NCBI RefSeq assembly: GCF_003568865.1 | Contig: NZ_CP031115.1 | Coordinates: 1,426,001-1,490,000 of the forward strand | Reading direction: 5' to 3' | Length of the DNA stretch: 64,000 bases | DNA from: Rubrobacter indicoceani | GTDB taxonomy: Bacteria > Actinomycetota > Rubrobacteria > Rubrobacterales > Rubrobacteraceae | Shown: one piece after another, positions 1-64,000 of the stretch | How the letters are laid out: the number at the start of each line of letters is the position of its first letter | Position numbering within the stretch: the stretch's first letter is position 1 | Translations under genes and position numbers: made by a program | The notes under the pieces: generated by a model | What the model was told of the DNA's origin: nothing | The model's database searches: none | Seen by the model: the letters and a program-made list of their open reading frames with translations, nothing else

Positions 1-1261
1 CAACGACATCCGGAACGCCGCGCTCGAGGGTAAAGAGGACGAGGCGGAGATAAGGAACATCAAGGACGCCTTCCGCACCATCGAGAAGGAAGCCTTCCGC
101 GACCTTTACGTAAACGACAAAAAGCGCACCGACCTGCGGGACTTTACCCAGGTACGCCCGATCGAGGCCGAGGCCGGTATCCTTCCGAGGGTCCACGGTT
201 CGGGGCTGTTCACGCGTGGCGAGACGCAGGTTCTCTCGTCGCTCGCGCTCGCCGACCTCGGTCTGTCGCAGCGGCTCGACACGATGGAGCCGCAGACGCT
301 CAAGCGTTACATGCACCACTACAACTTCCCGCCGTACTCGACGGGCGAGACGGGCCGACTGGGCTCCCCGCGTCGTCGGGAGATAGGACACGGCGCGCTT
401 GCGGAACGCGCGCTTATGCCGGTATTGCCGAACGAGGAGAACTTTCCGTACGCGCTCCGCATCATCTCCGACGTGCTGGAATCAAACGGATCAAGCTCGA
501 TGGCGAGCGTGTGCGGTTCGACGCTTTCCCTGATGGACGGCGGGGTGCCTATAAAGGCTCCGGTCGCCGGCGTTGCGATGGGACTTGTCAAGGAGGGCGA
601 TGACTACGTTATCCTGACGGACATCCAGGGGCTTGAGGATCACATGGGCGACATGGACTTCAAGGTCGCCGGGACCCGGGACGGCATCACCGCGCTCCAG
701 ATGGACATGAAGATCACGGGCGTAAGCGCCGAGCTGCTCAAAGAGGCGCTCGGACAGGCGCAGGACGCGCGGCTCGAGATCCTCGATATCATGCGCGAGG
801 CGATAGCAGAGCCGCGCAGCGAGACCTCGGACTTCGCGCCGCGAGTAGAGGCGACAAAGGTCCCGACCGACAAGATCGGCATGATCATCGGGCCGGGCGG
901 CAAGACCATAAACGGGATGCAGGATCAGTTCGGCGTGAACATCTCCATCGAGGACGACGGGACGGTCTACGTCTCGGGCGTTGACGGCGTTGGCGTGAAG
1001 AACGCCCTCGGCATGATCGCCAACATGACCAAAGACGTCGAGGCCGGGGAGATCTACACCGGCAAGGTCGTGAAGACAACGAACTTCGGGGCCTTTGTGG
1101 AGCTTCTGCCGGGCAAGGACGGTCTGATCCACATATCGAGGCTCGCGCCGGGTCGCGTGGAGAACGTCGAGGACGTGGTTACTCAGGGCGACATGGTCAA
1201 GGTCCGGGTGCTTGAGATAGACAAGCAGAAGCGCATCTCCTTAGAGAAGCTGGAGGACTAG
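1..1261 (+). CDS. pnp: Polyribonucleotide nucleotidyltransferase (PNPase), C-terminal part
   Basis: Phosphorolytic 3'-5' exoribonuclease of mRNA decay. The reading frame is open from base 2, so the 5' end lies outside the window. The visible ~419 residues hold the end of the linker domain, the second RNase PH core ([14 protein letters not shown], and [20 protein letters not shown] with the conserved catalytic aspartates), a KH domain ([15 protein letters not shown]) and a C-terminal S1 domain ([26 protein letters not shown]). An ATG at 284 is internal and not the real start. The stop TAG is directly followed by the ATG of the M16 peptidase, so the two are probably co-transcribed and coupled. 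Family assignment is certain; only the N-terminal third is missing. Confidence 0.97.
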
Positions 1262-2524
1262 ATGACCGACCCGAACGTCAGGCAGAGCAAGCTGAAGAGC
1301 GGCCTCCGGGTTTTCTCGGAGCCCCTTGACGAGGCGACGAGCATCTCGCTCGGGGTCTGGATCCGGGCCGGTTCGCGCGACGAGCGGCCCGAGGTCGCCG
1401 GCATAAGCCACCTGATGGAGCACATGCTCTTCAAGGGGACGCCGGAGATGAACGCGCTGCAGGTCGCCGAAGCCTTTGAGTCTATCGGGGCGCAGGAGAA
1501 CGCGGCGACGGGCGAGGAGTACACCGTGCTGTACGCCCGCTTCCTGCCGGAGAACCTTGAGCGGGCGCTTGAGATCATGGCGGACATGGTCCAGAACCCG
1601 ACCATGGCCGACCTCGAGCGCGAGCGCGAGGTGATAGTCGAGGAGATCCGGATGTACGAGGACCGCCCCGACCAGATGGCCGACGAGCATCTCTCGTCGC
1701 TGATCTTCCACAACGACTCGCTCGGGCGACCCATAATAGGCTCCGCCGAGACGGTGCGCGGCGTCGACCACGACACGCTCACGGGCTTTCACGAGGCGAC
1801 GTACAACACCGCGAACGTCTTTGTTATCGGGGCCGGGAAGCTTGACTCGGACGAGTTCGAGAGGATGGTCTCCGAGAAGTTCGCCGAAGTACCTGCGGGC
1901 GAGCCGTTTGTGCGGGAGGCGAGGCCGGAGGTCCCGTCGGAGCGCTTTTTCTACAGGGAGAAGGAGAGCGAGCAGTACCACGTCTCCATCGGTTCGCTCG
2001 GGATTCCATCCGGGAGCGACGACCGTTTCGCGATGGCGTCCCTGAACAACGTACTCGGTGGCGGTATGTCGAGCCGGCTTTTCCAGGAGGTCCGGGAGAA
2101 GCGCGGCCTCGCGTACGCGGTCTTCTCCTACCACCAGGGTTACTCGGACACCGGCGCATCGAAGATGTACGTCGGCTCCACGACCGGGAACGTCGAGGAA
2201 GCGGTGAAGGTCATCGCCGAGCAGGTCCACGCGCTTCAGGAGACGAAAGTTACGGACGAGGAGCTTGAGCGCACCAAGCAGCAGCTCAAGAGCTCGACCC
2301 TGCTCGCGCTCGAAAGCACGGCCGCAAGGATGAACCGCATCGGTCGGAGCGTCATCAACGGCTCGGAGCTTCTGACGCCGGACGAAATCTCCGCCGAGAT
2401 AGAGGCCGTAACCGCCGACGACATCCAGCGGCTCGCAAAGAAGCATCTGAAACTCGAAAACATGTATCTGGCGGCGGTCGGTCCGAAAGAACTCGACCTC
2501 GGCAGGTACCTGAGCAAGAACTAG
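1262..2524 (+). CDS. M16 family zinc peptidase (processing-protease type)
   Basis: A 420-residue single-chain member of the M16B (mitochondrial-processing-peptidase-like) family. The zinc motif HxxEH is at residues 50-54 (HLMEH), followed by the typical MLFKGT. The downstream metal-ligand region (EREVIVEEIRMYED) and a C-terminal inactive-homology half (GGGMSSRLFQEVREKRGLAYAV) are present. The ATG abuts the pnp stop codon with no gap, and pnp-M16 adjacency is common in Gram-positive genomes. The physiological substrate is unknown. No signal peptide is visible, so a cytoplasmic role is inferred. Confidence 0.93.
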   Translation: MTDPNVRQSKLKSGLRVFSEPLDEATSISLGVWIRAGSRDERPEVAGISHLMEHMLFKGTPEMNALQVAEAFESIGAQENAATGEEYTVLYARFLPENLERALEIMADMVQNPTMADLEREREVIVEEIRMYEDRPDQMADEHLSSLIFHNDSLGRPIIGSAETVRGVDHDTLTGFHEATYNTANVFVIGAGKLDSDEFERMVSEKFAEVPAGEPFVREARPEVPSERFFYREKESEQYHVSIGSLGIPSGSDDRFAMASLNNVLGGGMSSRLFQEVREKRGLAYAVFSYHQGYSDTGASKMYVGSTTGNVEEAVKVIAEQVHALQETKVTDEELERTKQQLKSSTLLALESTAARMNRIGRSVINGSELLTPDEISAEIEAVTADDIQRLAKKHLKLENMYLAAVGPKELDLGRYLSKN

Positions 2525-2617
2525 ACGTAAAGCAAATCAACCGAACTCCGGGCCGTCGGCTCCAGACAGATGAGTCGGGGCGGCGGCTCAGGCTGTTTCA
2601 GGAGGTAATACAGGCTT

Positions 2618-4279
2618 TTGTTGGATAAAAATACCTTGCAGGTCATCCCGCTCGGAGGGTTGGGTGAGATCGGCAAGAACATGACCGCCGTGCGCGGCTC
2701 CGGGGGCATCGTCCTTGTGGACTGCGGCATGTCGTTCCCGGACGAGGAGATGCCTGGCATCGACCTTGTTCTGCCGGACTTCACGTACCTGCGAGAGAAC
2801 GCCAAGGAACTCCGGGGTATCCTTATAACGCACGGCCACGAGGACCACGTCGGGGCGATTCCATACGTGCTGCGCGAGTTCAAAGTCCCGGTCTACGCGA
2901 CGCGACTGACGCTCGGGCTGATTCGTTCCAAGCTTCAGGAGTTCGGCATAAAGAACGCCGACCTCAGGGAGGTTTCGGACGGGCAGCGGGTGCGCGTTGG
3001 GGGGATGAACGCCGAGTTTATCCACGTCAACCACTCCATACCGGGTGCGACGGCCATTGCGCTGCGCACAAACGCCGGTATGATCGTTTTCTCCGGCGAC
3101 TACAAGATAGACTTCACGCCTATCGAGGGACCGCCGATGGACCTCGGGCGCTTTGCGGAGCTTGGTCGCGAGGGCGTCCTGGCCTACTTCGGGGATTCGA
3201 CGAACAGCGAGCGACCGGGCTACATCCCCTCGGAGCGCACCGTCGCCGCAACGATGAACCGGGTCTTCGACGAGGCACGAGGAAGGATCATCGTCGCTTC
3301 GTTCGCCTCGCACCTCCACCGGGTCGCGCAGGTCGCCGAGGCCGCCAAACGCCACAAGCGCCTCATCGGGCTCACGGGTCGCTCGATGGTCAGGAACGTC
3401 GGGATAGCACGGGAGCTGGGTTATCTGGACATTCCGGACCAGATGCTCGTTGAGCAGAAGGACTTTTCGAGCATCCCGGACAAGGACATCGTGATCCTGA
3501 CGACGGGCTCTCAGGGCGAGCCTCTCGCCGGGCTCTCGCGCATCGCCGCCGGGACGCACCGCGCCGTCGAGGTCGGGGACGGTGATACGGTCGTGATCGC
3601 GGCTCACCCGATACCGGGCAACGAGCGTGGGGTGTCGAAAACGATCAACGGCCTGATGGAGCGCGGGGCGGAGGTTCTGTACAGCCCGCTTCAGGCGGTT
3701 CACGTCTCGGGACACGCCGCTCAGGAGGAACAGAAGCTTGTCCTGACGCTTCTTCAGCCCAAGTACCTTATCCCGGTTCACGGCGAGTACCGGATGCAGA
3801 TGCACCACGCCGAAACGGCCAAGTCGCTCGGCATCCCGGAGAAGAACATCTTTATCCTCGAGAACGGCAGCCGCATCGAGATGAAGGACGGCAACGTCAA
3901 GCAGATCAAAAACGTCTCGGCGGGCATGTTCCTGGTCGACGGTGGCGGTCTGGCCGACACGTCGGAGTCCATCATGCGCGACCGGCAGCAGCTCTCGGGC
4001 GACGGAATGTTTATAGTCGTGGCGAAGATCAACTCCAAGACCGGCGCGCTTCTCGGGCCGCCGGACGTGATGAGCCGGGGCTTTATGGATCAGGCCACCC
4101 AGAACGGCCTTATAGACGGCTCGGTCAACGTCGTTACCAAGACGCTCAACCGAACCGCCGAGCGCAAGATAACCGACTGGGCACAACTGAAGAACGAGAT
4201 CCGCCGGGATCTCTCAGGCTACCTCTCCCAGAAATCCCGCAAACGGCCCATGATACTGCCGCTAATAGTAGAGGTCTGA
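2618..4279 (+). CDS. rnj: Ribonuclease J
   Basis: Metallo-beta-lactamase/beta-CASP ribonuclease (553 aa, normal length) combining 5'-3' exo- and endonuclease activity in mRNA and rRNA processing. The metal motif HGHEDH is at residues 72-77. GLGEIGKNM near the N-terminus, FSGDYKIDFTP, the beta-CASP helix region and IPVHGEYRMQMHHAE are all typical. The start is TTG at 2618, followed by a second TTG codon, with a strong Shine-Dalgarno AGGAGGT at 2600-2606. A 93-bp gap separates it from the M16 peptidase. Placed between pnp and ftsK as in many actinobacteria. RNase J, RNase Y and PNPase all fall within the first 11 kb, so a complete degradosome gene set is here. Confidence 0.96.
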   Translation: MLDKNTLQVIPLGGLGEIGKNMTAVRGSGGIVLVDCGMSFPDEEMPGIDLVLPDFTYLRENAKELRGILITHGHEDHVGAIPYVLREFKVPVYATRLTLGLIRSKLQEFGIKNADLREVSDGQRVRVGGMNAEFIHVNHSIPGATAIALRTNAGMIVFSGDYKIDFTPIEGPPMDLGRFAELGREGVLAYFGDSTNSERPGYIPSERTVAATMNRVFDEARGRIIVASFASHLHRVAQVAEAAKRHKRLIGLTGRSMVRNVGIARELGYLDIPDQMLVEQKDFSSIPDKDIVILTTGSQGEPLAGLSRIAAGTHRAVEVGDGDTVVIAAHPIPGNERGVSKTINGLMERGAEVLYSPLQAVHVSGHAAQEEQKLVLTLLQPKYLIPVHGEYRMQMHHAETAKSLGIPEKNIFILENGSRIEMKDGNVKQIKNVSAGMFLVDGGGLADTSESIMRDRQQLSGDGMFIVVAKINSKTGALLGPPDVMSRGFMDQATQNGLIDGSVNVVTKTLNRTAERKITDWAQLKNEIRRDLSGYLSQKSRKRPMILPLIVEV

Positions 4280-4333
4280 ACCTGAAGTAGACCCTACATG
4301 ATGTGCCTGATGTTCCGGTCGAGGTTCATGCGC

Positions 4334-4339
4334 TAGACT
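4334..4339 (+). promoter_or_regulatory. Candidate -10 box of ftsK, leaderless transcript
   Basis: TAGACT lies exactly 7 nt before the ftsK ATG at 4347, and there is no Shine-Dalgarno sequence before that ATG. Transcription starting about 7 nt downstream would begin at the start codon. The same box-N7-ATG geometry is seen at rsiG and mihF in this window. No convincing -35 hexamer is visible. Confidence 0.4.
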
Positions 4340-4346
4340 TTGTTTC

Positions 4347-6803
4347 ATGGCTACAGGCAAACGCGCACCATCCGGTGCATCCGGGAAAAGCAAGAAGGCT
4401 CCGTCTGGGGCTGCCGCGGGGAAGTCGCGCTCCATGAAGCCGGCGAACCCCGCCGCGAAGCGGTCGAGCGGAAGGGCGGTCCGCGAGCCGCTCCGTGAGC
4501 GGCTTTCGGCCTTCGGAGAGCGGCTCCCTACGGGGTTGATCGCGGTGGTCCTTCTCGGGGCGGGGCTTTTCTTTACGGCATCATTTCTCACGGGGATGGG
4601 GGCATTTCTGGGAGATGCCGGGCGGTTCGCTGCGACGCAGCTCTTCGGGGCCGTCGGCCTGACGCTCGCGCCGCTCGTCGCGGCGGCCGGGTTTTTCCTG
4701 CTGATCGGACGCTTCTCCTGGAGGGTGGCGTTCGGGGTTGCGATGGTCTTCTTTGCGCTCTGCATTACGTTTGCGGCGGGGTTACCGGCGAGGTCTTTGT
4801 TTGTCTCGGAAGCTTACTCTGGGGCGGGCGGCATCGTCGGCAGCGGTCTGTACGCCGGGGTCTACGCTCTGGCCGGGATTATCGGGGCGGTCGTCGTACT
4901 GGCCCTGATGTACCTGTTCGGGGCGTCCATGATCTCGGGCGTGACCTTCGCCGCCGCCTTTTCCGCCGTTAGAGGCGGCTCGGAGCGCTTTTCACGGCGG
5001 ATCTCGATCTACGTGAGCGGAAAAAAGACCGAACGGGAGGAACGCGCCGCCGAGCGGGTTGCCGAGCGGGCCGTTTCTCTGCAGGAGGAAGACCCTGACC
5101 GGGACGAAAAAGAAAAGGTTTCGGGGGACGAGCCCAAGGAGTTGAAGCCGGTCTCTCGCGGTCGGCGCCATCAGGACGTAGATGAACTCTACGCCGAACT
5201 CGAGGACGGTCTCGCAAACGGCACGAAACCCGGCCCGGAAAAGAAAATCGCCAAACCGCCCGCAGAGAAAAAGCCGGAAGACCCGTTCGAGGTCGTCCTG
5301 CCGAAAAAGCGGACCGCACAGAACGGAGCGATGGAGAGCCGGGTCGTGGACGGCGAGTACACGCCGCCGCCGTTCTCTCTGCTGGACCCCGGAACGGATA
5401 TCCCGGATCACGACGCGGGTGAGACGAGCCGACGGCTGACGCAGGCGCTGGCCGACCTCGGTGTAGAGGCGACGGTTGTGCGGGCTGTCGTCGGTCCGAG
5501 GGTGACGCGCTACGAGATGCGGCTCGGGAGCGGGGTGAAGGTCGGGAAGATAGCCAACCTCCAGCAGGATATAGCGTACGCGCTCGCGGCGACCGAGGTC
5601 AGGATACTCGCTCCGATACCGGGGAAGAGCGCGGTCGGGGTGGAGGTTCCGAACCTCCGGCCGGCCAAGGTAACGCTCGGGGACGTGTTCGAGGAGTACC
5701 CGGATCACAACGACTGGGCGCTGCCGGTCGCGATGGGCAAGGATATCGCCGGTCGGGCGGTCTTTATGAACCTTGCGGAGATGCCCCACCTGCTCGTTGC
5801 GGGCACCACGGGCAGCGGCAAGAGCGTCATGCTCAACGGGTTGCTCACCTCGCTTCTTCTCACGACCGACCCGAGGCGGGTGAAGATGGTACTTATAGAC
5901 CCCAAGCGCGTGGAGATGGCCCCGTTTGCGCGGATACCGCACCTTATAACCCCGGTTGTAACGGACGTAAAGAAAGCTGCGAACGCCCTTGCGTGGGCGG
6001 TTGCGGAGATGGAGCGGCGCTACGAGGTCCTCGAGGGGCTCGGGGTTCGTTCGCTCGACGGCTACAACGCAAAGGCCGATGCGCCCATGCCGTACGTCGT
6101 GATCGTTATAGACGAGCTTGCGGACCTCATGATGACGAGCGGGGCGAAGGTCGAGGACGCGGTTATCAGGATCGCCCAGAAAGCCCGCGCCGTCGGCATC
6201 CACCTCGTCGTTGCAACCCAGAGGCCGAGCGTAGACGTGATAACCGGGATGATCAAGGCGAACGTGCCGAGCCGCATCGCGTTCGCCGTCTCGTCTCAGG
6301 TGGACAGCCGGGTGATCCTCGATACCCCCGGAGCGGAGGCGCTGCTCGGGATGGGGGACATGCTCTACAAGCCCGTTTCGGCGTCGCGCCCCTCGCGGGT
6401 CCAGGGGGCATTTATCTCGGAGGACGAGGTCGAGCGTATCGTGGACGCAACGGTCGAGTCGAGTCGAAGCCGACGCATAGAGGCCGAGTTTATCGAAGAG
6501 GTAACGGAGACGAAGGTCGAGGCAAAGCAATCCGAAGAGCCGGAGGACGACCTTATCCCGGAGGCCGCCAACTTCGTTGTCGCGACGCAGCAGGCTTCGG
6601 TGAGCGCGGTCCAGAGGCGTTTCAGGGTCGGCTACTCCCGGGCCGGGCGCATCATCGACGCGCTGGAGAGAAAGGGCGTCGTCGGGCCGTACGAAGGCTC
6701 TAAAAGCCGCTCGGTGGTGGCATCCGAGGTAGACCTCGCCTCGATCTTCAACTGGGGCGAGGACGGGGCGAAAGAAGATGCGGAAACGCCCCGGGGCGGG
6801 TGA
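4347..6803 (+). CDS. ftsK: DNA translocase FtsK/SpoIIIE
   Basis: Septum-associated DNA pump (818 aa) that moves the terminus region through the closing septum and activates Xer recombination. A basic, low-complexity N-terminus is followed by about four hydrophobic membrane segments (residues ~55-210), a charged linker, and the RecA-type motor with Walker A GTTGSGKS and the DPKRVEMAPF and VIDELADLMM motifs. The C-terminal gamma winged helix (VSAVQRRFRVGYSRAGRIIDALERKG), which reads polar DNA motifs in model organisms, is intact. A Xer-family gene 10 kb downstream makes a functional pairing plausible, though this is inference. The ATG has no ribosome binding site; see the upstream -10 candidate. 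Confidence 0.96.
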   Translation: MATGKRAPSGASGKSKKAPSGAAAGKSRSMKPANPAAKRSSGRAVREPLRERLSAFGERLPTGLIAVVLLGAGLFFTASFLTGMGAFLGDAGRFAATQLFGAVGLTLAPLVAAAGFFLLIGRFSWRVAFGVAMVFFALCITFAAGLPARSLFVSEAYSGAGGIVGSGLYAGVYALAGIIGAVVVLALMYLFGASMISGVTFAAAFSAVRGGSERFSRRISIYVSGKKTEREERAAERVAERAVSLQEEDPDRDEKEKVSGDEPKELKPVSRGRRHQDVDELYAELEDGLANGTKPGPEKKIAKPPAEKKPEDPFEVVLPKKRTAQNGAMESRVVDGEYTPPPFSLLDPGTDIPDHDAGETSRRLTQALADLGVEATVVRAVVGPRVTRYEMRLGSGVKVGKIANLQQDIAYALAATEVRILAPIPGKSAVGVEVPNLRPAKVTLGDVFEEYPDHNDWALPVAMGKDIAGRAVFMNLAEMPHLLVAGTTGSGKSVMLNGLLTSLLLTTDPRRVKMVLIDPKRVEMAPFARIPHLITPVVTDVKKAANALAWAVAEMERRYEVLEGLGVRSLDGYNAKADAPMPYVVIVIDELADLMMTSGAKVEDAVIRIAQKARAVGIHLVVATQRPSVDVITGMIKANVPSRIAFAVSSQVDSRVILDTPGAEALLGMGDMLYKPVSASRPSRVQGAFISEDEVERIVDATVESSRSRRIEAEFIEEVTETKVEAKQSEEPEDDLIPEAANFVVATQQASVSAVQRRFRVGYSRAGRIIDALERKGVVGPYEGSKSRSVVASEVDLASIFNWGEDGAKEDAETPRGG

Positions 6804-6838
6804 ATCACACGGCGCGTGATGATAGGCTCTCTAGCTAG

Positions 6839-7414
6839 ATGAAAGACGGAGCCGACAGAGAACACACGCTAGAGGAGAGGGACCAGTTCGTTCCCGATCC
6901 CGCAGAGCGGACCGAGAACGAACTCCTTGAAGATTATCCCTGGAGACGCGAGGGCTTCCCGGAGAACTCGGGGATGGAAGACCTGAAGATCGGAGCCATC
7001 CTTACCCGCGCCCGCGAAGAAAGAGGGATGACCTTCGAAGAGGCCTCTCAGGCGACGAAGATCCGCAAGCGCTACCTTGAAGCCCTGGAGCTCGATGACT
7101 ACGGCGCGCTTCCGGACCCGGTCTACCTTCTCGGCTTTGTCCGGGCCTACGCCAACTATCTCGGCCTCGACGGCGACCGGCTCGCCGAGGAGGTCAAACG
7201 CCGCCGGGCGCGCCGCCGCGACCAGCGACAGAACAACCTCGGAAACCTTCGTCGCGGTCGTCTTGAACGCCACACGGTAACGCCCGGCGGCGTCTCCGGG
7301 GCGCGCAGAACGCTCGTCAGCCCGTCTACGCTTCTCACCGTGCTGGTCTCTCTCGCCGTCGTCGCCCTTATCATCGGGCTCCTCTACTACGTCGGGACCG
7401 GCTCCAGCCTGTAA
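6839..7414 (+). CDS. RodZ-like helix-turn-helix membrane protein
   Basis: A 191-residue protein. Residues ~43-115 form a Cro/RodZ-type HTH (ILTRAREERGMTFEEASQATKIRKRYLEALE, then PVYLLGFVRAYANYLGLD), followed by a basic stretch and one C-terminal transmembrane helix (LLTVLVSLAVVALIIGLLYYV). This is the cytoplasmic half of RodZ, the MreB-anchoring shape protein. The periplasmic/extracellular DUF4115 domain of longer homologues is missing: the protein ends a few residues after the helix. It sits between ftsK and recA, as in other actinobacteria. A role in cell shape is family inference. Confidence 0.8.
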   Translation: MKDGADREHTLEERDQFVPDPAERTENELLEDYPWRREGFPENSGMEDLKIGAILTRAREERGMTFEEASQATKIRKRYLEALELDDYGALPDPVYLLGFVRAYANYLGLDGDRLAEEVKRRRARRRDQRQNNLGNLRRGRLERHTVTPGGVSGARRTLVSPSTLLTVLVSLAVVALIIGLLYYVGTGSSL

Positions 7415-7418
7415 ACCC

Positions 7419-7452
7419 GCCTCACGGCATCTGACGCCTCACGGCATCTGAC
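7419..7452 (+). repeat. Perfect 17-bp tandem duplication before the recA promoter
   Basis: Two adjacent identical copies of GCCTCACGGCATCTGAC occupy 7419-7435 and 7436-7452, ending 2 bp before the -35 element of the recA promoter. It may be a recent tandem duplication or a repeated binding site. No protein is known to bind it. Confidence 0.85.
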
Positions 7453-7454
7453 CC

Positions 7455-7483
7455 TTGGGCGAGGTGCCCGAGGTCGGTATAAT
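7455..7483 (+). promoter_or_regulatory. recA promoter (TTGGGC-N17-TATAAT)
   Basis: A -35 TTGGGC at 7455-7460 and a perfect -10 TATAAT at 7478-7483 are separated by 17 bp. This predicts a start near 7490 and a ~100-nt leader before recA. No GAAC-N4-GTTC type LexA box is visible around it, so damage control, if any, is through another site. Confidence 0.7.
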
Positions 7484-7588
7484 CACCCGGGAACCGGTAG
7501 AACCGCCGAACGTCGGTCGGGGAACGGTTTGAACCATCCAAAAGACTTTCAGGCGAAAAGAAAAACCCGATACCTCTGGAGGGATCGA

Positions 7589-8650
7589 ATGGACAACAAG
7601 AACAAGGCCATAGACGCCGCCTTCTCTCAGATCGAGAAGAAGTTCGGCAAGGGCGCCATCATGCGAATGGGCGACCGGCAGGCGATGAAGATCCCCTCCA
7701 TCTCGACCGGCTCCATAGCCCTCGACCTCGCGCTCGGCATCGGCGGTGTCCCGCGAGGCCGGATAGTCGAGATCTACGGCCCCGAGTCGAGCGGTAAGAC
7801 GACCCTTGCCCTGCACGTTATCGCCGAAGCTCAGCGCGCCGGGGGGGTGGCCGCTTTTATAGACGCCGAACACGCCCTTGACCCGTCGTATGCTCAGGCC
7901 ATCGGCGTAGACCTCGACGAACTCTATTTCTCGCAGCCGGACAACGGCGAGCAGGCACTCGAGATCGCCGACACCCTTATCCGCTCCGGCGCCCTTGACG
8001 TGGTCGTTATAGACTCTGTTGCGGCCCTGGTGCCTAGAGCTGAGATAGAGGGTGAGATAGGAGACTCTCACGTCGGGCTTCAGGCTCGTCTGATGAGCCA
8101 GGCGCTCAGGAAGCTTTCGGGGTCGTTGAGTCGTTCGGATACAACGGCGGTTTTCATCAACCAGCTCCGGGAGAAGATCGGGGTGATGTTCGGTTCGCCG
8201 GAGACCACGCCGGGCGGGCGGGCGCTGAAGTTCTATGCGAGCGTGCGGCTCGACGTGCGGCGCATCGGTGCGTTGAAGTCCGGGAGCGATACGGTCGGCA
8301 ACCAGACAAAGGTCACGGTGAGAAAAAACAAGGTCGCTCCGCCGTTCAAGGTAGTGGAGTTCGACATCATGTACGGGGAGGGGATCTCCAAAGAGGGCAG
8401 CCTCCTCGACGTTGGCATAGAGAACGATGTCATACAGAAGAGCGGGGCCTGGTTTGCCTACGGGGATGAGAGGATCGGCCAGGGCCGGGAGAACGCCCGG
8501 AAGTTCCTCAAGGAGAACGACGAGATCCGGGAGAGGGTTATAGCCGACATCCACGAGAAGCTTGGTTTCGCCGAGGGCGGCGGCGTAGTGGAGAGCGGTG
8601 TCGAGGAAGACGGGGTCGTCGGAAACCCGGCGGAACGTCAGCCGGTGTAG
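7589..8650 (+). CDS. recA: RecA recombinase
   Basis: Homologous-recombination ATPase (353 aa). Walker A is GPESSGKTT, and the family signatures [12 protein letters not shown] near the N-terminus, the [14 protein letters not shown] region and the acidic C-terminal tail are present. The ATG at 7589 is chosen because it follows a good Shine-Dalgarno (CTGGAGGG at 7575-7582) and matches the family N-terminus [20 protein letters not shown]. An in-frame upstream TTG at 7529 lacks both. A strong promoter lies at 7455-7483. recX follows after 36 bp. Confidence 0.98.
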
Positions 8651-8686
8651 TCCGGCTCCGGCCCGGAATCGGACACGGTCTCTTCT

Positions 8687-9310
8687 GTGGCTGAGATCAC
8701 CCGCCTGAAAGAGAAGGCCGGGCGCGTCCGGGTCTATGCCGACGGCGAGTTCTACGCGGAGATAGACCTCGCCGTCGCGGAGGAGAGCGGGCTCGTCGAG
8801 GGCTTCGATATCTCCGAGAAGGCTCTCCGGGAGGTGTGTCGGGCCGGGGAGTACGCCCTGGCGATGCGTCGGGCTTTCAACCTGCTCTCGTACCGGGCGC
8901 GGTCCCGGGGGGAGATCCGGGACCGGCTCGCCTCAAAGCACGACCACAAGGCGGAGATCATAGACTCCGTGCTCGTCAGGCTCGAAGAACTCGGCTACCT
9001 CGACGACAAGGAGTTCGCCCGCTCCGTGGCCCGGCAGAAGGCCGGGAAATACGGTCCCAGGCGCATAGCCGCAGAGCTTCAGCGGGCCGGGGTCTCAAAA
9101 GAAACCGTCGGGGAGGTCGTGGAGGAAGAATTCTCCGGTCGGGACGAATTCGAAGAGGCTCGTAAGGCGGTTCACAGCCGCTATAATACGGAGGATGTCG
9201 GCGGCGGCGATGCGCTGGCACGGAAGGTCTACGGCTTTCTTGCAAGAAGGGGATACTCCCCGGAGGTCTGCGCCGAAATAGCCGGCGAGTACCGTACGGG
9301 GCAAGGCTAG
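8687..9310 (+). CDS. recX: RecX regulatory protein
   Basis: A 207-residue RecX, which caps and limits RecA filaments. Three-helix repeat units are recognisable (ALAMRRAFNLLSYRARSRGEIRDRLASK, VLVRLEELGYLDDKEFARSVARQK and KYGPRRIAAELQRAGVSKETV). The GTG start follows recA closely and co-transcription is likely. The N-terminal ~50 residues (ITRLKEKAGRVRVYADGEFYAEIDLAVAEE) are the typical leading segment. One ATAATAC heptamer lies inside the gene (9183-9189). Confidence 0.93.
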   Translation: MAEITRLKEKAGRVRVYADGEFYAEIDLAVAEESGLVEGFDISEKALREVCRAGEYALAMRRAFNLLSYRARSRGEIRDRLASKHDHKAEIIDSVLVRLEELGYLDDKEFARSVARQKAGKYGPRRIAAELQRAGVSKETVGEVVEEEFSGRDEFEEARKAVHSRYNTEDVGGGDALARKVYGFLARRGYSPEVCAEIAGEYRTGQG

Positions 9311-9448
9311 GGCGAACTCTAGATACTACAGAACTCTATCCAGAGCACACGTTGAGGGCAGTATCCTTCGCAGAACGCCGGGGGCTGTACTGACGGACAT
9401 CAGACGTGAGAGCGGGGGCGAGATCCCCGGTTTTCTGGAGGAGTTGAC

Positions 9449-10993
9449 ATGACGATCGTGTTTTTGGTACTCGGCCTCGTGGTGGGACTCGCCGTCGGGG
9501 CGGGGGTGGGTTTCACGCTGCTGAATTCCCGTGTGAGCCAGAGCCTCGAATCCTCTCGGGGCAGCGCGCAGGAGATCATCTCGGAGGCCAGCCGCAAGGC
9601 CGAGTCTTCGAGAAGGGAGTCCGAGATCGCGGCCCGTGAGGCGGCGATAAAGATAAAAGACGAGGCCGAGGCCGAAGCCCGCCAGAGGCGGGCCGAGATC
9701 TCCCGGATCGAGGAGCGCCTCGACAACCGCGATGCTGCGCTGGATCGCCGCGAGGGCGAGATAGAGAAGGTTCGCAGTCGCCTCGCTGCCGAAGAGGAGA
9801 AACTCAACAGGCGCGAACAGGCCCTTGCAGACCGGGAATCCGAGCAGCTGCGCGTACTGGAGGAGCTCTCGGGCTTGACAAAAACCGAGGCCGAGAACAG
9901 GCTGTTCTCCAACCTTGAACTGGAGCTTCAGGACAGGCTCGGGCGGATGGTCCGGGACCGGACGATGGAGGCCGAGGAGACGGCGGACCTCGAAGCGCGG
10001 AGGATCATCGCAACGAGCATGGAGCGGCTCGCCTCAGACCTCGCCTCGGAGTCTACGGTGAAGGCGGTCAGCCTCACATCGGACGACATGAAGGGGCGGA
10101 TCATAGGTCGTGAGGGGCGCAACATCCGGGCCTTCGAGGCGGCCACCGGGGTGGATGTGATCATCGACGACACGCCGGAGACGGTTGTTATCTCGTGCTT
10201 TGACCCGGTGCGGCGCGAGACGGCGAGGATCAGCATGGAGCGTCTGGTCCAGGACGGCCGGATACATCCGGGGCGCATCGAGCAGATCGTCGCAAAGGCG
10301 AAAAAGGAGGTCGAGAAGGAGATCAAATCCGCCGGGAGGCAGGCTCTTTTCGACGCGAAGATCTCGGGCGGTATGCACAATGACCTCCAGCGGCTCCTCG
10401 GCGCGCTCAAGTTCCGCACGTCTTACGGGCAGAATGTTCTTGCTCACTCGGTCGAGGTCGCCAACCTGGCCGGGATGATAGCTCAGGAACTCGGCGCGAA
10501 CGTGAAGCTCAGCCGCCGGGGCGCGCTTCTGCACGACGTCGGCAAGGCTATTGACCACGAGGTCGAGGGGACGCACGCCATGATCGGCGGTCGGTTTGCA
10601 AAGAAGAGCGGCGAGTCAGACGATATAGTCCGGGCGATTCAGGCGCACCACCACGAGATAGAGATGGAGACCGTAGAGGACGTTATCGTTGCGACCGCCG
10701 ACGCCGTCTCCGCTGCCCGGCCGGGGGCCAGACGCGAGACGACCGAGATCTACATCGAACGCCTCCGCGCTCTGGAGGACATCGCAACCGGACACCGGGG
10801 GGTGGACAAGGCGTACGCCATTCAAGCCGGGCGTGAGATCCGGGTGATGGTCCAGCCCTCCGAGGTGGACGACCGAATAGCGGCCAAGCTGGCCCTCGAT
10901 ATCTCCCGTCAGATAGAGACCGACCTTGAATACCCCGGCCAGATCAAGGTAACCGTTATCCGCGAGAGCCGCGTGAGCGAGGTCGCCAAGTAA
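9449..10993 (+). CDS. rny: Ribonuclease Y
   Basis: Membrane-anchored endoribonuclease that initiates mRNA decay (514 aa, normal length). The order is one N-terminal transmembrane helix (IVFLVLGLVVGLAVGAGVGF), a long charged coiled coil (residues ~30-190), a KH domain (MKGRIIGREGRNIRAFEAATG) and an HD phosphohydrolase domain with LLHDVGKAIDHE. The ATG at 9449 has a clear GGAGG ribosome site. The 138 bp between recX and rny hold no gene. They include a short G-C hairpin (CGGGG/CCCCG near 9414-9431) followed by TTTT, which could be a weak attenuator. Confidence 0.96.
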   Translation: MTIVFLVLGLVVGLAVGAGVGFTLLNSRVSQSLESSRGSAQEIISEASRKAESSRRESEIAAREAAIKIKDEAEAEARQRRAEISRIEERLDNRDAALDRREGEIEKVRSRLAAEEEKLNRREQALADRESEQLRVLEELSGLTKTEAENRLFSNLELELQDRLGRMVRDRTMEAEETADLEARRIIATSMERLASDLASESTVKAVSLTSDDMKGRIIGREGRNIRAFEAATGVDVIIDDTPETVVISCFDPVRRETARISMERLVQDGRIHPGRIEQIVAKAKKEVEKEIKSAGRQALFDAKISGGMHNDLQRLLGALKFRTSYGQNVLAHSVEVANLAGMIAQELGANVKLSRRGALLHDVGKAIDHEVEGTHAMIGGRFAKKSGESDDIVRAIQAHHHEIEMETVEDVIVATADAVSAARPGARRETTEIYIERLRALEDIATGHRGVDKAYAIQAGREIRVMVQPSEVDDRIAAKLALDISRQIETDLEYPGQIKVTVIRESRVSEVAK

Positions 10994-11052
10994 CCGACCT
11001 GACGGGATGATATGAATGAAAATCGACATCGTCGGCCCCTGTCCCCTGTAAT

Positions 11053-11997
11053 ATGGTCTTTCTTTTGACGGAGGGACCGTACCGCGATATCGGCGCGGGG
11101 CTTGTCCGGCTCTCGGGCCTCGAAGCCCCTCGCCGCGCCCCGTCGAACCTCCTGACCGTCGAGGACGTTCTTCTCGAACTCCTGAAAAACGCCCGCGACG
11201 CCGGAGCAACCGGGATCTACGTCGCCTCCTCCCTCCACGCCCGGCGCTACCGGACGCTCCTTGTCCTCGACAACGGCGAGGGCATCCCGGCCCAGCACAC
11301 CGAAACCATCTTCGAACCCGGAACGACCAGCCGCCACCTCTCCCGGACCTCCGGCTTCGCCCTGTACCACATAAAGAACCTGGCCCACCAGGCCACCGTC
11401 ACAAACCCCGCAAACCCGACCGCGATCAAAGCCACCCTCGATACCCGCCGGATCCCGGAAAGAACCCTCCAGTCGGCCTCCCGTACCTCGAAGTCAAACC
11501 TCCTCGCCACCGCTACCGACTTCGCCCGCCAGAACCAGAACCTCCGCCTTTACCTCGGAACCCAGTCCAATATCGTCTCAACCCTTCTAAAAAACAACAT
11601 AATACCTCAAAACCTCGCTTCCGGAGCCGATGGTCGGGGTGCTTCGGAGGTGTTCGAGTATGTTCGGGGGCTTGGCTTTGAGATATCGGCGAGGACCTTG
11701 AAGCGGGTTCTCTCGGGTGGCGGGGCGTTCGGTGAGCCGGGCCGTTCCCCGGCCCTCGACTCTGATACCCTGAAAGGCTACAGGCCGCCCCGGAAGGGTC
11801 GTAAGAAAGGCGAGGCCCCGGCACCGGTCCGGCGGGTCCTGCTGGGGGCCGGGGACAGAGCCGGAATAGAAGCCATAATCCGCGAAGCCGCAGCAGCAAA
11901 CTACCTCTCGGTCTCAGACGTGCGGTTTGAATACCGGGAGGGCGGCATCGCTATCACGGCAGATATCGCAGAGCCCGAAGAAGAGTACGATGAATAG
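11053..11997 (+). CDS. GHKL-fold (Bergerat) ATPase of unknown function
   Basis: A 314-residue protein with the ATP-binding fold shared by MutL, Hsp90 and histidine kinases. The N box is LLELLKNARDAGATGI, the G1 box is VLDNGEGIP, then GTTSRH and GFALYHIKNLA. There is no kinase H box or response partner, and no MutL endonuclease motif. The C-terminal half (from residue ~190) is unlike anything I recognise and includes a proline- and lysine-rich linker. It sits between rny and miaB, close upstream of miaB, suggesting a link to RNA or DNA metabolism, but the function is unknown. Strand composition flips mid-gene, at an ATAATAC heptamer at 11599. The start is uncertain: ATG 11053 has no ribosome site, and TTG 11065 is an alternative. 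Confidence 0.75.
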   Translation: MVFLLTEGPYRDIGAGLVRLSGLEAPRRAPSNLLTVEDVLLELLKNARDAGATGIYVASSLHARRYRTLLVLDNGEGIPAQHTETIFEPGTTSRHLSRTSGFALYHIKNLAHQATVTNPANPTAIKATLDTRRIPERTLQSASRTSKSNLLATATDFARQNQNLRLYLGTQSNIVSTLLKNNIIPQNLASGADGRGASEVFEYVRGLGFEISARTLKRVLSGGGAFGEPGRSPALDSDTLKGYRPPRKGRKKGEAPAPVRRVLLGAGDRAGIEAIIREAAAANYLSVSDVRFEYREGGIAITADIAEPEEEYDE

Positions 11998-12005
11998 AGG
12001 ATACA

Positions 12006-13460
12006 ATGAATAATACACACAGTATAAACAACACGAGCTTGAAAAAAGGTGCAAGACCGGGCCGGTCTTTTCCGGTCTTCCCTGCGGCGACCGGTGGTGG
12101 GGCGGCTGGGGAGGTAGTCTCCGGCGGTCCGGCCTCTGCGGTCAGGCTTGAAGGGGCCGGGAAGACCGCCTGCATCCGGACGTTCGGGTGTCAGATGAAC
12201 GTGCATGACTCGGACAGGATGCGTCGCATGGTCCTTGATGCCGGGTATGCCGAGGTCCAGGCCTACGAAGACGCCGACATCGTTGTTCTCAACACCTGCT
12301 ACGTCCGCGAAAACGCCGTAGACCGGGTCCGGGGACACCTCGGGGAGATAAACCGCCTCAAAAAAGAAGGCCGCGTCAAGAAAGTCGCCCTCACGGGCTG
12401 CGTCGGCGCCGCTGATGAAGCAGGGGAACTCCAGAAACAATTCAACGTGGACCTTGTATTGGGCACTCATAATACGTATGAGCTTGCGGAGTTCGTGGGG
12501 TTGCCGACTATGGCCGAGACCTACACGCCCGAGTTGCCGGGGACAGAGGGGGAGCATTCCGCCTTTGTCACTATAATGACCGGGTGCAACTACAAGTGCA
12601 GCTACTGTATCGTGCCAACGGTCCGGGGCAGGATGGTTTGCCGTCCGTTTGAGAACGTGGTCTCCGAGGTAGAGCGGCTGGTTGCCGGCGGGACAAAGTA
12701 CATAACCCTGCTCGGGCAGACCGTCGATGCGTGGCGGGGGGATGGCTTGAGGTTTTGTGATCTCCTCCTGCGGGTCTCTGAGGTTGCTCCGAGGGTCTCG
12801 TTCACGACAAGCCACCCGTCCAACATGGAGGATCGGACCCTGCGGCTTATAGGTGAGAGCGACACCATCGTCAAGAGGCTTCACCTGCCCGTACAGTCCG
12901 GGTCCGACAGGATGCTCGGGATCATGCACCGGGGCTACCGGTCCGAGCGTTACCGGCGGAAGATAGAGGTCTTTCGGGGGGCGGTCCCGGGCGGGACGCT
13001 CAGCACGGACCTGATAATCGGGCATCCCGGCGAGACCGAAGAGGACCATGAGGCGACGCTCTCGCTTGTTGAGGACTGCGCCTTTGACTCCGCGTACGTC
13101 TTCAAGTACTCGCCCCGGCGCGGAACTGAAGGGGCCCGGATGTTCGAGGCCGGCGAGGCGATACCCGAGAACGTTGTTCAGCGGCGCTTCTCCGAGGTGC
13201 TCGGGTCCATAGAGAAAAACGCCCTCGAGCGAAACCGGAGCAAGGTCGGCGGGGAGGAGGAGGTCTTTATCAGGCACGGGGTTTCGGATTCCGGACGGGT
13301 CATCGGCGAGACCTGGAGTGGACACGCCGTTTATCTCTCCTGTGATGCCGTCGCACCTCCGGCCCCGGGCGACTACGTCCGGGCCACCATCACCTCAGCC
13401 GGGCCGCACGCGCTCTACGCCAGCCAGAGAACCCTCCAGACAACAGAACCGGACCGTTGA
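12006..13460 (+). CDS. miaB: tRNA-2-methylthio-N6-dimethylallyladenosine synthase MiaB
   Basis: Radical-SAM methylthiotransferase acting on i6A37 of tRNA (484 aa). The UPF0004 domain carries the auxiliary-cluster cysteines (TFGCQMN at Cys62, NTCYVREN, TGCVG). The radical-SAM motif CNYKCSYC follows at about residues 194-201, and a C-terminal TRAM domain is present. About 50 residues precede the conserved core. They are low-complexity, so the true start could be further in, although ATG 12006 has a modest AGAGG site. miaB, miaA and hflX form one overlapping unit. Two ATAATAC heptamers fall at its very start (12010) and at 12469. Confidence 0.95.
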   Translation: MNNTHSINNTSLKKGARPGRSFPVFPAATGGGAAGEVVSGGPASAVRLEGAGKTACIRTFGCQMNVHDSDRMRRMVLDAGYAEVQAYEDADIVVLNTCYVRENAVDRVRGHLGEINRLKKEGRVKKVALTGCVGAADEAGELQKQFNVDLVLGTHNTYELAEFVGLPTMAETYTPELPGTEGEHSAFVTIMTGCNYKCSYCIVPTVRGRMVCRPFENVVSEVERLVAGGTKYITLLGQTVDAWRGDGLRFCDLLLRVSEVAPRVSFTTSHPSNMEDRTLRLIGESDTIVKRLHLPVQSGSDRMLGIMHRGYRSERYRRKIEVFRGAVPGGTLSTDLIIGHPGETEEDHEATLSLVEDCAFDSAYVFKYSPRRGTEGARMFEAGEAIPENVVQRRFSEVLGSIEKNALERNRSKVGGEEEVFIRHGVSDSGRVIGETWSGHAVYLSCDAVAPPAPGDYVRATITSAGPHALYASQRTLQTTEPDR

Positions 13461-14392
13461 GCGAGGACCCGAGGTGCCTCGTCGTCTACGGTCCGACCGC
13501 AAGCGGCAAGAGCGACCTGACAGATGCCCTTCACGACGCCGCCGGTGACTGCGAAAAAGAACCCGGCAGAAAGACCACCATCCTCTTTGACTCCATGCAG
13601 GTCTACCGGGAGATACCGAACCTCACAAACCAGCACCGCCGAAGGCCTGCGGAACTCTCCGGCATCGTCTCCGTACTGGACGAGTGGTCGGTTGCAAGGC
13701 ACAGAGCCGCCGCCGATTCCCTTTTCGCCGAGCACGAACACGAAAAAGCACAGATAATACTCGAGGCCGGCACGGGCCTGTACCTGAACGCCTTTCTTTT
13801 CGGGTTCCCGCTTGCGGAGCGGGTGCCGGAGTATATCCGCCGAGAGGCCGAGAGGCAGGTCTTTGAAGCGCAGAGACCGGCGGCCTTGAGCGGAGGCCGT
13901 CCCACCAATGCCCGGCGGGCGGTGAGGACGGAAGAGTTGAAGCTGGCCGGTCTGGAAGACGGCAGGGGCTCGGTCTGGGAGGGTGGGATGCGTGTCAGGG
14001 CTTCGGTCTTGTACCTGCGTCCCGATGACCGGAGTGCTCTTGACCGGAACATTGCCTCCCGCACGGGATCCATAGTCCAGAACGGCCTCGAAGAGGCGGC
14101 CCTGCTCTCGGGCTACCGGGAAGAAGCCGTCGGTAAATCAGTACTGGATGCCATCGGGGTGAGGGAGATGATCTCCGTCTTCGGGGGTGAGATCCCGGAA
14201 CACGAGGCCGAGAAAAGGATATCCGCCCGGACCCGGAGGCTTGCGCGAAGGCAGATAACCTGGTTCGATAAACTTACCAGAGCCCTCAAGGACAGCCCGA
14301 ACCTCCACTCCCTCTCGGTTGTTCATGACCCCGTAAACATAAAGCATAGTATTTCTAGGCTTGATGATATAATCCGTTGGTGGACGGAATAA
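13457..14392 (+). CDS. miaA: tRNA dimethylallyltransferase MiaA
   Basis: Adds the dimethylallyl group to A37 of tRNA, making the substrate of MiaB. Visible are the P-loop GPTASGKS, DSMQVYREIPNLTNQ (substrate-binding Asp and Tyr), and AGTGLYLNAFLFG. At 311 residues it is of normal length but divergent: the usual HLID segment reads SGIVSVLDEW, and the C-terminal zone is shortened. The start TTG overlaps the miaB stop as TTGA, the coupling also used by rluB. The ending overlaps hflX by 16 bp. Identity is firm; reduced conservation is notable. Confidence 0.92.
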   Translation: MSEDPRCLVVYGPTASGKSDLTDALHDAAGDCEKEPGRKTTILFDSMQVYREIPNLTNQHRRRPAELSGIVSVLDEWSVARHRAAADSLFAEHEHEKAQIILEAGTGLYLNAFLFGFPLAERVPEYIRREAERQVFEAQRPAALSGGRPTNARRAVRTEELKLAGLEDGRGSVWEGGMRVRASVLYLRPDDRSALDRNIASRTGSIVQNGLEEAALLSGYREEAVGKSVLDAIGVREMISVFGGEIPEHEAEKRISARTRRLARRQITWFDKLTRALKDSPNLHSLSVVHDPVNIKHSISRLDDIIRWWTE

Positions 14393-15909
14393 CGGGAAAG
14401 CGGGAAGACGGGGCTCTACCGGCTCTGGACGCTGGTTTACGGCGGGTGATACTGGTTGGTGCGGGTGAGGAGCGTTACACCGCCGAGCTTGGCCGTCTGG
14501 CGACTACGCTCGGGCTCGAGGTCGTGGGCGTGGTCGAGCAGAACCGCCGGGACAACACGGGCTACATCGGCCGGGGCAAGAGGCTCGAGCTCGCGGAGGA
14601 GATCCGGCGTGTCGAGGCCGGGATGGTGGTGACGGACGACGAGCTTACCGCTTCGCAGTCAAGGGTGCTCGAGGCAGACTGCGAAGCCCCAGTTATAGAC
14701 CGTACCGAACTCATAATACGAATCTTTCACGAACACGCCCGGGACGCGCCGAGCAAGCTGCAGGTAGAGCTTGCGGAACTCTCATACCTTCTACCGAGGA
14801 TCAGGGGTATGTGGCGTCACCTCGAGAGGCTTGGCGGCGGTTCGGCCGGTTCGGCCGGCTCTTCCGGGAGCAGCGCCGCCGGGGGTCGGGCCACAAGAGG
14901 ACCGGGCGAGCAGCAGCTCGAGTACGACCGGCGTCAGATCCGGACCCGCATGGAGCGTCTGAAGAAGCGCCTTGATGATGAGAGCGCGTCAAGACGGACG
15001 AGAAGAGCGAGGCTGAAGTCAAGCGAGATACCGAAGGTTGCCCTTGTCGGATATACAAACGCGGGAAAGACAACGGTCCTGAACGCCCTGAGCGGCGCCG
15101 ACCGCATCCCGAGGGACCGACTCTTCGAGACCCTTGAAACAACAACAAGAAAAGTAGAGGGCGAAGAAAGCGAGAACCCGTCAGGGAAAGCGGATCAAAG
15201 CCCCGGCCACAGCCTCAGCTACAGCCTCAGCTACAGCCTCAGCTACAGCCTCAGCTACAGCCTCAGCTACAGCCCCGGCTTCACCGTGACCGACACCGTC
15301 GGTTTTATAAGAAAGCTTCCGACCCAGCTTGTCGAGTCATTCTCCTCGACGCTAGAGGCCGCAGATGACGCCGACATACTAGTTATCTGCGCCGACGCTT
15401 CTAGCCCCGACCTCGAAGAGGAGATACAGACGGTGAAGAACACGCTGTCTCTGTCGGATCTGGCGGATGGAAACGGGAAGCTCCCCGGAAGAGACGGCCG
15501 GGGCGATGCTCTGAAACGCAGTAAAAGCAATAATACACAGGGCACGGGGGGCAGCAAGCCGGTGATCCTGCTGTTGAACAAGGGGGACCTCCTGACAGAG
15601 GATGAGATTTCGGAGCTTGGAAGGAGCTTTCCGGAGGGTCTTGTCTTGGATCACGGATCGGGGTACGGGGCATTGAAGGGCAGGATCTTTAATTGTATTT
15701 CAGAGATGCGCAACAGGATGAGGCTCCTGATACCTCACGGTGACTATTCGGAGGTTACGAGGCTCTACGGTCTTGCAACGATACACGAGCGGGTAGAGTC
15801 CGAGGCAGGGGTGATTCTTGACGTGAGCCTTCCGGAGGAGGTAACGAAAGAGTACGAGCGGTACCTTTTCGCTTACGACGGGGAGCCACCGGAGAACAAC
15901 TCCCGGTGA
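14377..15909 (+). CDS. hflX: GTPase HflX with expanded low-complexity insertions
   Basis: Ribosome-associated GTPase (510 aa, longer than the usual ~420-440). The N-terminal HflX domain (TLGLEVVGVVEQNR, YIGRGK, VLEADCEAPVIDRTELIIRIF) and G domain are present, with G1 GYTNAGKT, G3 DTVGFIRKLP and G4 NKGD. Three insertions stand out. A Ser/Gly/Ala run splits the glycine-rich LGGG...TRGPGE loop. Five perfect SLSY repeats (residues ~279-298) lie between switch I and G3. A ~25-residue polar segment precedes G4. All catalytic motifs survive. TTG 14377 overlaps miaA; GTG 14380 is an alternative. Confidence 0.93.
   Translation: MVDGITGKREDGALPALDAGLRRVILVGAGEERYTAELGRLATTLGLEVVGVVEQNRRDNTGYIGRGKRLELAEEIRRVEAGMVVTDDELTASQSRVLEADCEAPVIDRTELIIRIFHEHARDAPSKLQVELAELSYLLPRIRGMWRHLERLGGGSAGSAGSSGSSAAGGRATRGPGEQQLEYDRRQIRTRMERLKKRLDDESASRRTRRARLKSSEIPKVALVGYTNAGKTTVLNALSGADRIPRDRLFETLETTTRKVEGEESENPSGKADQSPGHSLSYSLSYSLSYSLSYSLSYSPGFTVTDTVGFIRKLPTQLVESFSSTLEAADDADILVICADASSPDLEEEIQTVKNTLSLSDLADGNGKLPGRDGRGDALKRSKSNNTQGTGGSKPVILLLNKGDLLTEDEISELGRSFPEGLVLDHGSGYGALKGRIFNCISEMRNRMRLLIPHGDYSEVTRLYGLATIHERVESEAGVILDVSLPEEVTKEYERYLFAYDGEPPENNSR
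15211..15270 (+). repeat. 12-bp minisatellite inside hflX (5 perfect copies)
   Basis: The unit AGCCTCAGCTAC is repeated five times without a mismatch and encodes Ser-Leu-Ser-Tyr each time. Because the unit is a multiple of 3, copy-number change keeps the frame. It lies between switch I and the G3 motif of the GTPase domain. Confidence 0.97.
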
Positions 15910-16712
15910 GAAACACCGGGCCAGACAGCCCCGGGATAACGCGGCTCTACCCGAGCTTCAAGGTACTGGAAGGAAAAGAAGCCGTGTATCAGGACCTTGA
16001 GTTCCCGGACCCGGAAGAACCCGGGGACAGGGATCTGCCCTTCGTGTATATAAACATGGTTTCCTCCATAGACGGCAAGGTAGCCGTTTCCGGGAAGTCC
16101 GGCGCCATAGGGAGCGACGTAGACCGAAGCACCATGAGGGAGCTGAGGTCCCTCTCAGATGCGGTGATGGTCGGCTCAGGGACGCTCAGGGCCGAAAAGG
16201 TGTCGCTGACCTCCGAGGGACGGCGGAGGCCGGAGCCACTTGCGATTGTAGTCTCATCCTCACTAGACGTTCCACTGAAAGAAAATCTGAAGGACGCAGA
16301 GAAAGACCGGACGGTCGTTATAACGACCGAGCGCTCCCTTAAAAACTCGAAGCCCGAGGACCTCGATGAGATCTCCTCCCGGGCACGGGTCCTTGCCGCG
16401 CCGGAGAAAAAATCTTCCGGGGGAACGGTAGACCTCAGAGAAGCACTCGGGCTTCTCGGCTCCGGGTACGGGGTCCGTCGCCTACTTGCGGAGGGCGGCC
16501 CGGGCCTCAACTACGAACTTATCTCAAGCGGCGTAGCCCGGGAACTGTTCCTGACCCTCTCACCGCAGATCCTTGCCGGAGAACCGGAGAGATCCCTCAA
16601 CATAGTATCCGGCAGACTGCTCGAAAGAGACGCAAGGGCCCGGCTTATATCACTTCACCAAGCAGACGGAGAACTCTTCCTGAGATACTCGCTAGCAGAC
16701 AGCTCAGGCTGA
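15906..16712 (+). CDS. RibD C-terminal-domain (pyrimidine reductase family) protein
   Basis: A 268-residue stand-alone reductase domain related to the C-terminal half of RibD and to dihydrofolate reductase. Recognisable are VYINMVSSIDGKVAVSGKSG (substrate loop), SDAVMVGSGTLRAE, and RRLLAEGGPGLNYELI, all typical of the NADPH-dependent pyrimidine reductase family. There is no deaminase domain, so it is not bifunctional RibD, and the exact substrate is uncertain. The start GTG overlaps the hflX stop as GTGA, so it ends the miaB-miaA-hflX operon. It is the last + strand gene before the direction change. Confidence 0.85.
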   Translation: MRNTGPDSPGITRLYPSFKVLEGKEAVYQDLEFPDPEEPGDRDLPFVYINMVSSIDGKVAVSGKSGAIGSDVDRSTMRELRSLSDAVMVGSGTLRAEKVSLTSEGRRRPEPLAIVVSSSLDVPLKENLKDAEKDRTVVITTERSLKNSKPEDLDEISSRARVLAAPEKKSSGGTVDLREALGLLGSGYGVRRLLAEGGPGLNYELISSGVARELFLTLSPQILAGEPERSLNIVSGRLLERDARARLISLHQADGELFLRYSLADSSG

Positions 16713-16745
16713 GCTGGTCAGCCTGACCCGGCCTTCTCTGTGATT

Positions 16746-16777
16746 CGGTTTCCGATAAGTACGATTCTCGGAAACCG
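16746..16777. other. dif-like inverted repeat beside the Xer gene (candidate recombination site)
   Basis: CGGTTTCCGA (16746-16755) and TCGGAAACCG (16768-16777) are perfect inverted arms. Read as a Xer site, 11-bp arms GTTTCCGATAA (16748-16758) and TTCTCGGAAAC (16765-16775) match at 10 of 11 positions around a 6-bp centre GTACGA. It lies in the 71-bp gap where all genes converge, 7 bp beyond the stop of a tyrosine recombinase. No T-tract follows on either strand, which argues against a plain terminator. The right arm lacks the canonical TTATGT of XerD sites. Confidence 0.45.
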
Positions 16778-16783
16778 GACGGT

Positions 16784-17713
16784 TCAGTTTATCGGCAGCG
16801 TATTGTATCTGTGGGCTTTGCTGGCCAGTTCCTCCGCGCGTCTTATGTACCTCATAGTGGTCTTCGGGTCGCGGTGTCCTAGAAACTGCTGGATCACGAT
16901 CAGGGGCGCCTCGTTTACGGCCATGTTGGTTCCGACGGTGTGTCTTATGGAGTGCGGGGAGATTTGCTTGGTTATTCCGGCTCGCTCGGCGTATTTCTTT
17001 ATTATGTACCGGACCGATCTCGTAGTCAGGGGCCTGCAGTTGCCTTCCCGGGACTGAAAGAGGGGTCGCTTCATATCAGACTGTGAGGCGAAGCTCATGC
17101 CGCACCTGAGAACGAAGTTCTGAACAAGGGTCCAGAGTTCGGGTGAAACGGAGACGTTTCGGACCCTCTCGCCCTTACCGACCACCCTGAGGCTCAGGGT
17201 CTCTGCACCGTCGCTGTCCGCACCCATATCCCTGAAGTCCCCGACGACGACCCCGACTACCTCGGCCTCCCGAAGCCCGCAGGAGGCCATCAGGGCGATC
17301 ATCACATAGTCCCGGTAGTTCGACGTTCTCGCGGCAGAGAGCATCCTTGATAGCTCATCATCGGTCAGTACGTTGTAGGAGGAATCCTGCTCGACCTTCG
17401 GACTCCTTGCAAAAAACCGGATCGCCTCCGGGTTTACCCGCGTGAAACCGCCCATAAAGGTAAAGGTCAGGAAACGCCTCAGGGCCGCAAGCTTTTTTGC
17501 AACCGTAGCTCGGGAATACAGACCCATTATCCGCTCCCTGTAGATGCTGATGTCCTCGGCCGTCAGGGATCCCAGATCCTCCTTCCCGAGACGTTCCTCC
17601 ATAAAACACACGAACATCTTTAGTTCGGTATTATACGTTTTCTTTGTCTGAGGGCTGGTGAGGGTTCTGAGGTAGGTCTCTATAAGGCTTTCGGTTGTGG
17701 GTCGGGTGGTCAC
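16784..17713 (-). CDS. Tyrosine recombinase, Xer family
   Basis: A 309-residue site-specific recombinase. An N-terminal SAM-like core-binding domain (LIETYLRTLTSPQTKKTYNTEL) precedes the catalytic domain with all active residues: Arg148 (CGLREAE), Lys180, His254 and Arg257 (HSIRHT), His280 (FLGHRD) and Tyr289 (TMRYI). Length and architecture fit XerC/XerD or a single-protein Xer rather than a phage integrase, and there is no tRNA or prophage nearby. The GTG start has a weak ribosome site. It ends the rsiG-FHA-ftsR-apt gene row. The dif-like repeat directly downstream suggests its target; this is inference. Confidence 0.88.
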   Translation of the reverse strand: MTTRPTTESLIETYLRTLTSPQTKKTYNTELKMFVCFMEERLGKEDLGSLTAEDISIYRERIMGLYSRATVAKKLAALRRFLTFTFMGGFTRVNPEAIRFFARSPKVEQDSSYNVLTDDELSRMLSAARTSNYRDYVMIALMASCGLREAEVVGVVVGDFRDMGADSDGAETLSLRVVGKGERVRNVSVSPELWTLVQNFVLRCGMSFASQSDMKRPLFQSREGNCRPLTTRSVRYIIKKYAERAGITKQISPHSIRHTVGTNMAVNEAPLIVIQQFLGHRDPKTTMRYIRRAEELASKAHRYNTLPIN

Positions 17714-17756
17714 CGGGTCGTTTGTGCTGCGGGTGTCGGGGAGGTGCGGGATGATC

Positions 17757-18320
17757 TCAGTCCTCGGGGTTTTCGTAGGTTATGAGGCTTACTACTTCGT
17801 GGGGGGTTATAGCCTGTCTGCCGCCGAGGTAGAGGAGTTCTATCATAAAGGCAGCCCCGGCCACGACCCCGCCGGCGTTCTCGACAAGCTGACACATCGC
17901 CCGGGCGGTGCCGCCGGTGGCCAGGAGGTCATCTGCGACGAGAACCCGGGTTCCGGGCGGGATCGAGTCCACGTGGGCTTCAAGGGAATCGGTACCGTAT
18001 TCCAGTTTGTATTCGGCGGAGATGGTGCGCCTCGGCAGCTTGTTTGGCTTTCGGGCGAGGATCAGCCCCTTCCGGGTGCGGTATGCAAGGGCGGTCCCGA
18101 AGACAAAGCCGCGCGCTTCGGCGCAGACTATGCGGTCGTAGTCGAGGTGTTCGACGGCGTTGGCGAGGGCGTCTATTGCGTCGTGCAGGGCAGGGCCGTC
18201 GTCGAGAAGCGGGGTTATATCCTTGAAGGAGACACCGGGTTTCGGGAAGTCAGCCACGGTCATTATGTGTCGCTCGATGTCTCTGAAGCTTGCGTCAGGG
18301 GCAGATCCGGCATCCGGCAC
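17757..18320 (-). CDS. apt: Adenine phosphoribosyltransferase
   Basis: Purine salvage enzyme making AMP from adenine and PRPP (187 aa). The PRPP-binding motif is VLVADDLLATGGTARA, preceded by the family segments DFPKPGVSFKDITPLL and ICAEARGFVFG (read here as VCAEARGFVFG). The start is GTG and the gene follows ftsR with a 6-bp gap, so it is in the same transcript. Confidence 0.96.
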   Translation of the reverse strand: MPDAGSAPDASFRDIERHIMTVADFPKPGVSFKDITPLLDDGPALHDAIDALANAVEHLDYDRIVCAEARGFVFGTALAYRTRKGLILARKPNKLPRRTISAEYKLEYGTDSLEAHVDSIPPGTRVLVADDLLATGGTARAMCQLVENAGGVVAGAAFMIELLYLGGRQAITPHEVVSLITYENPED

Positions 18321-18326
18321 GGGCCG

Positions 18327-19115
18327 TCAGCTCCGGTCCGAGCCGGGGTCGAAGGAGTCTATGAAGTTGGACATCATGAGCTCCTTGAGCCGGGAGTCCA
18401 CGGAGGCCAGGTGGCGGGCCTTGGACATGGCCTCATAGACTTTCTGGTCGTCGCCGCTTCTGAGGTCGGGGTTGAGTATCTGCTTGAACATGGCGGCTTC
18501 CCGCTCGACGGCGGCCATTATCCCCCTGAGGTGCCTCGGCTGTATCGAGTACTTGGACATCTCGTACGCCATGCGGCCTATCTCGAGGTCCCGCTGGGTG
18601 AGGGTGCCGGTCCGACCTATCACCCCGACGGTGAGAAGCTCTTCGACAAAGCGGATGTCCGCCTCGAGGGCGTCAGCGAGCTCCTCGCGGGTGTAGACCC
18701 GGTCCTCGAGAACGCTCGAGAGATCCCCAGCCGAGTCTTTGCCGACCCCGCCCGTAACCGGGCCTCCGCCCTCTATCCTTTTCTTTATCACCTTCAGCGG
18801 GAGATACTCCTTGTCCTGGAGGGTCAGGATGTAACGGAGCAACTCGACGTCCTGAGACGAGAAAAGCCGGTAGCCGCCACGAGTGCGATTGAGGTTGATA
18901 AGACGTCTGCGCTCCAGGTAGCGGATCTTGCTCACGGAGAGCGTCGGGAACTCTGGCTTGAGGCTCTCGACGACCTCCCCTATCGTGTAGCTGTCCTTTG
19001 CGCCACCCCCGGGCGAGCCGAGACCCTCCGGGACGGACGGACCGGAAGCGAGAGGCTGCCCGTCCGGGTAACCATCCCTCGGTGTCATGTCTTCCCTGTC
19101 GAATCCTCTATCCAA
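18327..19115 (-). CDS. ftsR: MerR-family regulator, FtsR type
   Basis: A 262-residue regulator. A disordered N-terminus is followed by a MerR winged helix (SYTIGEVVESLKPEFPTLSVSKIRYLERRRLI, RTRGGYRLFSSQDVELLRYI) and a long C-terminal helical domain (residues ~140-262). FtsR proteins control ftsZ and growth genes in actinobacteria, and in mycobacteria the homologue follows the FHA gene garA, as here. The TTG start has an AGGAG site 8 nt upstream. A promoter candidate and a long hairpin lie in its leader. Confidence 0.85.
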   Translation of the reverse strand: MDRGFDREDMTPRDGYPDGQPLASGPSVPEGLGSPGGGAKDSYTIGEVVESLKPEFPTLSVSKIRYLERRRLINLNRTRGGYRLFSSQDVELLRYILTLQDKEYLPLKVIKKRIEGGGPVTGGVGKDSAGDLSSVLEDRVYTREELADALEADIRFVEELLTVGVIGRTGTLTQRDLEIGRMAYEMSKYSIQPRHLRGIMAAVEREAAMFKQILNPDLRSGDDQKVYEAMSKARHLASVDSRLKELMMSNFIDSFDPGSDRS

Positions 19116-19135
19116 ATCAGATCACTCCTGAATCT

Positions 19136-19184
19136 GGCATCCCATCTTCGGCTTCCTTTCTCGAGAGGCCGAAGATGGGATGCC
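19136..19184. other. Perfect 17-bp-stem hairpin in the ftsR leader
   Basis: Arms at 19136-19152 and 19168-19184 are perfectly complementary over 17 bp around a 15-nt loop that itself contains CTCGAG. Reading the - strand, it lies after the FHA gene and before ftsR, and no U-run follows it in that direction. It could stabilise the ftsR mRNA, act as a barrier, or separate FHA from ftsR expression. Confidence 0.8.
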
Positions 19185-19197
19185 TTTGTGTATTATG

Positions 19198-19227
19198 ATT
19201 AGCGTACTTGTTTCCGGTGTGGTTCAA
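19198..19227 (-). promoter_or_regulatory. Candidate promoter of ftsR-apt-xer
   Basis: On the - strand TTGAAC (19222-19227) and GCTAAT (19198-19203) are 18 bp apart, upstream of the hairpin and ftsR. An ATAATAC heptamer (GTATTAT at 19190-19196 on +) overlaps the predicted start region. Match to consensus is moderate. Confidence 0.4.
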
Positions 19228-19254
19228 GGTGAGGTCCGCCCTTCGGGTGATCGG

Positions 19255-19707
19255 CTAGTTGAAGACGAATTTAAAGCGGTACTTGCCGATCTGGATCTCA
19301 TCTCCGTTTCTAAGGTCTACGGTGTCCACGCGGACGCGGTTTACGTAGGTGCCGTTGAGGCTTCCGGCGTCTTTGATCCTGAAGGAGCGTTCGCCGCGAG
19401 AGATATCGGCGTGTCTTCTTGAGACGGTTACGTCGTCAAGGGAGATTTCGCACTCCGGCGAGCGGCCTATGTGGACGGTCTCGGATCCGAGGTCGTGCAT
19501 TCTACGCCCGGCGGTGCCCTCTACCTGATCCAGTTCTATAAGCGACGCGCCGTTCTCCGGTGGCCTCGAAGTGGAGGGTACTACCTCTTCTTCGACAAAG
19601 GTCGGCAGGTAGGAGACGGTCGTGCTGCCGGGGTCGAGGCGGTTACCGCACTCGGAGCAGAACTTCATAGTAGGCGTGACCGGCGACCCGCACTCCGGGC
19701 ATATCAT
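19255..19707 (-). CDS. Zinc-ribbon FHA-domain protein, GarA-like
   Basis: A 150-residue protein with an N-terminal zinc ribbon (Cys3, Cys6, Cys17, Cys20 in CPEC and CSEC) and a C-terminal forkhead-associated domain (VHIGRSPECEISLDDVTVSRRHA, then LNGTYVNR). FHA domains bind phosphothreonine. The position directly before an FtsR-type MerR gene is that of mycobacterial GarA, a Ser/Thr-kinase-controlled metabolic switch, but GarA has no zinc ribbon. The Thr29-Thr30 region (GSTTVSYL) may replace GarA's phosphorylated threonines; this is speculative. The start overlaps the rsiG stop by 4 bp. Confidence 0.85.
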   Translation of the reverse strand: MICPECGSPVTPTMKFCSECGNRLDPGSTTVSYLPTFVEEEVVPSTSRPPENGASLIELDQVEGTAGRRMHDLGSETVHIGRSPECEISLDDVTVSRRHADISRGERSFRIKDAGSLNGTYVNRVRVDTVDLRNGDEIQIGKYRFKFVFN

Positions 19708-20027
19708 CCATTGGCTCCGTCGGGATTGCCCGGGTCTCTACCGACGTCGCCCATCAGGACGCGCGCGAGTTCCTCCGGGGAGAGAGCGGCCCCGCCCCGA
19801 CGCACTATCTCGGCCCGGATCACGTCTATGCGACCCTGGAGTATGCGCCGCTGGTAGCTGATGGCTTTCTCTTCCTCATCGAAGCGGTCGAGGAGCTTCT
19901 TGAGTTCCTCGACCGAAAGCGAGGTCAGGTCTTCGGACTTTCCCCAGGCCTCCTCGGAAGAACCCCGGATAAGGCCCTCGGTAGCTTCCTTGCGTTCGTT
20001 GCTGGCTTTTTGAGACTCTTCACCCAT
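19704..20027 (-). CDS. rsiG: RsiG-type c-di-GMP-dependent anti-sigma factor
   Basis: A 107-residue coiled-coil protein. Residues 53-68 match the published c-di-GMP signature of RsiG exactly: E53-x3-S57-x2-R60-x3-Q64-x3-D68 (EKAISYQRRILQGRID). RsiG holds the sporulation/flagellar sigma factor WhiG inactive when loaded with c-di-GMP. Streptomyces RsiG has two such motifs, while the Rubrobacter form has one and works as a homodimer, as this one would. The gene overlaps the FHA gene by 4 bp, which puts a c-di-GMP sensor and a phosphothreonine sensor in one transcript. No sigma factor gene is in the window. Confidence 0.88.
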   Translation of the reverse strand: MGEESQKASNERKEATEGLIRGSSEEAWGKSEDLTSLSVEELKKLLDRFDEEEKAISYQRRILQGRIDVIRAEIVRRGGAALSPEELARVLMGDVGRDPGNPDGANG

Positions 20028-20034
20028 AGAACGA

Positions 20035-20040
20035 AGTATA
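20035..20040 (-). promoter_or_regulatory. -10 box of rsiG, leaderless transcript
   Basis: TATACT on the - strand ends exactly 7 nt before the rsiG ATG (20027), and there is no Shine-Dalgarno. A transcript starting about 7 nt downstream of the box begins at the start codon. A weak CTGTAC lies 18 bp upstream as a possible -35. Confidence 0.5.
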
Positions 20041-20146
20041 ACTTCCCCTCTACCTCAAGTACAGAGGCCGGGCGAAACCCGAGACCGAAAGACCGGAGGA
20101 AAGACCGGAGAAAACCCGGGCCGCAAACAGCCCCGATACGGTCTGT

Positions 20147-21466
20147 TCAGCGGCTCCGGTGGCTGGGTCGGATCTTCATCCCGACGGAGACCCCGTAAAG
20201 GTCGTATTCCCGGCGAAAGGCGTTGCGAAGGTAGCGGATATAGCTGTCTTTCACGTCTTTCGGGCGGTTTGCGAAGATGGCGAACCTCGGCGGGCGACTC
20301 CCGGTCTGGGTGCCGTAGCGGATCTTCACCCCCATCGCGGGGGCGCTGCGCCTCACGAGCAGGTTTACAAACTCCGCTACCTCGTGCGTCGGGAGGCTAA
20401 GGCTGAATGACCGGTAGATGCTTGCGGCAAACGGCAGGACTTCGTCGGTTCTCCGGCCTTCGAGGGCCGAGATGCCGATAAACCTCGGTTCGAGGTCGCT
20501 CATCCGGTAGGAGATGCCATCCTCTATCTCCCGGACCCGGTCAACGTCCACAAGGTCGGTTTTGTTGATGATCACACCACAGGAGCGACCGCTCTCTTCT
20601 ATTTCGCGGGCTATTTTGAGGTCTCCGCCCGTAAGCCCTTCCACGGCGTCGAGTATCAGCAGGGAGACGTCGGCCCGCCGGATGGCGGACGAGGTTCTGA
20701 GCGACGAGTAGAACGGTATCCCCTCGGCCCGCCTGGCGCTCCGGTTGACCCCGGCCGTGTCGAGAAGCGTGTAGCGTTCTGCCGGGAGACCCTCGCCACC
20801 CGAAACTTCTATCAGGTGCTCGACCGCGTCCGTGGTCGTCCCGGGGACCTCGGAGACGACCGCCCGCTCAAGACCGCTCAGACGGTTCATAAGGGTGCTC
20901 TTCCCGGCGTTCGGCCTCCCGACTATCGCTATAGTCGGGAACCTCTCGACCTCGTCAGCGCGAGACTCGGGAAGAAGGGAGACGACCTCATCGAGGAGGT
21001 CACCAGTCCCGAGGCCGTGAGCGCTCGATATCGCGTGCGGCTCCCCCTCGCCGAGCGAGTAGAAGGCGTAACGCTCGGTATCGTCCGCCGGGTTGTCGAG
21101 CTTGTTGACCGCAAGTATTACCCTGGCCCCCGAGGCGAGCAGCTCGCGGGCGATCGTCTTGTCTGCCTCCGTCACCCCGAGCTTCGAGTCAACGATGTGG
21201 AGTATCACATCGGCCTCCTCGACCGCCACCCGGGCCTGAAGGGTTACAAGCGCCTGTAACCCGGTCGTGGTGTACGGCTCCATCCCGCCGGTATCGACAA
21301 GAACGAACTCCCGCCCCGCCCACTCGGCCTCGTTGTAGGCCCGGTCCCGCGTCGTACCCGGCTCATCAGCGACAACCGAGGTGCGCCTTCCCGTTACCCG
21401 GTTGACAAAAGAACTCTTCCCGACGTTCGGCGCGCCCACGACCGCCACCACAGGAAGACCCCTCAA
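20147..21466 (-). CDS. der: Ribosome-assembly GTPase Der (EngA)
   Basis: A 439-residue double GTPase needed for 50S subunit maturation. It has two complete G domains, first P-loop GAPNVGKSS with NKLD, second P-loop GRPNAGKST with NKTD. A C-terminal KH-like domain holds the family segment RPPRFAIFANRP. It overlaps the plsC stop by 4 bp. It lies downstream of cmk and plsC, as in M. tuberculosis where engA follows cmk. The 119 bp up to rsiG contain the rsiG promoter region and no gene. Confidence 0.97.
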   Translation of the reverse strand: MRGLPVVAVVGAPNVGKSSFVNRVTGRRTSVVADEPGTTRDRAYNEAEWAGREFVLVDTGGMEPYTTTGLQALVTLQARVAVEEADVILHIVDSKLGVTEADKTIARELLASGARVILAVNKLDNPADDTERYAFYSLGEGEPHAISSAHGLGTGDLLDEVVSLLPESRADEVERFPTIAIVGRPNAGKSTLMNRLSGLERAVVSEVPGTTTDAVEHLIEVSGGEGLPAERYTLLDTAGVNRSARRAEGIPFYSSLRTSSAIRRADVSLLILDAVEGLTGGDLKIAREIEESGRSCGVIINKTDLVDVDRVREIEDGISYRMSDLEPRFIGISALEGRRTDEVLPFAASIYRSFSLSLPTHEVAEFVNLLVRRSAPAMGVKIRYGTQTGSRPPRFAIFANRPKDVKDSYIRYLRNAFRREYDLYGVSVGMKIRPSHRSR

Positions 21467-22119
21467 GATCCCCCACCCCCGTCATCGTCAGGTTCGTAGA
21501 TCCTCTTCATCATAAGGCCCGAAGCCTCCCCGTAGGCCGCCCGGCCTCTCGTAGTATTATCTGGATATATCGGCTCTCCGATGCGGGCCGAGAATTTCTT
21601 GCCCCGGAGCCTCTCAAGAGGAGACGGTATCTCCCCGATAAAGACCGGAAGGACCGGCGCCCCGGACCTTGCAGCGAGCATTATAGCCCCGTTTTTGGCC
21701 CCCGAGTCCTCACCGGCTGACTGGCTTCGGTGGCGCTCGGCTTTTCTTCTGCGCGTCCCTTCGGGGAAGATGCCGAGCGCCCAGCCGTCTTCCAGGTAGC
21801 GCAGGGCCGCCCGCAGAGCGCCCCGCCCCCCGCCCTGGCGGTCAACCGGAAACGCTCCGAGAAGGCCGAAGAGGCCCACGAGCGGTTTCAGGAAAAGTTC
21901 TTTCTTCGCCATCCACTGAACCCTTCTCGGCACCGCCATGCACACAAAGACCGGATCGAAGAAGCGCCAGTGATTCGAGGCAACGACAACGGGACCGCTC
22001 CTCGGGACGCGGTCTTCACCCCGAACTTCGAAACCAAGCAAGACGCGCCCGGCAAGGATGACGGCGGCCCGGACAAGGGCGTACCGGCGCGACATGCCGC
22101 TCTCGTCAAGCCTCGGCAT
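21463..22119 (-). CDS. 1-acyl-glycerol-3-phosphate acyltransferase (PlsC family)
   Basis: Phospholipid-synthesis acyltransferase (218 aa). The catalytic HX4D motif is in SNHWRFFDPVF, the substrate motif in FPEGTRRR, with an N-terminal hydrophobic segment (YALVRAAVILAGRVLLGFEV). The gene is inserted between cmk and der, and cmk-plsC-der is a common actinobacterial and clostridial order. The stop-start overlap with der is 4 bp. One heptamer (GTATTAT, 21554-21560) lies in its 3' third. Confidence 0.92.
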   Translation of the reverse strand: MPRLDESGMSRRYALVRAAVILAGRVLLGFEVRGEDRVPRSGPVVVASNHWRFFDPVFVCMAVPRRVQWMAKKELFLKPLVGLFGLLGAFPVDRQGGGRGALRAALRYLEDGWALGIFPEGTRRRKAERHRSQSAGEDSGAKNGAIMLAARSGAPVLPVFIGEIPSPLERLRGKKFSARIGEPIYPDNTTRGRAAYGEASGLMMKRIYEPDDDGGGGS

Positions 22120-22120
22120 G

Positions 22121-22804
22121 CTAGCGGGAGGCCGTCCGGCGGCTCTTCTCTACCAGGGAGAGTATCTCCGAGACGACTTCTTCGAAGGACATGCCCGTCG
22201 TATCCAGCGAGACAGCCCCGCTGGCCGGACGAAGGGGCGAGGTCTCACGCTCGGAGTCCTGCCGGTCCCGCTCGGCCATCGCGCCTTTTATTCGCTCCAG
22301 TTCCCCAACGCGACCGCTCTGACGGGCACGCCTCATGGCCCGCTCCTCGGCCGAGGCCGAAAGAAACACCTTGACCTCAGCGTCCGGCAGGACCACCGTG
22401 CCGATGTCCCGGCCCTCGACAACGGCGCCGCCCTGTCTGCGGGCCTCGCTCGCCGCCTCGCGCTGGATCTCGACGAGCACCTCCCGGAGCTTTTTTCCGG
22501 AGGATATCTTCGAAGCCTCCGCCGAAACCTCCGGCGTCCTGAGCGCGGCGTCCCGAACGGCCTCTCCGTCTATGCTCACCGTCTCACCGTGAAGGGCGAC
22601 CCTGCGCGCAAGCGAGACAAGATCCCCCCCGGTACTCTCCCCGCCGCCGGAGACGATACCCTCCTCAAGGGCGAGCAGCGCGACCGCCCGGTAGGTTGCG
22701 CCGGTGTTCAGGTTCACGAGCCCCAGCCGCGAGGCGATCTCCCTCGCAACCGAACTCTTGCCGCTCCCGGCCGGGCCGTCTATGGCTATTACTATTCCCT
22801 CCAT
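22121..22804 (-). CDS. cmk: Cytidylate kinase
   Basis: (d)CMP kinase of pyrimidine nucleotide synthesis (227 aa from this start). P-loop IDGPAGSGKSSVA begins at residue 8. GLVNLNTGATYRAVAL, VVEGRDIGTVVLPDAEVKVFLSA and the lid RARQSGRV are typical. The ATG at 22804 is chosen because it places the P-loop at the family position. A longer frame to 22849 adds 15 unconserved residues. It lies next to aroA with a small gap. Confidence 0.96.
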   Translation of the reverse strand: MEGIVIAIDGPAGSGKSSVAREIASRLGLVNLNTGATYRAVALLALEEGIVSGGGESTGGDLVSLARRVALHGETVSIDGEAVRDAALRTPEVSAEASKISSGKKLREVLVEIQREAASEARRQGGAVVEGRDIGTVVLPDAEVKVFLSASAEERAMRRARQSGRVGELERIKGAMAERDRQDSERETSPLRPASGAVSLDTTGMSFEEVVSEILSLVEKSRRTASR

Positions 22805-22851
22805 CTCGCCCGAGAGTATAGTCCCGTCCCCCGGATTCTGCCGGCACAAAA

Positions 22852-24204
22852 CTACCCCCCCAGAAAACGGAGCCGCTCGAAAAAGTCCGGCAGCGTCTTT
22901 GTAACGCAGGACGGGTTCCTGATCCGAACGCCCCCGACAAGAAGCCCCACCAGCGAAAAAGCCATCGCAACCCGGTGATCGTCATAAGTCTCTATCGCCG
23001 CCGGAACGATCTCCTTAACGGACTTTACGGGTATTATGAGTAGACCATCGCGAGATTCGCGGGTCTGGACGCCGAGGCGTCCGAGCTCTGTGGCGACGGC
23101 GGTTATCCGGTCGGTCTCCTGGTGGCGGGTGTGTTCTATGTTGGTTATGGAGGTCGGGGAGGATGCAAAGGGCGCGATGGCGGCGAGGGTGAGGAAGGTG
23201 TCGGAGATCTCGTTCATATCCACCTCGACGCCGGAGAGCTTTTCGTTCTGTGGTCCCCGGACTTCGGTGTAACCCGCTCCGTATTCGACCTCGCAGCCCA
23301 TAAGGCGAAGAACCTCGACGAAACGGAGGTCGCCCTGGGAGGAGGACCGGTCGAGCCCCTCGACCCTGACCCTTCCTCCGGTGAGGGCCGCGGCGGCAAA
23401 GAAGTACGACGCCCCGGAGGCGTCCGGTTCTACGGGGAACTCGGTAGCGGTGTAGGTCCGGGGGCTGATGCGGTAGACGCCGGAGCCGTCCTCGGAGACC
23501 GCAACCCCGAAGGCGGACATCACCTCGCGGGTGATATCTATGTAGGGCTTCGAGACAAGGTCTCCCGCAACGCGCAGCGTAACCGGGTTTCTGGCGCAGG
23601 GCGAGCCGAGCATGACCCCGCTAAGAAACTGGCTGCTCCTGCCGCTCCGGACGCGGGCCTCTCCGCCCTCGAGCCCGCCGCCGCGGACCACGAGCGGGAA
23701 GCGCCCCTCCCGGTCGGCGTAGTCTATCTTTGCCCCCAGAGCGCGCAGGGCCTCGACAAGGTCCGAGATCGGACGTTCGCGCATCCTCGGCACCCCGTCA
23801 ACCCGATAGGGTCCGGCCCCGAGCGCGAGCGCGGAGGGCAGAAAGCGGGCGGCGGTCCCGGCGTTCCCGACAAAGACCTCCACGTCCCTGTTCGGTATCT
23901 CCCCGCCCCGCCCGACTATCCGCACGTCGCCGTCCTCGACAGAGACCTCGAAGCCGAGGTCCGAGAGAGCCTTCATAAGCCAGAAGGAATCGTCCGACAG
24001 AAGCGGGTTTCCGAGCCCGGACTCACCATTCGCCAGAGCGCAGCAGATCATAGCCCTGTTCGTTACAGATTTCGACCCCGGAACCCGCAAGACCGCATCC
24101 ACCGGACAGACGAGCGGCTCTATAAGAACCTCAGCCGGGAAATCTCCCCTCACCTCCCGAACCCCGAAATCCCGCCCCGGGACGCCCCGGACTCTAGCGG
24201 TCAT
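22852..24204 (-). CDS. aroA: 3-phosphoshikimate 1-carboxyvinyltransferase (EPSP synthase)
   Basis: Sixth step of the shikimate pathway (450 aa). Signatures: VPGSKSVTNRAMI (shikimate-3-phosphate site), GNAGTAARFLPS (the glyphosate-contact loop), and TYDDHRVAMAFSL near the C-terminus. The start ATG 24204 overlaps the 3' end of rluB by 11 bp. The other shikimate genes in the window (aroQ, aroB, aroK, aroC) are 16 kb away, so aroA is in a separate operon. Two ATAATAC heptamers flank its two ends (23031, and 24364 in rluB). Confidence 0.97.
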   Translation of the reverse strand: MTARVRGVPGRDFGVREVRGDFPAEVLIEPLVCPVDAVLRVPGSKSVTNRAMICCALANGESGLGNPLLSDDSFWLMKALSDLGFEVSVEDGDVRIVGRGGEIPNRDVEVFVGNAGTAARFLPSALALGAGPYRVDGVPRMRERPISDLVEALRALGAKIDYADREGRFPLVVRGGGLEGGEARVRSGRSSQFLSGVMLGSPCARNPVTLRVAGDLVSKPYIDITREVMSAFGVAVSEDGSGVYRISPRTYTATEFPVEPDASGASYFFAAAALTGGRVRVEGLDRSSSQGDLRFVEVLRLMGCEVEYGAGYTEVRGPQNEKLSGVEVDMNEISDTFLTLAAIAPFASSPTSITNIEHTRHQETDRITAVATELGRLGVQTRESRDGLLIIPVKSVKEIVPAAIETYDDHRVAMAFSLVGLLVGGVRIRNPSCVTKTLPDFFERLRFLGG

Positions 24205-24928
24205 CCCCTCTGCCCCCTCCGGAACCCCGCCCGTAAAACCCGCCGACCTCCTCGCCCGAAAGCTCCCTGATCGCCCCCGGGGCAAGCCCCGCAAGGGATA
24301 CCCCCCCGACCCGGACCCGCGACAGAGAGACGAGCCGGAGGCCGACGGCGGCACAGGCCCTTCGTATTATGCGGTTTTTTCCTTCGTGGATGGTCATCGA
24401 GATCTCAAGGTTCCTTCCCTTTCTGCGGGGTCTGGTCGTCTGAGGCGGGAGCATCGGGCCGTCATCGAGGTCGGGTCCCCGGGCGAGGGCTTCGAGCGCG
24501 CCGTCGGGGAACTGCGGGTCTATGAGCAGTCGGTATTCCTTCTCGACCTCGGAGGAGGGATGGGCGACGAGGTTGGCGAAGTCGCCGTCGTTGGTCAGGA
24601 GGATCAGACCCGTAGTCCCGGCGTCGAGCCTGCCGACGGGGATGAGGCCGGGGACGCCTTTCGGCATGAGGTCCGAAACGGTCGGACGCCCGAAGTCGTC
24701 CTTCATGGTCGTCAGGTATCCCTCGGGCTTGTTCAGCGCGAGGTAGACCTGTGAGCGCTGCGGTCTCACCGGGCGTCCGTCAAGAAAGACCCGGTCGCCC
24801 GGTGAAACCTTCGCCCCGAGATCGGCGACCGACCCGTTTACCGCGACGCGACCGGAGATTATAAGCGCCTCGGCCTTTCTTCTCGACGGCGCGGCCCCCG
24901 CCCGGGCAAGGTACGCCTGTAGCCTCAA
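24194..24928 (-). CDS. rluB: 23S rRNA pseudouridine synthase, RluB type
   Basis: Makes pseudouridine in helix 89-90 of 23S rRNA (244 aa). An N-terminal S4 domain (LRLQAYLARAGAAPSRRKAEALI) precedes the catalytic domain with GRLDAGTTGLILLTNDGD, whose Asp is the nucleophile, and GKNRIIRRACAAVG. TTG 24928 is chosen: it overlaps the scpB stop as TTGA, is preceded by GGGGGA, and gives the family N-terminus. The frame stays open far upstream only because it runs antisense-like through scpB and its repeats. Confidence 0.92.
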   Translation of the reverse strand: MRLQAYLARAGAAPSRRKAEALIISGRVAVNGSVADLGAKVSPGDRVFLDGRPVRPQRSQVYLALNKPEGYLTTMKDDFGRPTVSDLMPKGVPGLIPVGRLDAGTTGLILLTNDGDFANLVAHPSSEVEKEYRLLIDPQFPDGALEALARGPDLDDGPMLPPQTTRPRRKGRNLEISMTIHEGKNRIIRRACAAVGLRLVSLSRVRVGGVSLAGLAPGAIRELSGEEVGGFYGRGSGGGRGDDR

Positions 24929-25596
24929 CCCGGTCCCCCGGTTTCGGAAGGTCCGGTTTCGGAAGGTCCGGTTTCGGAAGGTCCGGTTTCGGCGTTGACC
25001 CGTTCGCGGACGCGGGCGAGTTCTTCCTCGGATACAAGGGACCGAAGGGGCGGGAAGTCGTCCGAGTCCGGGGCTCCGGAGGCGATAAAGAAGTCCTCCG
25101 TAACGTTCAGGAGCGCGGGTGCGAGGGGTGACTCCGATTCTCTGCCGGTTTCGGCGAGCAGGTTGCGTTCCAGAAGGCCCCGCACCACCGCGTCCGAGTT
25201 GACCCCCCGGACCCGGGAGACCCCGCCGCGGGAGACCGGCCCGAGGTATAGAACACACGAGAGGACTTCGAGGGCCGCGGCGGAGAGCGGGGAGGGACGG
25301 GCCTCGCCCCGGTAGTTTTCGATCACGGGGGCGAGCCGGACCTTTGTCGCGAGCTGCAGTCCGCCGGCGACCTCTCTGAGGACGAGGCCGCTCTCGGGCG
25401 ACTCGCAGCGGGTGCGGAGGGCGGAGATACCGGACTCCAGCCTCTCGGCGGTAAGCTCCGTAAGCGCGGCGAGCTCGCGACGACTCACCGGACGACCGCT
25501 GACAAAGAGCACGGCCTCTACGACCGCGGAGGCCGGGGGTGCGTCGGTCGTTTCGGGGGACGGTACCGGACCGTCGTTCTCGGGCGACCGGTTCAA
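24925..25596 (-). CDS. scpB: Segregation and condensation protein B
   Basis: Kleisin-associated winged-helix subunit of the SMC-ScpAB condensin (223 aa). The core (VVEAVLFVSGRPVSRRELAALT, LQLATKVRLAPVIENYRG, ALEVLSCVLYLGPVSRGGVSRVRGV) is typical, and SSVLxxL-like contacts are lost in a shortened second half. The C-terminus ends in ETGPS repeats encoded by a 15-bp minisatellite. It overlaps scpA by 4 bp (ATGA) and rluB by TTGA. The scpA-scpB-rluB-cmk-der order matches other actinobacteria. Confidence 0.95.
   Translation of the reverse strand: MNRSPENDGPVPSPETTDAPPASAVVEAVLFVSGRPVSRRELAALTELTAERLESGISALRTRCESPESGLVLREVAGGLQLATKVRLAPVIENYRGEARPSPLSAAALEVLSCVLYLGPVSRGGVSRVRGVNSDAVVRGLLERNLLAETGRESESPLAPALLNVTEDFFIASGAPDSDDFPPLRSLVSEEELARVRERVNAETGPSETGPSETGPSETGGPG
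24940..24992 (-). repeat. 15-bp minisatellite in the 3' end of scpB
   Basis: Three perfect copies of GGTTTCGGAAGGTCC (24940-24954, 24955-24969, 24970-24984) plus 8 bp of a fourth. They encode Glu-Thr-Gly-Pro-Ser repeats at the ScpB tail, directly before the coupled rluB start. Confidence 0.96.
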
Positions 25597-26348
25597 GTGA
25601 GCAGCTCCAGCGTCAGGGGGCCGAGTGGTTCGCTCTGAGAGAGAGAGACGGCCCCCTCGTTTGCAAGCGAGAGCGCGGCGGCAAAGGCCACGGCCACGTG
25701 CAGGCGGTCCATCTCACGGGTGATCTCCTCAAAGGAAACCGGCCCAGAGCCGCCGAGGGAGGTGCGTATCAGGGCTGCAAGCTCCTGCACGGTCACGGTG
25801 ATCTCCCCGAGGTGGGAGACGGTCGGTTCTTCAAGCCGGGAGAAAAGCCGTCTCGCCGCGAGGTCGAGCTTCCTGCGGTCGAGCTTCAGCCACCCGGGCC
25901 TCGGGCGCAGCTCGTGTCCGGTCGTCAGGTGGCCGGAGTTCTCCTCAAGGCGCACCCGCAGGACCTCGGCCCCGCGCTTTACCCGCAGGTAGAGCGCAAG
26001 CCGCCCGGCGAGCTCCTCCGGCTCTATCGGCTCGTCCTCCTCGCCCGGCTCCGGCTCGAAAAGCGGCAACAGCGTCCGACTCTTGAGAAGCACGAGCGAA
26101 GAGGCCGAACTGGCGAACTCCGCGTCGCGCTCAAGGGCGTTCGTCGCCGCAGTGTCCCGGGAGCTCAGGTAGAGGTCAATAAGCTCCTTCAGCGGAACCT
26201 CGAAGATCTCCACTTCGTCCTTCAATATAAGCGCAAGAAGCCACTCGTATGGACCTGAATATACGTCCAGTTCCACCGTGAACTCCGAGAGCGGCCGGCC
26301 TTCGGGGAAGGGTCCGCTTTCGGGGAGGGGTCCGCTTTCGGGGGTCAT
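25593..26348 (-). CDS. scpA: Segregation and condensation protein A (kleisin)
   Basis: Kleisin subunit of condensin (251 aa). The N-terminal SMC-binding segment is FTVELDVYSGPYEWLLALILKDEVEIFEVPLKELIDLYL, and the C-terminal winged helix includes FEEITREMDRLHVAVAFAAALSLANEG. The first ~20 residues are a Pro-Glu-Ser-Gly repeat (PESGPLPESGPFPEG) encoded by a short 18-bp-like duplication, not part of the family. It overlaps ald and scpB by 4 bp each. Confidence 0.95.
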   Translation of the reverse strand: MTPESGPLPESGPFPEGRPLSEFTVELDVYSGPYEWLLALILKDEVEIFEVPLKELIDLYLSSRDTAATNALERDAEFASSASSLVLLKSRTLLPLFEPEPGEEDEPIEPEELAGRLALYLRVKRGAEVLRVRLEENSGHLTTGHELRPRPGWLKLDRRKLDLAARRLFSRLEEPTVSHLGEITVTVQELAALIRTSLGGSGPVSFEEITREMDRLHVAVAFAAALSLANEGAVSLSQSEPLGPLTLELLT

Positions 26349-27478
26349 CGGACCTCGTCGTGCAGCGGGATAACGGCGGAGATGGAGGTAAAGTCTTCAC
26401 CGGTCGAGCGGGCGAGGACGGGGTCTACGATCCGGCCTTCCGCGACGGCGACGCCCCGTCCCAGGCCGGGGTCGGCGTTCAGGGCGTCTACGAGGCCGGT
26501 GCCGGCGATTCTCTTTACGTAGGGGAGAAGCGCGTTGGAGAGGGCGCGGGTTGCGGTAACGGGGACGCTCGCCGGTACGTTCTTGACGCAGTAGTGCGTT
26601 ACGCCGCCCTCGAAGAAGACCGGCTCGGAGAGCGTCGTCGGTCGGGAGGTTTCGACGCAGCCGCCGGAGTCCACGTCCACGTCTACGATAACGCTCCCCG
26701 GGCGCATCCCCTCGACCGTCTCCCGGTCAACGAGCGCGGGCGTGCGCGAGCTCACGACGTGAACCGCCCCTATCAGAAGGTCTGCTGCAAGTGCGGCCTC
26801 CCTGACGGCGAGGCTGCTCGACGCAAGGGTCGTCACGTTTCTCAGGCGACCGCGCTCCAGCCGCCTCAGGCGTTCAAGGTCGAGGTCGAGGACCGTAACC
26901 TCCGCCCCGAGGCCGCTTGCGACCCGGGCCGCCGCGGAGCCGACCATCCCCGCACCGAGGATCACGACCCGCCCCGGCCTGACCCCGACCGCCCCGCCGA
27001 GAAGGATGCCCCGACCACCGGCCTGAAACTGCAGGTAGTGAGCCCCGATCTGCGGCACGAGCCGGCCCCCGATCTCGCTCATCGGCGTCAGTATCGGGAG
27101 CCCTCCCCGGGTGTCCCGGACGGCCTCCGAGGCCACCGCGACGCACCGGCTCCTCATTATCCCGGCCATCATCTGCGGGTTTACCTGAAGCGAGAGAAAA
27201 GAAAGAAGGATCATCCCCTCCCGGAGGTATCCGTACTCCCCGGGCGTCGGGCCGTAGACCTTCACTACAAGCTCCGATTCCTCGTAGACGCGCCCCGGCT
27301 CTTCGGTGACGATCGCCCCGGCCTCCAGGTACTGCGCGTCGGAGATGCTCGAAGCCTCGCCCGCCCCGGATTCGACGATCACCCGGTGTCCTTCGCGCCT
27401 GAGTTCGTTGACGGCGTACGGCCCGAGCGCGACGCGGCTCTCGTTGGGGTGCCTCTCCCTCGGGACGCCGACCCTCAC
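26345..27478 (-). CDS. ald: Alanine dehydrogenase
   Basis: NAD-dependent interconversion of alanine with pyruvate and ammonia (377 aa). Visible: [20 protein letters not shown] (Arg15 region), the catalytic Lys and His regions ([17 protein letters not shown]), the Rossmann motif [14 protein letters not shown], and ENVPASVP-like [22 protein letters not shown]. It lies at the position where M. tuberculosis has xerD in the scpA cluster. It overlaps DUF3866 and scpA by 4 bp each, so it is in the condensin operon. Confidence 0.96.
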
Positions 27479-28569
27479 GCCCCGACCTCTTCGGAGAGCG
27501 CGACCTCGACCGCCGCGGCGGCCGCGTCAAAGAAAACCGGGTCCTCCATGTAGCCTCGTCCCATACTGCGGAAGGTTAACCCGAACCGCCCCTCCAATCC
27601 AGCCGCCGAACCCTTCGAGGGCACGAACTCGTGCCGCCCGGAGCCCCGGAAATCTGCTGGAAGCTCGCAGCCCGACTCCGGCACGGCGACCCGACATCCG
27701 GCGAGCGTGGCCTCGAGCGCGGTCAGGGTGTGGTGCGAGATCCCCCGGTGCCGCTCGCGGGGTTCCGCAGCCGAAAGCCGCGGCGCAAGCACCGGGCGCG
27801 CCCCGAGCGCACAGGCGGCGTTGAGCGCACCGGCAGCCGACATCCCGCCGTGCCCGTACCTCGAGTTCGTCCCGACGATCCCCGGCCCGATACCGACAAG
27901 GACGATGTCCCCCGCCGAGGCGGCGACCTCCAGCCCGCTGTAGATGTTTGGAGCCTCCAAATCGCCCCCGAAGCAGGCCCCGACCGAAACCACCGGGCCG
28001 AGCAGACCGGAACTTCTGAGCTCCCGCACCGAGCCGGAGAAGCCAACGCCCAGCGCCCCCCCCTCCTGCCAGACAAAAGAGACCCGGCGGCGGCGGCTCG
28101 CAGCCGCCGAGCACGCCACCGCAAGATGCGAGTGCAGCCCCAGCACAACGACCGGAACCCCTCGAAGCGGGAGATCAGCCTCCGGAAGATCTCCCCGGGC
28201 CGACGCGTTCGAGGTTCCGTGGACGCCTTTCGGGAGCTGCGCCGGAAACTGGAGCGGCGTGTAGGGGAGCTTTACGAAGTGGTCGTTGTTTGGGATGGGC
28301 CCGACTTCCGCGTCGGCCTCCGGCACGACGAATACGACCCCGCCCGTTCCGAGACCCATCTCGACCCCGAGGGTGTTCACCAGCACCTCCTGCCCGACGG
28401 CGATACCGGGGTCCTCCCCGAACCCGCCCGCAGAGAACTGCGGGTACAGAACGGCCCCGAACTCCCCCCCGGCGAGCGGCCCGCCGAGAAGCCGGACCCT
28501 ACCGGTAGAAGCCCCGTCGGCGTCCAACCGGCCCGTGACCACCGCCCGGCGAAGGGTCAGATCGCTCAT
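27475..28569 (-). CDS. DUF3866 family protein
   Basis: A 364-residue protein of the actinobacterial/clostridial DUF3866 family. Typical segments: the N-terminal YPQFSAG... strand-rich part, VLGLHSHLAVACSAA, SFVWQEGGALGVGFSGSVRELR, GPVVSVGACFGGDLEAPNIYSGL, VLVGIGPGIVGTNSRYGHGGMSA and HRGISHHTLTALE. No catalytic motif of a known enzyme can be named and the function is unknown. The conserved His and Asp and the GP/GIVGT glycine loops suggest an enzyme or ligand-binding fold. It overlaps its neighbours by 4 bp. Confidence 0.85.
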   Translation of the reverse strand: MSDLTLRRAVVTGRLDADGASTGRVRLLGGPLAGGEFGAVLYPQFSAGGFGEDPGIAVGQEVLVNTLGVEMGLGTGGVVFVVPEADAEVGPIPNNDHFVKLPYTPLQFPAQLPKGVHGTSNASARGDLPEADLPLRGVPVVVLGLHSHLAVACSAAASRRRRVSFVWQEGGALGVGFSGSVRELRSSGLLGPVVSVGACFGGDLEAPNIYSGLEVAASAGDIVLVGIGPGIVGTNSRYGHGGMSAAGALNAACALGARPVLAPRLSAAEPRERHRGISHHTLTALEATLAGCRVAVPESGCELPADFRGSGRHEFVPSKGSAAGLEGRFGLTFRSMGRGYMEDPVFFDAAAAAVEVALSEEVGA

Positions 28570-29096
28570 TTACCCTCGCAGAGCCCGGCCTCGACGAGAA
28601 GCCGCATCACATCCCTGTCCCCGCCCGTCCCGACGCGGAGGCCGGTACGGTCCTCGCCAGAAAGAAACCCCTGCGGGTTCTCGCCTCCGAGAACCACCTC
28701 GCGGGTAGCGTGCCCGCCCCCCGCCAGCAACCGCCCGACCCTCTCCGCCAGAGCGGCATCCGACTCTGATGCGGAGTCCTCCCGCTTCACCGCGACCTCC
28801 ATCACCGTCTCCCGGGCCGCCGAGAAAGCCGCCAGGCTCCGCAGCACCTCCTCCACTTCCCCCTCCGCCAGCACCGAGATCCGCACCGAAACCCGCACCG
28901 CACCCGACGGTCTCCCCGCTTCGACCTCCACCCCAACGTCGGGGTGCCGAAGCTCCGGCCCGAAAAGGTCCGACCGGGCCTCTGAGAGAAGGCTTCGAGC
29001 CGACGTTTCGGGACGTGGTGTCAGCGTAGCGCGGATAAGGGCGGCTCCGGCTGCGGAGAGGTAGATAAAACCGGCCGGGGCGTCCGGCAGCGGCAC
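28566..29096 (-). CDS. Conserved-looking hypothetical protein in the ald-DUF3866 operon
   Basis: A 176-residue protein of unknown function, Ala-, Glu- and Arg-rich, with no membrane segment, signal peptide or cysteine cluster in its core. I see no recognisable motif. It overlaps the DUF3866 gene by 4 bp and follows pyrG after ~50 bp, so it is translated with its neighbours. Codon usage is like theirs (GC at third positions), supporting a real gene. Confidence 0.6.
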   Translation of the reverse strand: MPLPDAPAGFIYLSAAGAALIRATLTPRPETSARSLLSEARSDLFGPELRHPDVGVEVEAGRPSGAVRVSVRISVLAEGEVEEVLRSLAAFSAARETVMEVAVKREDSASESDAALAERVGRLLAGGGHATREVVLGGENPQGFLSGEDRTGLRVGTGGDRDVMRLLVEAGLCEGK

Positions 29097-29146
29097 GACC
29101 GTCCCGGGGGCCCGGAGGCCCGGAGCCCCGGCGCGCTCCGGGGCCG

Positions 29147-30808
29147 TCAGGGTCGGGTTTCCCCGGCGGCCGGCCTCACGGTCGCTGCGGGGTCCGCGCA
29201 GGCCGCGACAAAGCCCCGGAAAAGCGGGTGAGACTCAAGCGGACGGCTCTTGAACTCGGGATGGAACTGGCTGGCGATAAAGAACGGGTGGTCTCTTATC
29301 TCCGCTATCTCGACGAGCCTCCCGTCCGGCGACGTGCCGCTGAAGTCCATTCCGGCCCCGGTAAGAACCTCGCGGTAGGCGTTGTTCACCTCGTAGCGGT
29401 GGCGGTGGCGTTCCTGAACCTCGTCCTCACCGTAGACCTTGCGGGCCAGGGTTCCCGGCTCGAGCCTGCACGGGTAAGCCCCGAGGCGCATAGTCCCGCC
29501 CATATCCACCCCGATTTGATCCGCCATGATCGCGATAACCGGGTGCGGCGTCTCCTCGTCGAACTCCGTGGAGTTCGCAAGCTCGAGCCCGGCGACGTTC
29601 CTTGCGTACTCGATGACCGCTATCTGCATCCCGAGACAAAGCCCCAGATAAGGCGTCTTTGTCTCACGGGCGTAGCGCGCCGCCTCGAGCTTGCCCTCTA
29701 TCCCTCGCGCCCCGAAGCCGTGCAGGACCAGAACCCCGTCGGCGGCTTCGAGGTACTCGCGGGCGGCGGCCTGATCCTTCAGCAGCTCCGCGTCAACCCA
29801 GTCAAGCTCCACGTTGACCCCGTTCGCCCCGCCAGCGTGCTCCAGCGACTCGACGACCGAGAGGTACGCGTCCTTGAGCTTGATGTACTTCCCGATAACG
29901 GCGACCCTGACCGTCTTCTCGGCGGACTTCAGCCGCCGGACAAGGTCGCGCCACTCAAGCAGGTCGGCCTCCGGAACGGGGAGGCCGAGCTTGTCGAGAA
30001 CGTGCGAGTCGAGCCCGGCTTCGTGCAGGTGCAGCGGGATGTCGTAGAGGGTGTCCACGTCTTCGGCCGGGATAACGGAGTCAAGCTCCACGTCGCCGAA
30101 AAGGGAGATCTTCCTGCGGATATCCTCGCCCATCGGCCGGTCAACCCGGCACACCAGAACGTCGGCGGAGATGCCTATCTCCCTGAGCCTCTGGGCGGAG
30201 TGCTGGGTCGGTTTGGTCTTGAGTTCCCCGGCGGCCTCGATGTAGGGAACGTAGCTTACGTGCATGTAGAGGACGTTTCTGCGCCCGACGTCGTTTCTGA
30301 ACTGCCGGATGGCCTCGAGAAACGGAAGGCTCTCTATGTCCCCGACGGTGCCGCCGATCTCGGTGATAACGATGTCCTTGTCCTTGCCGAGCCGGCCGAT
30401 CCTGTTCTTTATCTCGTTTGTTATATGCGGGATGACCTGCACGGTGGCCCCGAGGTAATCCCCCCGCCGCTCGCGCTGGATGACCTCCCAGTAGACGCTG
30501 CCGCTTGTAACGTTGGAGAGCCTGCCGAGGTTCTCACCGAGAAACCGCTCGTAGTGTCCGAGGTCGAGGTCGGTCTCGGCCCCGTCCTCGGTTACAAAGA
30601 CCTCGCCGTGCTGGTAGGGGTTCATCGTGCCGGGGTCCACGTTTATGTACGGGTCGAACTTCTGCAGGACGACCCGGTAGCCCCGCGCCTTCAGGAGCAT
30701 GGCCAGCGAGGCCGCGCTCGTCCCCTTGCCGATGGACGAGACTACCCCGCCCGTAACGAAGATGTACTTTGTACCGTTCTCAGAAACCGAATTATTCAAA
30801 TTACTCAC
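29147..30808 (-). CDS. pyrG: CTP synthase
   Basis: Makes CTP from UTP with glutamine (553 aa, normal length). The synthetase domain opens [23 protein letters not shown], with [13 protein letters not shown]. The glutaminase domain has the catalytic Cys in [17 protein letters not shown] and the His-Glu pair in QFHPEFKS. It overlaps the upstream transferase gene by 8 bp. The recN-steA-steB-pyrG neighbourhood is the mycobacterial one. Confidence 0.98.
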
Positions 30809-31595
30809 CGCGCACCCGCCCCCATAGATCCAGCCACCTTAAAACTCCAACCTCCTGTATTAAACGGGATATCGAGGAAAACTCCGCAACCAGCGTCAAC
30901 GAGACTACCAGAAGCCCCGCAACTATCCACACCGCACCCGGCCCGACCGATAGAACGAGAAGCCCGACAGCCGAACCGCAGGCCGCCGCTCCGGCATCCC
31001 CGAGCATGATACGCCCTCTGACGTCGAAATAAAACAGGGCGCATATTCCCCCGACAAGCCCCGATAAGGCAGACGCAGCCCACCCCGGAGCGGCGAACAG
31101 CACGACGAGCGCCGGCAGCAGGGTGAACTTTATCGCCCTTCCGGGCCGTACGTCGAAGAGGTTCCCGAGGTTCGCCCAGCCCGCGAGCAGAAAAGCCCCG
31201 ACAAGCGCCGAAACCCCGACCCCGAAGACCCACACCCCGACAAGGAGCGCGCCCCCGCCGAAGGCGAGTATCTTTACCAGCCCGGTGGTCAGCCGCCTGG
31301 CCAGAAGCGCCCCGACGTGCCCCCGAAAACCCCGCGCTCCGCCGTCTCCCCAGACGTCGTCCACAAACCCGACCACCACCGCAAGCAGCAGATACGATGA
31401 AAACACAAAGAAATCCCCGCCGGTGCCGGAGAAAAGCGTCAGGAGTATTATCGGCAGCAGCACAGCGCCCGCTGCGGTCGGGATCTGTTTGCCGGTGAAG
31501 TTGGGTTGCGTCGGTAGGAACTTTCCGGCGGGGGCGAGGGCCAGAAGGGTTACGGCTGCGCCGATCAGGAAGAGAAGCGGCGCGTTCACGGCCAC
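30801..31595 (-). CDS. MraY/WecA-like phosphosugar-prenyl-phosphate transferase
   Basis: A polytopic membrane protein (264 aa, about eight hydrophobic segments) of the polyprenyl-phosphate N-acetylhexosamine-1-phosphate transferase superfamily. The Asp-rich motif [11 protein letters not shown], the [12 protein letters not shown] segment and [12 protein letters not shown] correspond to the three conserved loops. It is shorter than MraY (~320-360 aa) and lacks the HHH-containing fifth loop in recognisable form, so the substrate is open. It overlaps the GT2 gene by 10 bp and pyrG by 8 bp. A role in making a lipid-linked envelope glycan is inferred. Confidence 0.82.
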
Positions 31596-32275
31596 CGGAG
31601 GCGGTCGCCGCGCAGGGCGCGGAGCACGTCGCAGCCCTGTCGGGCGCGGTGGGAGAAGCCCCGGAGGGATTTACCGGTGGCGCGGTGCGAGAGTTCGACC
31701 GGTATCTCCGCCGGGGTGATCCCGGCTTCAAGGAGGTCGAGGGTCATCCCGACCTCGGCCCCGAAGCCGGGCGCAACGCCGGGCAGGCCGTAGAGCGGTC
31801 CGGCGAAAAGCGCGCGCTGACCGGAGAGCGGTTCTACGGGTGAGAACCCGGTGCGGGCCGCGATGCTTTTCCGGGCGAGGCGTTTCACCGTCCCGAACCC
31901 GCCACCCCCGGCTACTGAGGCCGGAAAGGCTGCGATGGCGACCGGCGACTCGGTGGTGAGGGCTTCGAGAAGCGCGGAGAGTCCGGCGGCGGTCGCTCCG
32001 AGGTCTGCGTCGCAGAGGAGTATCGCGTCGGGGACGCGGCGTCGGGCGCGGGTCAGGCCGGAGAGCATCGCCCCGCCCTTGCCGTTCTCCCCGGTTGTTC
32101 GCACCACCTCGGCCCCGAGGGACCCTGCGACCTCCCCGGTCGCATCCACGCTGGCGTCGTCCACGACAACGAAGTGCGCAAGACCGGGGAGGTTCGCAAG
32201 AGAGGCGAGGGTTTCGCCGATGCGCCCGGCCTCGTTTCGGGCGGGGACGACCGCTACCGTTCTTATCGGGTTCAC
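31586..32275 (-). CDS. Family 2 glycosyltransferase
   Basis: A 229-residue GT-A transferase, without membrane helices. VAVVPARNEAGRIGETLASLANL is the nucleotide-binding start, VDDASVDATGEVA follows, and the metal motif is LLCDADLGAT. The C-terminal half (LSGQRALFAGPLYGLPG, GFGAEVGMTLDLLEAG) resembles glucosyl-3-phosphoglycerate synthase/dolichol-phosphate-sugar synthases. Coupled to the phosphosugar transferase gene, so both probably act in the same lipid-linked glycan pathway. Confidence 0.85.
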   Translation of the reverse strand: MNPIRTVAVVPARNEAGRIGETLASLANLPGLAHFVVVDDASVDATGEVAGSLGAEVVRTTGENGKGGAMLSGLTRARRRVPDAILLCDADLGATAAGLSALLEALTTESPVAIAAFPASVAGGGGFGTVKRLARKSIAARTGFSPVEPLSGQRALFAGPLYGLPGVAPGFGAEVGMTLDLLEAGITPAEIPVELSHRATGKSLRGFSHRARQGCDVLRALRGDRLRWP

Positions 32276-32279
32276 CGGG

Positions 32280-33095
32280 TCATTCCGGGGTCGGGAACGG
32301 ATCGGAGGCGGTATCTTTGGTCCCGTAGGAGCCGTCCTGATCCGAGTTGGCGAGGGTGATCACGGCGGCGAGCCCGGCGGGGGTGTCGGCGTTGTCTACG
32401 GAGGGGAGGCCCGCGCTCTGGAAGAGCGCTATCTCCGAGCGGCCGGGGGAGGTCGGTTCGGCCCCGACTACGCGAATGCCGTAGTCGTTCCAGAGGTCAA
32501 AGACTTCGGCCTCGGCCTCGTTGAGCGCGTCGAGCGTCCCGGAGGGGGCGTTGGCCGGGATCTCCCCGCCCCCCACGAAGATAACGATCTGCGGTGGCAC
32601 GCTGGCGTCTCCGGGTTCGGTGGCGACGGCTTCGGCGAGGTCCAGGTAATCGCCCTGAAGCGGTGTGGTCGTCTCGGATGCGGAGGTTACCTCGCCCGGC
32701 AGGGTCGGCGAGGGGAGTTCCTCGACCGCCGTTACCTCGGCCCCGGCGAGGTCCAGCGCCTCGAGAACACCGCTCACGGTCTCACCGTCGGAGTACGGCC
32801 CGGAGACCACGGCGACCTCTAGACCGGTCAGCGTTCCGGCGTTGATAGCCTCGGACATCCCGACCATAAGCCTCTCGTTCACGACCGTCCTTTCCTGAAG
32901 CCGCTCTATCTGACGGTCCCGGACGGCAATGGCCTCCTGCTGCTCGGAGAATCGCTCCTGCACCTCGGTGATCTGACCCTCGAGGCTGTCCGTTACCACG
33001 CCCTGATCCGCAACCGCGACCCCGAGGAGTATCCCGATGGCGAGCGCGAGAAAGACGCTTATAAGCGAGATCAGATGATAACGGAGGTCGGGCAT
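32280..33095 (-). CDS. steB: SteB/MctB-family membrane-anchored protein
   Basis: A 271-residue protein beginning MPDLRYHLISLISVFLALAIGILLGV, the signal-anchor hallmark of the MctB/SteB family, then a coiled coil (residues ~35-75) and an extracytoplasmic domain. Homologues are called copper transporter MctB in mycobacteria and cell-separation protein SteB in corynebacteria. Here the steA neighbour 9 bp upstream argues for the SteAB cytokinetic role. The C-terminus is variable. Confidence 0.82.
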   Translation of the reverse strand: MPDLRYHLISLISVFLALAIGILLGVAVADQGVVTDSLEGQITEVQERFSEQQEAIAVRDRQIERLQERTVVNERLMVGMSEAINAGTLTGLEVAVVSGPYSDGETVSGVLEALDLAGAEVTAVEELPSPTLPGEVTSASETTTPLQGDYLDLAEAVATEPGDASVPPQIVIFVGGGEIPANAPSGTLDALNEAEAEVFDLWNDYGIRVVGAEPTSPGRSEIALFQSAGLPSVDNADTPAGLAAVITLANSDQDGSYGTKDTASDPFPTPE

Positions 33096-33104
33096 CTACC
33101 GGCC

Positions 33105-34265
33105 CTAGATCCCGAGGAGCAGCCGGAGCCTGATCGCAAGTAAGTTAAAGATATCGGCCATCTGCTCGGAAGAATACACGACCGCCGATACCGCGGTCAG
33201 CCCCGCCGCTACAAGCGCAATGAGCAGGACCGGCGAAACCCTTGTCGGGTAGAGCTTTGACACCCCCTTGGCGTCCACGAGCCTCGGCCCGACTTTCAGC
33301 CGGGTCAGAAAGGTCGAAGACGCCCCGCGCCGCCCCTTGTCGAGAAACTCGACGAGCCCGACGTGCGTCCCGACGGCGACTATCAGCTCCGCCCCGCACT
33401 GCTCGGCGATGAGTATCGCGATATCCTCCGAAAGCCCCGGCGCTCGCAGGGTCGGGACGTTTTTTATCCCGGCTCTGCCGAGCGGCTCCAACCCCGGCGC
33501 GCCGCCGTTCGGGTAGGCGTGTACCAGCACGCTCCTCGCCTCCCGCATCCCGCGCTCCGAGACGGAGTCCATGTCCCCGAAGAGCAGGTCCGGTCTGCAG
33601 CCGACCTCAAGAAGCGCGTCGGCCCCGCCGTCCACGGCGATGACAAACGGCCTCTCACCCCGGATATACGGCCTGAGGGCGATGAGATCCTGCCGGTAGT
33701 CGTAGCCGCGAACCACGATAAGAACCTGCCTGCCCCGTACCCTCCGCGCTATCTCCTGCGGAACGTCGAAGGTCGAGAACAGCAGATCCCGCTCGACGTG
33801 CATGAACTCGACGGTGTTCTTTGCAAAGCTCTCGAGCGCGGCCCCGACGGCCTCCCGACTCTCCCGGAGCCGCCGCTCGGCCGTCTCCTCATCGAGATGC
33901 TCCCCCCGCGCAACAAACCGCCCGCCCCTGTACAGAGAGTCCCCCCGAAGCTCCACCTCATCACCGTCCCGAACCCCCTCAAACGCCGCCTCCCCAACCC
34001 GGTCCAGTATGTAAACCCCCGCCCGGGCCAGTATAAAAGGCCCGAGGTTCGGATAGGTCCCCGTCGCGGACCCCGCCGCGTTCACAACCGCCCGAACCCC
34101 CGAGTCGACCAGCGTCTCAGCCGTTACCCGATCAAGGTTCTCGTGATGTATTATGGGTATAGTTTCCTCGGAGAGCCGGGCGACGATGTCTTTTGTCTTG
34201 CGTCCGAGAACGGCTCGTCCGGTGAGGTTCATCCCGTTGGGCGGGCTGTTTTCCCCGTTTCTCAC
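33105..34265 (-). CDS. steA: SteA-like cytokinetic protein
   Basis: A 386-residue protein with a large cytoplasmic domain resembling thiamin pyrophosphokinase folds (VIAVDGGADALLEVGCRPDLLFGDMDSVSE) and a C-terminal membrane helix (VSPVLLIALVAAGLTAVSAVVY). This matches SteA, which with SteB supports septum splitting in corynebacteria. The gene overlaps recN by 4 bp, in the order recN-steA-steB as in M. tuberculosis. A heptamer (34148-34154) sits in its 5' region, coding for part of PIIHHE. Confidence 0.85.
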   Translation of the reverse strand: MRNGENSPPNGMNLTGRAVLGRKTKDIVARLSEETIPIIHHENLDRVTAETLVDSGVRAVVNAAGSATGTYPNLGPFILARAGVYILDRVGEAAFEGVRDGDEVELRGDSLYRGGRFVARGEHLDEETAERRLRESREAVGAALESFAKNTVEFMHVERDLLFSTFDVPQEIARRVRGRQVLIVVRGYDYRQDLIALRPYIRGERPFVIAVDGGADALLEVGCRPDLLFGDMDSVSERGMREARSVLVHAYPNGGAPGLEPLGRAGIKNVPTLRAPGLSEDIAILIAEQCGAELIVAVGTHVGLVEFLDKGRRGASSTFLTRLKVGPRLVDAKGVSKLYPTRVSPVLLIALVAAGLTAVSAVVYSSEQMADIFNLLAIRLRLLLGI

Positions 34266-35944
34266 CCGTCACCGACAAGGAGTTCCGAGGCATGGGCGAG
34301 GGAGGCTTCGTCTACTCTGCCGGAGAGCATCCGGGCGAGTTCGCGGGTTCGTTCGTCGCCGGAGATGGTTCGGATGTCGGTTGTTGTGCGTCCCGAGGAG
34401 TCGCCTTTGGAGACGATAATGTGGGCGGAGGCCTCGGAGGCGATCTGGGGCAGGTGCGTGATCGTCAGCACCTGGTTTCGCTTTCCGAGCTCGTTCAGCT
34501 TGGCCCCGACCGCGGTGGCCGTGGCGCCGCCGATGCCGGCGTCCACCTCGTCGAAGATGTAGGTCGCGCCGGGGTCGAGCGACTCCTGGGCGAGGCGGAC
34601 CGCGAGCATCACCCGCGAGAGTTCGCCGCCCGAGGCGTACTTTCTGACCGGCAGTTCCGGTTCGCCGGGGTTTGGCTGGATCGCAAACTCCACCCGCTCC
34701 GCGCCGGAAGGCCCGGCTTTCTCCGTCGGGAGGAGGTTCGCCTTGAAGACCGTCGAGCCGAGGTTCAGATCTTCGAGGTTCTTCCGCACCTTTTTCGCCA
34801 GCACGCCGGATGCCCGTTCGCGGGCTTTGGAGAGTTTCGCGGAGAGGTCTTCGAGGGATTTCTCCGCGCCTTCGAGGCGGCGTTCGAGGTCGGCGGTCTC
34901 CTCGCCCGTGTTGTCGAGGCGGGCGAGCTTGGCGCGCGCGTCTTCGAGGTAGGCGAGGACGTCGTCGCCGTACTTGCGCTGGAGGGCCCGAATCTCCGCA
35001 AGTCGGTCTTCCACCGTGTCGAGGCGGGCCGGGTCTGCTTCGAGTTCTTCGGCGTAGGCGCGCAGTTCGTAGAGGATGTCCTCTATCTCCGTCGCCGCCC
35101 CCGAGAGTCGCCCGGCGAGCGGGGAGAGTGAATTGTCCTGAGAAGCCGCCGACTCAACCTCGGAGGCCGCCCGTCCGACCGCCTCGACCGCGCCGCCCGT
35201 CTCGCCGGTCTCAGAAGAAAGGGCTTCGGAGGCCGAGGCGAGTGCTTCGCGAAGCCCGGTTACGTTGCGAAGCCGGTCGCGCTCGCGGGTCAGGTCGGAG
35301 AACTCTTCGGAGGAGAAGTCGGCGGTTTCGATTTCATCAACCTGAAACCTCAGAAAGTCCGCTTCGCGCAGCCGCGACTCGGAGGAGGAGCGAATATCGT
35401 CGAGTTTTTCGCGAAGCTTCCGGACTTCGTGGTAAGTGGCGGCCAGACCGTCGCGAACGGCGAGTTCCTTTTTATTCAGGAAACCGTCGAGGATGGCGAG
35501 CTGTTCGTTCGGGTCGGTGAGGCGGGTCTGCTCGCGCTGGCTGTGATAGGAGACGAGGCGTTCGCCGAGCGCGGCGAGGGCCTTCACGGGGACGGTAACG
35601 CCGTTAACGAAACACCGGGAGCGTCCCCCGTCCTCGGAGACCGTGCGTCGCAGCACTATCTCCTCCTCGGCTTCGAGTTCTTCGGCGAGGTCGCCGAGGG
35701 TCTCAAAAAGGAGTTCGGAGCGGTTCTCCTCGGGGAGGATAAAAGAGCCCTCGACCGTAGCGCGACCGGAGCCGGAGCGGACCGTCCCGGAGCGGGCGCG
35801 CCCCCCGAGCAGAAGCTGGAGGGAGGTTGCAAGCAGGGTCTTACCCGCGCCCGTCTCCCCGGTAATGGCGTTCAGGCCGGGGGAGAGCTTCAGGGTCGCG
35901 GATTCTATCAGGGCGATGTTCTTAACGGAGATCTTGGTTATCAA
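34262..35944 (-). CDS. recN: DNA repair protein RecN
   Basis: SMC-like ATPase for double-strand-break repair (560 aa). Walker A is in LNAITGETGAGKTLL, then two antiparallel coiled-coil arms (residues ~150-380), the ABC signature KYASGGELSRVMLA and Walker B YIFDEVDAGIGG. The start is TTG 35944. Normal length; no SOS box is visible. It belongs to the tlyA-nadK-recN-steA-steB cluster. Confidence 0.96.
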   Translation of the reverse strand: MITKISVKNIALIESATLKLSPGLNAITGETGAGKTLLATSLQLLLGGRARSGTVRSGSGRATVEGSFILPEENRSELLFETLGDLAEELEAEEEIVLRRTVSEDGGRSRCFVNGVTVPVKALAALGERLVSYHSQREQTRLTDPNEQLAILDGFLNKKELAVRDGLAATYHEVRKLREKLDDIRSSSESRLREADFLRFQVDEIETADFSSEEFSDLTRERDRLRNVTGLREALASASEALSSETGETGGAVEAVGRAASEVESAASQDNSLSPLAGRLSGAATEIEDILYELRAYAEELEADPARLDTVEDRLAEIRALQRKYGDDVLAYLEDARAKLARLDNTGEETADLERRLEGAEKSLEDLSAKLSKARERASGVLAKKVRKNLEDLNLGSTVFKANLLPTEKAGPSGAERVEFAIQPNPGEPELPVRKYASGGELSRVMLAVRLAQESLDPGATYIFDEVDAGIGGATATAVGAKLNELGKRNQVLTITHLPQIASEASAHIIVSKGDSSGRTTTDIRTISGDERTRELARMLSGRVDEASLAHASELLVGDG

Positions 35945-35983
35945 TGTGCTTGCACCTCGGGTCTCACGCTTCCGACCGCGGCC

Positions 35984-36796
35984 CTACAGAAAGGTTTTGC
36001 GAACCGCCCTCCACCACGTCCACTCTTCGGTCCGACCTATTCTAACGCTTTCGGCGGAGATCCTGACCCGTACCACGTCCCCGGCGGTGAGTTCGACCGG
36101 CTCACCGCCGTCTATGGAGAGGACGGCGGCCCGCTCCTTGAGGGTCAGCTCCGTTACCTGGCTCTGCCCGAGGACGAGCGGCCGGCTGACGAGCGCGTGC
36201 GGGGCTATCGGCACAAGAACGTACGACAGCGTGTCCGAAGCAAGGATCGGCCCCCCCGCCGAGAGCGCGTAGGCCGTCGAGCCCAGAGGCGTTGCGGCGA
36301 TAAAACCGTCGCAGCGGAAGTCAAAGAGCGACTCGCCGCTTATGGCGACCGAGACGGAGACGATGTGGTGCGTCTGACGCTTGAGCAGCGCGGCCTCGTT
36401 CGCCGCCGTCTTCCACTCGCCGTCCGCCACCTGCACGTCGAGCTTGCGGTACTCCTGAACGTCGAGGCCGTTTGCAAGAACCTTCTCGACGCCCGACTCT
36501 ATCTCCTCGGGCTGGACCCCGCTCATAAAGCCGACCCGCCCGAAGTTCACCCCGAGAAGAACGGACCCCGGGTACTCGCGCGAGGCCCGGAGCATCGTCC
36601 CGTCGCCGCCGAGCACAAAGACAACGTCCGGGCTCGAGCCGCCGTCCGGCTCGCCGTCCATCCGAACCTCGGAGATAACGATGCCGCCCGAGCGCAGGGC
36701 CCCGACGAGCCGCTCCACGTGCTCCCCGCCGACCTTCGGGCTGACGTAGACGCCCGCCCGCTCGACAAAGACCCGACCGCTAGACCCCACCGACAA
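35984..36796 (-). CDS. nadK: NAD kinase
   Basis: Phosphorylates NAD to NADP (270 aa). The GGDGT motif is in VVFVLGGDGTMLRASRE, and the second motif is FRCDGFIAATPLGSTAYALSAGGPI. TTG 36796 overlaps tlyA by 17 bp, and an in-frame GTG at 36790 is an alternative. The position between tlyA and recN is the standard actinobacterial one. Confidence 0.95.
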   Translation of the reverse strand: MSVGSSGRVFVERAGVYVSPKVGGEHVERLVGALRSGGIVISEVRMDGEPDGGSSPDVVFVLGGDGTMLRASREYPGSVLLGVNFGRVGFMSGVQPEEIESGVEKVLANGLDVQEYRKLDVQVADGEWKTAANEAALLKRQTHHIVSVSVAISGESLFDFRCDGFIAATPLGSTAYALSAGGPILASDTLSYVLVPIAPHALVSRPLVLGQSQVTELTLKERAAVLSIDGGEPVELTAGDVVRVRISAESVRIGRTEEWTWWRAVRKTFL

Positions 36797-37571
36797 CCTC
36801 CAGAACCTTTTCGTTGGACAGCGAGCCGCTCTGCCCGCGAAAAAGCCGCATCACGTACTCCTGGTTGCCGGATTTCCGGCCCCGGGTCGCCGACCTCACC
36901 ACCCCGACCGCCCCGAAGCCGAGGGCGTCGAAGCTCTCCGCTACGGTTGTAACGACCTCTGCGTGAACCCCCCGGTCGCTGACCAGCCCGCCGCGACCGA
37001 CAAGGTCCGGTCCGGCCTCGAACTGCGGCTTGACGAGCAGGACGGCCTCCCGTATGGAAGGCGTGGACGACAGAAGGCCGCCGAGGGCGACGGAGAGCGA
37101 GATAAAAGAGAGGTCGCTTACCAGCAGGTCCGGCGCAAACGGGAGGTTTTCGCCGCGCAGGTTCCTGACGTTCGTGCGCTCCATGACCGCGACCCGCCCG
37201 TCGTTTCGGAGCCGCCAGTCGAACTGTCCGTAGCCCACGTCAACGGCGCAGACCTCTTTTGCGCCACGCCGCAGAAGCACGTCGGTGAAGCCGCCCGTCG
37301 AGGCCCCGGCGTCGAGGCAGAGACGGTCCGCAGCGTCCACGCCGAAGTCGTCCAGAGCGCGGGCGAGCTTCTCCCCGGCGCGGGAGACGTATCTTCGCGA
37401 ATCTTCCTTGAGGGTGATCTCGGCGTCCGGGGAGACCTTCAGACCGGGTTTGGTCGCCACCTCGCCCCCGACGCGGACGGAGCCGGAGATCACGACCGCC
37501 TGCGCCTTCGAGCGGTTCTCGGCGAGGCCGAGCGCGACAAGCGCGGCGTCGAGGCGGGTTCGGTCCTTCAT
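36780..37571 (-). CDS. tlyA: TlyA-family rRNA 2'-O-methyltransferase
   Basis: A 263-residue protein: an N-terminal S4 RNA-binding domain (TRLDAALVALGLAENRSKAQAVVISGSVRVGG) and an FtsJ-type methyltransferase (LCLDAGASTGGFTDVLLRRGAKEVCAVDVGYGQ). In mycobacteria it methylates 16S and 23S rRNA and sets capreomycin sensitivity. Coupled with nadK. Confidence 0.93.
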   Translation of the reverse strand: MKDRTRLDAALVALGLAENRSKAQAVVISGSVRVGGEVATKPGLKVSPDAEITLKEDSRRYVSRAGEKLARALDDFGVDAADRLCLDAGASTGGFTDVLLRRGAKEVCAVDVGYGQFDWRLRNDGRVAVMERTNVRNLRGENLPFAPDLLVSDLSFISLSVALGGLLSSTPSIREAVLLVKPQFEAGPDLVGRGGLVSDRGVHAEVVTTVAESFDALGFGAVGVVRSATRGRKSGNQEYVMRLFRGQSGSLSNEKVLEVVGGV

Positions 37572-37592
37572 CCAGACCGTTTCATGGACGGA

Positions 37593-38486
37593 TCAGCTCC
37601 CCCGGTGGCGGACAAAAAGGGCGAGCTGCTCAAGCCCCGAGGTGTCGCCGTCTATCTTCGAGAGCGCGCCGAGGGCGCGTCCGACCGACTCGTCGGCCTC
37701 CCGGCGCGCCCCTTCGAGGCCGTAGACCCCGACAAACGTCGCCTTGCCCTGCTCCTCGTCGCTCCCGGCGCTCTTGCCGAGTTCCTCCGTCGTCGCGGTC
37801 GCGTTCAGAACATCGTCCACTATCTGAAAACAGAGTCCGAGCTCCGCCGCGTAGTCGCTTATGGCGTCCTTCCCGCTTTCTGGCGCCCCGGCGACTATCG
37901 CCCCGATCCGGGCGGAGGATTTGATCAGCGCGCCGGTCTTGAACTCGTGGATCATACGCAGCGTTCTCGGGTCGGCGTCGGACCCCGCCCCGGTCTGGGC
38001 CATGTCTATAACCTGCCCACCGACCATCCCCTCGACCCCGGTCGAGTCGGCGAGCTCCTGCACGACCTCCAGGACCTGCTCCGGCCGGCCCTTCTGATGC
38101 ACCGTGATAAGCGTCAGAGCCTCACCGAAGAAAGCGTCCCCGGCGAGTATCGCCATCGCCTCGCCGTACTTTTTGTGGAGCGTCGGACGACCGCGCCGGA
38201 AATCGTCGTCGTCCATCGCCGGGAGGTCGTCGTGGATCAGGGAATACGTGTGGATGAGTTCTATCGCCGCCGCCGAGGGCAGGGCGACCTCCGGCTCAGC
38301 CCCGAAAACAAGCGCGGCCTCCATGCAGAGCGTCGGCCTGACCCGCTTGCCGCCCGCCAGCAGCGAGTAGCGCATCGCCTCCTGAAGCACCGAGAGTTCC
38401 GGCTCGGCGGTGAAGCTCAGGCCCGCGAGGTACTCCTCGAAGATGATCCGGTGCGACTCCCAGCGTCCCGCGCCTGCCTCAGCCAT
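37593..38486 (-). CDS. Polyprenyl (farnesyl/geranylgeranyl) diphosphate synthase
   Basis: Trans-prenyltransferase (297 aa). The first Asp-rich motif is HDDLPAMDDDD, with the two-residue insertion typical of bacterial FPP synthases. The second motif reads DDVLN, where most family members have DDxxD, a D-to-N change. GGKRVRPTLC is the diphosphate-binding segment. The ATG at 38486 overlaps the nusB stop by 8 bp. A longer frame to 38717 is the antisense-like shadow through nusB. Chain length cannot be decided by eye. Confidence 0.9.
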   Translation of the reverse strand: MAEAGAGRWESHRIIFEEYLAGLSFTAEPELSVLQEAMRYSLLAGGKRVRPTLCMEAALVFGAEPEVALPSAAAIELIHTYSLIHDDLPAMDDDDFRRGRPTLHKKYGEAMAILAGDAFFGEALTLITVHQKGRPEQVLEVVQELADSTGVEGMVGGQVIDMAQTGAGSDADPRTLRMIHEFKTGALIKSSARIGAIVAGAPESGKDAISDYAAELGLCFQIVDDVLNATATTEELGKSAGSDEEQGKATFVGVYGLEGARREADESVGRALGALSKIDGDTSGLEQLALFVRHRGS

Positions 38487-38940
38487 GCGAAACCTTTTTC
38501 CCGGGCGGCTCTGCCGGGTCTTTATCGCCCCCGCTTTCGGAGGCTTCGGAGGCGAGGTAGGACTCCGCGCCGCGCAGAACGCCACCGACAAACGTCGGGG
38601 CTTCGTCGCTTGAGAAGCCCTTGGCGAGCTCGACCGCCTCGGTGATAGCGACGTGGGCCGGTACGTCTCCGGCGTGCGACATCTCAAAGACCCCGATGCG
38701 GAGCACCGTCCGGTCAACGGCGTTCATGCGCCCTATCGGCCAGCCGACCGCGACCTTCGATATCACCGCGTCTATCTCTTCGGCGTTTTTCTCGATGCCG
38801 TAGCAGAGCCTGACGGCGTACGGGTCGGGGTCGCCGCGGTAGGACCGCCAGCGTTTGACCGCCTCGGCGGTCCCGCTCCTGGTAACGTCGCTCCCGTAGA
38901 GGATCTGGAAAGCCTGTTTTCTGCCCGTCCGGCGGCTCAA
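38479..38940 (-). CDS. nusB: Transcription antitermination factor NusB
   Basis: All-helical rRNA antitermination and ribosome-assembly factor (153 aa, normal). RTGRKQAFQILYGSDVTRSG, WPIGRMNAVDRTVLRIGVFEM and ITEAVELAKGFSSDEAPTFVGGVLRG are the family blocks. TTG start. It follows efp after 44 bp, as in many bacteria. Confidence 0.94.
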   Translation of the reverse strand: MSRRTGRKQAFQILYGSDVTRSGTAEAVKRWRSYRGDPDPYAVRLCYGIEKNAEEIDAVISKVAVGWPIGRMNAVDRTVLRIGVFEMSHAGDVPAHVAITEAVELAKGFSSDEAPTFVGGVLRGAESYLASEASESGGDKDPAEPPGKKVSHG

Positions 38941-38984
38941 AGCAGCCCGCCCGGAGTTGTCCGGTGTGTTTTCGTCTTGTTCAC

Positions 38985-39542
38985 CTATACCCTCGTCAGG
39001 TACTCGCGGGAGCGGGTGTCCACCCGGATTCGGTCCCCGACGTTCACAAAGAGCGGAACCTGCACGGTGAGGCCGGTCTCGAGCGTGGCGGGTTTGGAGC
39101 CGCCGGTCGCCGTGTCGCCCTTGAGGCCGGGGTCGGTGTCGGTTACGGAGAGGTCAACGTGGCTCGGCGGCTCGACGCTCACTATCTCGCCGTCGGCGGA
39201 GAGGACGCTCACCGTCCCGTTCGCCGTTATGTACCCGGCGTTCTCCCCGATCACATCCTGCGGGATGGGGAGCTGCTCGTAGGTGTCGGTGTCCATAAAG
39301 TAGTGTAGATCGCCGTCCCGGTAGAGGTACGACATCTGCCGGGACTCGGTGCGGATGGAGTCCACCTTCTCTCCAGCCCTGAAGGTCTTCTCTATCGTCG
39401 CTCCGGTGTCCATATTGCGGAGCTTGGTACGCACGAACGCCGAGCCTTTGCCCGGCTTGACGTGCTGAAAAAAAACGATGGTGAACCGTTTGTTGTCCAC
39501 CCGTATCGCGCTGCCGTTTTTAAACTGGTTGGTCGTGATCAT
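38985..39542 (-). CDS. efp: Elongation factor P
   Basis: Rescues ribosomes stalled at polyproline (185 aa). Opening [35 protein letters not shown] places a lysine at the tip of the modified loop (PGKGS), the unmodified or lysine-type EF-P. The three OB-fold domains end with [19 protein letters not shown]. The ATG 39542 has a GGGAGG site 5 nt upstream. A promoter probably lies in the 138-bp gap to aroQ (see separate entry). Confidence 0.96.
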
Positions 39543-39632
39543 CGCTGCCTCCCGTTATCTCATGCTGGTTCTGCGAGGTGACCGGACCTTGCCGGCCACG
39601 CCGGAGCTCCGTCCGAAGCCCCCGCAAGGTCG

Positions 39633-39638
39633 AATATT
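39633..39638 (-). promoter_or_regulatory. Possible -10 box for efp-nusB
   Basis: GATAAT on the - strand (complement of ATTATC, 39633-39638) lies ~90 bp before efp, in the only intergenic gap between aroQ and efp. No good -35 hexamer is at 16-18 bp, so support is limited. Confidence 0.3.
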
Positions 39639-39680
39639 ATCGCACATCATCTCCGGCTCTCCGAAGGGGTTCGGGCGGGA

Positions 39681-40106
39681 TCAGGTCCCCTCCCGGGCAA
39701 GGATGTAGCCGGTCGCGGCGTGATACCCGTACGGCCCCATACCCGCCACGACCGCGCTGACGGCGGGCGAGACGACGGAGTGCCGCCGCCACTCCTCCCT
39801 TGCGTGGACGTTGGAGATGTGGACCTCGACCTTCGGGATTTCAAGCGGCTCCAGCGCGTCGTGCAGCGCGTAGGCGTAGTGCGTCCACGCGCCGGGGTTG
39901 AGGATAAGCCCATCGGAGGAGGCGGCGGCGCGGACAAACCCGACCATCTCCCCTTCGTGGTCGGTCTGGCGGAAGTCGAACTCCACGGTCGGAAAGGCCG
40001 ATGCAAGACCCGACGTTATATCCCCGAGCGTCAGCGTCCCGTAGATCTCGGGTCTGCGCGTGCCGAGCGCCCCGAGGTTCACACCGTTTAGAACCGCTAT
40101 CTTCAT
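39681..40106 (-). CDS. aroQ: Type II 3-dehydroquinate dehydratase
   Basis: Third shikimate-pathway step (141 aa). LNGVNLGALGTRRPEIYGTLTL (usually LNGPNLNLLGxREPxxYG; note GP-to-GV and NLL-to-GAL changes), the catalytic segment ILNPGAWTHYAYALHDAL, and VEVHISNVHAREEWRRHSVVSP are visible. Tyr22-equivalent and the base His are kept. It overlaps aroB by 4 bp, ending an aroC-aroK-aroB-aroQ operon. Confidence 0.95.
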   Translation of the reverse strand: MKIAVLNGVNLGALGTRRPEIYGTLTLGDITSGLASAFPTVEFDFRQTDHEGEMVGFVRAAASSDGLILNPGAWTHYAYALHDALEPLEIPKVEVHISNVHAREEWRRHSVVSPAVSAVVAGMGPYGYHAATGYILAREGT

Positions 40107-41188
40107 CCCGCCCCTTTCAGCGTTTCCAGCGCCTCGATGACCTCCGGCTCGGAGACCGATACCCCCCAGACCGGGCGTCCGATCTCTTCCAGCAGGACAA
40201 AGCGGTGCATCCTCGCGCCGTCTTCTGCGGCGCGTTTCTTGTCCCGGCTCATGGCGGCGAGTACCGCCCCCGCATCGAAACCCGTCTGCGTTACCGGAAG
40301 CCCGCAGGCCAGAAGCAGCTCGCGCTGGCGTTCCATGAGGTCGAAGCCGGTGTGTTTCGCTCCGATCTTCGCGGCGCAGACCATGCCGAGCGAGATCGCC
40401 TCGCCGTGCGAAAGCCTGTACCCGGAGGCGGCCTCCAGCCCGTGTCCGATGGTGTGACCGTAGTTCAGCACGGATCTCAGCCCGCCCTCGCGCTCGTCGC
40501 GCTCCACGACGCTCGCCTTGTAGCGGACCGCGTGCTCTATAAGCTTCACGAGGGGACCCGAATCGCCGGATCTGGCAGCGGAGATCGCATCGAGGTCCCT
40601 GAAGTATTCCCCGCCGGCGAGAAGTCCCATCTTGACGAGCTCCGCAAGACCGTTGGAGATCTCCCGCTCCGGAAGGGTCTCGAGCCGGGCGATGTCCGCG
40701 ACGACGGCCTCCGGCTGGTGAAACGCCCCGACAAGGTTCTTGCCTTCGGGGAGATCCAGTCCGACCTTCCCCCCGACGGAGCTGTCCACCATAGAGAGAA
40801 GCGTCGTCGGGAGCATCACGAGCCTCACGCCACGCATGTAGCTCGCCGCAACGAAGCCGACGAGGTCCCCGACGACCCCGCCGCCGAGCGCGAAGATCGT
40901 CCCGTCCCGCCCGAGGCCGGTGCGGGCCACGCGACCCAGAAGCTCCGAGTAGACCTTGAGCGACTTGGACTCCTCACCCGCGATAAACTGCAGGTTGTCG
41001 AGCACCTCCCAGCCCGCGCTTTCGAGGCTTCCGCACGCGTCCGCGAGGTGCAAAGGCCCGACGTTCGAGTCGGTTACGATAACGCACGGGCCGGGCGACA
41101 CGTGCGCCGCCAAAACCTCCCCGATCGGGATTTCGGCCCCGATCACGACCGGATAAGACGGCGTGAGGTCTACGGTGACGGTGTTCAT
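40103..41188 (-). CDS. aroB: 3-dehydroquinate synthase
   Basis: Second shikimate-pathway step (361 aa). FALGGGVVGDLVGFVAASYMRGV is the NAD-binding and active-site block, and VDSSVGGKVGLDLPEGKNLVGAFHQP and RSVLNYGHTIGHGLEAA carry the zinc-ligand Glu and His residues. It overlaps aroK by 4 bp. Confidence 0.97.
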   Translation of the reverse strand: MNTVTVDLTPSYPVVIGAEIPIGEVLAAHVSPGPCVIVTDSNVGPLHLADACGSLESAGWEVLDNLQFIAGEESKSLKVYSELLGRVARTGLGRDGTIFALGGGVVGDLVGFVAASYMRGVRLVMLPTTLLSMVDSSVGGKVGLDLPEGKNLVGAFHQPEAVVADIARLETLPEREISNGLAELVKMGLLAGGEYFRDLDAISAARSGDSGPLVKLIEHAVRYKASVVERDEREGGLRSVLNYGHTIGHGLEAASGYRLSHGEAISLGMVCAAKIGAKHTGFDLMERQRELLLACGLPVTQTGFDAGAVLAAMSRDKKRAAEDGARMHRFVLLEEIGRPVWGVSVSEPEVIEALETLKGAG

Positions 41189-41730
41189 CTCCGAGCTTCT
41201 CTTTCGGTCGCGACACCCTTTAGCCAGCCGGATATCTCGCCTGCGACGGCGGCCTGCCCGCGTCCGTCGGGGCGCACGGTGAGGTCGGCGGCCCGGCGAT
41301 ACAGAGGTTCCCTTGCGGCGTAGCGAGCGCGGAACTCATCAAAGCCGCCGCCGCGAAGGGGACGCCCCGCGCCCCTCGTTCGCCGGAAAAGAACCTCGAG
41401 GTCTTCCTCGATCATAACGGTCGGGACCTTCGCGAGGAGTTCAAGGTTCTCGGGCCTCGTCACCGTCCCCCCGCCGCACGATACGACGGCGCGTTCGCGC
41501 AGGACGGCCCTTTTCAGGCACTCGTGTTCCAGGTCGCGAAAGCCACCCTCACCCCGCGTTTCAAAGATCTGCGGTATGGAGATTCCGGCTGCCCGTTCGA
41601 CCTCTTCGTCGAGATCCACGAAACAGAAGTCGAGGTCGCGGGCGAGCAGCCGCCCGACGGTGCTCTTCCCCGAACCCATGTAGCCGATCAGGGCTACCGT
41701 TCGAGCGCGATGTCGTCCGTCGTCGCTCAA
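41185..41730 (-). CDS. aroK: Shikimate kinase
   Basis: Fifth shikimate step (181 aa). P-loop ALIGYMGSGKSTVGRLLA, substrate Asp in VDLDEEVE, Arg in GEGGFRDLE, and SCGGGTV. TTG 41730 is chosen because it lies just 9 bp after the aroC stop and starts ~17 residues before the P-loop. The frame remains open to 41904 only as a shadow of aroC. Confidence 0.92.
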   Translation of the reverse strand: MSDDGRHRARTVALIGYMGSGKSTVGRLLARDLDFCFVDLDEEVERAAGISIPQIFETRGEGGFRDLEHECLKRAVLRERAVVSCGGGTVTRPENLELLAKVPTVMIEEDLEVLFRRTRGAGRPLRGGGFDEFRARYAAREPLYRRAADLTVRPDGRGQAAVAGEISGWLKGVATEREARR

Positions 41731-41738
41731 GCCGGAAC

Positions 41739-42911
41739 TCAGACGGCGGAGCCGCTGGCTATCTTCGAGATGCGCTCGATGTAGGCGTCGTAGGCGGCCC
41801 GGATGTCCACGAGGTTGTCCTGACCGAACTTGTCCAGAAACGCCTCGGCCAGCACGACCGCGACCATCGCCTCGGCTATAACGGCGGCGGCGGGTACGGC
41901 GCACGAGTCGGCGCGCTCCTTGAAGCCCATCGCGGCCTCACCCTTGGCGAGGTCAACGGTGCGAAGCTGTTTGGCTATCGTCGAGATCGGCTTCATCGCC
42001 GCCGAGATCACGACGGGCTCGCCGTTGGTCATGCCGCCTTCGAGGCCGCCGAGGCGGTTCGAGGCGCGGGTGAGCGCGCCGTCTTCGCCAAGGAGTATTT
42101 CGTCCTGCACCTCGCTGGACCGGTGCCGGGCCACGTCGAAACCGATGCCGACCTCGACGCCTTTTATGGCGTTCACGGACATGACGGCTGCGGCGAGACG
42201 CGCGTCGAGCTTGTCGCGCCAGTCAACGTAGGAGCCGAGCCCGGGCGGGCAACCCTCGGCCACCACGACGAAAGATCCCCCGAGCGCGTCCCGGGCGTAG
42301 CGGGCGTCGTCTATCTCGGACTTCATCCGCTCGGTCGTCTCCGGGTCGGGGCAGCGCACCTCGGATTCGTCGGAGATCCTGACGCCCCGGGCGGCCTCTA
42401 TCTTGTCCATCGCGACGTTTCCGATGCGGTAGACCGCGCTGTTTACCCTGATCCCGAACTCGGAGAGCAGCTTTCTTGCGACCCCCCCGGCGGCGACGCG
42501 GGCGACGGTCTCCCTTGCGCTTGAACGCTCAAGGATGTTTCTCAGGTCCCCGGTCGCGTACTTCTGCATCCCGGCGAGGTCGGCGTGACCGGGCCTCGGG
42601 AGGGTGATGTCCTCCGGCGGGTCGTCCACCGGAGCGGGGTTCATCTTGTGCTCCCACTTTGCGTAGTCCTTGTTCCTGACGAGCATCGCTATCGGCGCGC
42701 CGAGCGTGTAGCCGTGCCGGACGCCGCCGAGGAACTCAATCTTGTCCGTCTCTATCTTCTGCCTGCCGCCCCGCCCGTAACCCTGCTGACGGCGGGCGAG
42801 GTCGCGGTTTACGTCCTCGGCGAGCAGGTCCAGCCCGGCCGGAACACCATGTACCAGCGTTACCTCACCCGGACCGTGCGATTCACCGGACGTGGAGAAT
42901 GAGAATTTCAT
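41739..42911 (-). CDS. aroC: Chorismate synthase
   Basis: Final shikimate step, FMN-dependent (390 aa). FSTSGESHGPGEVTLVHGVPAGL, RRQQGYGRGGRQKIETDKIEFLGGV, SSARETVARVAAGGVARKLL and GLEGGMTNGEPVVI are family signatures. The ATG at 42911 has an AAAGG site 9 nt upstream. The frame continues to 43730 through a low-complexity gene in another frame and is not coding there. First gene of the aroC-K-B-Q operon. Confidence 0.97.
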   Translation of the reverse strand: MKFSFSTSGESHGPGEVTLVHGVPAGLDLLAEDVNRDLARRQQGYGRGGRQKIETDKIEFLGGVRHGYTLGAPIAMLVRNKDYAKWEHKMNPAPVDDPPEDITLPRPGHADLAGMQKYATGDLRNILERSSARETVARVAAGGVARKLLSEFGIRVNSAVYRIGNVAMDKIEAARGVRISDESEVRCPDPETTERMKSEIDDARYARDALGGSFVVVAEGCPPGLGSYVDWRDKLDARLAAAVMSVNAIKGVEVGIGFDVARHRSSEVQDEILLGEDGALTRASNRLGGLEGGMTNGEPVVISAAMKPISTIAKQLRTVDLAKGEAAMGFKERADSCAVPAAAVIAEAMVAVVLAEAFLDKFGQDNLVDIRAAYDAYIERISKIASGSAV

Positions 42912-43071
42912 GCGTCTTACCTTTCTGTGATCTTTTATGGTTTTCAAGCCGCTCCCGGCCGCGCAAAGCCTGTGCAACCCGCTTCCGAAGAGTCTAGTGT
43001 AATTTTCGCTCCCGGCGATCTTTGTGGGGCAGCCGACACCCTGGGTAGACGGGGTGGTCTGACAGGGCGGA

Positions 43072-43887
43072 TCACCGGCTCGGCAGGTTACCCCCGCTGT
43101 CGTAGAGATACCCGGTCCCGGAATTTCCACCCGAACCGGAGCCGCCGTTCGCGGAGCCACCGGCTCCTGAACCACCTGCGGAACCACCGTCTGCGGAACC
43201 ACCGTCTGCGGAACCACCGTCTGCGGAACCACCGTCTGCGGAACCACCCGACTTGCCTCCACCGGCGGACCCCGGTCTGCTCTGCCCAACGGACGATTCA
43301 TCGTTGCCGTACTGGTTTGCGGTAGCGTTGTTCCCGTCTGGAGCAGAGGTTGTATCCTGGCGAGGGCCATCGTTGCCGTTGCCGCCACGGTTCTCTGACT
43401 CTGTAGCTCCACGAGAATCACCGTTTGCGGAACCACCGTTTGCGGAACCACCGTTTGCGGGGTCAGCGTCTGCCGGGTCGCCACCGGAGGTGCCGGGAGT
43501 ATCCTGAGCCGTGCCGTCGTCCGCCGAAGCGGGCGTGAAGAGCGAACGGAACGGATCTTTCGATTCGTAGGCGGCGAAGGATTCGGCGTTCGGGCTCTCG
43601 ATCTCGGAGGGCGGGGGGCTCGCCGCGTCGTTGCCCTCGGACTGCGCGACCTCACCGCCGCCATCGCTGGAGGCGACCTCGCCGCTGTTTGCGCTCTCAT
43701 CCGTTCCACCGACAAACGTTCCGGCGACAACCCACGAAAAGACGAGCAGCGCGATTACGGCCAGCACGGGCGGGATAACCTTGTTCTCCTGGATCAAGGT
43801 CCGCCAGACCACCGCGAAGGTCGCGCCCGGCGAAGTCCGACCACCCGCCGAACCCCTGCGTCTGGCACCGCGTAATCTACTGAGCAA
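43072..43887 (-). CDS. PilP-like membrane-anchored protein with KDPF motif
   Basis: A 271-residue protein: basic N-terminus, one transmembrane helix (VIPPVLAVIALLVFSWVVAGTFV), an acidic stretch, then ESKDPFRSLFTP. The KDPF motif is that of PilP/GspC-type pilus and secretion proteins. The rest is Gly/Ser/Ala/Asp-rich and contains two minisatellites (GGSAD and GGSAN repeats). It overlaps pilO by 11 bp and completes pilM-N-O-(P). A structured PilP beta domain is not visible, so it may be an anchor or cell-wall-spanning linker. Confidence 0.75.
   Translation of the reverse strand: MLSRLRGARRRGSAGGRTSPGATFAVVWRTLIQENKVIPPVLAVIALLVFSWVVAGTFVGGTDESANSGEVASSDGGGEVAQSEGNDAASPPPSEIESPNAESFAAYESKDPFRSLFTPASADDGTAQDTPGTSGGDPADADPANGGSANGGSANGDSRGATESENRGGNGNDGPRQDTTSAPDGNNATANQYGNDESSVGQSRPGSAGGGKSGGSADGGSADGGSADGGSADGGSAGGSGAGGSANGGSGSGGNSGTGYLYDSGGNLPSR
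43186..43245 (-). repeat. 15-bp minisatellite in the PilP-like gene
   Basis: Four perfect copies of ACCGTCTGCGGAACC (as read on +), encoding Gly-Gly-Ser-Ala-Asp. A diverged sister tract, CCGTTTGCGGAACCA x2.7, lies at 43421-43460 in the same gene and encodes Gly-Gly-Ser-Ala-Asn. Confidence 0.96.
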
Positions 43888-44572
43888 CGGTCGTCTCCTC
43901 CGTTACGGTCGTGGTCTCCGTCGCGCCGGTCGTGGCCTCGGGCGAGATCGGGGCAGCACCCCCGCCGTCACCCTCGGGCTGGAAGTAGATCTCGGCCTCT
44001 ATCTCCACGTTCAGTATCGGCTCCACCCCGGTCGCGAGGTCCTCCTCCCCCGCATCAACGATTATCGGCTCGTAAGCGACGCTGTTTATCGTTACGAGCC
44101 TTACGAGATCGTTGCAGCGGAGCAGAAAGTCCCTTAGTCCTTCATAGGTTCCTTCAAAGGTCATTGTAATCGGTACAACGGAGTAAGGCCCGCCCTGGGG
44201 CGGCGCCCCCGGCGTACCGGGCTCTATCCGAACCTGCGTTACCCCGGCGGCGCCCGCAATCTGCTGCAACTGCACCACGAAGGTCGGTATCTCCGGCTCG
44301 CTCGGCACCCGCTTGTTCAACTCCAGTATGCGCTGCCCGAGCTCGCCGGAGTTGTCCCTGACCCGCTCGAGGTCCTGCACCTGAGCCTGAAGCTGCGCCA
44401 CCTGAGCCTCTTTGGCGTCCCGCTCCTCCGCCCGGTCAGAGAGTCGACCGAGCAGCGGCCCCACGACCAGCAGATAACCGAGAAGAATCAAAAGCAACAG
44501 AATACCCAGGCCGATCAGAACAAGGCTCCTGCCGCTCAACGCGCTTAAGCTGACCCTTCGATTGAGGTTCAC
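43877..44572 (-). CDS. pilO: Type IV pilus inner-membrane component PilO
   Basis: A 231-residue bitopic protein: one membrane helix (SLVLIGLGILLLLILLGYLLVVGPLL), a coiled coil (residues ~45-90) and a ferredoxin-like domain (PTFVVQLQQIAGAAGVTQVRIEPG, VVPITMTFEGTYEGLRDFLLRCNDLVRLVTI). It partners PilN in aligning the pilus motor. GTG start shares a base with the pilN stop (TAGTG). Confidence 0.9.
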   Translation of the reverse strand: MNLNRRVSLSALSGRSLVLIGLGILLLLILLGYLLVVGPLLGRLSDRAEERDAKEAQVAQLQAQVQDLERVRDNSGELGQRILELNKRVPSEPEIPTFVVQLQQIAGAAGVTQVRIEPGTPGAPPQGGPYSVVPITMTFEGTYEGLRDFLLRCNDLVRLVTINSVAYEPIIVDAGEEDLATGVEPILNVEIEAEIYFQPEGDGGGAAPISPEATTGATETTTVTEETTVAQ

Positions 44573-45288
44573 TACGGCTCCAGCCCGACGGTGTCGGCTC
44601 CGACGGCGTTTTCCTCATCCTGATACTGAGCTTCAGCAGCGGAGTTGTCGTTTGATTCAACCTGCAGTTCAGAGTCCCGGTCACCGACGATGGTAACCAT
44701 CTCGGAGCTTACTTCGAAGCTGATCGCCTGCTCCTGGAAGGTGGTGCGGTCGAGTTCGGCCTGTTCGAGCCCGGAGTTTGCAAGAAAGCTGAGGGTGTCC
44801 ATCTGCAAGATAAAGTCGGCCACGTTTGTGTAGTCTGCCTCCGCGAAGCCCACAAACGTAACTGCTCCCGGCGGCTGGAGCTGCTGACCGACGCTTGCGT
44901 CTATATCTACGGGCGCCGCCTCGGCGGTCAGGCTCTGAAGCGAAGTGGTGTTCGGCACAACGAAACGCAACTGCCGCAGAAACTCGTCCCACCAGAACCT
45001 TGTGCGAACGATCCCGTCCGCAACCGGCTGCTTGCTCGCTATCTCACTTTCAAGCTGAGCATAAGGCTGAAGCTCTTGTACACGTTCGGTCTGGGCTGCG
45101 ATCTCCGAGTCGAGGTCTGCGATGGTGTTGTCTATTGAGTTGAGTCGAAAAAGGAAGAAGAGGCTCGACGCGGCGATCACGAAGATTATCGCCGCTCCGA
45201 CGATGGCGAAGGCGCCGAGCAGTTCCTGTGGTACACCGGCGAGTCCCTGACGGCGGTCCTCTCTAGGGAGTAGGTTTACCCGCCTCAT
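44572..45288 (-). CDS. pilN: Type IV pilus assembly protein PilN
   Basis: A 238-residue bitopic protein starting MRRVNLLPREDRR, the conserved PilN peptide (xxINLLP) that binds PilM, then a membrane helix (FAIVGAAIIFVIAASSLFFLFRL), a coiled coil and a ferredoxin-like domain. It overlaps pilM by 4 bp. Confidence 0.92.
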   Translation of the reverse strand: MRRVNLLPREDRRQGLAGVPQELLGAFAIVGAAIIFVIAASSLFFLFRLNSIDNTIADLDSEIAAQTERVQELQPYAQLESEIASKQPVADGIVRTRFWWDEFLRQLRFVVPNTTSLQSLTAEAAPVDIDASVGQQLQPPGAVTFVGFAEADYTNVADFILQMDTLSFLANSGLEQAELDRTTFQEQAISFEVSSEMVTIVGDRDSELQVESNDNSAAEAQYQDEENAVGADTVGLEP

Positions 45289-46568
45289 TCTTCCATCGCC
45301 AGCCCGAGCGCAACGGCGAGCACCGGCTCCATCTGCGCAAGCTGTTCGTCCGAGACGTTTGAGGTGTTCGCAACGAGCCTCCCGGTCGGTTTTGCAAGAC
45401 CAGCCGGAACCCCGAGGTAATCCTCCAGATAACCGCCGAGCCCGGCGACGAGCGCGCCCTCACCGGAGACAAGGATCCTCGACACCTCTCTGGCGGAGGG
45501 CCGGGAGTTGTGGAACTCGACCGAACGCTGCACCTCGGCCGCCAGCCGCGAGGCCGCGTCCTCCAGCCCGCGCCGGATATCGTACACGAGCGCGGGGTCC
45601 AGCCCCCCGCCGGACCCTCCACCCTCGGGCTCCGGCGCTGTCCCCTCACGCGGTTCTCCGGCCTCCTTCTCCGCGTCATCCTGTTCCCCGCCGGTCGCCT
45701 CGCCCCCTTCGGTTGCCTCCTCGAATTTCGGGATGTAAAGGGGTTCCGTTATCTCGTAAGTCGTACTCCCGGGTTCATCGTCGCCGGGGTCTTCGGATAA
45801 ACCTGATTCTGAGGTAAACGGTGAGATATTCGCTTCGGGTTCAAGGGCCAGACGCTCTGCTTCGTCCTGCGAAAGGTCCGCGCTCCGGGTTACGGAAGCG
45901 ACGAAGTTCCTGAGTCCGAGGTTCAGGAACTGGGAGTGGGTCGGGGTTCGCCCCTGAACAACGACGAGGTTCGAGAACTCGGTACCGACATCGAGCAGAA
46001 GGGTGGTGTCTTCGTCGTCGAAAAGGTCTTCGGGGAGGGCGGACCTTGTAAGCGAGAGAGCTTTTACGTCGATGCCCACCGGCTTGAGGCCCCCCTCACG
46101 AACGGCCCCGGTGTAGCTTGAGATCATCTCCCGGTGTGCGGCGACGAGTATGACGTGGTCATCGTCGGGGTTCTCCGTCGAAGGCCCGAGCACGACGTGG
46201 TCAAGGATAACGTCCTCCATCGGCATGGGAATGTGTTCCTCGGCCTGGAAGCCGAGCGCGCTTTCAAGGTCCTCGGGGCTCAGACGCGGGAAGTCTACGA
46301 AGCGGACGATCACGTTGTTTCCAGCGACCCCCAGCACGACCGAGCGACCCCGGAACTCGTGCAGCTCCCAGAACTTGCGGATCTCCCGCGAAAGCAGCTC
46401 CGAGTCGGCGACCTCTCCATCCACTATCACGCCCTCGGGCAAGCGGTGGTAACCGACGTGCTGAAGCGTGTATCCGTCCTCGCCCCGCACAAGCTGGACG
46501 GCCTTTATCGCCTCCCGGTCGATATCCATTCCGATGGTCGGCCTCTTGACAAACCCGGGCAGCTTCAA
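45285..46568 (-). CDS. pilM: Type IV pilus assembly protein PilM
   Basis: Actin-like cytoplasmic ATPase (427 aa) that recruits PilN's N-terminal peptide. IGMDIDREAIKAVQLVRG and LLLDVGTEFSNLVVVQGRT are the phosphate loops, and ILVSGEGALVAGLGGYLEDYLGV is the adenosine motif. A ~70-residue acidic, Glu/Gly-rich insertion (residues ~255-325) splits the second half. No pilin, PilB, PilC, PilT or secretin gene is in the window, so the rest of the pilus system is elsewhere. Confidence 0.92.
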   Translation of the reverse strand: MKLPGFVKRPTIGMDIDREAIKAVQLVRGEDGYTLQHVGYHRLPEGVIVDGEVADSELLSREIRKFWELHEFRGRSVVLGVAGNNVIVRFVDFPRLSPEDLESALGFQAEEHIPMPMEDVILDHVVLGPSTENPDDDHVILVAAHREMISSYTGAVREGGLKPVGIDVKALSLTRSALPEDLFDDEDTTLLLDVGTEFSNLVVVQGRTPTHSQFLNLGLRNFVASVTRSADLSQDEAERLALEPEANISPFTSESGLSEDPGDDEPGSTTYEITEPLYIPKFEEATEGGEATGGEQDDAEKEAGEPREGTAPEPEGGGSGGGLDPALVYDIRRGLEDAASRLAAEVQRSVEFHNSRPSAREVSRILVSGEGALVAGLGGYLEDYLGVPAGLAKPTGRLVANTSNVSDEQLAQMEPVLAVALGLAMEE

Positions 46569-46599
46569 CGCGCCCCGCAGAGATCATCGCCGAAGAGAA

Positions 46600-47202
46600 T
46601 CATCTCGCGTCGGCCCGCTTCACGCAGGAGTTGGATTCGACTACCGCTCCGTCCTCGACGCTCGCCTTGCGCTCGATGCTGGCGTTGTTCCCGAGAACGA
46701 CCTTCGCCCCGACAACCGCCCCGGCCCCGACGACCGCCCCGGCGGAGACCCAGACCCCCGCCCCGACCTGAGCGTCCCGGTCTATCACCGCCCCGGGGCC
46801 GATAAAGCTGTGGCTCCCTATAGAAGCATCCGGATGAACCACCGCCCCGGCCGCGAGTATGCTCCCGTCGCCTACCTCAGCAGCCTCCGAGATATAGGCA
46901 ATAGGATGCGCCGCCTTGAAAAACTCCCCGCCGAGGGCCCGGATGGAGTTCGCGATCTTCAGTCGCGCCGTTCCGTCCGTTATCGCCACCACCACAAAGG
47001 CACTCTCGATGGAGAGCATGCTTTTAAGCATCGCCACGTCCCCGACAACCGGGACACCCCGGACCTTCGGCGGGAGCGTCGCGCAGGCATCGTCGTAGAA
47101 GCCGATCACCTGGTTTTCGAGGCCGCTTGCGATAAGAACATCCAGCGCAAGACGACCGTAACCGCCCGCTCCAACGATAACGACCCTCATCTCTTCTTCC
47201 AT
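46600..47202 (-). CDS. NeuD-type sugar O/N-acetyltransferase (PglD-like)
   Basis: An N-terminal Rossmann domain (MRVVIVGAGGYGRLALDVLIASG) is followed by a left-handed beta-helix of hexapeptide repeats (VGDGSILAAGAVVHPDASIGSHSFIGPGAVIDRDAQVGAGVWVSAGAVVGAG). This is the PglD/NeuD architecture that acetylates nucleotide sugars. The catalytic HxxxG-type His is not obvious in the helix start (AHPIAYIS). ATG 47202 is chosen; ATG 47190 and GTG 47271 also fit the frame. Close to pilM, so surface-glycan or pilin-glycan modification is possible but unproven. Confidence 0.8.
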   Translation of the reverse strand: MEEEMRVVIVGAGGYGRLALDVLIASGLENQVIGFYDDACATLPPKVRGVPVVGDVAMLKSMLSIESAFVVVAITDGTARLKIANSIRALGGEFFKAAHPIAYISEAAEVGDGSILAAGAVVHPDASIGSHSFIGPGAVIDRDAQVGAGVWVSAGAVVGAGAVVGAKVVLGNNASIERKASVEDGAVVESNSCVKRADAR

Positions 47203-47430
47203 GCCGACCCGCTGCTCTTCGACCTCCGGCTGCGGGTCGAACGTATCAACTCTGGGGCTGTTGATCTCCACCCTCCCCCGTGTCTTCGAGCCTGAACTCT
47301 GCGGCAGTCTATCACCGCTTCCGGCTTTTTGCGTAGTTGCCTACACCTGCGGAAACCCCGTCAGAGCCCCGCTTATCAACCGTCCATCTCGAACGACGTC
47401 CGGCTTTTCGGGAGCTCTCCCGTAGGTGAC

Positions 47431-48354
47431 CTACCGCAGTAAGATGCCTGAAATATCGTTGCCCCGCAAGAACTCCGCAGCAGACATCCTGCGAGCGCCC
47501 GGCGCCTGCAACTCAAGCACCTCCACCCGTCCGGCCCCGCACCAGACAAGGATACGACCCTCCTCCACCGTGGTCCGTCCGGCCTCCCCGCCTCCGGAAC
47601 CGGCATCGAGCGGCCTGACCCGCCACAGCTTCAACGTTTCGTCCCGACCCGCAACTCCGGTCCTCGCCCCGATGCGCGGTGAGAGCGCGCGCACCACGTC
47701 GCTCACCTCCCGCGCCGTCGCATTCCAGTCTATACGCTGATCCTCACCCGAAACCTTAGATGCATACGTTGCCTCGAAACTGTCCTGTTCTCTGAGGGTT
47801 ATGCTTCCGGCCTCCAGCTCCGACAGAACCTCCACCATAGCTTCACCCCCGAGAGCGGCAAGTCGTTCGGTAAGTTCTCCGCCGGTTGTTTCCGGGTGGA
47901 TATCCGTGCGGACCACGCGGGCGACGGGCCCGGTATCGAGTCCTTCATCCATCTTCATGATGGAGATGCCGGTCTCCGTCTCCCCGGTTATGATGGCGCG
48001 TTCCACGGGGGCGGCCCCCCGGTATTTCGGCAGTACGGAGGCGTGGACGTTGTAGGCCCCGAGCCGGGCGGCCTCGAGGGTCGGCCTGCGAAGGATTTGA
48101 CCGTAGGCGGCTACGACGAGCACGTCGTTCTCCCGGATGCGTCCGTTCGCCTCGGAGATTCTCTCCGGCTGAAGCAGGGGCAGGTCGTGTTCGCGGGCGA
48201 AGTCGGCGACCGGGGTGGGGACGAGCTTCCGGCCCCGGCCTCTTCTGCGGTCGGGCTGGGAGACCACAAGCCCGATTTCGTGTTCGGAGGCGTTCATGGC
48301 GCGGAGGATTTCGGCGGCGAAGTCCGGCGTCCCGGCAAAGGCAACCCTCAGCAC
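47431..48354 (-). CDS. fmt: Methionyl-tRNA formyltransferase
   Basis: Formylates initiator tRNA (307 aa). VAFAGTPDFAAEILRAM, the catalytic NVHASVLPKYRGAAPVERAIITGE, and the C-terminal OB-like domain are present. It follows def (peptide deformylase) by 10 bp, the usual pair. Just past its stop are two small palindromes (GTAGGTGACCTAC and CGGGAGCTCTCCCG, 47405-47433) that may end transcription. The remaining gap to 47203 shows no gene. Confidence 0.96.
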   Translation of the reverse strand: MLRVAFAGTPDFAAEILRAMNASEHEIGLVVSQPDRRRGRGRKLVPTPVADFAREHDLPLLQPERISEANGRIRENDVLVVAAYGQILRRPTLEAARLGAYNVHASVLPKYRGAAPVERAIITGETETGISIMKMDEGLDTGPVARVVRTDIHPETTGGELTERLAALGGEAMVEVLSELEAGSITLREQDSFEATYASKVSGEDQRIDWNATAREVSDVVRALSPRIGARTGVAGRDETLKLWRVRPLDAGSGGGEAGRTTVEEGRILVWCGAGRVEVLELQAPGARRMSAAEFLRGNDISGILLR

Positions 48355-48364
48355 GACGGGGAGT

Positions 48365-48856
48365 TCAGGAGCGGTTCAGGAGGCGCTCGCGCATCTCGCG
48401 CATCGCGGTGCGCCGCGACTCCCGGTCGGTCCGGTCAAGGATAAGAACACCGTCGAGGTGGTCTATCTCGTGCTGGAAGATCCTCGCCAGAAGACCTTCG
48501 GCTTCGATCTCGAACACCTCACCGTCGAGGTCCTGCGCCCGGACGGTTACCTTCGTCGAACGGTCAACGTCAACCTGCACGCCGGGGATCGAGAGACAAC
48601 CTTCGGGGGAAGTCTCTTCTCCGGAGGCCGAGGAGATCTCGGGGTTCACAAGGACGAGCCGCTCCTCTTCGTACTCGGCGACAAGGATGCGCTGCAGCCG
48701 ACCGACCTGGTTGCCGGCGAGGCCGATGCCCTCGTGTTCCTCCATCGTCTCGAACATCTCCTCGGCGAGCTTCTCGAGCGATTCGTCGAAAGTACGAACC
48801 TCCGAAGCCCGCGACTTGAGTACCGGGTCTCCAAAACGCCTGATCTCGAGTGCCAT
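48365..48856 (-). CDS. def: Peptide deformylase
   Basis: Removes the N-formyl group (163 aa). The three motifs are present: EGIGLAGNQVG (usually GLAAxQ; Ala to Gly), EGCLSIPG with the metal Cys, and QHEIDHLDG with the metal His residues and catalytic Glu. Two bases after priA, coupled with fmt. Confidence 0.96.
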   Translation of the reverse strand: MALEIRRFGDPVLKSRASEVRTFDESLEKLAEEMFETMEEHEGIGLAGNQVGRLQRILVAEYEEERLVLVNPEISSASGEETSPEGCLSIPGVQVDVDRSTKVTVRAQDLDGEVFEIEAEGLLARIFQHEIDHLDGVLILDRTDRESRRTAMREMRERLLNRS

Positions 48857-48859
48857 TCG

Positions 48860-51049
48860 TTACATCTCCTCCGGGTCTATCTCGACCGTTATCCTGACCC
48901 TCCACGATGACCGCGCCGCCTGCCTCGCGATATCGGCTGCAAGAGGGGCGACGGTTTCCCTGCTCCGGGAACTCAGGAGTACAAGCCAGTCGTCTTTGTT
49001 TCTGGGATCGGCTACGGGACCGGAGGATCTCACACCACCTCTGTCCGCCCTAGCCGAGATGGATTCTACCGCACGGTGAACCTCCGTTGCGGGCCCGCGA
49101 ACCGAGAGCCGGGCGAGATGTCCGAACGGAGGGTAGCCGAGCGACCGCAGCCGGGGAAGCTCTCCGCTGGCGAAGGCCCGGTAGTCACCCCGGACGGCGG
49201 CCCGAAGCGTGGCGTCCTCCGGGTTGCGCGTCTGTACGACAAGGCTTCCGGCGCACTCCGCGGCCCGGTACAGAACACGGAACGCCCGTTCGGCCGTAGC
49301 CGTCCGGTCTCCGAACAGCATGTCGTCCGCATCCGGCACCGCTACCACATCGCGGCAGACCTCCAGCAGGCGCGAGGGCGTTCCGACGACTACCGAAGCG
49401 TCTGCGTCAACGCTCTCCCGGGCCGTCAGGCGTCCGACCGTGACCCCGAGCTTCTCCCGGAGCCGAAAGGCGACGCCCTCCACCGTCGCGCCGGAGGTGG
49501 TCGTCCGGCGTGAACCGCAGCGCGCACAACCCGCATCTTCAAGAGCACCCCCACCGCAGCCGGCGCAGGCCGCCGGTCCGTCCGCTCCGCCATCACCGGA
49601 GGTCGAAAGCGGTTCGTTGCAGTTCGAGCAGGAGCGGGTTCGACCGCAACCCCGACAGACAACGTAGGACGAAGAGCTCGTTCGAGCGACCACCACGCCA
49701 ACCGTCCCGTCGGATTCCAGCGTCCGGCGACAGGCGTCGAGCAGCGCGCGGCTGAACGAAGAGCCGGTCCCGCGCATATCTACGAGGCGGATCCCGGGCC
49801 ATAAACCGTGGTGTTCGGCGGGGAGTTCCGTAACCCGCCCGGCCCCGACCGCCGCGTAGAGCCGGAGAGACGGACAGGGTGAGAGGAAGAGAACGCCTGA
49901 GCCCTCGATCCTCGCCCGCAGCGCGGATATATCCCGGACGTGCATCGGCACCCCCTCGTGTCCCGGCCTCGCCCGGTGAGCCGGGTTCGGCTCGTCGAGG
50001 ATGATAACGGAGAAAGGTTTCGAAAGCGGCGTCAGAGTGGCGGCCCGGGTCCCGACCAGCACGTCCAGCCCGCCTTCCGCAGCTTCTCGCCAGACCTCAC
50101 CCCGACCATCCCCGATACCGGCGTGATAGACCCCGATGCGCGTCCCGTCGGGCAGCTCGTTCCGGAGCCGACCGGCGATCTCCTCGACCCTCGCCACTTC
50201 CGGCGCAAGCACGAGCGCACCAGCCCCGGAGCCCACGACCCTTGCGACCGCCGCAACGGCCTCGTCGCACAGGCGAGCCGTCGGAACCCGCCGAAGAAAG
50301 ACCCCGCCCGGAAACTCTACCGGCCCCGTTGCGGCGTCGCACCGCTCCCCCCCGCCCGCTACAAAGATCGACTCCGAGCATCGCTGTTCTTCGAGGCTCA
50401 CCAGACCACGCCCGACAAGGGCTCGGAGCGTCTGACGCTTGAAGCCGCAGGAGATCAGCTCCCGAACCGGGGTCTCTCCCCGCTCTGCGAGCCGCTCCAG
50501 CAACCGCCGCTGAGCCGGAGCGCGCCCGAGCTTCTTTACGACAAGATCCGCCGGGATCCCCCCGGCGGCCCGGGCTACCTCTTCGGTCTTCGCCCCGGGG
50601 AGCGCGGGGGCCAGTACAAGCTCCCCCCGCGCTTCGAGCGTCTTCAGCCGCTCCGATCCGAGAGCCCTCTTCAGGCTTCGGCGATGGACGATCGCCCCCG
50701 GCGAGTATCCCGCAACCCCTCCGGCGACGGTGTACCGGTTGGTCGAGATGCCGGGCGGCAGGGCGCACGAAAGCACCGAGGCGACGGAGGCTCCGGCCCC
50801 CCGCGCCACCGCCTCGCAGAGCGCGACGACCCCGGAGTTCAGGGAGAAGTCCGCAACGGCCCGGACAGGTTCGGTGGCCCGGTCATCGCCGTTCTCCTCA
50901 ACGGCCATCACAACCCCGAGCCGTCCCCGCCCGGAGAGCGGGGCAACCACGACGGAACCAACCTCTACCCCTGCGGCGAGGCGCTCCGGCAGGGTGTAGC
51001 TCAGCGCGGGCAGCGCATGCGTTCTGAGAAGAAGCTGTACCCGGACCAC
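48860..51049 (-). CDS. priA: PriA primosomal protein, ATPase motifs lost
   Basis: Replication-restart protein family (729 aa). The N-terminal 3'-DNA-binding domain (VAPLSGRGRLGVVMA), paired zinc sites (CRGCGRTRSCSNC, CAGCGG, CARCGSRR) and the PriA C-terminal tail (GYPPFGHLARLSVRG) are clear. The helicase core is degenerate: no GxTGSGKT P-loop at the expected place (GVFLRRVPTARLCDE), and DEEH is replaced by DEPN. Loss of helicase motifs is known from actinobacterial PriA. It keeps the standard place between metK and def. Confidence 0.9.
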   Translation of the reverse strand: MVRVQLLLRTHALPALSYTLPERLAAGVEVGSVVVAPLSGRGRLGVVMAVEENGDDRATEPVRAVADFSLNSGVVALCEAVARGAGASVASVLSCALPPGISTNRYTVAGGVAGYSPGAIVHRRSLKRALGSERLKTLEARGELVLAPALPGAKTEEVARAAGGIPADLVVKKLGRAPAQRRLLERLAERGETPVRELISCGFKRQTLRALVGRGLVSLEEQRCSESIFVAGGGERCDAATGPVEFPGGVFLRRVPTARLCDEAVAAVARVVGSGAGALVLAPEVARVEEIAGRLRNELPDGTRIGVYHAGIGDGRGEVWREAAEGGLDVLVGTRAATLTPLSKPFSVIILDEPNPAHRARPGHEGVPMHVRDISALRARIEGSGVLFLSPCPSLRLYAAVGAGRVTELPAEHHGLWPGIRLVDMRGTGSSFSRALLDACRRTLESDGTVGVVVARTSSSSYVVCRGCGRTRSCSNCNEPLSTSGDGGADGPAACAGCGGGALEDAGCARCGSRRTTTSGATVEGVAFRLREKLGVTVGRLTARESVDADASVVVGTPSRLLEVCRDVVAVPDADDMLFGDRTATAERAFRVLYRAAECAGSLVVQTRNPEDATLRAAVRGDYRAFASGELPRLRSLGYPPFGHLARLSVRGPATEVHRAVESISARADRGGVRSSGPVADPRNKDDWLVLLSSRSRETVAPLAADIARQAARSSWRVRITVEIDPEEM

Positions 51050-51119
51050 GAGGGCGTTTCTCGCGGCGGGTGCGGCCTCCTCCGGCTCGGTGCTTCTTCT
51101 CGGGATTGTATTCGTGGTG

Positions 51120-52328
51120 CTAGAGCCCGGCGGCGCGGCGCAGGCCGTCGGCGCGGGACGTGTCCTCCCACGTAAAGCCCGGCTCGTTCCGACCGAAGTG
51201 TCCGTAAGCCGAAGTGCGGCTGAAGACCGGCTTCCTGAGATCCAGGTCGCGGATTATCGCTCCCGGACGAAGGTCGAAGTTCTCTTCGACGATCTGGTTT
51301 ATCTGTTTGGGTGAAATCTTCTCGGTGCCAAAGGTCTCTATCATGACGCTCACGGGTGCGGCCACCCCGATGGCGTACGCGACCTGAACCTGACAGCGGC
51401 TCGCAAGCCCCGCCGCCACCACGTTCTTGGCGACCCAGCGCGCCGCGTAGCAGGCCGAACGGTCTACTTTGGTCGCGTCCTTGCCGCTGAACGCCCCGCC
51501 GCCGTGCGGGGCCGCGCCGCCGTAGGTGTCGACGATAATCTTCCGCCCCGTAAGCCCCGCGTCGCCCTGCGGCCCGCCGATCACGAACCGACCCGTCGGG
51601 TTGACCAGAACCTCTATCTCGTCCGGGTCGAAGAGACCCTCGGAGATAACGGGCCGCACGACGTGCTCGATGATGTCGTCGCGGATGTGCTTCTCCGCTC
51701 CGGGGTCGTGCTGCGCGCTCACGAGCACCTTCTCGACCGCAACGGGCCGACCGCCCTCGTAACGCACCGAGACCTGTCCCTTGCCGTCCGGTCTGAGGTA
51801 GTCGAGCGTCCCGTTCTTGCGCACCTCTGCAAGCCTGCGGGTCAGGGTGTGGGCGAGGGTGATGGGGAGCGGCATAAGCTCCTCCGTCTCCTCGCAGGCG
51901 TAACCGAACATCATGCCCTGATCCCCGGCCCCGACCTCGTCTATCTCCTGCTCGGACATCTCGGCCGAGTCGCGCACCTCGTAGGCCCGGTCGACGCCCT
52001 GAGCTATATCCCGCGACTGCTCGTCGAGGGTCACGATCACGCCGCAGGTCTCGGCGTCGAGGCCGTACCGGGCGTTCGTGTAGCCGATCTCGGCAATCTT
52101 CTTCCGCACCAGACCGGGGATGTCTATGTAGGTATCGGTTGTGATCTCCCCGGCGACCAGCACGAGCCCGGTCGTCGTGAGCGTCTCGCAGGCCACCCGG
52201 CTCTTGGGATCATCTTCAAGCGCGGCATCGAGAACGGCGTCCGAGATCTGATCCGCCATCTTGTCCGGATGCCCCTCCGTAACCGACTCTGACGTAAACA
52301 GATACGAACCTTGATTCGCTTCTGACAT
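51120..52328 (-). CDS. metK: S-adenosylmethionine synthetase
   Basis: Makes SAM from methionine and ATP (402 aa). [38 protein letters not shown] and [16 protein letters not shown] are the family signatures. ATG 52328 has a GGGAGG site 8 nt upstream. No SAM-riboswitch-like structure is visible in the 95 bp up to coaBC. priA follows after 70 bp. Confidence 0.98.
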
Positions 52329-52423
52329 ACTCGATGCCTCCCTCTCTTTTCGTAGCTCCTTGTTGCAAGCCTTCTGGTAATTCTTGTTTGAAACGCCGCT
52401 CACGAAGTATCTGCACCGGCGCG

Positions 52424-53497
52424 CTACGGCTTACAACGCAGTTTCTCTACAACGCCCTCTAGGATAGCGCGTGCCACGTCGCTTTTCGCGGCCTTCTGCA
52501 CAAATCGCTCCGATTCCGGGCCTACTATCACCACTTCGTTGTTCTCGGTCCCGAATCCGACATCGGATCTGGATATATCGTTCCCAACGATAAAGTCCGC
52601 GCCTTTTCTTGTCAGTTTCTCCCGCGCGTCCGGCGCCGGGTCGCCATGCGTGGCCGCAAACCCGACCAGGACAAGCTCCGGAAACCTCTCCCGTATTCCC
52701 CCCAGAACGTCGCTCGTCGCCGTGAGTTCGAGCGTCAGCGTCTTGCTTGCGCCGCGGCGGATCTTCCCCTCCGGCACCGAAGCCGGGGTGAAGTCCGAGA
52801 CCGCCGCCGCCATAACAAGAACATCCGCCCCCGAAACGGCCTCGTGGACGGCCCGCTCCATCTCCCCGACCGTCTCGACCGCAACCCACGAAACCCCCGG
52901 CTCGCGCACCGGGATGTTCGCCGCGACGACCACAACCTCCGCCCCGAGAAGCCGGGCCTCCCGCGCAACCGCAAGGCCCATCTTCCCCGACGACCGGTTC
53001 CCGATAAACCGGACGGAATCTATCGGCTCGTGCGTACCGCCCGCCGTGACCACGACGCGCCGCCCCGCCAGCGGTCCGCTCAACTCGGCCAGCTCCCCGA
53101 GCACCTCCAGCGCAACGGCCTCCACACCCGCGTTCTCAAGAACCCGGACGCCGTCCTGCACCAGAGACTCGATGTTCCGCAGCACGGCCGGGTTGGCCGC
53201 GCTGGCCCCGTCAAGCTCCGGCACCACAAAGGTCGGGCCGCTTCCGAGCGGCTCAAGACCCCGCGCAAGCCGGGCGACCGTCCCAATTGTAGCGGGAAAA
53301 CAAACGGTAGCTTCGGGCTCTTCGGACGGGGTTTCGATCACCTTCGCGCCGACCGCCGCAAACGACGAAGGCCCGGCGAAAAGCCGGGCCCGGTCGTTGA
53401 GCATGACGTCTACTCGGTGTCCCGCCGAGACAAGCTCGCAGGCCAGTTTCGGAGCCTCTACCGCACCGAAAGCCGCCCCGACGGCGAGCAGGATCAC
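52424..53497 (-). CDS. coaBC: CoaBC with intact synthetase and degenerate decarboxylase domain
   Basis: Coenzyme A biosynthesis (357 aa, shorter than the usual ~400). The C-terminal phosphopantothenoylcysteine synthetase is intact: [51 protein letters not shown]. The N-terminal flavoprotein half keeps only its outline ([45 protein letters not shown]). The catalytic His of the HIxLxxWAD segment and the PAMNxxM loop are missing. Position beside rpoZ and metK is standard. Confidence 0.9.
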
Positions 53498-53525
53498 GGC
53501 TTCGGCGGCGGGACGGTCGTTGTCT

Positions 53526-53960
53526 TTAAGCCGCGCCCGCGCCTTCCGCTTCTTCCCCGTCTACGGTGTCGTCGACCGCGACCTCGGCATCCTCAGCCGG
53601 GACTCCGTCCACCTCGACGGCGTCCGGGGCGGCCGCAGACTCCGAGACATCCTCGTCGGCGTCGGCTATCTCCGGCGTCTCGGGGATTTCGGCCTCCTGC
53701 GCCGGGGTTTCGGGCTCCTCTTCCTCCCGGAAGGCCGCCACGAGCTGTCCATCGCGGAGTTCCTCTATAGCGATGCTTATGGGGTGCTGCGAACGGGTGT
53801 GGACCTGCGGTCCGGGAATCCCAAGCGACTCGTTCAGGCCGAGCGTCGCGGTGTAGTCGTTGATCTGCCGCGCTCGCCGGGCCGCCGCCAGTACCAGGCC
53901 GTAGCGCGAATCGACCTTCCCCGAATCGAGCAGTTCGTCTACCTTGAGTTCGTTCAGCAT
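53526..53960 (-). CDS. rpoZ: RNA polymerase omega subunit with acidic tail
   Basis: The core (VDELLDSGKVDSRYGLVLAAARRARQIND, then ISIAIEELRDGQLVA) is the omega fold. The C-terminal ~65 residues are an unusual Glu/Asp/Ala/Pro-rich tail (EEEEPETPAQEAEIPETPEIADADED and further), doubling the protein to 144 aa. Tails of this kind occur in some actinobacteria and their role is unknown. Confidence 0.94.
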   Translation of the reverse strand: MLNELKVDELLDSGKVDSRYGLVLAAARRARQINDYTATLGLNESLGIPGPQVHTRSQHPISIAIEELRDGQLVAAFREEEEPETPAQEAEIPETPEIADADEDVSESAAAPDAVEVDGVPAEDAEVAVDDTVDGEEAEGAGAA

Positions 53961-54000
53961 GCTGCCTCCCGGCCCCTTTCGGAGCGTTGGTTTAATTTGT

Positions 54001-54558
54001 TCAACCGACTATTCGACGCATCAGAGCGATTATCTCTTCGGTCGCCCGTTCCCGATCGGCGTTTACTATCTCGTGGTCGAACTCGGTCCTTGCCGCGACC
54101 TCGAGTTCCGCCGTCGCCATGCGGGTCTCCACGGCGTCGCCGGTCTCGGTCTTCCGACCTTCTAGCCGCTTTCGCGTCTCCGCAAGGGATGGAGCCCGGA
54201 CAAAGATCATCTCGGCGTCCGGCCTTTTCCTGCGAACGAGCCGGGCCCCCTGAAGTTCTATTTCAAGGATAACCGACCGCCCCGCCGCCAAATATTCCTC
54301 GACCTTGCGCTCCGGCGTCCCGTAGAGATTACCCGAGTACTCGGCCCATTCAAGGAACTCGCCTTCCTCTATCCACCGCTCAAAGGTCTCCCGGTCAAGG
54401 AAAATGTACTCCCGACCGTCGACCTCGCCCTCGCGAGGCTTCCTCGTCGTAGCGGAGATCGAGTACCCGAGATCCGGGATGGCATCGAGCGAGGCTTTTA
54501 TCAACGTGGATTTCCCCGCCCCCGAAGGCCCGGAAACAACGATTAAAGCTCCTCGCAC
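54001..54558 (-). CDS. gmk: Guanylate kinase
   Basis: GMP to GDP (185 aa). LIVVSGPSGAGKSTLIKA (P-loop), SATTRKPREGEVDGREYIFL (GMP site), and EFLEWAEYSGNLYGTP. It overlaps mihF by 16 bp; the mihF-gmk-rpoZ order is that of all actinobacteria. Confidence 0.97.
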   Translation of the reverse strand: MRGALIVVSGPSGAGKSTLIKASLDAIPDLGYSISATTRKPREGEVDGREYIFLDRETFERWIEEGEFLEWAEYSGNLYGTPERKVEEYLAAGRSVILEIELQGARLVRRKRPDAEMIFVRAPSLAETRKRLEGRKTETGDAVETRMATAELEVAARTEFDHEIVNADRERATEEIIALMRRIVG

Positions 54559-54866
54559 CCGAGCGTCCTTACCAGCCGGTCGCGCTGTCCATGCGTCAAC
54601 CCGACAAGGGTCTTGGAGCGGCTGATCCCGGCCTCCTTCATGATGCGGTTTACCTTGATCCTGCCCATACCCCGCATAGCGAGCAGCATCTCCTCGACCT
54701 TTGCCCCCTTCAACTCCTCCGAAGGGTCCATCAGAAGGTCGTGGATGGCGAGCCGACCGCTCTTCAGGTCGCGCTTGGCGTCGGCCCGCGCGAAGCGTAT
54801 GCGGTTGGCCTGCTCCAGCGCACTCAACCGCTCTTCGGAGGTGCGTTCCGGCGTTCTTTTCAACAT
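54543..54866 (-). CDS. mihF: Actinobacterial integration host factor (mIHF)
   Basis: Nucleoid protein with an S13-like helix-two-turn-helix (107 aa). RFARADAKRDLKSGRLAIHDLLM and MLLAMRGMGRIKVNRIMKEAGISRSKTLVGLTHGQRDRLV match the family. Among ATG 54866, ATG 54875 and longer frames, 54866 is preferred because a perfect TATAAT ends exactly 7 nt before it, which predicts a leaderless mRNA. First gene of the gmk-rpoZ-coaBC operon. Confidence 0.94.
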   Translation of the reverse strand: MLKRTPERTSEERLSALEQANRIRFARADAKRDLKSGRLAIHDLLMDPSEELKGAKVEEMLLAMRGMGRIKVNRIMKEAGISRSKTLVGLTHGQRDRLVRTLGCEEL

Positions 54867-54873
54867 GCTTGTC

Positions 54874-54879
54874 ATTATA
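54874..54879 (-). promoter_or_regulatory. -10 box of mihF, leaderless transcript
   Basis: A perfect TATAAT on the - strand with 7 nt before ATG 54866 and no Shine-Dalgarno. It is the third case of this geometry in the window (ftsK, rsiG). No clear -35 hexamer is visible at 17 bp. Confidence 0.55.
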
Positions 54880-55023
54880 CTACCCACCCGCTGCCCGACA
54901 CGACCGATAAGCCCTGACGCCGTAAGCCCCGTTTGCTTGCAACCTGCGAGATCCAGCGAGGTTCTCTCCCAACACCAGCCTTTCACCTGACCGTCTCGAA
55001 CCCTGCCGATGCGAGCTGCCTTT

Positions 55024-55836
55024 TCAGCGTCTGAGGGCGACTGCTTCCAGGTACTCGGACGGCACGACGAGCGTTTCGTCGCCGGAGATGTTCCGCTTGT
55101 CGAGAAGGTCTTTGAGGTCCGCCGCCAGAGCCTCCTTGCCTTCGGGATCGAGGGCTGCGAAAGCCCTCACCGTCGGGCCGTAGTAGTCGCGGAACCACTC
55201 AACGAAATGGTCAGCCGATGGATAACGGAAGTTGTAGATTCTGCGTGTTGCATCGAGCGAGGAGATTTCCTCTCCAAAGAGTTCTACGAGCCTGTCTTCG
55301 GTCCCCCATAGAGGCGGTGGTTTTATGCCGGGGGGCGGAGGGACATGTCCTGCGACGGTCTTGAGCATCTGTCCGGTAAAGCCCCCGGGGGTCCAGCTTG
55401 CGAGGCCGATCTTCCCTCCCGGGCGGCAGACCCGGAGTAGTTCGCTTGCGGCTTGCTCCTGCCTTGGGCAAAACATCACCCCGATGGTCGAGAGAACCAC
55501 GTCGAAGGAACCATCAGCGTAAGACAATTGCTCAGCGTCGCCGACCTCGAAGGTTATGTCCATACCTTCGGCTTCGGCCCGATGGCGGGCATGTTCGATG
55601 GATTCGGGGGCGAGGTCCATCCCGGTGACCTCGCAGAAGCGCCGGGCGGCGGAGATGGCAGTGTTGCCGGAACCGGTCGCCACATCAAGGACTTTGCAGC
55701 CGGAGCGGAGGTCTGCGGCCTCGCACAACGACTCGCCAATGAGGACCAGGGGGTTACCGATCCTGGCGTACTCGCCCGAGGTCCATACTTTCCTCATGCG
55801 CTCCTTGATGGCGCTAATGTCGGGTTGGATGGTCAT
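55024..55836 (-). CDS. UbiE-like class I SAM-dependent methyltransferase
   Basis: A 270-residue methyltransferase: SAM motif I VLDVATGSGNTAISAARR, acidic motif in VTGMDLAPESIEHARHRA, GDAEQLSYADGSFDVVLSTIGVMF and LLRVCRPGGKIGLASWTPGG. Substrate unknown. It is the left end of the accessory block, downstream of the FAD oxidase on the same strand with a 178-bp gap in which I see no repeat element or gene. ATG 55836 has a GGAGG site upstream. Confidence 0.9.
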   Translation of the reverse strand: MTIQPDISAIKERMRKVWTSGEYARIGNPLVLIGESLCEAADLRSGCKVLDVATGSGNTAISAARRFCEVTGMDLAPESIEHARHRAEAEGMDITFEVGDAEQLSYADGSFDVVLSTIGVMFCPRQEQAASELLRVCRPGGKIGLASWTPGGFTGQMLKTVAGHVPPPPGIKPPPLWGTEDRLVELFGEEISSLDATRRIYNFRYPSADHFVEWFRDYYGPTVRAFAALDPEGKEALAADLKDLLDKRNISGDETLVVPSEYLEAVALRR

Positions 55837-56014
55837 GGTGTTGCCTCCTCCTGCTGGTTGCGTTCGATAACTTTACTGGAGATCCAGCACTGCGCTTTCT
55901 TTTGAGTGACCCGACTACGACAAGTTCTTTTGTGGCTCGACCTCCTCGTGTCCGATCCGTACGGGGGCGTGCGCCGCACTACCTTCTTTTCGCACTTGTA
56001 TTTCGCGCTTCTCC

Positions 56015-57406
56015 TTACGACTTGATGTTCTGGTTTGTGTGGAAGAGATTTTCGGGATCGTACTTGCGTTTGACCCTTAAAAGCCTTTTGTAGTTCTCGC
56101 GGTAGGAGGCCCTTACTCGATCCTGGCCCTCCTCCATCATCATATTCACGTAAGCTCCGCCGGAAGAGTACGGGTGGATAGCCTCCCAGTAATCTTTCGC
56201 CCACCCCGTGATGCGCTCGCGATTCGCCGGGTCCGGGTCCACCCCCGCGATGACCATCCCCCATCTCGCCTCCCGGTAGCTCCACGCTGTCTCGGTCCCC
56301 CCGACCCGGTGGGCCGCGCCGTCTACCGGATATAGGTGCATGGTGGACTGCATCGTCGGAGCCGCCGCGTGCTCGATGTGCGCTTCGATCGCCTCGTCGC
56401 TGATCTCGGTGATAAAGTCGGCCTTCCAGTACCACTGATGACCCGGCGGATAAAGCCCGTCGAAGGCGCTTTGCAGTGCCGGATAGGGCATCTCCTGCAC
56501 GCCATGCAAGACCGGCGGACCGACCCTCCGCACCGGCGCGAATATTTCGTCGGCATGTTCTTCCGGTCCGGTGTAGCACCAGACGACGCCGCACACCTTT
56601 TTCAGGTGGAGCTCTTCGGGGAAGGGTGGGCCGGGCGGCACGGTCAGGAACGCAAAGAACCCGTTGAGGTCTTCGGGGGCGTTCGCTATAAAGTCCCGGT
56701 ACCAGCGCATAACCTCCGGGGCTTGATCCAGCGTCCAGAGCGTTGGTCCGCCGATGACTTTCCGTATAGGATGGAGCCGGAACTCAAAGGATGTCACGAC
56801 GCCGAAGTTTCCCCCACCGCCGCGCACTGCCCAGAAAAGATCCTCGTTCTCGTCGGCGTTGGCCTGAACGAAACTCCCGTCAGCGAGAACCATATCCACC
56901 CCTATCAGATTGTCTATGGTCAGGCCACACTTTCTGGTGAGGTGTCCGAGACCTCCGCCGAGGGTCAACCCTCCGACGCCCGTCGTCGAGATAATGCCGC
57001 TCGGGGTGGCTAAGCCAAAGGCGTGAGTGGCGTGATCCACATCCCCCCACGTCGCCCCGCCCTCGACCCGGACGGTACGCTTTGCCGGATCCACGCGACA
57101 GCCTTTCATCTCCGAAAGGTCTACGACGAGTCCGCCCTCGCAGGTTCCGAGCCCGGCGCCGTTGTGTCCACCGCCTCTGACGGCGAGGATAAGCCCATGC
57201 TCGCGAGCAAAGTTCACACAGGCGATGACATCGGCGGTGTCGGTACAGCGGGCTACAAGCGCCGGACGCTTGTTTATCATCGCGTTGTAGACTTTGCGCG
57301 CTTTCTCATATCCTTCGTCTCCGGGTGAGATCAACGCGCCCCGCAACTCCGCCCGGAGATCCTCGACGACGGGTTGTTCCGGCGCCGGGAGGGTGGTATC
57401 CGTCAT
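56015..57406 (-). CDS. Berberine-bridge-type FAD-linked oxidase
   Basis: A 463-residue oxidase. The FAD_binding_4 domain has VRGGGHNGAGLGTCEGGLVVDLSEMKG, the His being the 8-alpha attachment site, and TTGVGGLTLGGGLGHLTRKCGLTIDNL. A C-terminal BBE motif (PYSSGGAYVNMMMEEG, YDPENLFHTNQNI) is present. The second (6-S-cysteinyl) FAD attachment Cys of bicovalent members (GVCP) is replaced (GIIST), so one covalent link is expected. Substrate unknown: sugars, alkaloids and polyketides are all used in this family. ATG 57406 has AAAGGAGG 8 nt upstream, and a SARP-like element lies 57-62 bp before. Confidence 0.92.
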   Translation of the reverse strand: MTDTTLPAPEQPVVEDLRAELRGALISPGDEGYEKARKVYNAMINKRPALVARCTDTADVIACVNFAREHGLILAVRGGGHNGAGLGTCEGGLVVDLSEMKGCRVDPAKRTVRVEGGATWGDVDHATHAFGLATPSGIISTTGVGGLTLGGGLGHLTRKCGLTIDNLIGVDMVLADGSFVQANADENEDLFWAVRGGGGNFGVVTSFEFRLHPIRKVIGGPTLWTLDQAPEVMRWYRDFIANAPEDLNGFFAFLTVPPGPPFPEELHLKKVCGVVWCYTGPEEHADEIFAPVRRVGPPVLHGVQEMPYPALQSAFDGLYPPGHQWYWKADFITEISDEAIEAHIEHAAAPTMQSTMHLYPVDGAAHRVGGTETAWSYREARWGMVIAGVDPDPANRERITGWAKDYWEAIHPYSSGGAYVNMMMEEGQDRVRASYRENYKRLLRVKRKYDPENLFHTNQNIKS

Positions 57407-57444
57407 GGTTTCTTTCCTCCTTTGTCTTTGCCTGCCTGTGTTCC

Positions 57445-57487
57445 GAAGACTAGAAAATCGGGGTTACGCTTTTGTTACGGAGCCGAA
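57445..57487 (-). promoter_or_regulatory. SARP-type operator copy 1, 11-bp direct repeats
   Basis: GTTACG at 57463-57468 and again at 57474-57479: identical hexamers with an 11-bp period, one DNA turn, the layout of known SARP sites. The whole 43-bp element (57445-57487) matches 34 of 43 positions with the copy at 58936-58978. It precedes the FAD oxidase gene. On the - strand a TCTAGT lies 8 bp past the repeats, a possible -10. Confidence 0.6.
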
Positions 57488-57554
57488 TCTCGCTCTTGAA
57501 CACAGCGTCCTGCTTTATCTTTGTGCTTATAACCGACCGGTCGCTCTCTCCCGG

Positions 57555-58343
57555 TCAGAGCGTTCTAGCGACCACCCGGGCTCCCCAGATTATGAGCAGC
57601 ACGCCGGCGGCCTGTCCCACCCGATGTCCCGCCGGAACGACCTTCTCGAGAAGCACAAACGCCGCGAGAGCGGCCATCCAGAGCAGGTTCATAACACCGA
57701 GCACGAACATCAGAGCCGTGATCGCCCAGCAACAGCCCGCACAGTAGGCTCCGTGGCGAAGCCCCATCACGAGCGCGCCGCCGGAACCGGAACGCCACTC
57801 GGCCAGAAGAAAACCCACGGGCGTGCGGCAACGGTCGAGGCACGCATATTTGAGCGGGGTCAGTTGGAACGCCCCCGCCGTGAAGAGCAGACCGCCGGCG
57901 AGGTAAGGACTCATGCTCGCCCCCATCGCTGATAGCACGGCGGCCGCCTGAAGCCCCCCTTGAGCAAAGGCCGCCAACGCGCTGTATACCATCCAGACGG
58001 TCGCGTACCCAAGCACGAACAGCCCAGTCCGGGCAAAGGTTCGAGCGTCGCTTTGGCGCCGTTCAAGTGACGAGAAGGTCAGGATCATCGGCGAGGCCGA
58101 GGGCAGCATCATCCCAACCATCATCACGGACCATATGGCAAAGGCGGAGAGGAAGCCTGAGAGACCCCACGCCTGCCCCTGGGGCGAAGACATCTCCATG
58201 TGCATCCCGTGCACGCTCCGGACCATGTCCGCCAGGTACAGCCAGGAAAGGGCCACAAGGACTGTCAACCCGCCGGTGATGATCAGGCGGTCGCGCCAGA
58301 GTGTCGCCTTTATGGAATCTCCCGTCGACATGTCACGGTCCAA
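57555..58343 (-). CDS. DUF2182 membrane protein (predicted metal-binding)
   Basis: A 262-residue protein with about six membrane segments. Signature blocks WSVMMVGMMLPSASPMILTFSSLERR, ACLDRCRTPVGFLLAEWRSG and GLRHGAYCAGCCWAITALMFVLGVMNLLWMAALA define DUF2182. The Met-rich and Cys-rich motifs sit within or at the edge of membrane helices, consistent with a metal-handling role, but the function is not established. It overlaps the DUF1326 gene, and the pair often travels together. Confidence 0.88.
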   Translation of the reverse strand: MDRDMSTGDSIKATLWRDRLIITGGLTVLVALSWLYLADMVRSVHGMHMEMSSPQGQAWGLSGFLSAFAIWSVMMVGMMLPSASPMILTFSSLERRQSDARTFARTGLFVLGYATVWMVYSALAAFAQGGLQAAAVLSAMGASMSPYLAGGLLFTAGAFQLTPLKYACLDRCRTPVGFLLAEWRSGSGGALVMGLRHGAYCAGCCWAITALMFVLGVMNLLWMAALAAFVLLEKVVPAGHRVGQAAGVLLIIWGARVVARTL

Positions 58344-58815
58344 CGTAGCTGAAGGGCGAAGTCATCGTCTGACGACCGGCGACGTCGAACTCGATGGGCT
58401 CCCACTCGGCCCCACCGAGGTCGCCGATTCCGATCCTGCCCCGCTTTTCGTCGGTTCCGAAGTCAAGCGGGACGGTAGCTACGCCGACGACCTCCCCGAT
58501 AAGCTCGCCGGGGTGCCCGCCGGCCTGTCCGCCGAAGACGTTTCCCAGGGCTTCTTGCTGCTCGGCGCTGGCGCGATCGTCGAGATAGAGGGCCGCCTTC
58601 CAGTCTCCGTCGACCATGTTCCCCGGTGAATGAAGCGCGACAACGACGTTGAGATCGTCGAGCGAGATACCCCCGTAGTTACCCTCGTCTATGTGCCATC
58701 CCACCACGGCGGTGCAGTAACCCTCGGTCGGATCGTTCAGCATGACGCAAGGGCAGGCCGCCTCACAAGTGCAGGCTTCCATGTACGTTCCTTCCAGCTT
58801 CCACTGCTCCGGCAT
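58333..58815 (-). CDS. DUF1326 cysteine-rich protein
   Basis: A 160-residue protein with no membrane segment. The N-terminal cluster ACTCEAACPCVMLNDPTEGYC (Cys15, 17, 21, 23, 34) is the DUF1326 hallmark and likely binds metal. ATG 58815 is chosen for its AAGGGAGA site; TTG 58851 is an upstream alternative. Co-translated with DUF2182, so metal uptake or storage is the shared guess; this is inference. Confidence 0.86.
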   Translation of the reverse strand: MPEQWKLEGTYMEACTCEAACPCVMLNDPTEGYCTAVVGWHIDEGNYGGISLDDLNVVVALHSPGNMVDGDWKAALYLDDRASAEQQEALGNVFGGQAGGHPGELIGEVVGVATVPLDFGTDEKRGRIGIGDLGGAEWEPIEFDVAGRQTMTSPFSYVGP

Positions 58816-58935
58816 AAGATTCAGTCTCCCTTCTCTATTGGCTTCGATCAACCCGCTTGAACCGTTTTACAACCTCCGTGTAAACCCTCTTGTCGTGGCT
58901 CCTTTCCTAATCTCCGTTCTGCGAAGTTCTCGCCG

Positions 58936-58978
58936 GAAGGCTAGCTATCCGGCGTTACGCTTTTGTTTCGGAAGCGAA
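58936..58978. promoter_or_regulatory. SARP-type operator copy 2, 11-bp direct repeats
   Basis: GTTACG (58954-58959) and GTTTCG (58965-58970), again with an 11-bp period. It is the second copy of the 43-bp element seen before the FAD oxidase. It lies between DUF1326 (reading left) and the SARP-like regulator (reading right) and could serve both. On the - strand TAGCTA follows the repeats at a distance compatible with a -10. Confidence 0.6.
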
Positions 58979-59015
58979 AAGTGAAAACCCGCAGGCGACG
59001 TGGAAATCTTGAAAG

Positions 59016-59033
59016 ATCACTCAAATGAGTGAT
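59016..59033. promoter_or_regulatory. 18-bp palindrome at the regulator start
   Basis: ATCACTCA and TGAGTGAT form perfect 8-bp arms around AA. It covers the first possible start codons of the SARP-like regulator and is a plausible operator for a dimeric repressor or for autoregulation. It overlaps a tiny 10-codon frame (ATG 59025) in another phase. Confidence 0.5.
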
Positions 59034-62000
59034 GCGCCCGGTTTCATCGGCCGCTAGGGTAGAACATAAAACAAGCAGATCAATCTCGGGCTTTGAGTTC
59101 GAGAAGGCGGGTTTTGTGGGGTTGAGGATCAAGCTATTTGGCGAGTTCCGCGTCTGGCGCAGCGGAGAAATCGTCGGAAACGAGAAGTGGGACCGCCAGA
59201 AGACGCGCTCGCTTCTGAAACTCCTGCTCACTTGTCCGGGCCGGGTCTTTTCGCGGGACGAGATATTGGAGGCTCTATGGACGGATTCCTCCCCTGCCTC
59301 CGCGGAGAGGAGCCTCCGGGTGACGGTGAGCCTTCTCCGGCGCGCGCTAGAACCCAACCTCGAGCACGGCCCCGGCTCCCGCTACATCATCAGCCAACGA
59401 CCCGGTTACATGTTCGACCGCGAGTCGGCTTGCGAAGTGGATACTTGGGAGTTTGAGAAACACCTGAAAAATGCCGAAGAAGCCCGGAAAGCCGCAAACC
59501 ACGATGAAGCTATCCGCATGTACCGTTTGGCCCTCGATCTCCTGCAGGGCGAGTTCCTAGCTGAAGAGAAGTACGAGGACTGGGCGTTCACCGCCCGCGA
59601 AGATTGGCGGAAGCGACACCTCGTAGCCCTTTCGGAGCTCTCGGAGTGCCTGGCGCAAAAAGGCCGGTACACCGAGGCGATAGAATCATGCGAGCGGGCT
59701 ATGGCCCTCGACAGATATCGTGAGGATCTACGCCGCCGGCTCATCCTCTACCATTACTGTGCCGGAGAGCAAACCCTCGCGCTCCGGGCATACAGATGTT
59801 ACGCCCGGAGGCTGAAAGAAGAGCTCGGCGCCTCCCCTTCGCCGGAGTTGGAAAAGCTGAAAGATCAGGTCGAAGCCCGCGAGGTGCCGGGGGTGGACGG
59901 GTCACGACGTTATCCCAAACCCCGCCACCCCTTGAAACTTCCGTACTCTCTAAGCCGCACACATTTCGTCGGGCGCGACAGAGAATATGCGCTCCTCGTC
60001 GAACGGCTTGGGGAAGCCGGAGAAGGCTCGGGCGGAGCCGTCGCCGTAGAGGGCGAGGCGGGTGTGGGCAAGACGCGCCTCGTCGAGGAGTTTCTGGGAT
60101 ACGCCCGCACACGGGGTGTTCGGGTTCTGTCGGGGCGCTGCTACGAGCAGGAGTTGAGTTCTCCACTGGAGCCGATCCTGGACGCCCTCGGCCCGCCGTC
60201 GGTCGTGGATAAAAAAGCTTCGGAACTTCTCTGGGCTACCGGGTTGCACGAAAACAGCGTCCGGCTCTACCGGACGCTCACACAGAGGCTCATCCACGAG
60301 TCCTCCACCAGCGGCCTCGTTCTCTTTGTGGACGACGTGCAGTGGGCGGATGCCGCGACGCTGGATTTCCTGACCTATGCGGCGCGGCGGCTTTCCGGAG
60401 AGAGAGTTCTGCTCGTGATGACCTACCGCCGGGAGGAGGCACCGGCGCTTGCCGGTTGGATCCAGCATCTCGCGGATCGACGGTCGGTAAAGATATTGAA
60501 CCTCGAACGCCTCTCTTACGACAACACATTGGAGCTTCTCTCCCGCCTGTCGTCGCGGTCTTTCGACGGTCTGCGCTCGATGGCGGACTTTCTCTACCGG
60601 GAATCTGAGGGAAACCCATTCTATACAGTAGAGTATTTGCGGTGGTTGATAGAATCCGGCACCGTCCAGATAGACGCCCGGCGACGCATCTCGGGCCTGA
60701 AGAGCGAAGCGCTCCGGGAGGACGAGCTGCCTTCCAGCGTGCGCTCACTTCTGCGAGCCAGATTTAGCGGCCTCGACGACCAGGCAAAAGAGTTCCTGAA
60801 TACCGCCGCCGTCGTCGGACGCAGCTTTGATTTGTCCCTGATCTCAGCCATCGGCTTACACCGGGAAAACGATATCCTTGCCCTCGTAGAACTTCTGATG
60901 GATTCAAGTCTTATCGTTGAAGCTCCAGAAAAGAACAAGTACCACTTCTCACATGACAAGCTGCGTCAGGCGCTCTACAAGGACATCGGAAGTCTGCGGC
61001 AGAGAAACCTGCATCTGAAAGTAGCCCGGACGCTCGAAAAGTTAGGTAGCGAACCGGCGGAGCTTGCCCACCATTACGTGCGGGCGCAGGCGTGGCCCGA
61101 GGCGTTTGATCGCCTGATAGAAGCTGCTGATAAGGCAAAGGAAGGCTACGCGTGGAAGACCGCTCTTGACTACTATAGCCGGGCACTCGAGATCGTAGAC
61201 AGGCTCCCGGATTCGGACAAGACGAAGTTCGGACTTCTGACGGCGCGGGAGAACCTTCTCGAACACATGGACCGCCAGGAAGAACGGGCGGCGTCGGTGC
61301 GGGAGATGTTCGAGCTTGCGCAACGCCTCGGGGACCGGACACGTCTAGCCGAAGTCCACATCCGGCGCATAGGTACGCTCATGGCCCTTCAAGATCCCGA
61401 AGGCGCCTCACGGGCAGGAGAGGAAGCGTTGAAGATCTTCCGCGAGCTCCAAGACCCGGCGGGTGAGGCTCGGGCGCACCGGGAGATAGGTTACGTCCGC
61501 TGGATGACCCGCGACTACGCAGGCGCGCTGGAGGCTAACCTCCGGTCGCTCTGGCTTCACCGCGAACTCGGCTACCGAAAGGGCGAGGCCGGAGACGCCG
61601 GGAATATAGCCCACGCCTACCGGGGCCTGGGCGACTTCGACAGCGCCCTCCGCTGGAATGAAGAGGCAGTCCGCATAGACAGCGAACTTGGGGACAAGCT
61701 GGGTGAGTCCTTCCGGCTGAACAGCGTCGCAAGCATCCACCGAGAGCGCGGAAACCTCAAGGCCGCGCTTTCCCTGCACGTGAAAAGCCTGTCGCTGCTC
61801 AAAGAACTCGGCGCGAAGAACCTGATGGCCACCCAACACATCAACTGCGGCAGAGTGCAGTTGAGCCTCGGCGCTCCGGAAGGCGCCCTCGAACACTTCC
61901 GCGCCGCCGCCCGCCTCGGTCGGGAGACGGGGTACGCTCGGGATGAGGGGTACGCTCTTGTAGGCGTCGGCGTCTGTCTGGAGCAGTCCGGAGCCTCAAA

Positions 62001-62694
62001 AGAAGCGGAGAAAACCTACCGGCAGGCTATAAACCTTTTACATACCAGCTACGAATTGTCCGAAGCGGCGGATAGTTCTTCCGGCAAGGCGGACGCTCTG
62101 GCTCTCCTCGCAAAGATCCTCCACCGCTCGCTCTACCGGCCCGGAGAAGCGCTTGACGCTTACGAAGAGGCAGCCGGGATCTACCGCCGCCTGAATGAAA
62201 CCGCAAAGCTCCGTAAGCTCCTCATGGGCCTCGCCGGATTGCGCTGGCAAATCCGAGACTTCTCAGGCTCCGCCGAGGTTTACAATGAGGCCCTCGAACT
62301 GGCCCGCGCTCAATCCGAAGCGGCGCCTGAAGCCGCCGCCCTCGCCAGCCTCAGCGTTGTCTACCGTGAGGCAGGCGACCTCAGGCGATCCCTGCGGGCC
62401 GGCAAAGACGCCCTCGGGCTACTTCGAGAACTGGAAGACCTGCAGGCCGAAGCTTACGTTCAGAGCAGCCTGGCCGAGAGTTACCGAAAGCTCGGACACT
62501 ATCCGAGCGCCCTCTCATGCCTCAAACGTTCGCTGCGGCTCAGGCAGAGGGTCGGCGACGCCGAAGGCGAGGTCAGGGTCCTCCATGATATGGCCAGAGT
62601 CAGTGAACCCCTCGAAGAAGCGGCATCAAAGAAAGGACTGGAGAAAGCACCGTCGCAGACGCGAACCGCTCAACAAAAAGCTCTTCGAAGGTGA
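59029..62694 (+). CDS. SARP/BTAD-ATPase-TPR transcriptional regulator
   Basis: A 1221-residue STAND-type activator. Order: OmpR-type winged helix (LRIKLFGEFRVWRSGEIV, KTRSLLKLLLTCPGRVFSRDEILEALW, SRYIISQRPGYMF; residues ~30-125), bacterial transcriptional-activation domain (residues ~130-270), an AAA ATPase with Walker A GEAGVGKTRL and Walker B LFVDDVQWAD, then more than ten TPR-like helical repeats to the end. Such proteins use ATP and TPR ligand binding to switch on neighbouring genes. The stated start is the longest frame. GTG 59116 with AAGG 8 nt upstream matches the domain start better. Divergent from DUF1326, with operator candidates between. Confidence 0.9.
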   Translation: MMRPVSSAARVEHKTSRSISGFEFEKAGFVGLRIKLFGEFRVWRSGEIVGNEKWDRQKTRSLLKLLLTCPGRVFSRDEILEALWTDSSPASAERSLRVTVSLLRRALEPNLEHGPGSRYIISQRPGYMFDRESACEVDTWEFEKHLKNAEEARKAANHDEAIRMYRLALDLLQGEFLAEEKYEDWAFTAREDWRKRHLVALSELSECLAQKGRYTEAIESCERAMALDRYREDLRRRLILYHYCAGEQTLALRAYRCYARRLKEELGASPSPELEKLKDQVEAREVPGVDGSRRYPKPRHPLKLPYSLSRTHFVGRDREYALLVERLGEAGEGSGGAVAVEGEAGVGKTRLVEEFLGYARTRGVRVLSGRCYEQELSSPLEPILDALGPPSVVDKKASELLWATGLHENSVRLYRTLTQRLIHESSTSGLVLFVDDVQWADAATLDFLTYAARRLSGERVLLVMTYRREEAPALAGWIQHLADRRSVKILNLERLSYDNTLELLSRLSSRSFDGLRSMADFLYRESEGNPFYTVEYLRWLIESGTVQIDARRRISGLKSEALREDELPSSVRSLLRARFSGLDDQAKEFLNTAAVVGRSFDLSLISAIGLHRENDILALVELLMDSSLIVEAPEKNKYHFSHDKLRQALYKDIGSLRQRNLHLKVARTLEKLGSEPAELAHHYVRAQAWPEAFDRLIEAADKAKEGYAWKTALDYYSRALEIVDRLPDSDKTKFGLLTARENLLEHMDRQEERAASVREMFELAQRLGDRTRLAEVHIRRIGTLMALQDPEGASRAGEEALKIFRELQDPAGEARAHREIGYVRWMTRDYAGALEANLRSLWLHRELGYRKGEAGDAGNIAHAYRGLGDFDSALRWNEEAVRIDSELGDKLGESFRLNSVASIHRERGNLKAALSLHVKSLSLLKELGAKNLMATQHINCGRVQLSLGAPEGALEHFRAAARLGRETGYARDEGYALVGVGVCLEQSGASKEAEKTYRQAINLLHTSYELSEAADSSSGKADALALLAKILHRSLYRPGEALDAYEEAAGIYRRLNETAKLRKLLMGLAGLRWQIRDFSGSAEVYNEALELARAQSEAAPEAAALASLSVVYREAGDLRRSLRAGKDALGLLRELEDLQAEAYVQSSLAESYRKLGHYPSALSCLKRSLRLRQRVGDAEGEVRVLHDMARVSEPLEEAASKKGLEKAPSQTRTAQQKALRR

Positions 62695-62733
62695 AACAGT
62701 AACGTACAGGCACTTCAAGTAAAAAGGAGAAAG

Positions 62734-62997
62734 ATGCCCAAGTACATTCTAGTCAGGACGGTCGGAGAAGTCTCCGAAAAAGAGATCGAAGCCGCCGCAG
62801 TAAGATCTCTGGCAACTCTGGACGAGATGACGGGGGTGCGCTGGATCCGCTCTTATTACTCTGCCGAGGAGGGCAAACTCTACTGCGAGTATGAAGCCCC
62901 CAGCGTAGACCTCGTCTACGAACACGCCCGAAAAGCACAGCTCCCCCTCGACCACTGCTCAGTGGTCAGGGAACTCGAACCCGCCATGTTCAGATAA
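62734..62997 (+). CDS. Small DUF4242-like protein (SCO4226 nickel-binding type)
   Basis: An 87-residue alpha/beta protein: MPKYILVRTVGEVSEKEIEAAA, VRWIRSYYSAEEGKLYCEYEAPSVDLVYEHARKA, LPLDHCSVVRELEPA. This matches the DUF4242 family, whose Streptomyces member SCO4226 binds nickel through its His and Cys residues. ATG has an AAAGGAG site. It follows the regulator after 39 bp and is probably co-transcribed. With DUF1326/DUF2182 it makes metals a recurring theme in the block. Confidence 0.8.
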   Translation: MPKYILVRTVGEVSEKEIEAAAVRSLATLDEMTGVRWIRSYYSAEEGKLYCEYEAPSVDLVYEHARKAQLPLDHCSVVRELEPAMFR

Positions 62998-63025
62998 CCC
63001 GGACCTGCTTTGTCCATACTAACGG

Positions 63026-63063
63026 CTTTTGTAGTGGCGCAGCATGCTGCGCCACTACAAAGG
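63026..63063. other. 34-bp perfect palindrome between convergent genes
   Basis: 63028-63061 reads the same on both strands: 17-bp arms TTTGTAGTGGCGCAGCA and TGCTGCGCCACTACAAA with no loop, extended to 63026/63063 by a G-T wobble and a C-G pair. It ends the accessory block, between the DUF4242-like gene and pyrD. T-run left and A-run right is the wrong order for an intrinsic terminator, so it may be a mobile-element end or a cruciform. Confidence 0.75.
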
Positions 63064-63127
63064 CTCACCGCGCAACTCTGCGAATATGGGTCGCTCCGCT
63101 ATAGAGAATCGCAGACAGAACCCCCGG

Positions 63128-64000
63128 CTACGCGCTCCGCAGTTCCCCCGTCAACTGGGCAGCCGTAAGCCCGACCTGCTGTAAATACCCCGCAAACTCG
63201 GTAAGCATCTTCTCCGGCTCCCGCACGAAACTGGCCGTCCCGACCTGTACCGCCGTAGCCCCCGCGAGCATGAACTCCACGACATCTTCCCCGCTTGCTA
63301 CCCCGCCGCTCGCCACGACCGGAACGTCCACTGCGCCCGCTACTTCGTACACAGCCCGCAGCGCAACGGGCTTTATGGCCGGTCCCGAAAGCCCGCCCCG
63401 AACAAGCTTCTTTCTTGAATTCACGTCTACCGTGAGCGCCGGGATCGTGTTTATCGCCGTTACCGCGTCCGCTCCCGCTTTCTCGGCTGCAACCGCGTTG
63501 GCGACCACGCCCTCAAAGGTGAGCTTGACGATAAGCGGCTTCTTCGTCGTCTCCCGGGCCGCCGCAACGACCCCTTCGACGCTCCCCGGTCCGGCACAGA
63601 ACGTCAGCCCCCCGTGCTCGACGTTCGGACACGACAGGTTCATCTCGATGGCCGATACTCGCTCATCCGCCGCTACGCGATCGACGATCTCCCGGAACTC
63701 CTCCACCGTGTCCCCCGCCACCGAGACAAAGAGCGGCACTCCAACGTCGTAGTCACCCAGATGCGCCATAAACTCCTCGACCCCCGGGTTCTGAAGCCCG
63801 ATGGAGTTGACCATCCCGCCATATGTCTCCGCGATGCGCGGCGTCGGGTTCCCGTCACGCGCCCTCGGAGTGGTCGTCTTCGGGAGGATCGCCCCGTAAA
63901 CCCCCCCGACCTCAACGAGCGATTCCTTGGACATCGTTCCCGATGCGGGTATTATGGGATTCTTCAGGGTCAGGCCACAGAGTTCGACCCGGGTATCTGC
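63128..64000 (-). CDS. pyrD: Dihydroorotate dehydrogenase, class 1B (5' end cut off)
   Basis: Pyrimidine synthesis, dihydroorotate to orotate. The frame runs to the right edge of the window; the start is outside. LCGLTLKNPIIPASGTM, YGAILPKTTTPRARDGNPTPR, SIGLQNPG, and MNLSCPNVEHGG with the class-1B catalytic Cys (class 2 has Ser) identify it, so a PyrK electron-transfer partner is expected next door. ATG 63934 is internal. A heptamer at 63949-63955 encodes part of NPIIPA. Confidence 0.95.
   Translation of the reverse strand, partial: ADTRVELCGLTLKNPIIPASGTMSKESLVEVGGVYGAILPKTTTPRARDGNPTPRIAETYGGMVNSIGLQNPGVEEFMAHLGDYDVGVPLFVSVAGDTVEEFREIVDRVAADERVSAIEMNLSCPNVEHGGLTFCAGPGSVEGVVAAARETTKKPLIVKLTFEGVVANAVAAEKAGADAVTAINTIPALTVDVNSRKKLVRGGLSGPAIKPVALRAVYEVAGAVDVPVVASGGVASGEDVVEFMLAGATAVQVGTASFVREPEKMLTEFAGYLQQVGLTAAQLTGELRSA

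Follow-up and report, generated by a model that had tools for sequence, protein, structure and literature searches.

An asymmetric ATAATAC site directed at dif marks the replication terminus in Rubrobacteraceae

ATAATAC copies and genes around dif

The window, by which we mean the whole 64-kb stretch of DNA analysed, carries a dif site made of inverted arms with a 6-bp spacer between them (16746–16777, plus strand). It is adjoined by the gene of a Xer-type tyrosine recombinase that is conserved in Rubrobacteraceae (P0001; 16784–17713, minus strand). The context also includes the gene of an FtsK translocase with a gamma domain, 10–12 kb from dif (4347–6803, plus strand), and the genes of the SMC partners, scpB and scpA, 8–10 kb from dif (24925–26348, minus strand).

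Fifteen exact copies of ATAATAC are present in the window, seven on the plus strand to the left of dif and eight on the minus strand to its right, so that every copy points toward dif and the polarity flips there. The left copies lie in recX (9183–9189), in a GHKL-ATPase gene (11599–11605), at the start of miaB (12010–12016), at a conserved His-Asn-Thr stretch of miaB (12469–12475), in miaA (13754–13760) and in hflX (14713–14719 and 15530–15536, the latter being the innermost site on this side). On the right, the innermost copy occupies conserved Tyr-Asn-Thr codons of xer (17628–17634) and is followed by an intergenic copy between an FHA gene and a MerR-type gene (19190–19196), by copies in a plsC-type acyltransferase gene (21554–21560), aroA (23031–23037) and an rluB-type gene (24364–24370), and by those at 31445–31451, 34148–34154 and 63949–63955. 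The copies starting at 12469, 14713, 17628, 23031, 24364, 34148 and 63949 have the longer decamer form described below. The initial annotation had placed all 15 copies at the correct coordinate and strand, and had reported none in the opposite orientation in either half, which holds with the halves split at 16.76 kb. Autoregulation as in tus and rtp was considered and rejected: the window has just one intergenic site ahead of a regulator gene (19190, MerR-type), and a similar site was seen in locus L164 only.

The number of copies in the window clearly exceeded chance. Dinucleotide shuffles (n = 100) gave a mean of 0.77 copies and a maximum of 3, against the 15 observed. The codon-preserving shuffle that had been proposed as a check was run on the open reading frames of the window, as called by a greedy script, and gave a mean of 1.34 and a maximum of 6 in 2000 rounds, against 12 sense copies; of the remaining copies, two were antisense to frames probably called wrongly and one fell outside any frame. 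ATAAT without a following AC, previously put at about ten occurrences, is in fact found 26 times when both strands are counted. Local composition was rejected as a cause, since of the heptamer's 105 permutations just two, ATAATAC and the overlapping CATAATA, occurred at least 20 times near dif while being absent from the far sample.

The sites assigned to genes are all on the coding strand, except two in der, and the initial annotation had taken that strand as the reference. Most genes near dif are transcribed toward it, and the coding-strand placement is thus a by-product; polarity toward the respective centre is preserved in the intergenic copy at 19190 and in the plasmid sites as well. At the two conserved sites the codons themselves are informative. 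The xer site reads TAT-AAT-AC in 32 of 33 genes, whereas AAT accounts for 21 of the 255 other Asn codons in xer, and the miaB site has the conserved AAT in 17 of 18 genes, compared with 16 of 189 at its other Asn codons (both counts omit genes without a visible stretch, 2 of 35 for xer and 1 of 19 for miaB). These wobble codons are kept against codon bias, which on codon comparison points to selection on the DNA and not on the protein. Together with the synonymous shuffle, this conservation rules out codon use as the cause of the pattern.

Polarity and the full form across the family

In the genome of the window, all 32 chromosomal copies, 15 of them on the minus strand, are aimed at dif. The whole-genome total of 37 copies does not exceed that of the reversed control (44), and the enrichment claimed earlier therefore stands for the window and not genome-wide: the sites are concentrated and oriented around one point rather than enriched overall. 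The suggested count of strand and replichore bias was extended to six complete Rubrobacteraceae chromosomes, in which each of the 113 copies no more than 300 kb from dif points inward, a number that overstates the count of events because same-codon sites in relatives are not independent. Beyond 300 kb, 41 copies point inward and 12 outward, and a 480-kb sample taken far from dif contained none. Between 3 and 100 kb, density falls roughly as the inverse of the distance from dif. The earlier suggestion of a polar chromosome signal was thus borne out, including the switch between replichores, and neither of the two outcomes named beforehand as refuting it occurred; its Chi-like and uptake variants were not borne out, as such words would be spread over the whole genome and ATAATAC is not.

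A second collection comprised 29 loci, 19 of which contain dif; in these, 112 of 115 copies point inward (the 10 loci without dif were left uncounted, and at least 4 loci overlap genomes already used). The three outward copies near dif came from two loci; two of them have A at position -1, and the third, located 44 bp from dif, has T at -1. In G002 and G014, xer lies 13–14 kb away from dif and the polarity switch stays at dif, showing that polarity tracks dif and not xer. The dif search pattern was derived from the window and four relatives, which leaves six of ten loci as independent tests.

The signal is specific to the exact word. In genome G000, ATAATAC ranked first for enrichment near dif over far sequence among heptamers with at least 8 inward copies near dif. 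Single-mismatch variants, counted over 34 stretches, mostly lacked orientation bias; ATAATAG (14 inward, 1 outward) and ATAATCC (17 and 5) leaned inward and ATTATAC (3 and 19) leaned outward, with ATAATAG showing no terminus enrichment (7 far, 7 near). Non-exact matches in a cross-trained matrix scan were almost or wholly without polarity at scores of 7–12 and tended mildly inward at low scores.

The copies near dif share an upstream flank, C-N-[CT] directly before ATAATAC, with an A/T-rich 5' part. All 82 copies of the resulting decamer CNYATAATAC on the six complete chromosomes point inward and lie within 157 kb of dif; elsewhere on these chromosomes there were none, although base composition predicts about 3–6 outside the terminus for the window's own genome alone. 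Judged by the outermost decamers, the zone rich in sites spans about 140–280 kb. The window's chromosome has 13 decamers, near dif only, among its 32 heptamers. The full flank was absent from the 12 outward heptamers and from the far copies of R. tropicus (17 inward, 1 outward). A survey that included draft genomes, and that addresses presence and copy number only, detected the decamer in 39 of 39 Rubrobacteraceae genomes at 8–24 copies each, exceeding the reversed control in 37. In Rubrobacteraceae the replication terminus is marked by ATAATAC as an asymmetric, polar site.

Convergent pairs on plasmids

Rubrobacteraceae plasmids carry a convergent pair of ATAATAC sites beside rep, spaced by about 100–340 bp. 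The strict dif pattern was not found on G000 C2, G000 C3, G001 C1 or the whole of contig G016 C323, nor was dif found in six pieces around plasmid pairs when up to 4 mismatches were allowed. We examined replication direction through GC skew and a leading-strand classifier trained on G000 (cross-validated accuracy 0.79). The skew diverges close to the pair in G001C1 and G001C2 and is strongly positive on both sides of it in G020C2, which suggests fork passage through the pair in the orientation that a trap would block. Three of the seven plasmids measured therefore speak against a fork block, and the other four gave no clear signal.

Possible readers of the site and relation to known systems

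The site resembles several known terminus systems. Like matS, the binding site of MatP, it is confined to the terminus, as the decamer with all copies within 157 kb shows, and gains density toward dif. matS is palindromic, however, whereas ATAATAC is polar, and a MatP homologue was found in 0 of 25 genomes. With KOPS, SRS and AIMS it shares the nature of a short exact leading-strand word that points toward dif and becomes denser and more strand-biased near the terminus. It differs from them in being A/T-rich, in the restriction of its full form to some 160 kb on the terminus around dif, and in its low number: a passage of PMC5993296 sets at least 96 copies over the chromosome for AIMS octamers of E. 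coli, far above the 32 heptamers and 13 decamers of the window's chromosome.

Guidance of FtsK, with the sites acting as the KOPS or SRS of Rubrobacteraceae and steering the translocase to dif at the septum, would account for the polarity, its end point and the exact short word, for the vicinity of ftsK and xer to dif, and for the lack of wrong-way copies up to 300 kb from dif in six genomes. We nevertheless regard it as unlikely. The FtsK gamma domain looks ordinary: its recognition helix GYSRAGRIIDALE falls into the class seen in sister families, for which 14 of 16 outgroup rows could be read. Among skewed words, a G-rich octamer, GGGGCGGG, comes closer to KOPS, and the scanned plasmids carry convergent pairs with no dif found. 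The full decamer is also absent outside the terminus, unlike E. coli KOPS, whose density is given in a passage of PMC3140498 as equal outside and inside the FtsK-active region. Polar barriers like Tus-Ter or RTP-Ter, which forks may enter but not leave, would fit the polarity and terminus position too, and the pairs beside rep recall plasmid R1, for which part of PMC10331603 describes two ter sites close to the origin. Such a fork trap is improbable all the same: among 31 genomes there was no Tus homologue and no RTP homologue above the cut-off (4 matches fell below it), the plasmid skew argues against a block in three of seven plasmids, and inward full-form copies far from dif would be harmless to a trap, yet they are missing there. 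The Ter sites of E. coli and B. subtilis are also fewer and less dense than ATAATAC sites.

The XerD sites of B. subtilis, at which SMC is unloaded, are likewise terminus sites, and they match the Xer half-site of dif. A Xer recombinase might by analogy bind ATAATAC as a lone half of dif, and the common form CGCATAATAC does contain CGCATAA, a Xer-like core also present in one arm of dif in most type T2 genomes. This is quite improbable, as the arm in type T1, that of the window included, is mismatched: it carries G at -1 and T at -4, two bases that the motif disfavours. T1 and T2 genomes have like motif flanks, and the flank does not covary with the dif arm, in contrast to the B. subtilis sites as far as these are described, so the comparison did not support a half-site. 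The chance that codon use, base composition or gene orientation produces the pattern is practically nil: coding-strand placement is what such an origin would give, but the codon shuffle, the heptamer permutations, the conserved wobble codons, the intergenic and plasmid sites and the absence far from dif all oppose it.

We favour a reading in which ATAATAC acts as a one-way signal for stopping or unloading a DNA motor, with SMC as the first candidate; as a whole, we give this best explanation a probability of roughly 40%. That ATAATAC marks the terminus directionally and has a protein reader is, as such, very likely. The reader would be a sequence-specific DNA-binding protein of Rubrobacteraceae acting in one direction on a DNA motor that arrives from the origin. 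SMC-ScpAB would be the foremost candidate motor, stopped or unloaded stepwise across many leaky sites, with FtsK as the second; the choice of SMC over any other motor is tentative and short of even odds. Unloading would leave dif clear for dimer resolution, the convergent plasmid pair would exert the same action beside rep, and the system would be a polar equivalent of both matS/MatP and the XerD sites of B. subtilis. Precedents for sites that increase in density toward dif and either shed SMC complexes or exclude them are given in passages of PMC10945525, PMC12322038 and PMC8242196.

More broadly, Rubrobacteraceae probably possess a previously undescribed polar terminus system, with a putative family-specific reader and full one-way sites only around dif, acting on a motor bound for dif and reused by plasmids in the shape of a convergent pair beside rep. 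Apart from the two fork traps, we know of no earlier bacterial terminus mark that is both terminus-restricted, like matS, and directional, like KOPS; if the proposal is true, this would be the first. The mark itself has near-absolute polarity and can be read from sequence alone. ATAATAC is short enough that a single affinity experiment could retrieve its reader, the plasmid pairs offer a minimal test piece, and words found near dif only and aimed at dif only could be sought as terminus marks in other clades.

For a one-way unloader, wrong-way copies would be harmless, yet the 12 outward ones all lack the full flank. The G-rich octamer is skewed as well, with 78 copies inward and 6 outward within 210 kb.

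ATAATAC polarity around a putative dif

The initial annotation had listed 15 exact copies of ATAATAC in the window, and a recount confirmed all positions and strands. Shuffles of the window gave a mean of 0.77 copies vs. the 15 observed. The enrichment also withstood a codon-preserving control based on script-called ORFs, with 12 sense copies vs. a mean of 1.34 and a maximum of 6 in 2000 synonymous shuffles. The seven plus-strand copies all end by 15536 and the eight minus-strand copies begin at 17628. Between the two groups lies an inverted repeat (16746-16777, CGGTTTCCGATAA-GTACGA-TTCTCGGAAACCG), adjoined by an Xer-type recombinase gene on the minus strand (16784-17713). From its form, place and neighbour gene, we call this repeat a putative dif. 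The window spans bases 1,426,001-1,490,000 of a 2,856,967-base contig that starts with a putative dnaA (read by eye), and this places the switch opposite the origin. The GC skew changes sign at the same point.

The dif pattern, with at most one mismatch, was present in the switch interval of all ten terminus (ter) loci holding both flanks (the window and L052, L053, L054, L055, L057, L066, L067, L068 and L033); it was derived from the window and four relatives, six of the ten loci being independent of its construction. In the relatives' genomes G002 and G014, the xer gene lies 13-14 kb away from dif and the polarity tracks dif, not xer. The dif arms of the family, Rubrobacteraceae, fall into two types, T1 and T2. 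As seen at 16746-16777 and in the ter loci, T1 is a near-palindrome and T2 has a different left arm; a palindromic dif may work with one recombinase only. The genes ftsK, recA, recX, xer, scpB and scpA cluster with dif, within ~12.5 kb of it (4347-26348).

The genome of R. indicoceani (G000) carries 37 copies, 32 on the chromosome and the remainder on the smaller contigs C2 (three) and C3 (two). When orientation was compared with replichore, as the annotation had proposed, the chromosomal copies (17 plus, 15 minus) showed no exception to the polarity. Likewise, in a genome of the same genus the chromosomal copies ran 10 plus followed by 11 minus, and three smaller contigs had a single convergent pair apiece. 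Over six complete chromosomes (G000, G001, G008, G019, G020 and G023), 113 copies pointed inward, at dif, and none outward within 300 kb of dif, whereas 41 inward and 12 outward copies were found farther away. Per 10 kb, there were 3-5 copies at distances below 3 kb from dif and 0.06 at 100-300 kb. A named collection gave 112 inward and 3 outward copies over 19 dif-holding loci, and seven additional dif-holding stretches, partly overlapping the earlier counts, gave 61 and 0; dif was absent from two further contigs read alongside these. Among heptamers with at least eight inward copies near dif in G000, ATAATAC was the most strongly enriched, with the next unrelated heptamer far behind. GAGATAG was likewise enriched and inward (71 in, 13 out, 100 kb each side), perhaps via Glu-Ile codons.

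The full element CNYATAATAC and its gene context

The 87 near-dif sites showed C at -3 in 66, A or C at -4 in 78 and C or T at -1 in 71, with A/T preferred further upstream of -4. Beyond 300 kb, the C-N-Y flank occurred in none of the 53 heptamer copies, and the 12 outward ones all had G or A at -1. The decamer CNYATAATAC was found at 85 places in the six genomes, three on plasmids and 82 on chromosomes, the latter all inward and within 157 kb of dif. Markov models trained on 480 kb of G000 sequence distant from dif predicted 3.2-5.5 decamers per 2.5 Mb; hence, the absence far from dif is itself a signal. This expectation is lower in GC-richer relatives. The decamer form is not universal near dif: in G000, 10 of the 24 sites within ~100 kb have it. 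All 39 family genomes carried the decamer (8-24 copies each), in excess of the reversed control in 37, whereas 20 of 40 genomes of other families had it, with the reversed control commoner in 15 of those 20.

In xer and miaB, the heptamer sits on the same codons across genera, against the usual codon choice of these genes, which points to selection on the site. The Tyr-Asn-Thr of xer is written TAT-AAT-AC in 32 of 33 genes vs. AAT at 21 of the 255 remaining Asn codons, and the His-Asn-Thr of miaB carries the site in 17 of 18 genes vs. AAT at 16 of 189. Sites also recurred in five other genes; set against the number of loci that have the gene in question, there were 14 over 19 for recX, 24 over 22 for the GHKL gene, 11 over 29 for plsC, 14 over 21 for aroA and 16 over 19 for rluB, some loci being one genome taken from two sources. 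In the window, the GHKL-type ATPase gene lies at 11053-11997, between rny and miaB, and a short tandem repeat was seen by eye within hflX (~15208-15275).

Convergent pairs on plasmids

Four complete genomes have smaller contigs, seven in total (G000 C2 and C3, G001 C1-C3, G020 C2 and G023 C2), and each of these contigs carries a convergent ATAATAC pair. R. radiotolerans plasmid 1 also has one, at the same locus as G001 C3, and the draft contigs G016 C323 and G014 C19 were chosen for having a pair. The paired sites are 102-345 bp apart and lie at, or shortly downstream of, the 3' end of an RPA/TrfA-type rep gene; in G000 C2 and C3, one site falls within the last ~300 bp of rep, and in the R. 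marinus plasmid a GGDEF gene of ~850 bp intervenes. Additional sites occur in the R. marinus and R. tropicus plasmids, and G000 C2 has a third, solitary copy without the upstream flank. Iterons of 22 or 23 bp precede rep in all six plasmids checked. The upstream flanks of the plasmid sites are mostly A/T-rich, and the pair interval was pyrimidine-rich on the rep-sense strand in all nine cases measured, eight of them distinct (L049, L050, L051, L059, L009, L010, L206, L207 and L208). Of seven plasmids measured for skew, G001 C1 and C2 diverged near the pair, G020 C2 was positive on both sides and four had no clear pattern.

Possible readers and function

As the mark is polar, it is probably read by something directional. 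Its confinement to the terminus and the lack of the full form elsewhere suggest that the full element is probably harmful outside this region. We ranked first, of three inferred explanations, that SMC would be stopped or unloaded at the sites. Two systems resemble the mark in confinement and density toward dif: matS/MatP, where matS density climbs toward dif with a graded effect on MukBEF (PMC10945525), and the unloading of SMC by XerD, as cited in PMC10945525, PMC12322038 and PMC8242196. Guidance of FtsK by the sites, ranked second, would agree with the polarity, which KOPS share (PMC5993296 and PMC3140498). FtsK gamma was found in each of the 15 genomes of the family that were tested, with a recognition helix resembling that of sister families; 2 of 16 outgroup rows lacked a match to the helix pattern. 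The motif flank did not covary with dif arm type (T1 vs. T2). A replication fork trap, ranked third, would account for the polarity and for the plasmid pair, which is R1-like (PMC10331603), but the plasmid skew disagrees with it. Searches for Tus, RTP and MatP gave none above the cut-off (0 of 31, 0 of 31 and 0 of 25, respectively).

The word ATAATAC had no mention in the literature searched, and among the matches listed for Rubrobacter dif, FtsK, xerC, KOPS or replication terminus nothing concerned such a mark; Rubrobacter does not occur in the main text of the AIMS paper PMC5993296. This does not prove novelty, since subscription journals fell mostly outside the coverage.

A separate word, GGGGCGGG, was strongly skewed toward dif on the G000 chromosome (C1; 78 in, 6 out, 210 kb each side), and is a candidate KOPS-like word for the FtsK of this genome.

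Follow-up and report, generated by a model that had tools for sequence, protein, structure and literature searches.

ATAATAC, a polar heptamer converging on dif in Rubrobacter indicoceani, as a candidate Ter-like replication-termination element

We analysed a 64,000-nt stretch of the Rubrobacter indicoceani chromosome (GCF_003568865.1, NZ_CP031115.1, positions 1,426,001-1,490,000), hereafter called the window. It carries a dif-like site, GGTTTCCGATAAGTACGATTCTCGGAAACC, next to a gene for a Xer-type tyrosine recombinase, an ftsK gene and 15 copies of the heptamer ATAATAC, against 0.77 expected (Table 1). The dif-like site was the sole copy among the loci read and is located where the polarity of ATAATAC switches; the GC-skew switch also falls inside the window. 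The inverted repeat with its 6-bp centre, the skew switch and the tyrosine recombinase are the characters of a Xer/dif locus, and they qualify this site, not the heptamer. The best NCBIfam model for the recombinase was XerC, with a score under the cut-off. About 420 kb of the chromosome were read as stretches, together with both plasmids, and the full chromosome was searched for patterns and families only.

Table 1. Features of the window. Positions count from the first letter of the window; the flip is the score defined in the text.
Feature	Position	Strand	Location or description	Flip	Remarks
ftsK	4347..6803	+	canonical gamma (KOPS-reading) domain by sequence		10 kb from dif; context for ATAATAC
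ATAATAC	9183..9189	+	recX	absent (0.515)	toward dif
ATAATAC	11599..11605	+	GHKL (HATPase) gene	strong, 0.645
ATAATAC	12010..12016	+	start of miaB-like gene	weak, 0.53
ATAATAC	12469..12475	+	miaB-like gene	0.56	kept in 9 relatives
ATAATAC	13754..13760	+	miaA-like gene	0.58
ATAATAC	14713..14719	+	hflX-like gene	absent (0.498)	in no orthologue
ATAATAC	15530..15536	+	hflX-like gene	0.55	innermost + site left of dif
dif-like site	16747..16776	+	12-bp arms, one mismatch, 6-bp centre
Xer-type tyrosine recombinase	16784..17713	-	309 aa; PF00589 and PF02899		adjoins dif
ATAATAC	17628..17634	-	Xer-type recombinase gene	strong, 0.63	kept in 16 relatives
ATAATAC	19190..19196	-	between FHA and MerR-like genes	0.56
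ATAATAC	21554..21560	-	acyltransferase gene	0.56
ATAATAC	23031..23037	-	EPSP synthase gene	0.615
ATAATAC	24364..24370	-	pseudouridine synthase gene	strong, 0.63
ATAATAC	31445..31451	-		0.61
ATAATAC	34148..34154	-	SteA-like gene	0.61
ATAATAC	63949..63955	-	close to window end		toward dif

The pattern search of the full chromosome found 32 ATAATAC, all of which face a single spot at ~16.75 kb of the window: the motif was on the + strand in 17/17 cases left of dif and on the - strand in 15/15 cases right of it. All but one of the chromosomal copies (31/32) lie at a distance of <=325 kb from dif. Beyond this the heptamer is nearly absent, and outside the terminus its permissive orientation is seemingly avoided. 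The same polarity was observed for 21/21 copies in R. radiotolerans RSPS-4 and for 98/102 copies in relatives. Single copies are also conserved: that at 11599 was kept in the 9 relatives covering the site, and that at 9183, which encodes RYNT, was kept in 7 relatives despite its missing flip.

At most copies of ATAATAC, the + strand is rich in A+C on the left and in G+T on the right, over ±200-250 bp. We scored this flip as the average of A+C on the left and G+T on the right, with W=200 bp per side. In the window, 14 of the 15 sites (all but 63949) averaged 0.579, whereas composition-permuted control heptamers averaged 0.509 (p<=5e-5). The sampled chromosome gave 0.563 (29 sites) against 0.510 for control heptamers, and relatives 0.572 (97 sites) against 0.529. 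When 30 sites were compared with random positions, the means were 0.561 and 0.500 (Mann-Whitney p=1.4e-12), the largest bootstrap mean among 100,000 being 0.525. The averaged profile was near-symmetric, visible in GC and TA skew alike, plateau-like out to ~200 bp and flat past ~±300 bp, with edges that differ widely among single sites. An initial annotation had reported such flips from hand counts of A+C left and G+T right. Recounting returned identical values at 11599 (42/36) and 17628 (37/43) and nearly the same ones at 31445 (38/37, reported as 39/37) and 34148 (35/37, reported as 38/37). The flips that it described at 13754, 15530, 19190, 23031 and 24364 were recovered (0.55-0.63 at ±200 bp), as were their absence at 9183 and 14713 and their occurrence inside genes, as at 11599 in the GHKL ATPase gene. 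Its further expectations also held: GC and TA skew both flip within ~±300 bp in the averaged profile, control heptamers do not flip, and the shift is present at third codon positions, where the C of fourfold sites on the outward strand fell from 0.42 to 0.30 and G rose from 0.37 to 0.47.

Codon positions 1 and 2 were shifted as well, and the flip was present in either orientation of the host gene. Its sign is G over C, as on the leading strand of this chromosome; the local skew is ~3x the replication skew and has a T-over-A part that is missing from replication skew here. Fourfold divergence near the sites was not raised (0.372 vs 0.414), which argues against simple extra mutagenesis. At 50-350 kb from dif the flip was still there and weak, and it was absent at three copies >350 kb away. 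The dif-like site is flanked by the same flip (0.60), and dif with ATAATAC >450 bp away gave 0.564 (n=11; background 0.499, sd 0.031).

The flip is specific to the exact word. Among 6,223 heptamers of this genome, ATAATAC ranked first (z=11.0), the next heptamer unrelated to it reaching z ~4, and it was also rank 1 in relatives. When the sharpest A+C-to-G+T switch points were collected without reference to any motif, ATAATAC emerged de novo; in relatives, the motif was found in 33/60 top switch points, with 1.5 expected. Single-mismatch variants showed no flip. Orthologous genes flipped when they carried the motif and mostly did not when they lacked it, in 14/16 groups. At the 13754 locus, nine orthologues without ATAATAC scored 0.506; at 21554, orthologues scored 0.559 with and 0.500 without it; at 23031, two orthologues with the motif scored 0.591 and nine without it 0.496. 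No flip was detected in E. coli at KOPS, Chi (33 sites), Ter (3 sites), matS or dif.

Several simpler causes were considered and set aside. A gene-end or convergent-gene artefact was rejected on 33 convergent junctions, whose mean was 0.512, and transcription of the host gene was rejected since both gene orientations flip. Ordinary leading/lagging asymmetry is too weak and has no T-over-A part. Flank symmetry of the hairpin or quasi-palindrome kind was not clearly in excess, with a self score of 10.2 against 9.6 for crossed flanks. If exposed strands turn G/T-rich, a simple roadblock to forks or RNA polymerases at the motif would be expected to leave a flip of the reverse sign.

We also looked at plasmids. 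In all seven RepA Rubrobacter plasmids examined, ATAATAC forms a convergent pair or cluster that lies at rep or immediately downstream of it, and the seven together have only one further copy elsewhere. Plasmids of 51-264 kb hold 2-4 copies each, almost all at one spot, and in the plasmid interiors the rep strand is rich in pyrimidines (0.60-0.84). No dif-like site was found between the plasmid ATAATAC pairs, the best candidate (18/30 matches, in the genome's own plasmids) being at background level.

The complete polarity, the clustering at the terminus and dif and the convergent plasmid pairs at rep together make up the anatomy of a termination element. Polar sites face each other across the terminus with dif between them, and convergent sites lie near the rep/origin region in 7/7 plasmids. 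In E. coli, dif is likewise located between the innermost ter sites, and plasmid R1 has a terRL/terRR pair beside its origin (PMC10331603). Our main reading, with a probability of roughly 0.4, is that ATAATAC is the 7-bp core of a polar, Ter-like fork-trap replication-termination element of Rubrobacteraceae and that the flip is the footprint of fork fusion. The element itself is well supported; the mechanism behind the flip is what we infer. A putative protein would read ATAATAC and then arrest or mark forks, which would fuse at ATAATAC and dif. At each fusion, forks would overshoot or restart over ~200-250 bp, so that DNA synthesis or strand exposure would proceed away from the site in both directions. 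In the long term of evolution, this would enrich the outward-running strand in G and T, leaving an origin-like footprint inside the terminus. Fork overshoot and over-replication at convergence have been published for E. coli (PMC10025158).

In favour of termination we counted that the flip is tied to the exact heptamer, tracks it in orthologues, is lost >350 kb out and is present at dif. Counted against it were the size of the local skew, its T-over-A part, the unraised fourfold divergence, the avoidance of the permissive orientation, and the lack of a flip at E. coli Ter (only 3 sites) and at 9183 and 14713. The flip at sites 50-350 kb out also counts against termination, because inner sites should trap most forks. 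Neither Tus (PF05472) nor RTP (PF02334) had a match in the genome, while the E. coli and B. subtilis controls were detected; with no such homologue the reader protein of ATAATAC is putative, which again weighs against termination. The footprint may still be read as DNA synthesis, or exposure of a strand, that begins at the motif. We tentatively propose that a so far unknown sequence-directed transaction may take place in each cell cycle, with outward synthesis or strand exposure over ~200 bp at terminus-facing ATAATAC and at dif, its scar marking the true end of replication.

A role of ATAATAC as a segregation guide, either a divergent KOPS for FtsK or a site for another terminus-organising protein, appears rather unlikely. 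In that case translocase loading, or the processing of the terminus at septation, would produce the flip as a side effect. The polarity switch at dif, the nearby ftsK with its gamma domain, a zone of ~300 kb per side that suits the FtsK-active terminus and the flip at dif itself are all consistent with this role. However, there is no need for ATAATAC to act as KOPS: FtsK has a gamma domain of canonical type, and G-rich octamers distinct from the heptamer, GGGGCGGG for example, show polarity (71:10) in those regions. Moreover, KOPS need to be spread along the replicon, which two to four copies per plasmid, almost all at one spot, are not, E. coli KOPS have no flip, and a dsDNA translocase offers no obvious source of strand asymmetry.

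The unraised divergence, the shift in codon positions 1 and 2, the plateau of the averaged profile and the pyrimidine-rich plasmid interiors would suit a composition that is selected, not mutational, each motif needing ~200 bp of A/C-rich strand in and G/T-rich strand out. Such flanks might, for example, stop or keep out transcription arriving from either side, the inward RNA being C-rich and G-poor like that used by Rho, or they might make the strands easier to open. We doubt this reading, since selection would be costly over hundreds of bases within housekeeping genes, single-site edges are very variable and some sites have no flip.

We regard it as quite unlikely that ATAATAC is a Chi-like signal for a replication-finishing enzyme of the AddAB/AdnAB type. 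This enzyme would leave the point of fork convergence, reach the motif from its 3' side and switch to recombination or synthesis. The word is indeed exact, short, asymmetric and correctly oriented, convergent pairs flank one plasmid spot, a PDDEXK nuclease pair is present, and E. coli chi renders RecBCD replicative at convergent forks (PMC10025158). Yet Chi words are abundant genome-wide, whereas ATAATAC is nearly absent outside the terminus, and the 33 E. coli Chi sites do not flip.

The initial annotation had likened the sites to miniature origins. Our results bear out the flip, its sign, which is that of an origin, and its link with the motif, but literal origins seem less likely at sites that are 100% polar on the chromosome, clustered at the terminus and dif and convergent at plasmid rep. 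A true initiation, nicking or double-strand-break site with outward synthesis or repair, as that annotation proposed, would account for the sign and symmetry of the flip and for the exact heptamer; we find it improbable, as it leaves the dif-ward polarity and the plasmid pairs unexplained and divergence is not raised. A bidirectional promoter, with the AT-rich word read as a -10 box in both directions and G and T accumulating on the non-template strands, is highly improbable: in spite of the resemblance to TATAAT and the outward symmetry, CATAAT, GATAAT, other -10-like words and one-mismatch heptamers have no flip, the final C of ATAATAC is required, the flip occurs whichever strand codes, and the polarity is unexplained. 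Chance or a codon artefact, to which noisy single 60-bp counts might have pointed, is refuted by the control heptamers, the de novo scan, the heptamer ranking, the random-position test (p ~1e-12) and the orthologue contrast, and junctions of convergent genes lack the flip too.

The fork-trap systems of bacteria listed in a review of termination are Tus and RTP only (PMC10331603). ATAATAC shares with Tus-Ter, known from the E. coli chromosome and from R6K, R1 and R100, polar sites that converge on dif, a dif enclosed by the innermost of them and, on plasmids, convergent pairs by origins or rep genes. It differs in its exact 7-bp core, its >20-30 sites per chromosome, the lack of a Tus homologue and the local strand flip, of which three Ter sites from E. 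coli showed no sign. RTP-Ter of Bacillus subtilis likewise has polar terminus sites; here there is no RTP homologue. Like KOPS/SRS, read by FtsK or SpoIIIE, ATAATAC is skewed toward dif and switches at dif, but it is A/T-rich, rare, limited to the terminus and to one spot per plasmid, not spread along the replicon, and has the flip. Architecture imparting sequences (AIMS) also show a strand bias and an abundance that climb toward the terminus; they are degenerate octamers that occur in large numbers along a gradient, whereas ATAATAC is an exact word with ~30 copies, every one of them polar (100%), and leaves a strand footprint, and a heptamer with 37 copies falls outside AIMS as described in E. 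coli (PMC5993296). With Chi, in replication completion by RecBCD, it shares a short, exact, asymmetric word oriented with respect to convergent forks, but it is not over-represented genome-wide, and E. coli Chi has no flip. The single-recombinase Xer systems (XerS/difSL, XerH) resemble this locus in having the recombinase gene beside its own dif site, a likeness that bears on the neighbouring dif and not on the heptamer. ATAATAC looks like a third polar terminus element, unrelated to Tus and RTP and common to the chromosomes and plasmids of the family, and its flip points to a site-directed process, so far not described, that acts when replication ends. The footprint could show from the sequence alone where termination events occur, and the predictions are clear in R. 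radiotolerans, which is culturable and radiation-resistant and has small plasmids. A motif-centred strand footprint that depends on an exact 7-mer is found in none of the known systems tested here.

The initial annotation had described a change of the plus strand at many ATAATAC heptamers, from A+C-rich on the left to G+T-rich on the right. All 15 copies of the motif in the window (0.77 expected) had been placed correctly, and the hand counts over 60 bp on each side were reproduced to within three bases. We expressed this flip as the mean of the left A+C and right G+T fractions, with 0.5 as the neutral value. With 200 bp per side, it averaged 0.579 at the 14 measurable sites of the window; the remaining heptamers of identical base composition gave 0.509. 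Over 30 chromosomal sites the mean was 0.561 (background 0.500, sd 0.030; Mann-Whitney p=1.4e-12), so that the switch was borne out as non-chance against both permuted heptamers and background. The averaged profile set in at the motif, formed a plateau reaching some 200-250 bp to either side and had come close to baseline by 300 bp, with GC skew and TA skew both contributing. When every sufficiently frequent heptamer was ranked by flip, ATAATAC came first by a wide margin (z=11.0 in R. indicoceani, z=19.5 in relatives), its nearest competitors overlapping the motif itself; one-mismatch variants gave values near 0.5. An unsupervised scan for the sharpest A+C-to-G+T switches returned ATAATAC as the top heptamer in relatives and within the top three in the R. 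indicoceani genome. The flip was also seen at fourfold-degenerate codons, where C on the outward strand fell from 0.42 to 0.30, G rose from 0.37 to 0.47 and T also rose somewhat; protein sequence is therefore not its cause.

A pattern search of all three replicons (3.08 Mb in total), which alone covered about 85% of the chromosome, located 37 copies of ATAATAC. All 17 chromosomal copies to the left of window position ~16.75 kb lie on the plus strand and all 15 to the right on the minus strand; 31 of these 32 are at most 325 kb from that position, where the GC skew switches as well. The same polarity about its own dif was found on the chromosome of R. radiotolerans RSPS-4 (21/21 copies). The flip fades the farther a copy lies from dif, and none is seen at the three copies beyond 350 kb, which links it to the terminus rather than just to the seven letters. 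At dif without a nearby ATAATAC the flip reached 0.564 (n=11 loci; background 0.499), opposite in sense to the large-scale skew of the surrounding region.

Features around the polarity switch (window coordinates)
Feature	Position	Remark
ftsK, recA and recX	4347-9310	all <13 kb from dif
ATAATAC in recX	9183-9189	kept in seven relatives yet without flip
dif-like inverted repeat GGTTTCCGATAAGTACGATTCTCGGAAACC	16747-16776	at polarity switch; conserved in relatives
Xer-type recombinase gene	16784-17713	adjoins dif-like site
Long near-perfect inverted repeat GGCATCCCATCTTCGGC...GCCGAAGATGGGATGCC	19138-19184	probable terminator between FHA and MerR-like genes, adjoining ATAATAC at 19190

The single Xer-type recombinase gene beside dif scores under the XerC, XerD, XerA and XerS cut-offs, and with the dif-like site it possibly forms a single-recombinase dimer-resolution system of Rubrobacteraceae. 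A gene 10 kb from the dif-like site encodes an FtsK protein with a gamma domain. The terminus is an unusual place for recA, and the ATAATAC in recX may be kept for codons (RYNT) rather than as a site.

We compared 18 Rubrobacteraceae loci around the orthologous recombinase gene, the relatives being mostly metagenome-assembled contigs. In orthologous genes the flip accompanied an ATAATAC at the same place and was mostly gone from genes without it (mean 0.564 with the motif, 0.515 without; expected direction in 14 of 16 orthologous groups; Wilcoxon p=1e-4, for contrasts not fully independent in descent). In one of the two exceptional groups the sites face away from dif. The EPSP synthase gene gave 0.615 in R. 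indicoceani, 0.591 in two relatives with the motif and 0.496 in nine without. The value was still raised in four recombinase-gene orthologues lacking ATAATAC (0.568), which fits a slowly decaying scar, though dif is close by.

Seven plasmids were analyzed: both of R. indicoceani, all three of RSPS-4 (motif coordinates matching records NZ_CP007516 and NZ_CP007517), one of R. tropicus and one of R. marinus. Each carries a convergent ATAATAC pair or small cluster at the 3' end of a rep gene of the RepA type (two were tested, both PF10134) or at most ~3.5 kb after it. The inner convergent pair is spaced by 109-338 bp, and on the rep strand pyrimidines make up 60-84% of the interior (rep gene 3' ends at loci L009, L010, L065, L067, L069, L098-L102), which may be an origin, a terminus or a Rho-type terminator. 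The outer flanks flip on average, unevenly; the one further copy across all seven plasmids, C2:25132, shows no flip. The plasmids also bear on the reading of ATAATAC as KOPS, which fits less well than a fork trap because they would then hold almost no guide words, the FtsK gamma domain looks canonical and G-rich octamers are polar in R. indicoceani already. Octamers such as GGGGCGGG, of which 71 point towards dif and 10 away on the chromosome (sampled loci L012-L027 and the window), are the likelier KOPS of Rubrobacter.

The 5'-3' strand leaving ATAATAC is G/T-rich on both sides. The leading strand of R. indicoceani has G over C, the same sign, but this skew is roughly a third of the local one, which includes T over A as well. 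The economical account would be that a protein binds ATAATAC and arrests forks, that forks fuse at dif and at these sites, and that fork overshoot or restart carries synthesis outward over roughly two hundred bases, which could leave an origin-like composition scar. Over-replication at fork convergence has been described in E. coli (PMC10025158); our literature search found no published strand scar. Counting against this account, fourfold divergence is not raised near ATAATAC sites, a weak flip persists at distant sites, and none was seen at the E. coli sites tested. For these reasons selection on strand composition, instead of mutation, stays a candidate, if a less likely one.

Polar, clustered, exact, paired on plasmids and bearing a footprint that depends on the motif across relatives and is present at dif too, ATAATAC is directed at the terminus on the chromosome, and at one spot per plasmid its copies face one another, an arrangement that is fork-trap anatomy. 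Neither Tus nor RTP was present when searched for in the R. indicoceani genome. The arrangement around dif and on the Rubrobacter plasmids resembles that of ter sites in E. coli, where the innermost sites enclose dif, and in plasmid R1, where a pair separates the minimal origin from the point at which leading-strand synthesis begins (PMC10331603).

Follow-up and report, generated by a model that had tools for sequence, protein, structure and literature searches.

A probable dif site beside a single active Xer recombinase, and a polar ATAATAC word, at the predicted chromosome terminus of Rubrobacter indicoceani and its relatives

The window analysed here is a stretch of 64,000 nucleotides of the Rubrobacter indicoceani genome (G000, contig C1, positions 1426001-1490000 of 2,856,967 bp). 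It contains ftsK and, about 10 kb further on, a convergent intergenic gap of 71 bp (16713-16783) between a plus-strand gene for a RibD_C-domain protein and the minus-strand gene xer (Table 1). Within this gap lies a nearly palindromic element, which we predict to be the dif site of the chromosome and refer to as dif below. Its arms are symmetric at 10 of 11 positions, and at 12 of 13 when the element is extended to 16746-16777. Gap, arms and centre are as an earlier note on this DNA had described them, except that the distance from the xer stop to the site, given there as 7 bp, measures 8 bp. By itself the palindrome is weak evidence because 1.3 elements of 11-6-11 geometry and equal grade are expected by chance in 64 kb and two are present in the window. 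A perfect 13-6-13 palindrome at 63029-63060, in a convergent gap close to the window end, is probably a terminator. The significance of the element beside xer comes from its position and its conservation.

Table 1. Features of the R. indicoceani window and of Rubrobacter plasmids (window coordinates unless an accession or contig is given)
Feature	Position	Strand	Remarks
ftsK	4347..6803	+	818 aa; FtsK_alpha, FtsK_SpoIIIE and FtsK_gamma domains; gamma domain 6540-6722
Predicted dif site	16748..16775		Arms GTTTCCGATAA (16748-16758) and TTCTCGGAAAC (16765-16775), 11 bp each; 6-bp centre GTACGA (16759-16764)
xer	16784..17713	-	309-aa tyrosine recombinase, complete catalytic residues
ATAATAC	9183..9189	+
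ATAATAC	11599..11605	+
ATAATAC	12010..12016	+
ATAATAC	12469..12475	+
ATAATAC	13754..13760	+
ATAATAC	14713..14719	+
ATAATAC	15530..15536	+	Innermost left copy
ATAATAC	17628..17634	-	Innermost right copy, within xer; kept in the four relatives compared
ATAATAC	19190..19196	-
ATAATAC	21554..21560	-
ATAATAC	23031..23037	-
ATAATAC	24364..24370	-
ATAATAC	31445..31451	-
ATAATAC	34148..34154	-
ATAATAC	63949..63955	-
Convergent ATAATAC	G000 C2:106337/106627
Convergent ATAATAC	G000 C3:35954/36299
Convergent ATAATAC	NZ_CP007515
Convergent ATAATAC	NZ_CP007516
Convergent ATAATAC	NZ_CP007517
Convergent ATAATAC	NZ_CP045122:30529-33025
Convergent ATAATAC	NZ_CP045120:181225-181818

Since dnaA is located at C1:25 of the contig, dif (at 1,442,748) lies at 50.5% of the chromosome, and GC skew (20-kb samples), the polarity of the word CGGGGC and the polarity of ATAATAC all change sign at it. 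The proposal that the window may hold the chromosome terminus is thus supported, and the cumulative GC-skew peak, which could have placed the terminus elsewhere, falls at the site. This peak is found within 2.5 kb of dif in R. indicoceani and in three further genomes (G001, G013 and G014); in G024 and G028 it is about 15 kb and about 43 kb off the reference point used in those genomes, which counts against the dif reading. The polarity of ATAATAC flips at the site in five further Rubrobacteraceae genomes as well. It had also been claimed that all genes and all ATAATAC copies on both sides face the site. This holds for the word, with 15 of 15 copies in the window, and is slightly too strong for the genes, as a convincing plus-strand gene to the right of the site (BTAD/AAA/TPR domains, 59029-62694) faces away from it.

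The DNA beyond xer in related genomes contains the same element, sometimes in flipped orientation. A pattern search of the family found the site in 23 of 39 genomes and the reversed control pattern gave no match; a weight matrix added five more (G003, G004, G019, G020 and G024), making 28 of 39, and in six long regions scored with this matrix the next best site scored far lower. The 11 genomes of the 39 in which no site was matched, a point against the dif reading, are mostly fragmented assemblies. The site is normally present in a single copy per genome and shares a contig with xer in 23 of the 28 genomes, mostly within about 2 kb of the gene and 14 kb from it in two; in four of the other five genomes the site lies 8.6-10.2 kb from ftsK. 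The repeat beside xer is thus conserved among relatives, as had been anticipated, and a canonical dif (CGATAATNNACATTATGTCAA, allowing 3 mismatches), which would have spoken for a site elsewhere, is absent from the R. indicoceani genome; across the 39 family genomes this search gave just two matches, each with 3 mismatches. A stricter form of the family pattern matched 19 contigs in 84,980 species, of which 16 are from Rubrobacter, Rubrobacteraceae or unplaced actinobacterial MAGs and three from Methylobacterium. The FtsK gamma domain is encoded in 38 of the 39 genomes; where its gene shares a contig with dif, the two are about 10 kb apart. The recognition helix of the domain reads GYSRAGRIIDALER identically in the genomes read, whereas the E. 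coli domain of known structure has GYNRAARIIEQME. Also against the dif reading, one genome that is 98% complete, G011, has no close xer orthologue and no dif match near ftsK (G011:C10:13000-32999); the ATAATAC copies in that region are still all on one strand.

As stated earlier from the letters, the recombinase next to the site is complete. It combines a SAM-like N domain with a Phage_integrase domain, carries the whole catalytic set (R in GLR, K in GKG, HxxR, H and Y) and scores 149, 133 and 131.9 bits against the XerC, XerD and XerA profiles, respectively, in every case under the cut-off of the model. Orthologues are present in 35 of 39 Rubrobacteraceae genomes (E<=1e-40), and none was found outside the family among 296 genomes of the phylum searched (E<=1e-45). 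Conversely, of 60 phylum genomes drawn, 53 have matches to the XerD model (E<=1e-55), typically two each, but none of the five Rubrobacteraceae in this sample has any, and no XerD above the TIGR02225 cut-off was found in the 39 family genomes. In a tree with XerC and XerD proteins the Rubrobacter Xer forms a clade of its own on a long branch; several XerC rows of this tree also have very long branches. Finally, a second Xer paralogue of about 280 aa is encoded outside the window, about 1.3 Mb from dif (G000:C1:2739781-2740533). It has kept the tyrosine and is otherwise catalytically dead (GLR to GVT, GKG to GPG, HxxR to MxxR, GH to GV).

How the site would be read can be approached from the 27 sites with full flanks, whose consensus is TTCSSATAA-N6-TTCYCGGAA. 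The four innermost bases of the centre are variable. At one position the two arms are always unlike (T/C), so that the site retains a direction. The three outer pairs of arm bases are complementary in 27, 24 and 25 of the 27 sites, as compared to 17.7, 13.4 and 18.8 expected if the two arms varied independently, and on the xer tree the two outermost pairs require several changes apiece, the third pair a single one. Such paired changes would be expected if one DNA-binding protein read both arms, and it is therefore likely that a single Xer does so. A hairpin constraint would also pair the outer arms; changes in the inner stem, however, are uncompensated in two genera, which speaks against it, and the invariant asymmetries and the fixed 6-bp spacer argue for a site that acts as DNA. 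Both arms are of the XerC type, as exemplified by GGTGCGCATAA of E. coli and ACTTCCTAGAA of B. subtilis, and neither is like the XerD arm.

From these data we infer Xer/dif recombination at this locus, and we consider it very probable that the palindrome is the chromosomal dif of Rubrobacteraceae and that the adjacent gene encodes the Xer acting on it. As is general for dif, the site is normally unique per chromosome and opposite the origin, lies at the skew shift point and has two 11-bp arms flanking a 6-bp centre. The reading rests on the position at the terminus, the normally single copy, the conservation throughout the family, the fixed 11-6-11 geometry and an orientation that is free to flip relative to the neighbouring genes, and also on the failure to find a canonical XerD or dif, the intact catalytic set of the neighbouring Xer and the presence of ftsK about 10 kb away. 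Joined chromosomes would then most likely be separated at this predicted dif opposite the origin in Rubrobacter and its relatives, apparently with one active recombinase in place of the usual two.

The arrangement can be compared with several known systems. With XerCD/dif of E. coli, B. subtilis and most Actinobacteria it shares a single-copy 28-bp site of 11-6-11 geometry near the GC-skew shift point, the presence of FtsK and the likeness to the XerC arm, here in both arms. Different from XerCD/dif, however, the site has no XerD arm (TTATGTNAA), no canonical XerD was found and the second conserved paralogue has lost catalytic residues, xer lies beside the site and ftsK is at the terminus too. 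One recombinase gene next to a site at the terminus is also found in XerS/difSL of Streptococcus and Lactococcus and in XerH/difH of epsilon-proteobacteria, to which the earlier note had likened the locus. This analogy holds in that one active Xer is encoded next to the site; the system is not XerS/difSL, as the Xer scores 68 bits for XerS, where the cut-off is 267, and is closer to XerC, XerD and XerA, and difSL is an atypical site of 31 bp as opposed to the nearly palindromic 28 bp with a 6-bp centre in Rubrobacter. An XerH model was not among the profile matches of the protein. Archaeal XerA/dif offers a single Xer, a 28-bp site with nearly matching arms that is sometimes beside the gene, and polar sequences pointing at the site (PMC2958812), all as in Rubrobacter. 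Yet the XerA score is below the cut-off of 220 bits, the family has FtsK with a gamma domain, the site is 180 degrees from the origin, and the polar word, rather than being a 4-mer spread over the genome, is a 7-mer that keeps largely to the terminus. Taken together, the Rubrobacteraceae arrangement looks like a further system with a single active Xer, acting on a standard 28-bp, nearly palindromic site. We found no paper on dif or the terminus of Rubrobacter; Kono 2011 gives dif for 66 of 66 single-chromosome Actinobacteria and does not name Rubrobacter in the main text, and a prediction for some Rubrobacter genome may be among the tables of that study (PMC3025954).

But could the dead paralogue have a part in this? 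It is conserved in all 20 genomes of the family that were checked and has scores with the XerA, XerC and XerD models, and since one arm position is invariantly unlike between the arms, it could be a second arm-binding partner at dif, with the active Xer on one arm and the dead protein on the other as in a degenerate XerCD. We regard this two-protein variant as unlikely, as the coupled changes of the outer arm bases point to one reader for both arms, and the paralogue is encoded far from dif and has no identified link to it.

There is little probability that the site and its recombinase are a resident lox-like system of a mobile element or plasmid that is at the terminus by chance. Recombinases of plasmids and phages do use the same palindrome design: the site of R. 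marinus (G028) is identical at 30 of 34 positions to Vlox, the site of the single Cre-like recombinase VCre (PMC5964202 Table 1), and the design is found in viral contigs, where 17 of 50 sites have a tyrosine-recombinase reading frame no more than 300 bp away as compared to 5.2 expected, although the 17 cases are not independent because these elements are related to each other. Against a chance resident stand the vertical conservation through the family, the position at the terminus wherever it is testable and the lack of any canonical alternative dif system found in the family. An ancient capture of a lox-like system is possible. In any case, VCre/Vlox provides an experimental analogue in which one recombinase reads a symmetric site (PMC5964202), with the difference that Vlox serves a Vibrio plasmid whereas the Rubrobacter system is chromosomal, vertically conserved and Xer-like. 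The TTCSSATAA-N6-TTCYCGGAA design is often seen beside tyrosine recombinases in unrelated mobile elements (viral contigs, Methylobacterium), and two viral contigs contain several copies each. Two additional dif-like sites with different centres, at G035:C185:2617 and G021:C87:52460, are possibly borne by elements.

An equally slight chance is left for the palindrome being merely a transcription terminator between convergent genes, since the stable plus-strand hairpin (-26.7 kcal/mol for the 71-nt gap, z -2.5), the convergent gap and the covariation of the outer stem bases, which would suit a terminator, are set against a conserved stem sequence and 6-nt spacer with the uncompensated inner changes mentioned above, and against a site that normally occurs once per genome, changes orientation from genus to genus and is as far as 14 kb from xer elsewhere in the family. 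The terminator and Rfam readings were rejected, as there is no T-run, a terminator scan made no call and Rfam gave no match.

The 15 ATAATAC copies in the window compare with 0.77 expected, and all are on the plus strand to the left of dif and on the minus strand to its right. On the whole R. indicoceani chromosome 32 of 32 copies point toward dif, 29 of them within 215 kb and three beyond. Within 100 kb on either side of dif in five genomes, 84 copies point toward and none away, and with an enrichment of about 50-fold over distal samples ATAATAC is the most terminus-enriched polar 7-mer there; single-base variants are not comparably enriched. Exceptions to the polarity in G013 and G014 are all more than 300 kb from dif. 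Several positions are common to different genera and others are lineage-specific. Where R. indicoceani has ATAATAC, relatives may have ATCATCC or ATCATCA, and copies can therefore arise by synonymous change of an Ile codon. The upstream flank is A/T-rich from -10 to -4, with C common at -3 and -1, as judged from rows across genomes that are partly homologous. The canonical KOPS/SRS words GGGNAGGG and GAGAAGGG were tried as polar signals and rejected, their ratios of 244:108 and 64:22 toward versus away not exceeding those seen for 8-mers of equal composition.

Convergent ATAATAC groups at plasmid replicons were unexpected for a signal directed at dif. In seven of seven distinct Rubrobacter plasmids examined such a group lies at the 3' end of the replication-initiator gene or close to it; five, from two genomes, were found first, and two examined afterwards as a test agreed. 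The first five have one convergent pair each, with the copies 116-345 bp apart, and one of them has an additional single copy. The plasmids of G001 match those of R. radiotolerans, and the pair begins at the stop of the initiator gene or directly behind it; between the copies, the initiator-sense strand of the R. radiotolerans plasmids is strongly pyrimidine-rich. In the plasmids of R. indicoceani itself one copy is inside the 3' part of an initiator-like reading frame and one past its stop. The group is 82 bp after the initiator gene on the R. tropicus plasmid (200 of 205 kb examined) and, on the whole R. marinus plasmid, about 0.9 kb past a gene that encodes a DnaA N-terminal domain and adjoins the initiator. 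Cumulative GC skew has its minimum, the presumed origin, at the ATAATAC group in two plasmids, with oppositely skewed arms, and is ambiguous in a third.

What, then, would read this word? Our best guess, held at a little under even chances, is that ATAATAC is the FtsK-orienting sequence, an AT-rich counterpart of KOPS that would orient FtsK toward dif. Like KOPS/SRS and AIMS it is a short polar motif that reverses at dif and becomes denser toward it, and the KOPS of Lactococcus is an A-rich heptamer too (review PMC5357621). Different from KOPS/SRS and AIMS, it is AT-rich in a genome of about 63% GC, nearly absent outside the terminus region and free of exceptions near dif, and it has convergent copies at plasmid replicons. 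Against a role for FtsK stand these same plasmids, since no dif-like site was found between their ATAATAC copies.

A polar replication-fork barrier of the Ter type, which would make a fork trap around dif, is clearly the less probable reader. The orientation without exception near dif and the near absence elsewhere would suit such a trap, as would the A/T-rich upstream flank, which suggests a site longer than 7 bp, and the convergent pairs on plasmids. The orientation on the chromosome fits Tus/Ter or RTP/Ter; the GC skew of plasmids speaks against a strong barrier. In two of them the skew minimum coincides with the pair beside the initiator and the arms are oppositely skewed, so that replication forks seem to exit through copies in the would-be blocking orientation. 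The remaining probability goes to some other reader. Leaving the identity of the reader aside, we lean slightly toward the view that ATAATAC with its A/T-rich upstream flank is an undescribed polar segregation or termination signal common to the chromosomes and plasmids of the family, with one reader, FtsK or another protein, and that it marks the dif region and the plasmid replicon core. The word, nearly confined to the terminus region and the plasmid replication genes, is the most novel part of our findings; we found no paper that has ATAATAC as a word.

A deep-branching actinobacterial family seems to have swapped XerCD/dif for a single active Xer and a nearly palindromic, Vlox-like dif. 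Its Xer would be a new and simpler case for how FtsK controls one recombinase, ATAATAC makes what FtsK reads in divergent bacteria a direct binding question, and the sites predict dif, and hence the terminus, in fragmented Rubrobacteraceae genomes. In the five genomes compared, a second polar word, AGATAGAG, points toward dif 81 times and away from it nine times within 100 kb on either side.
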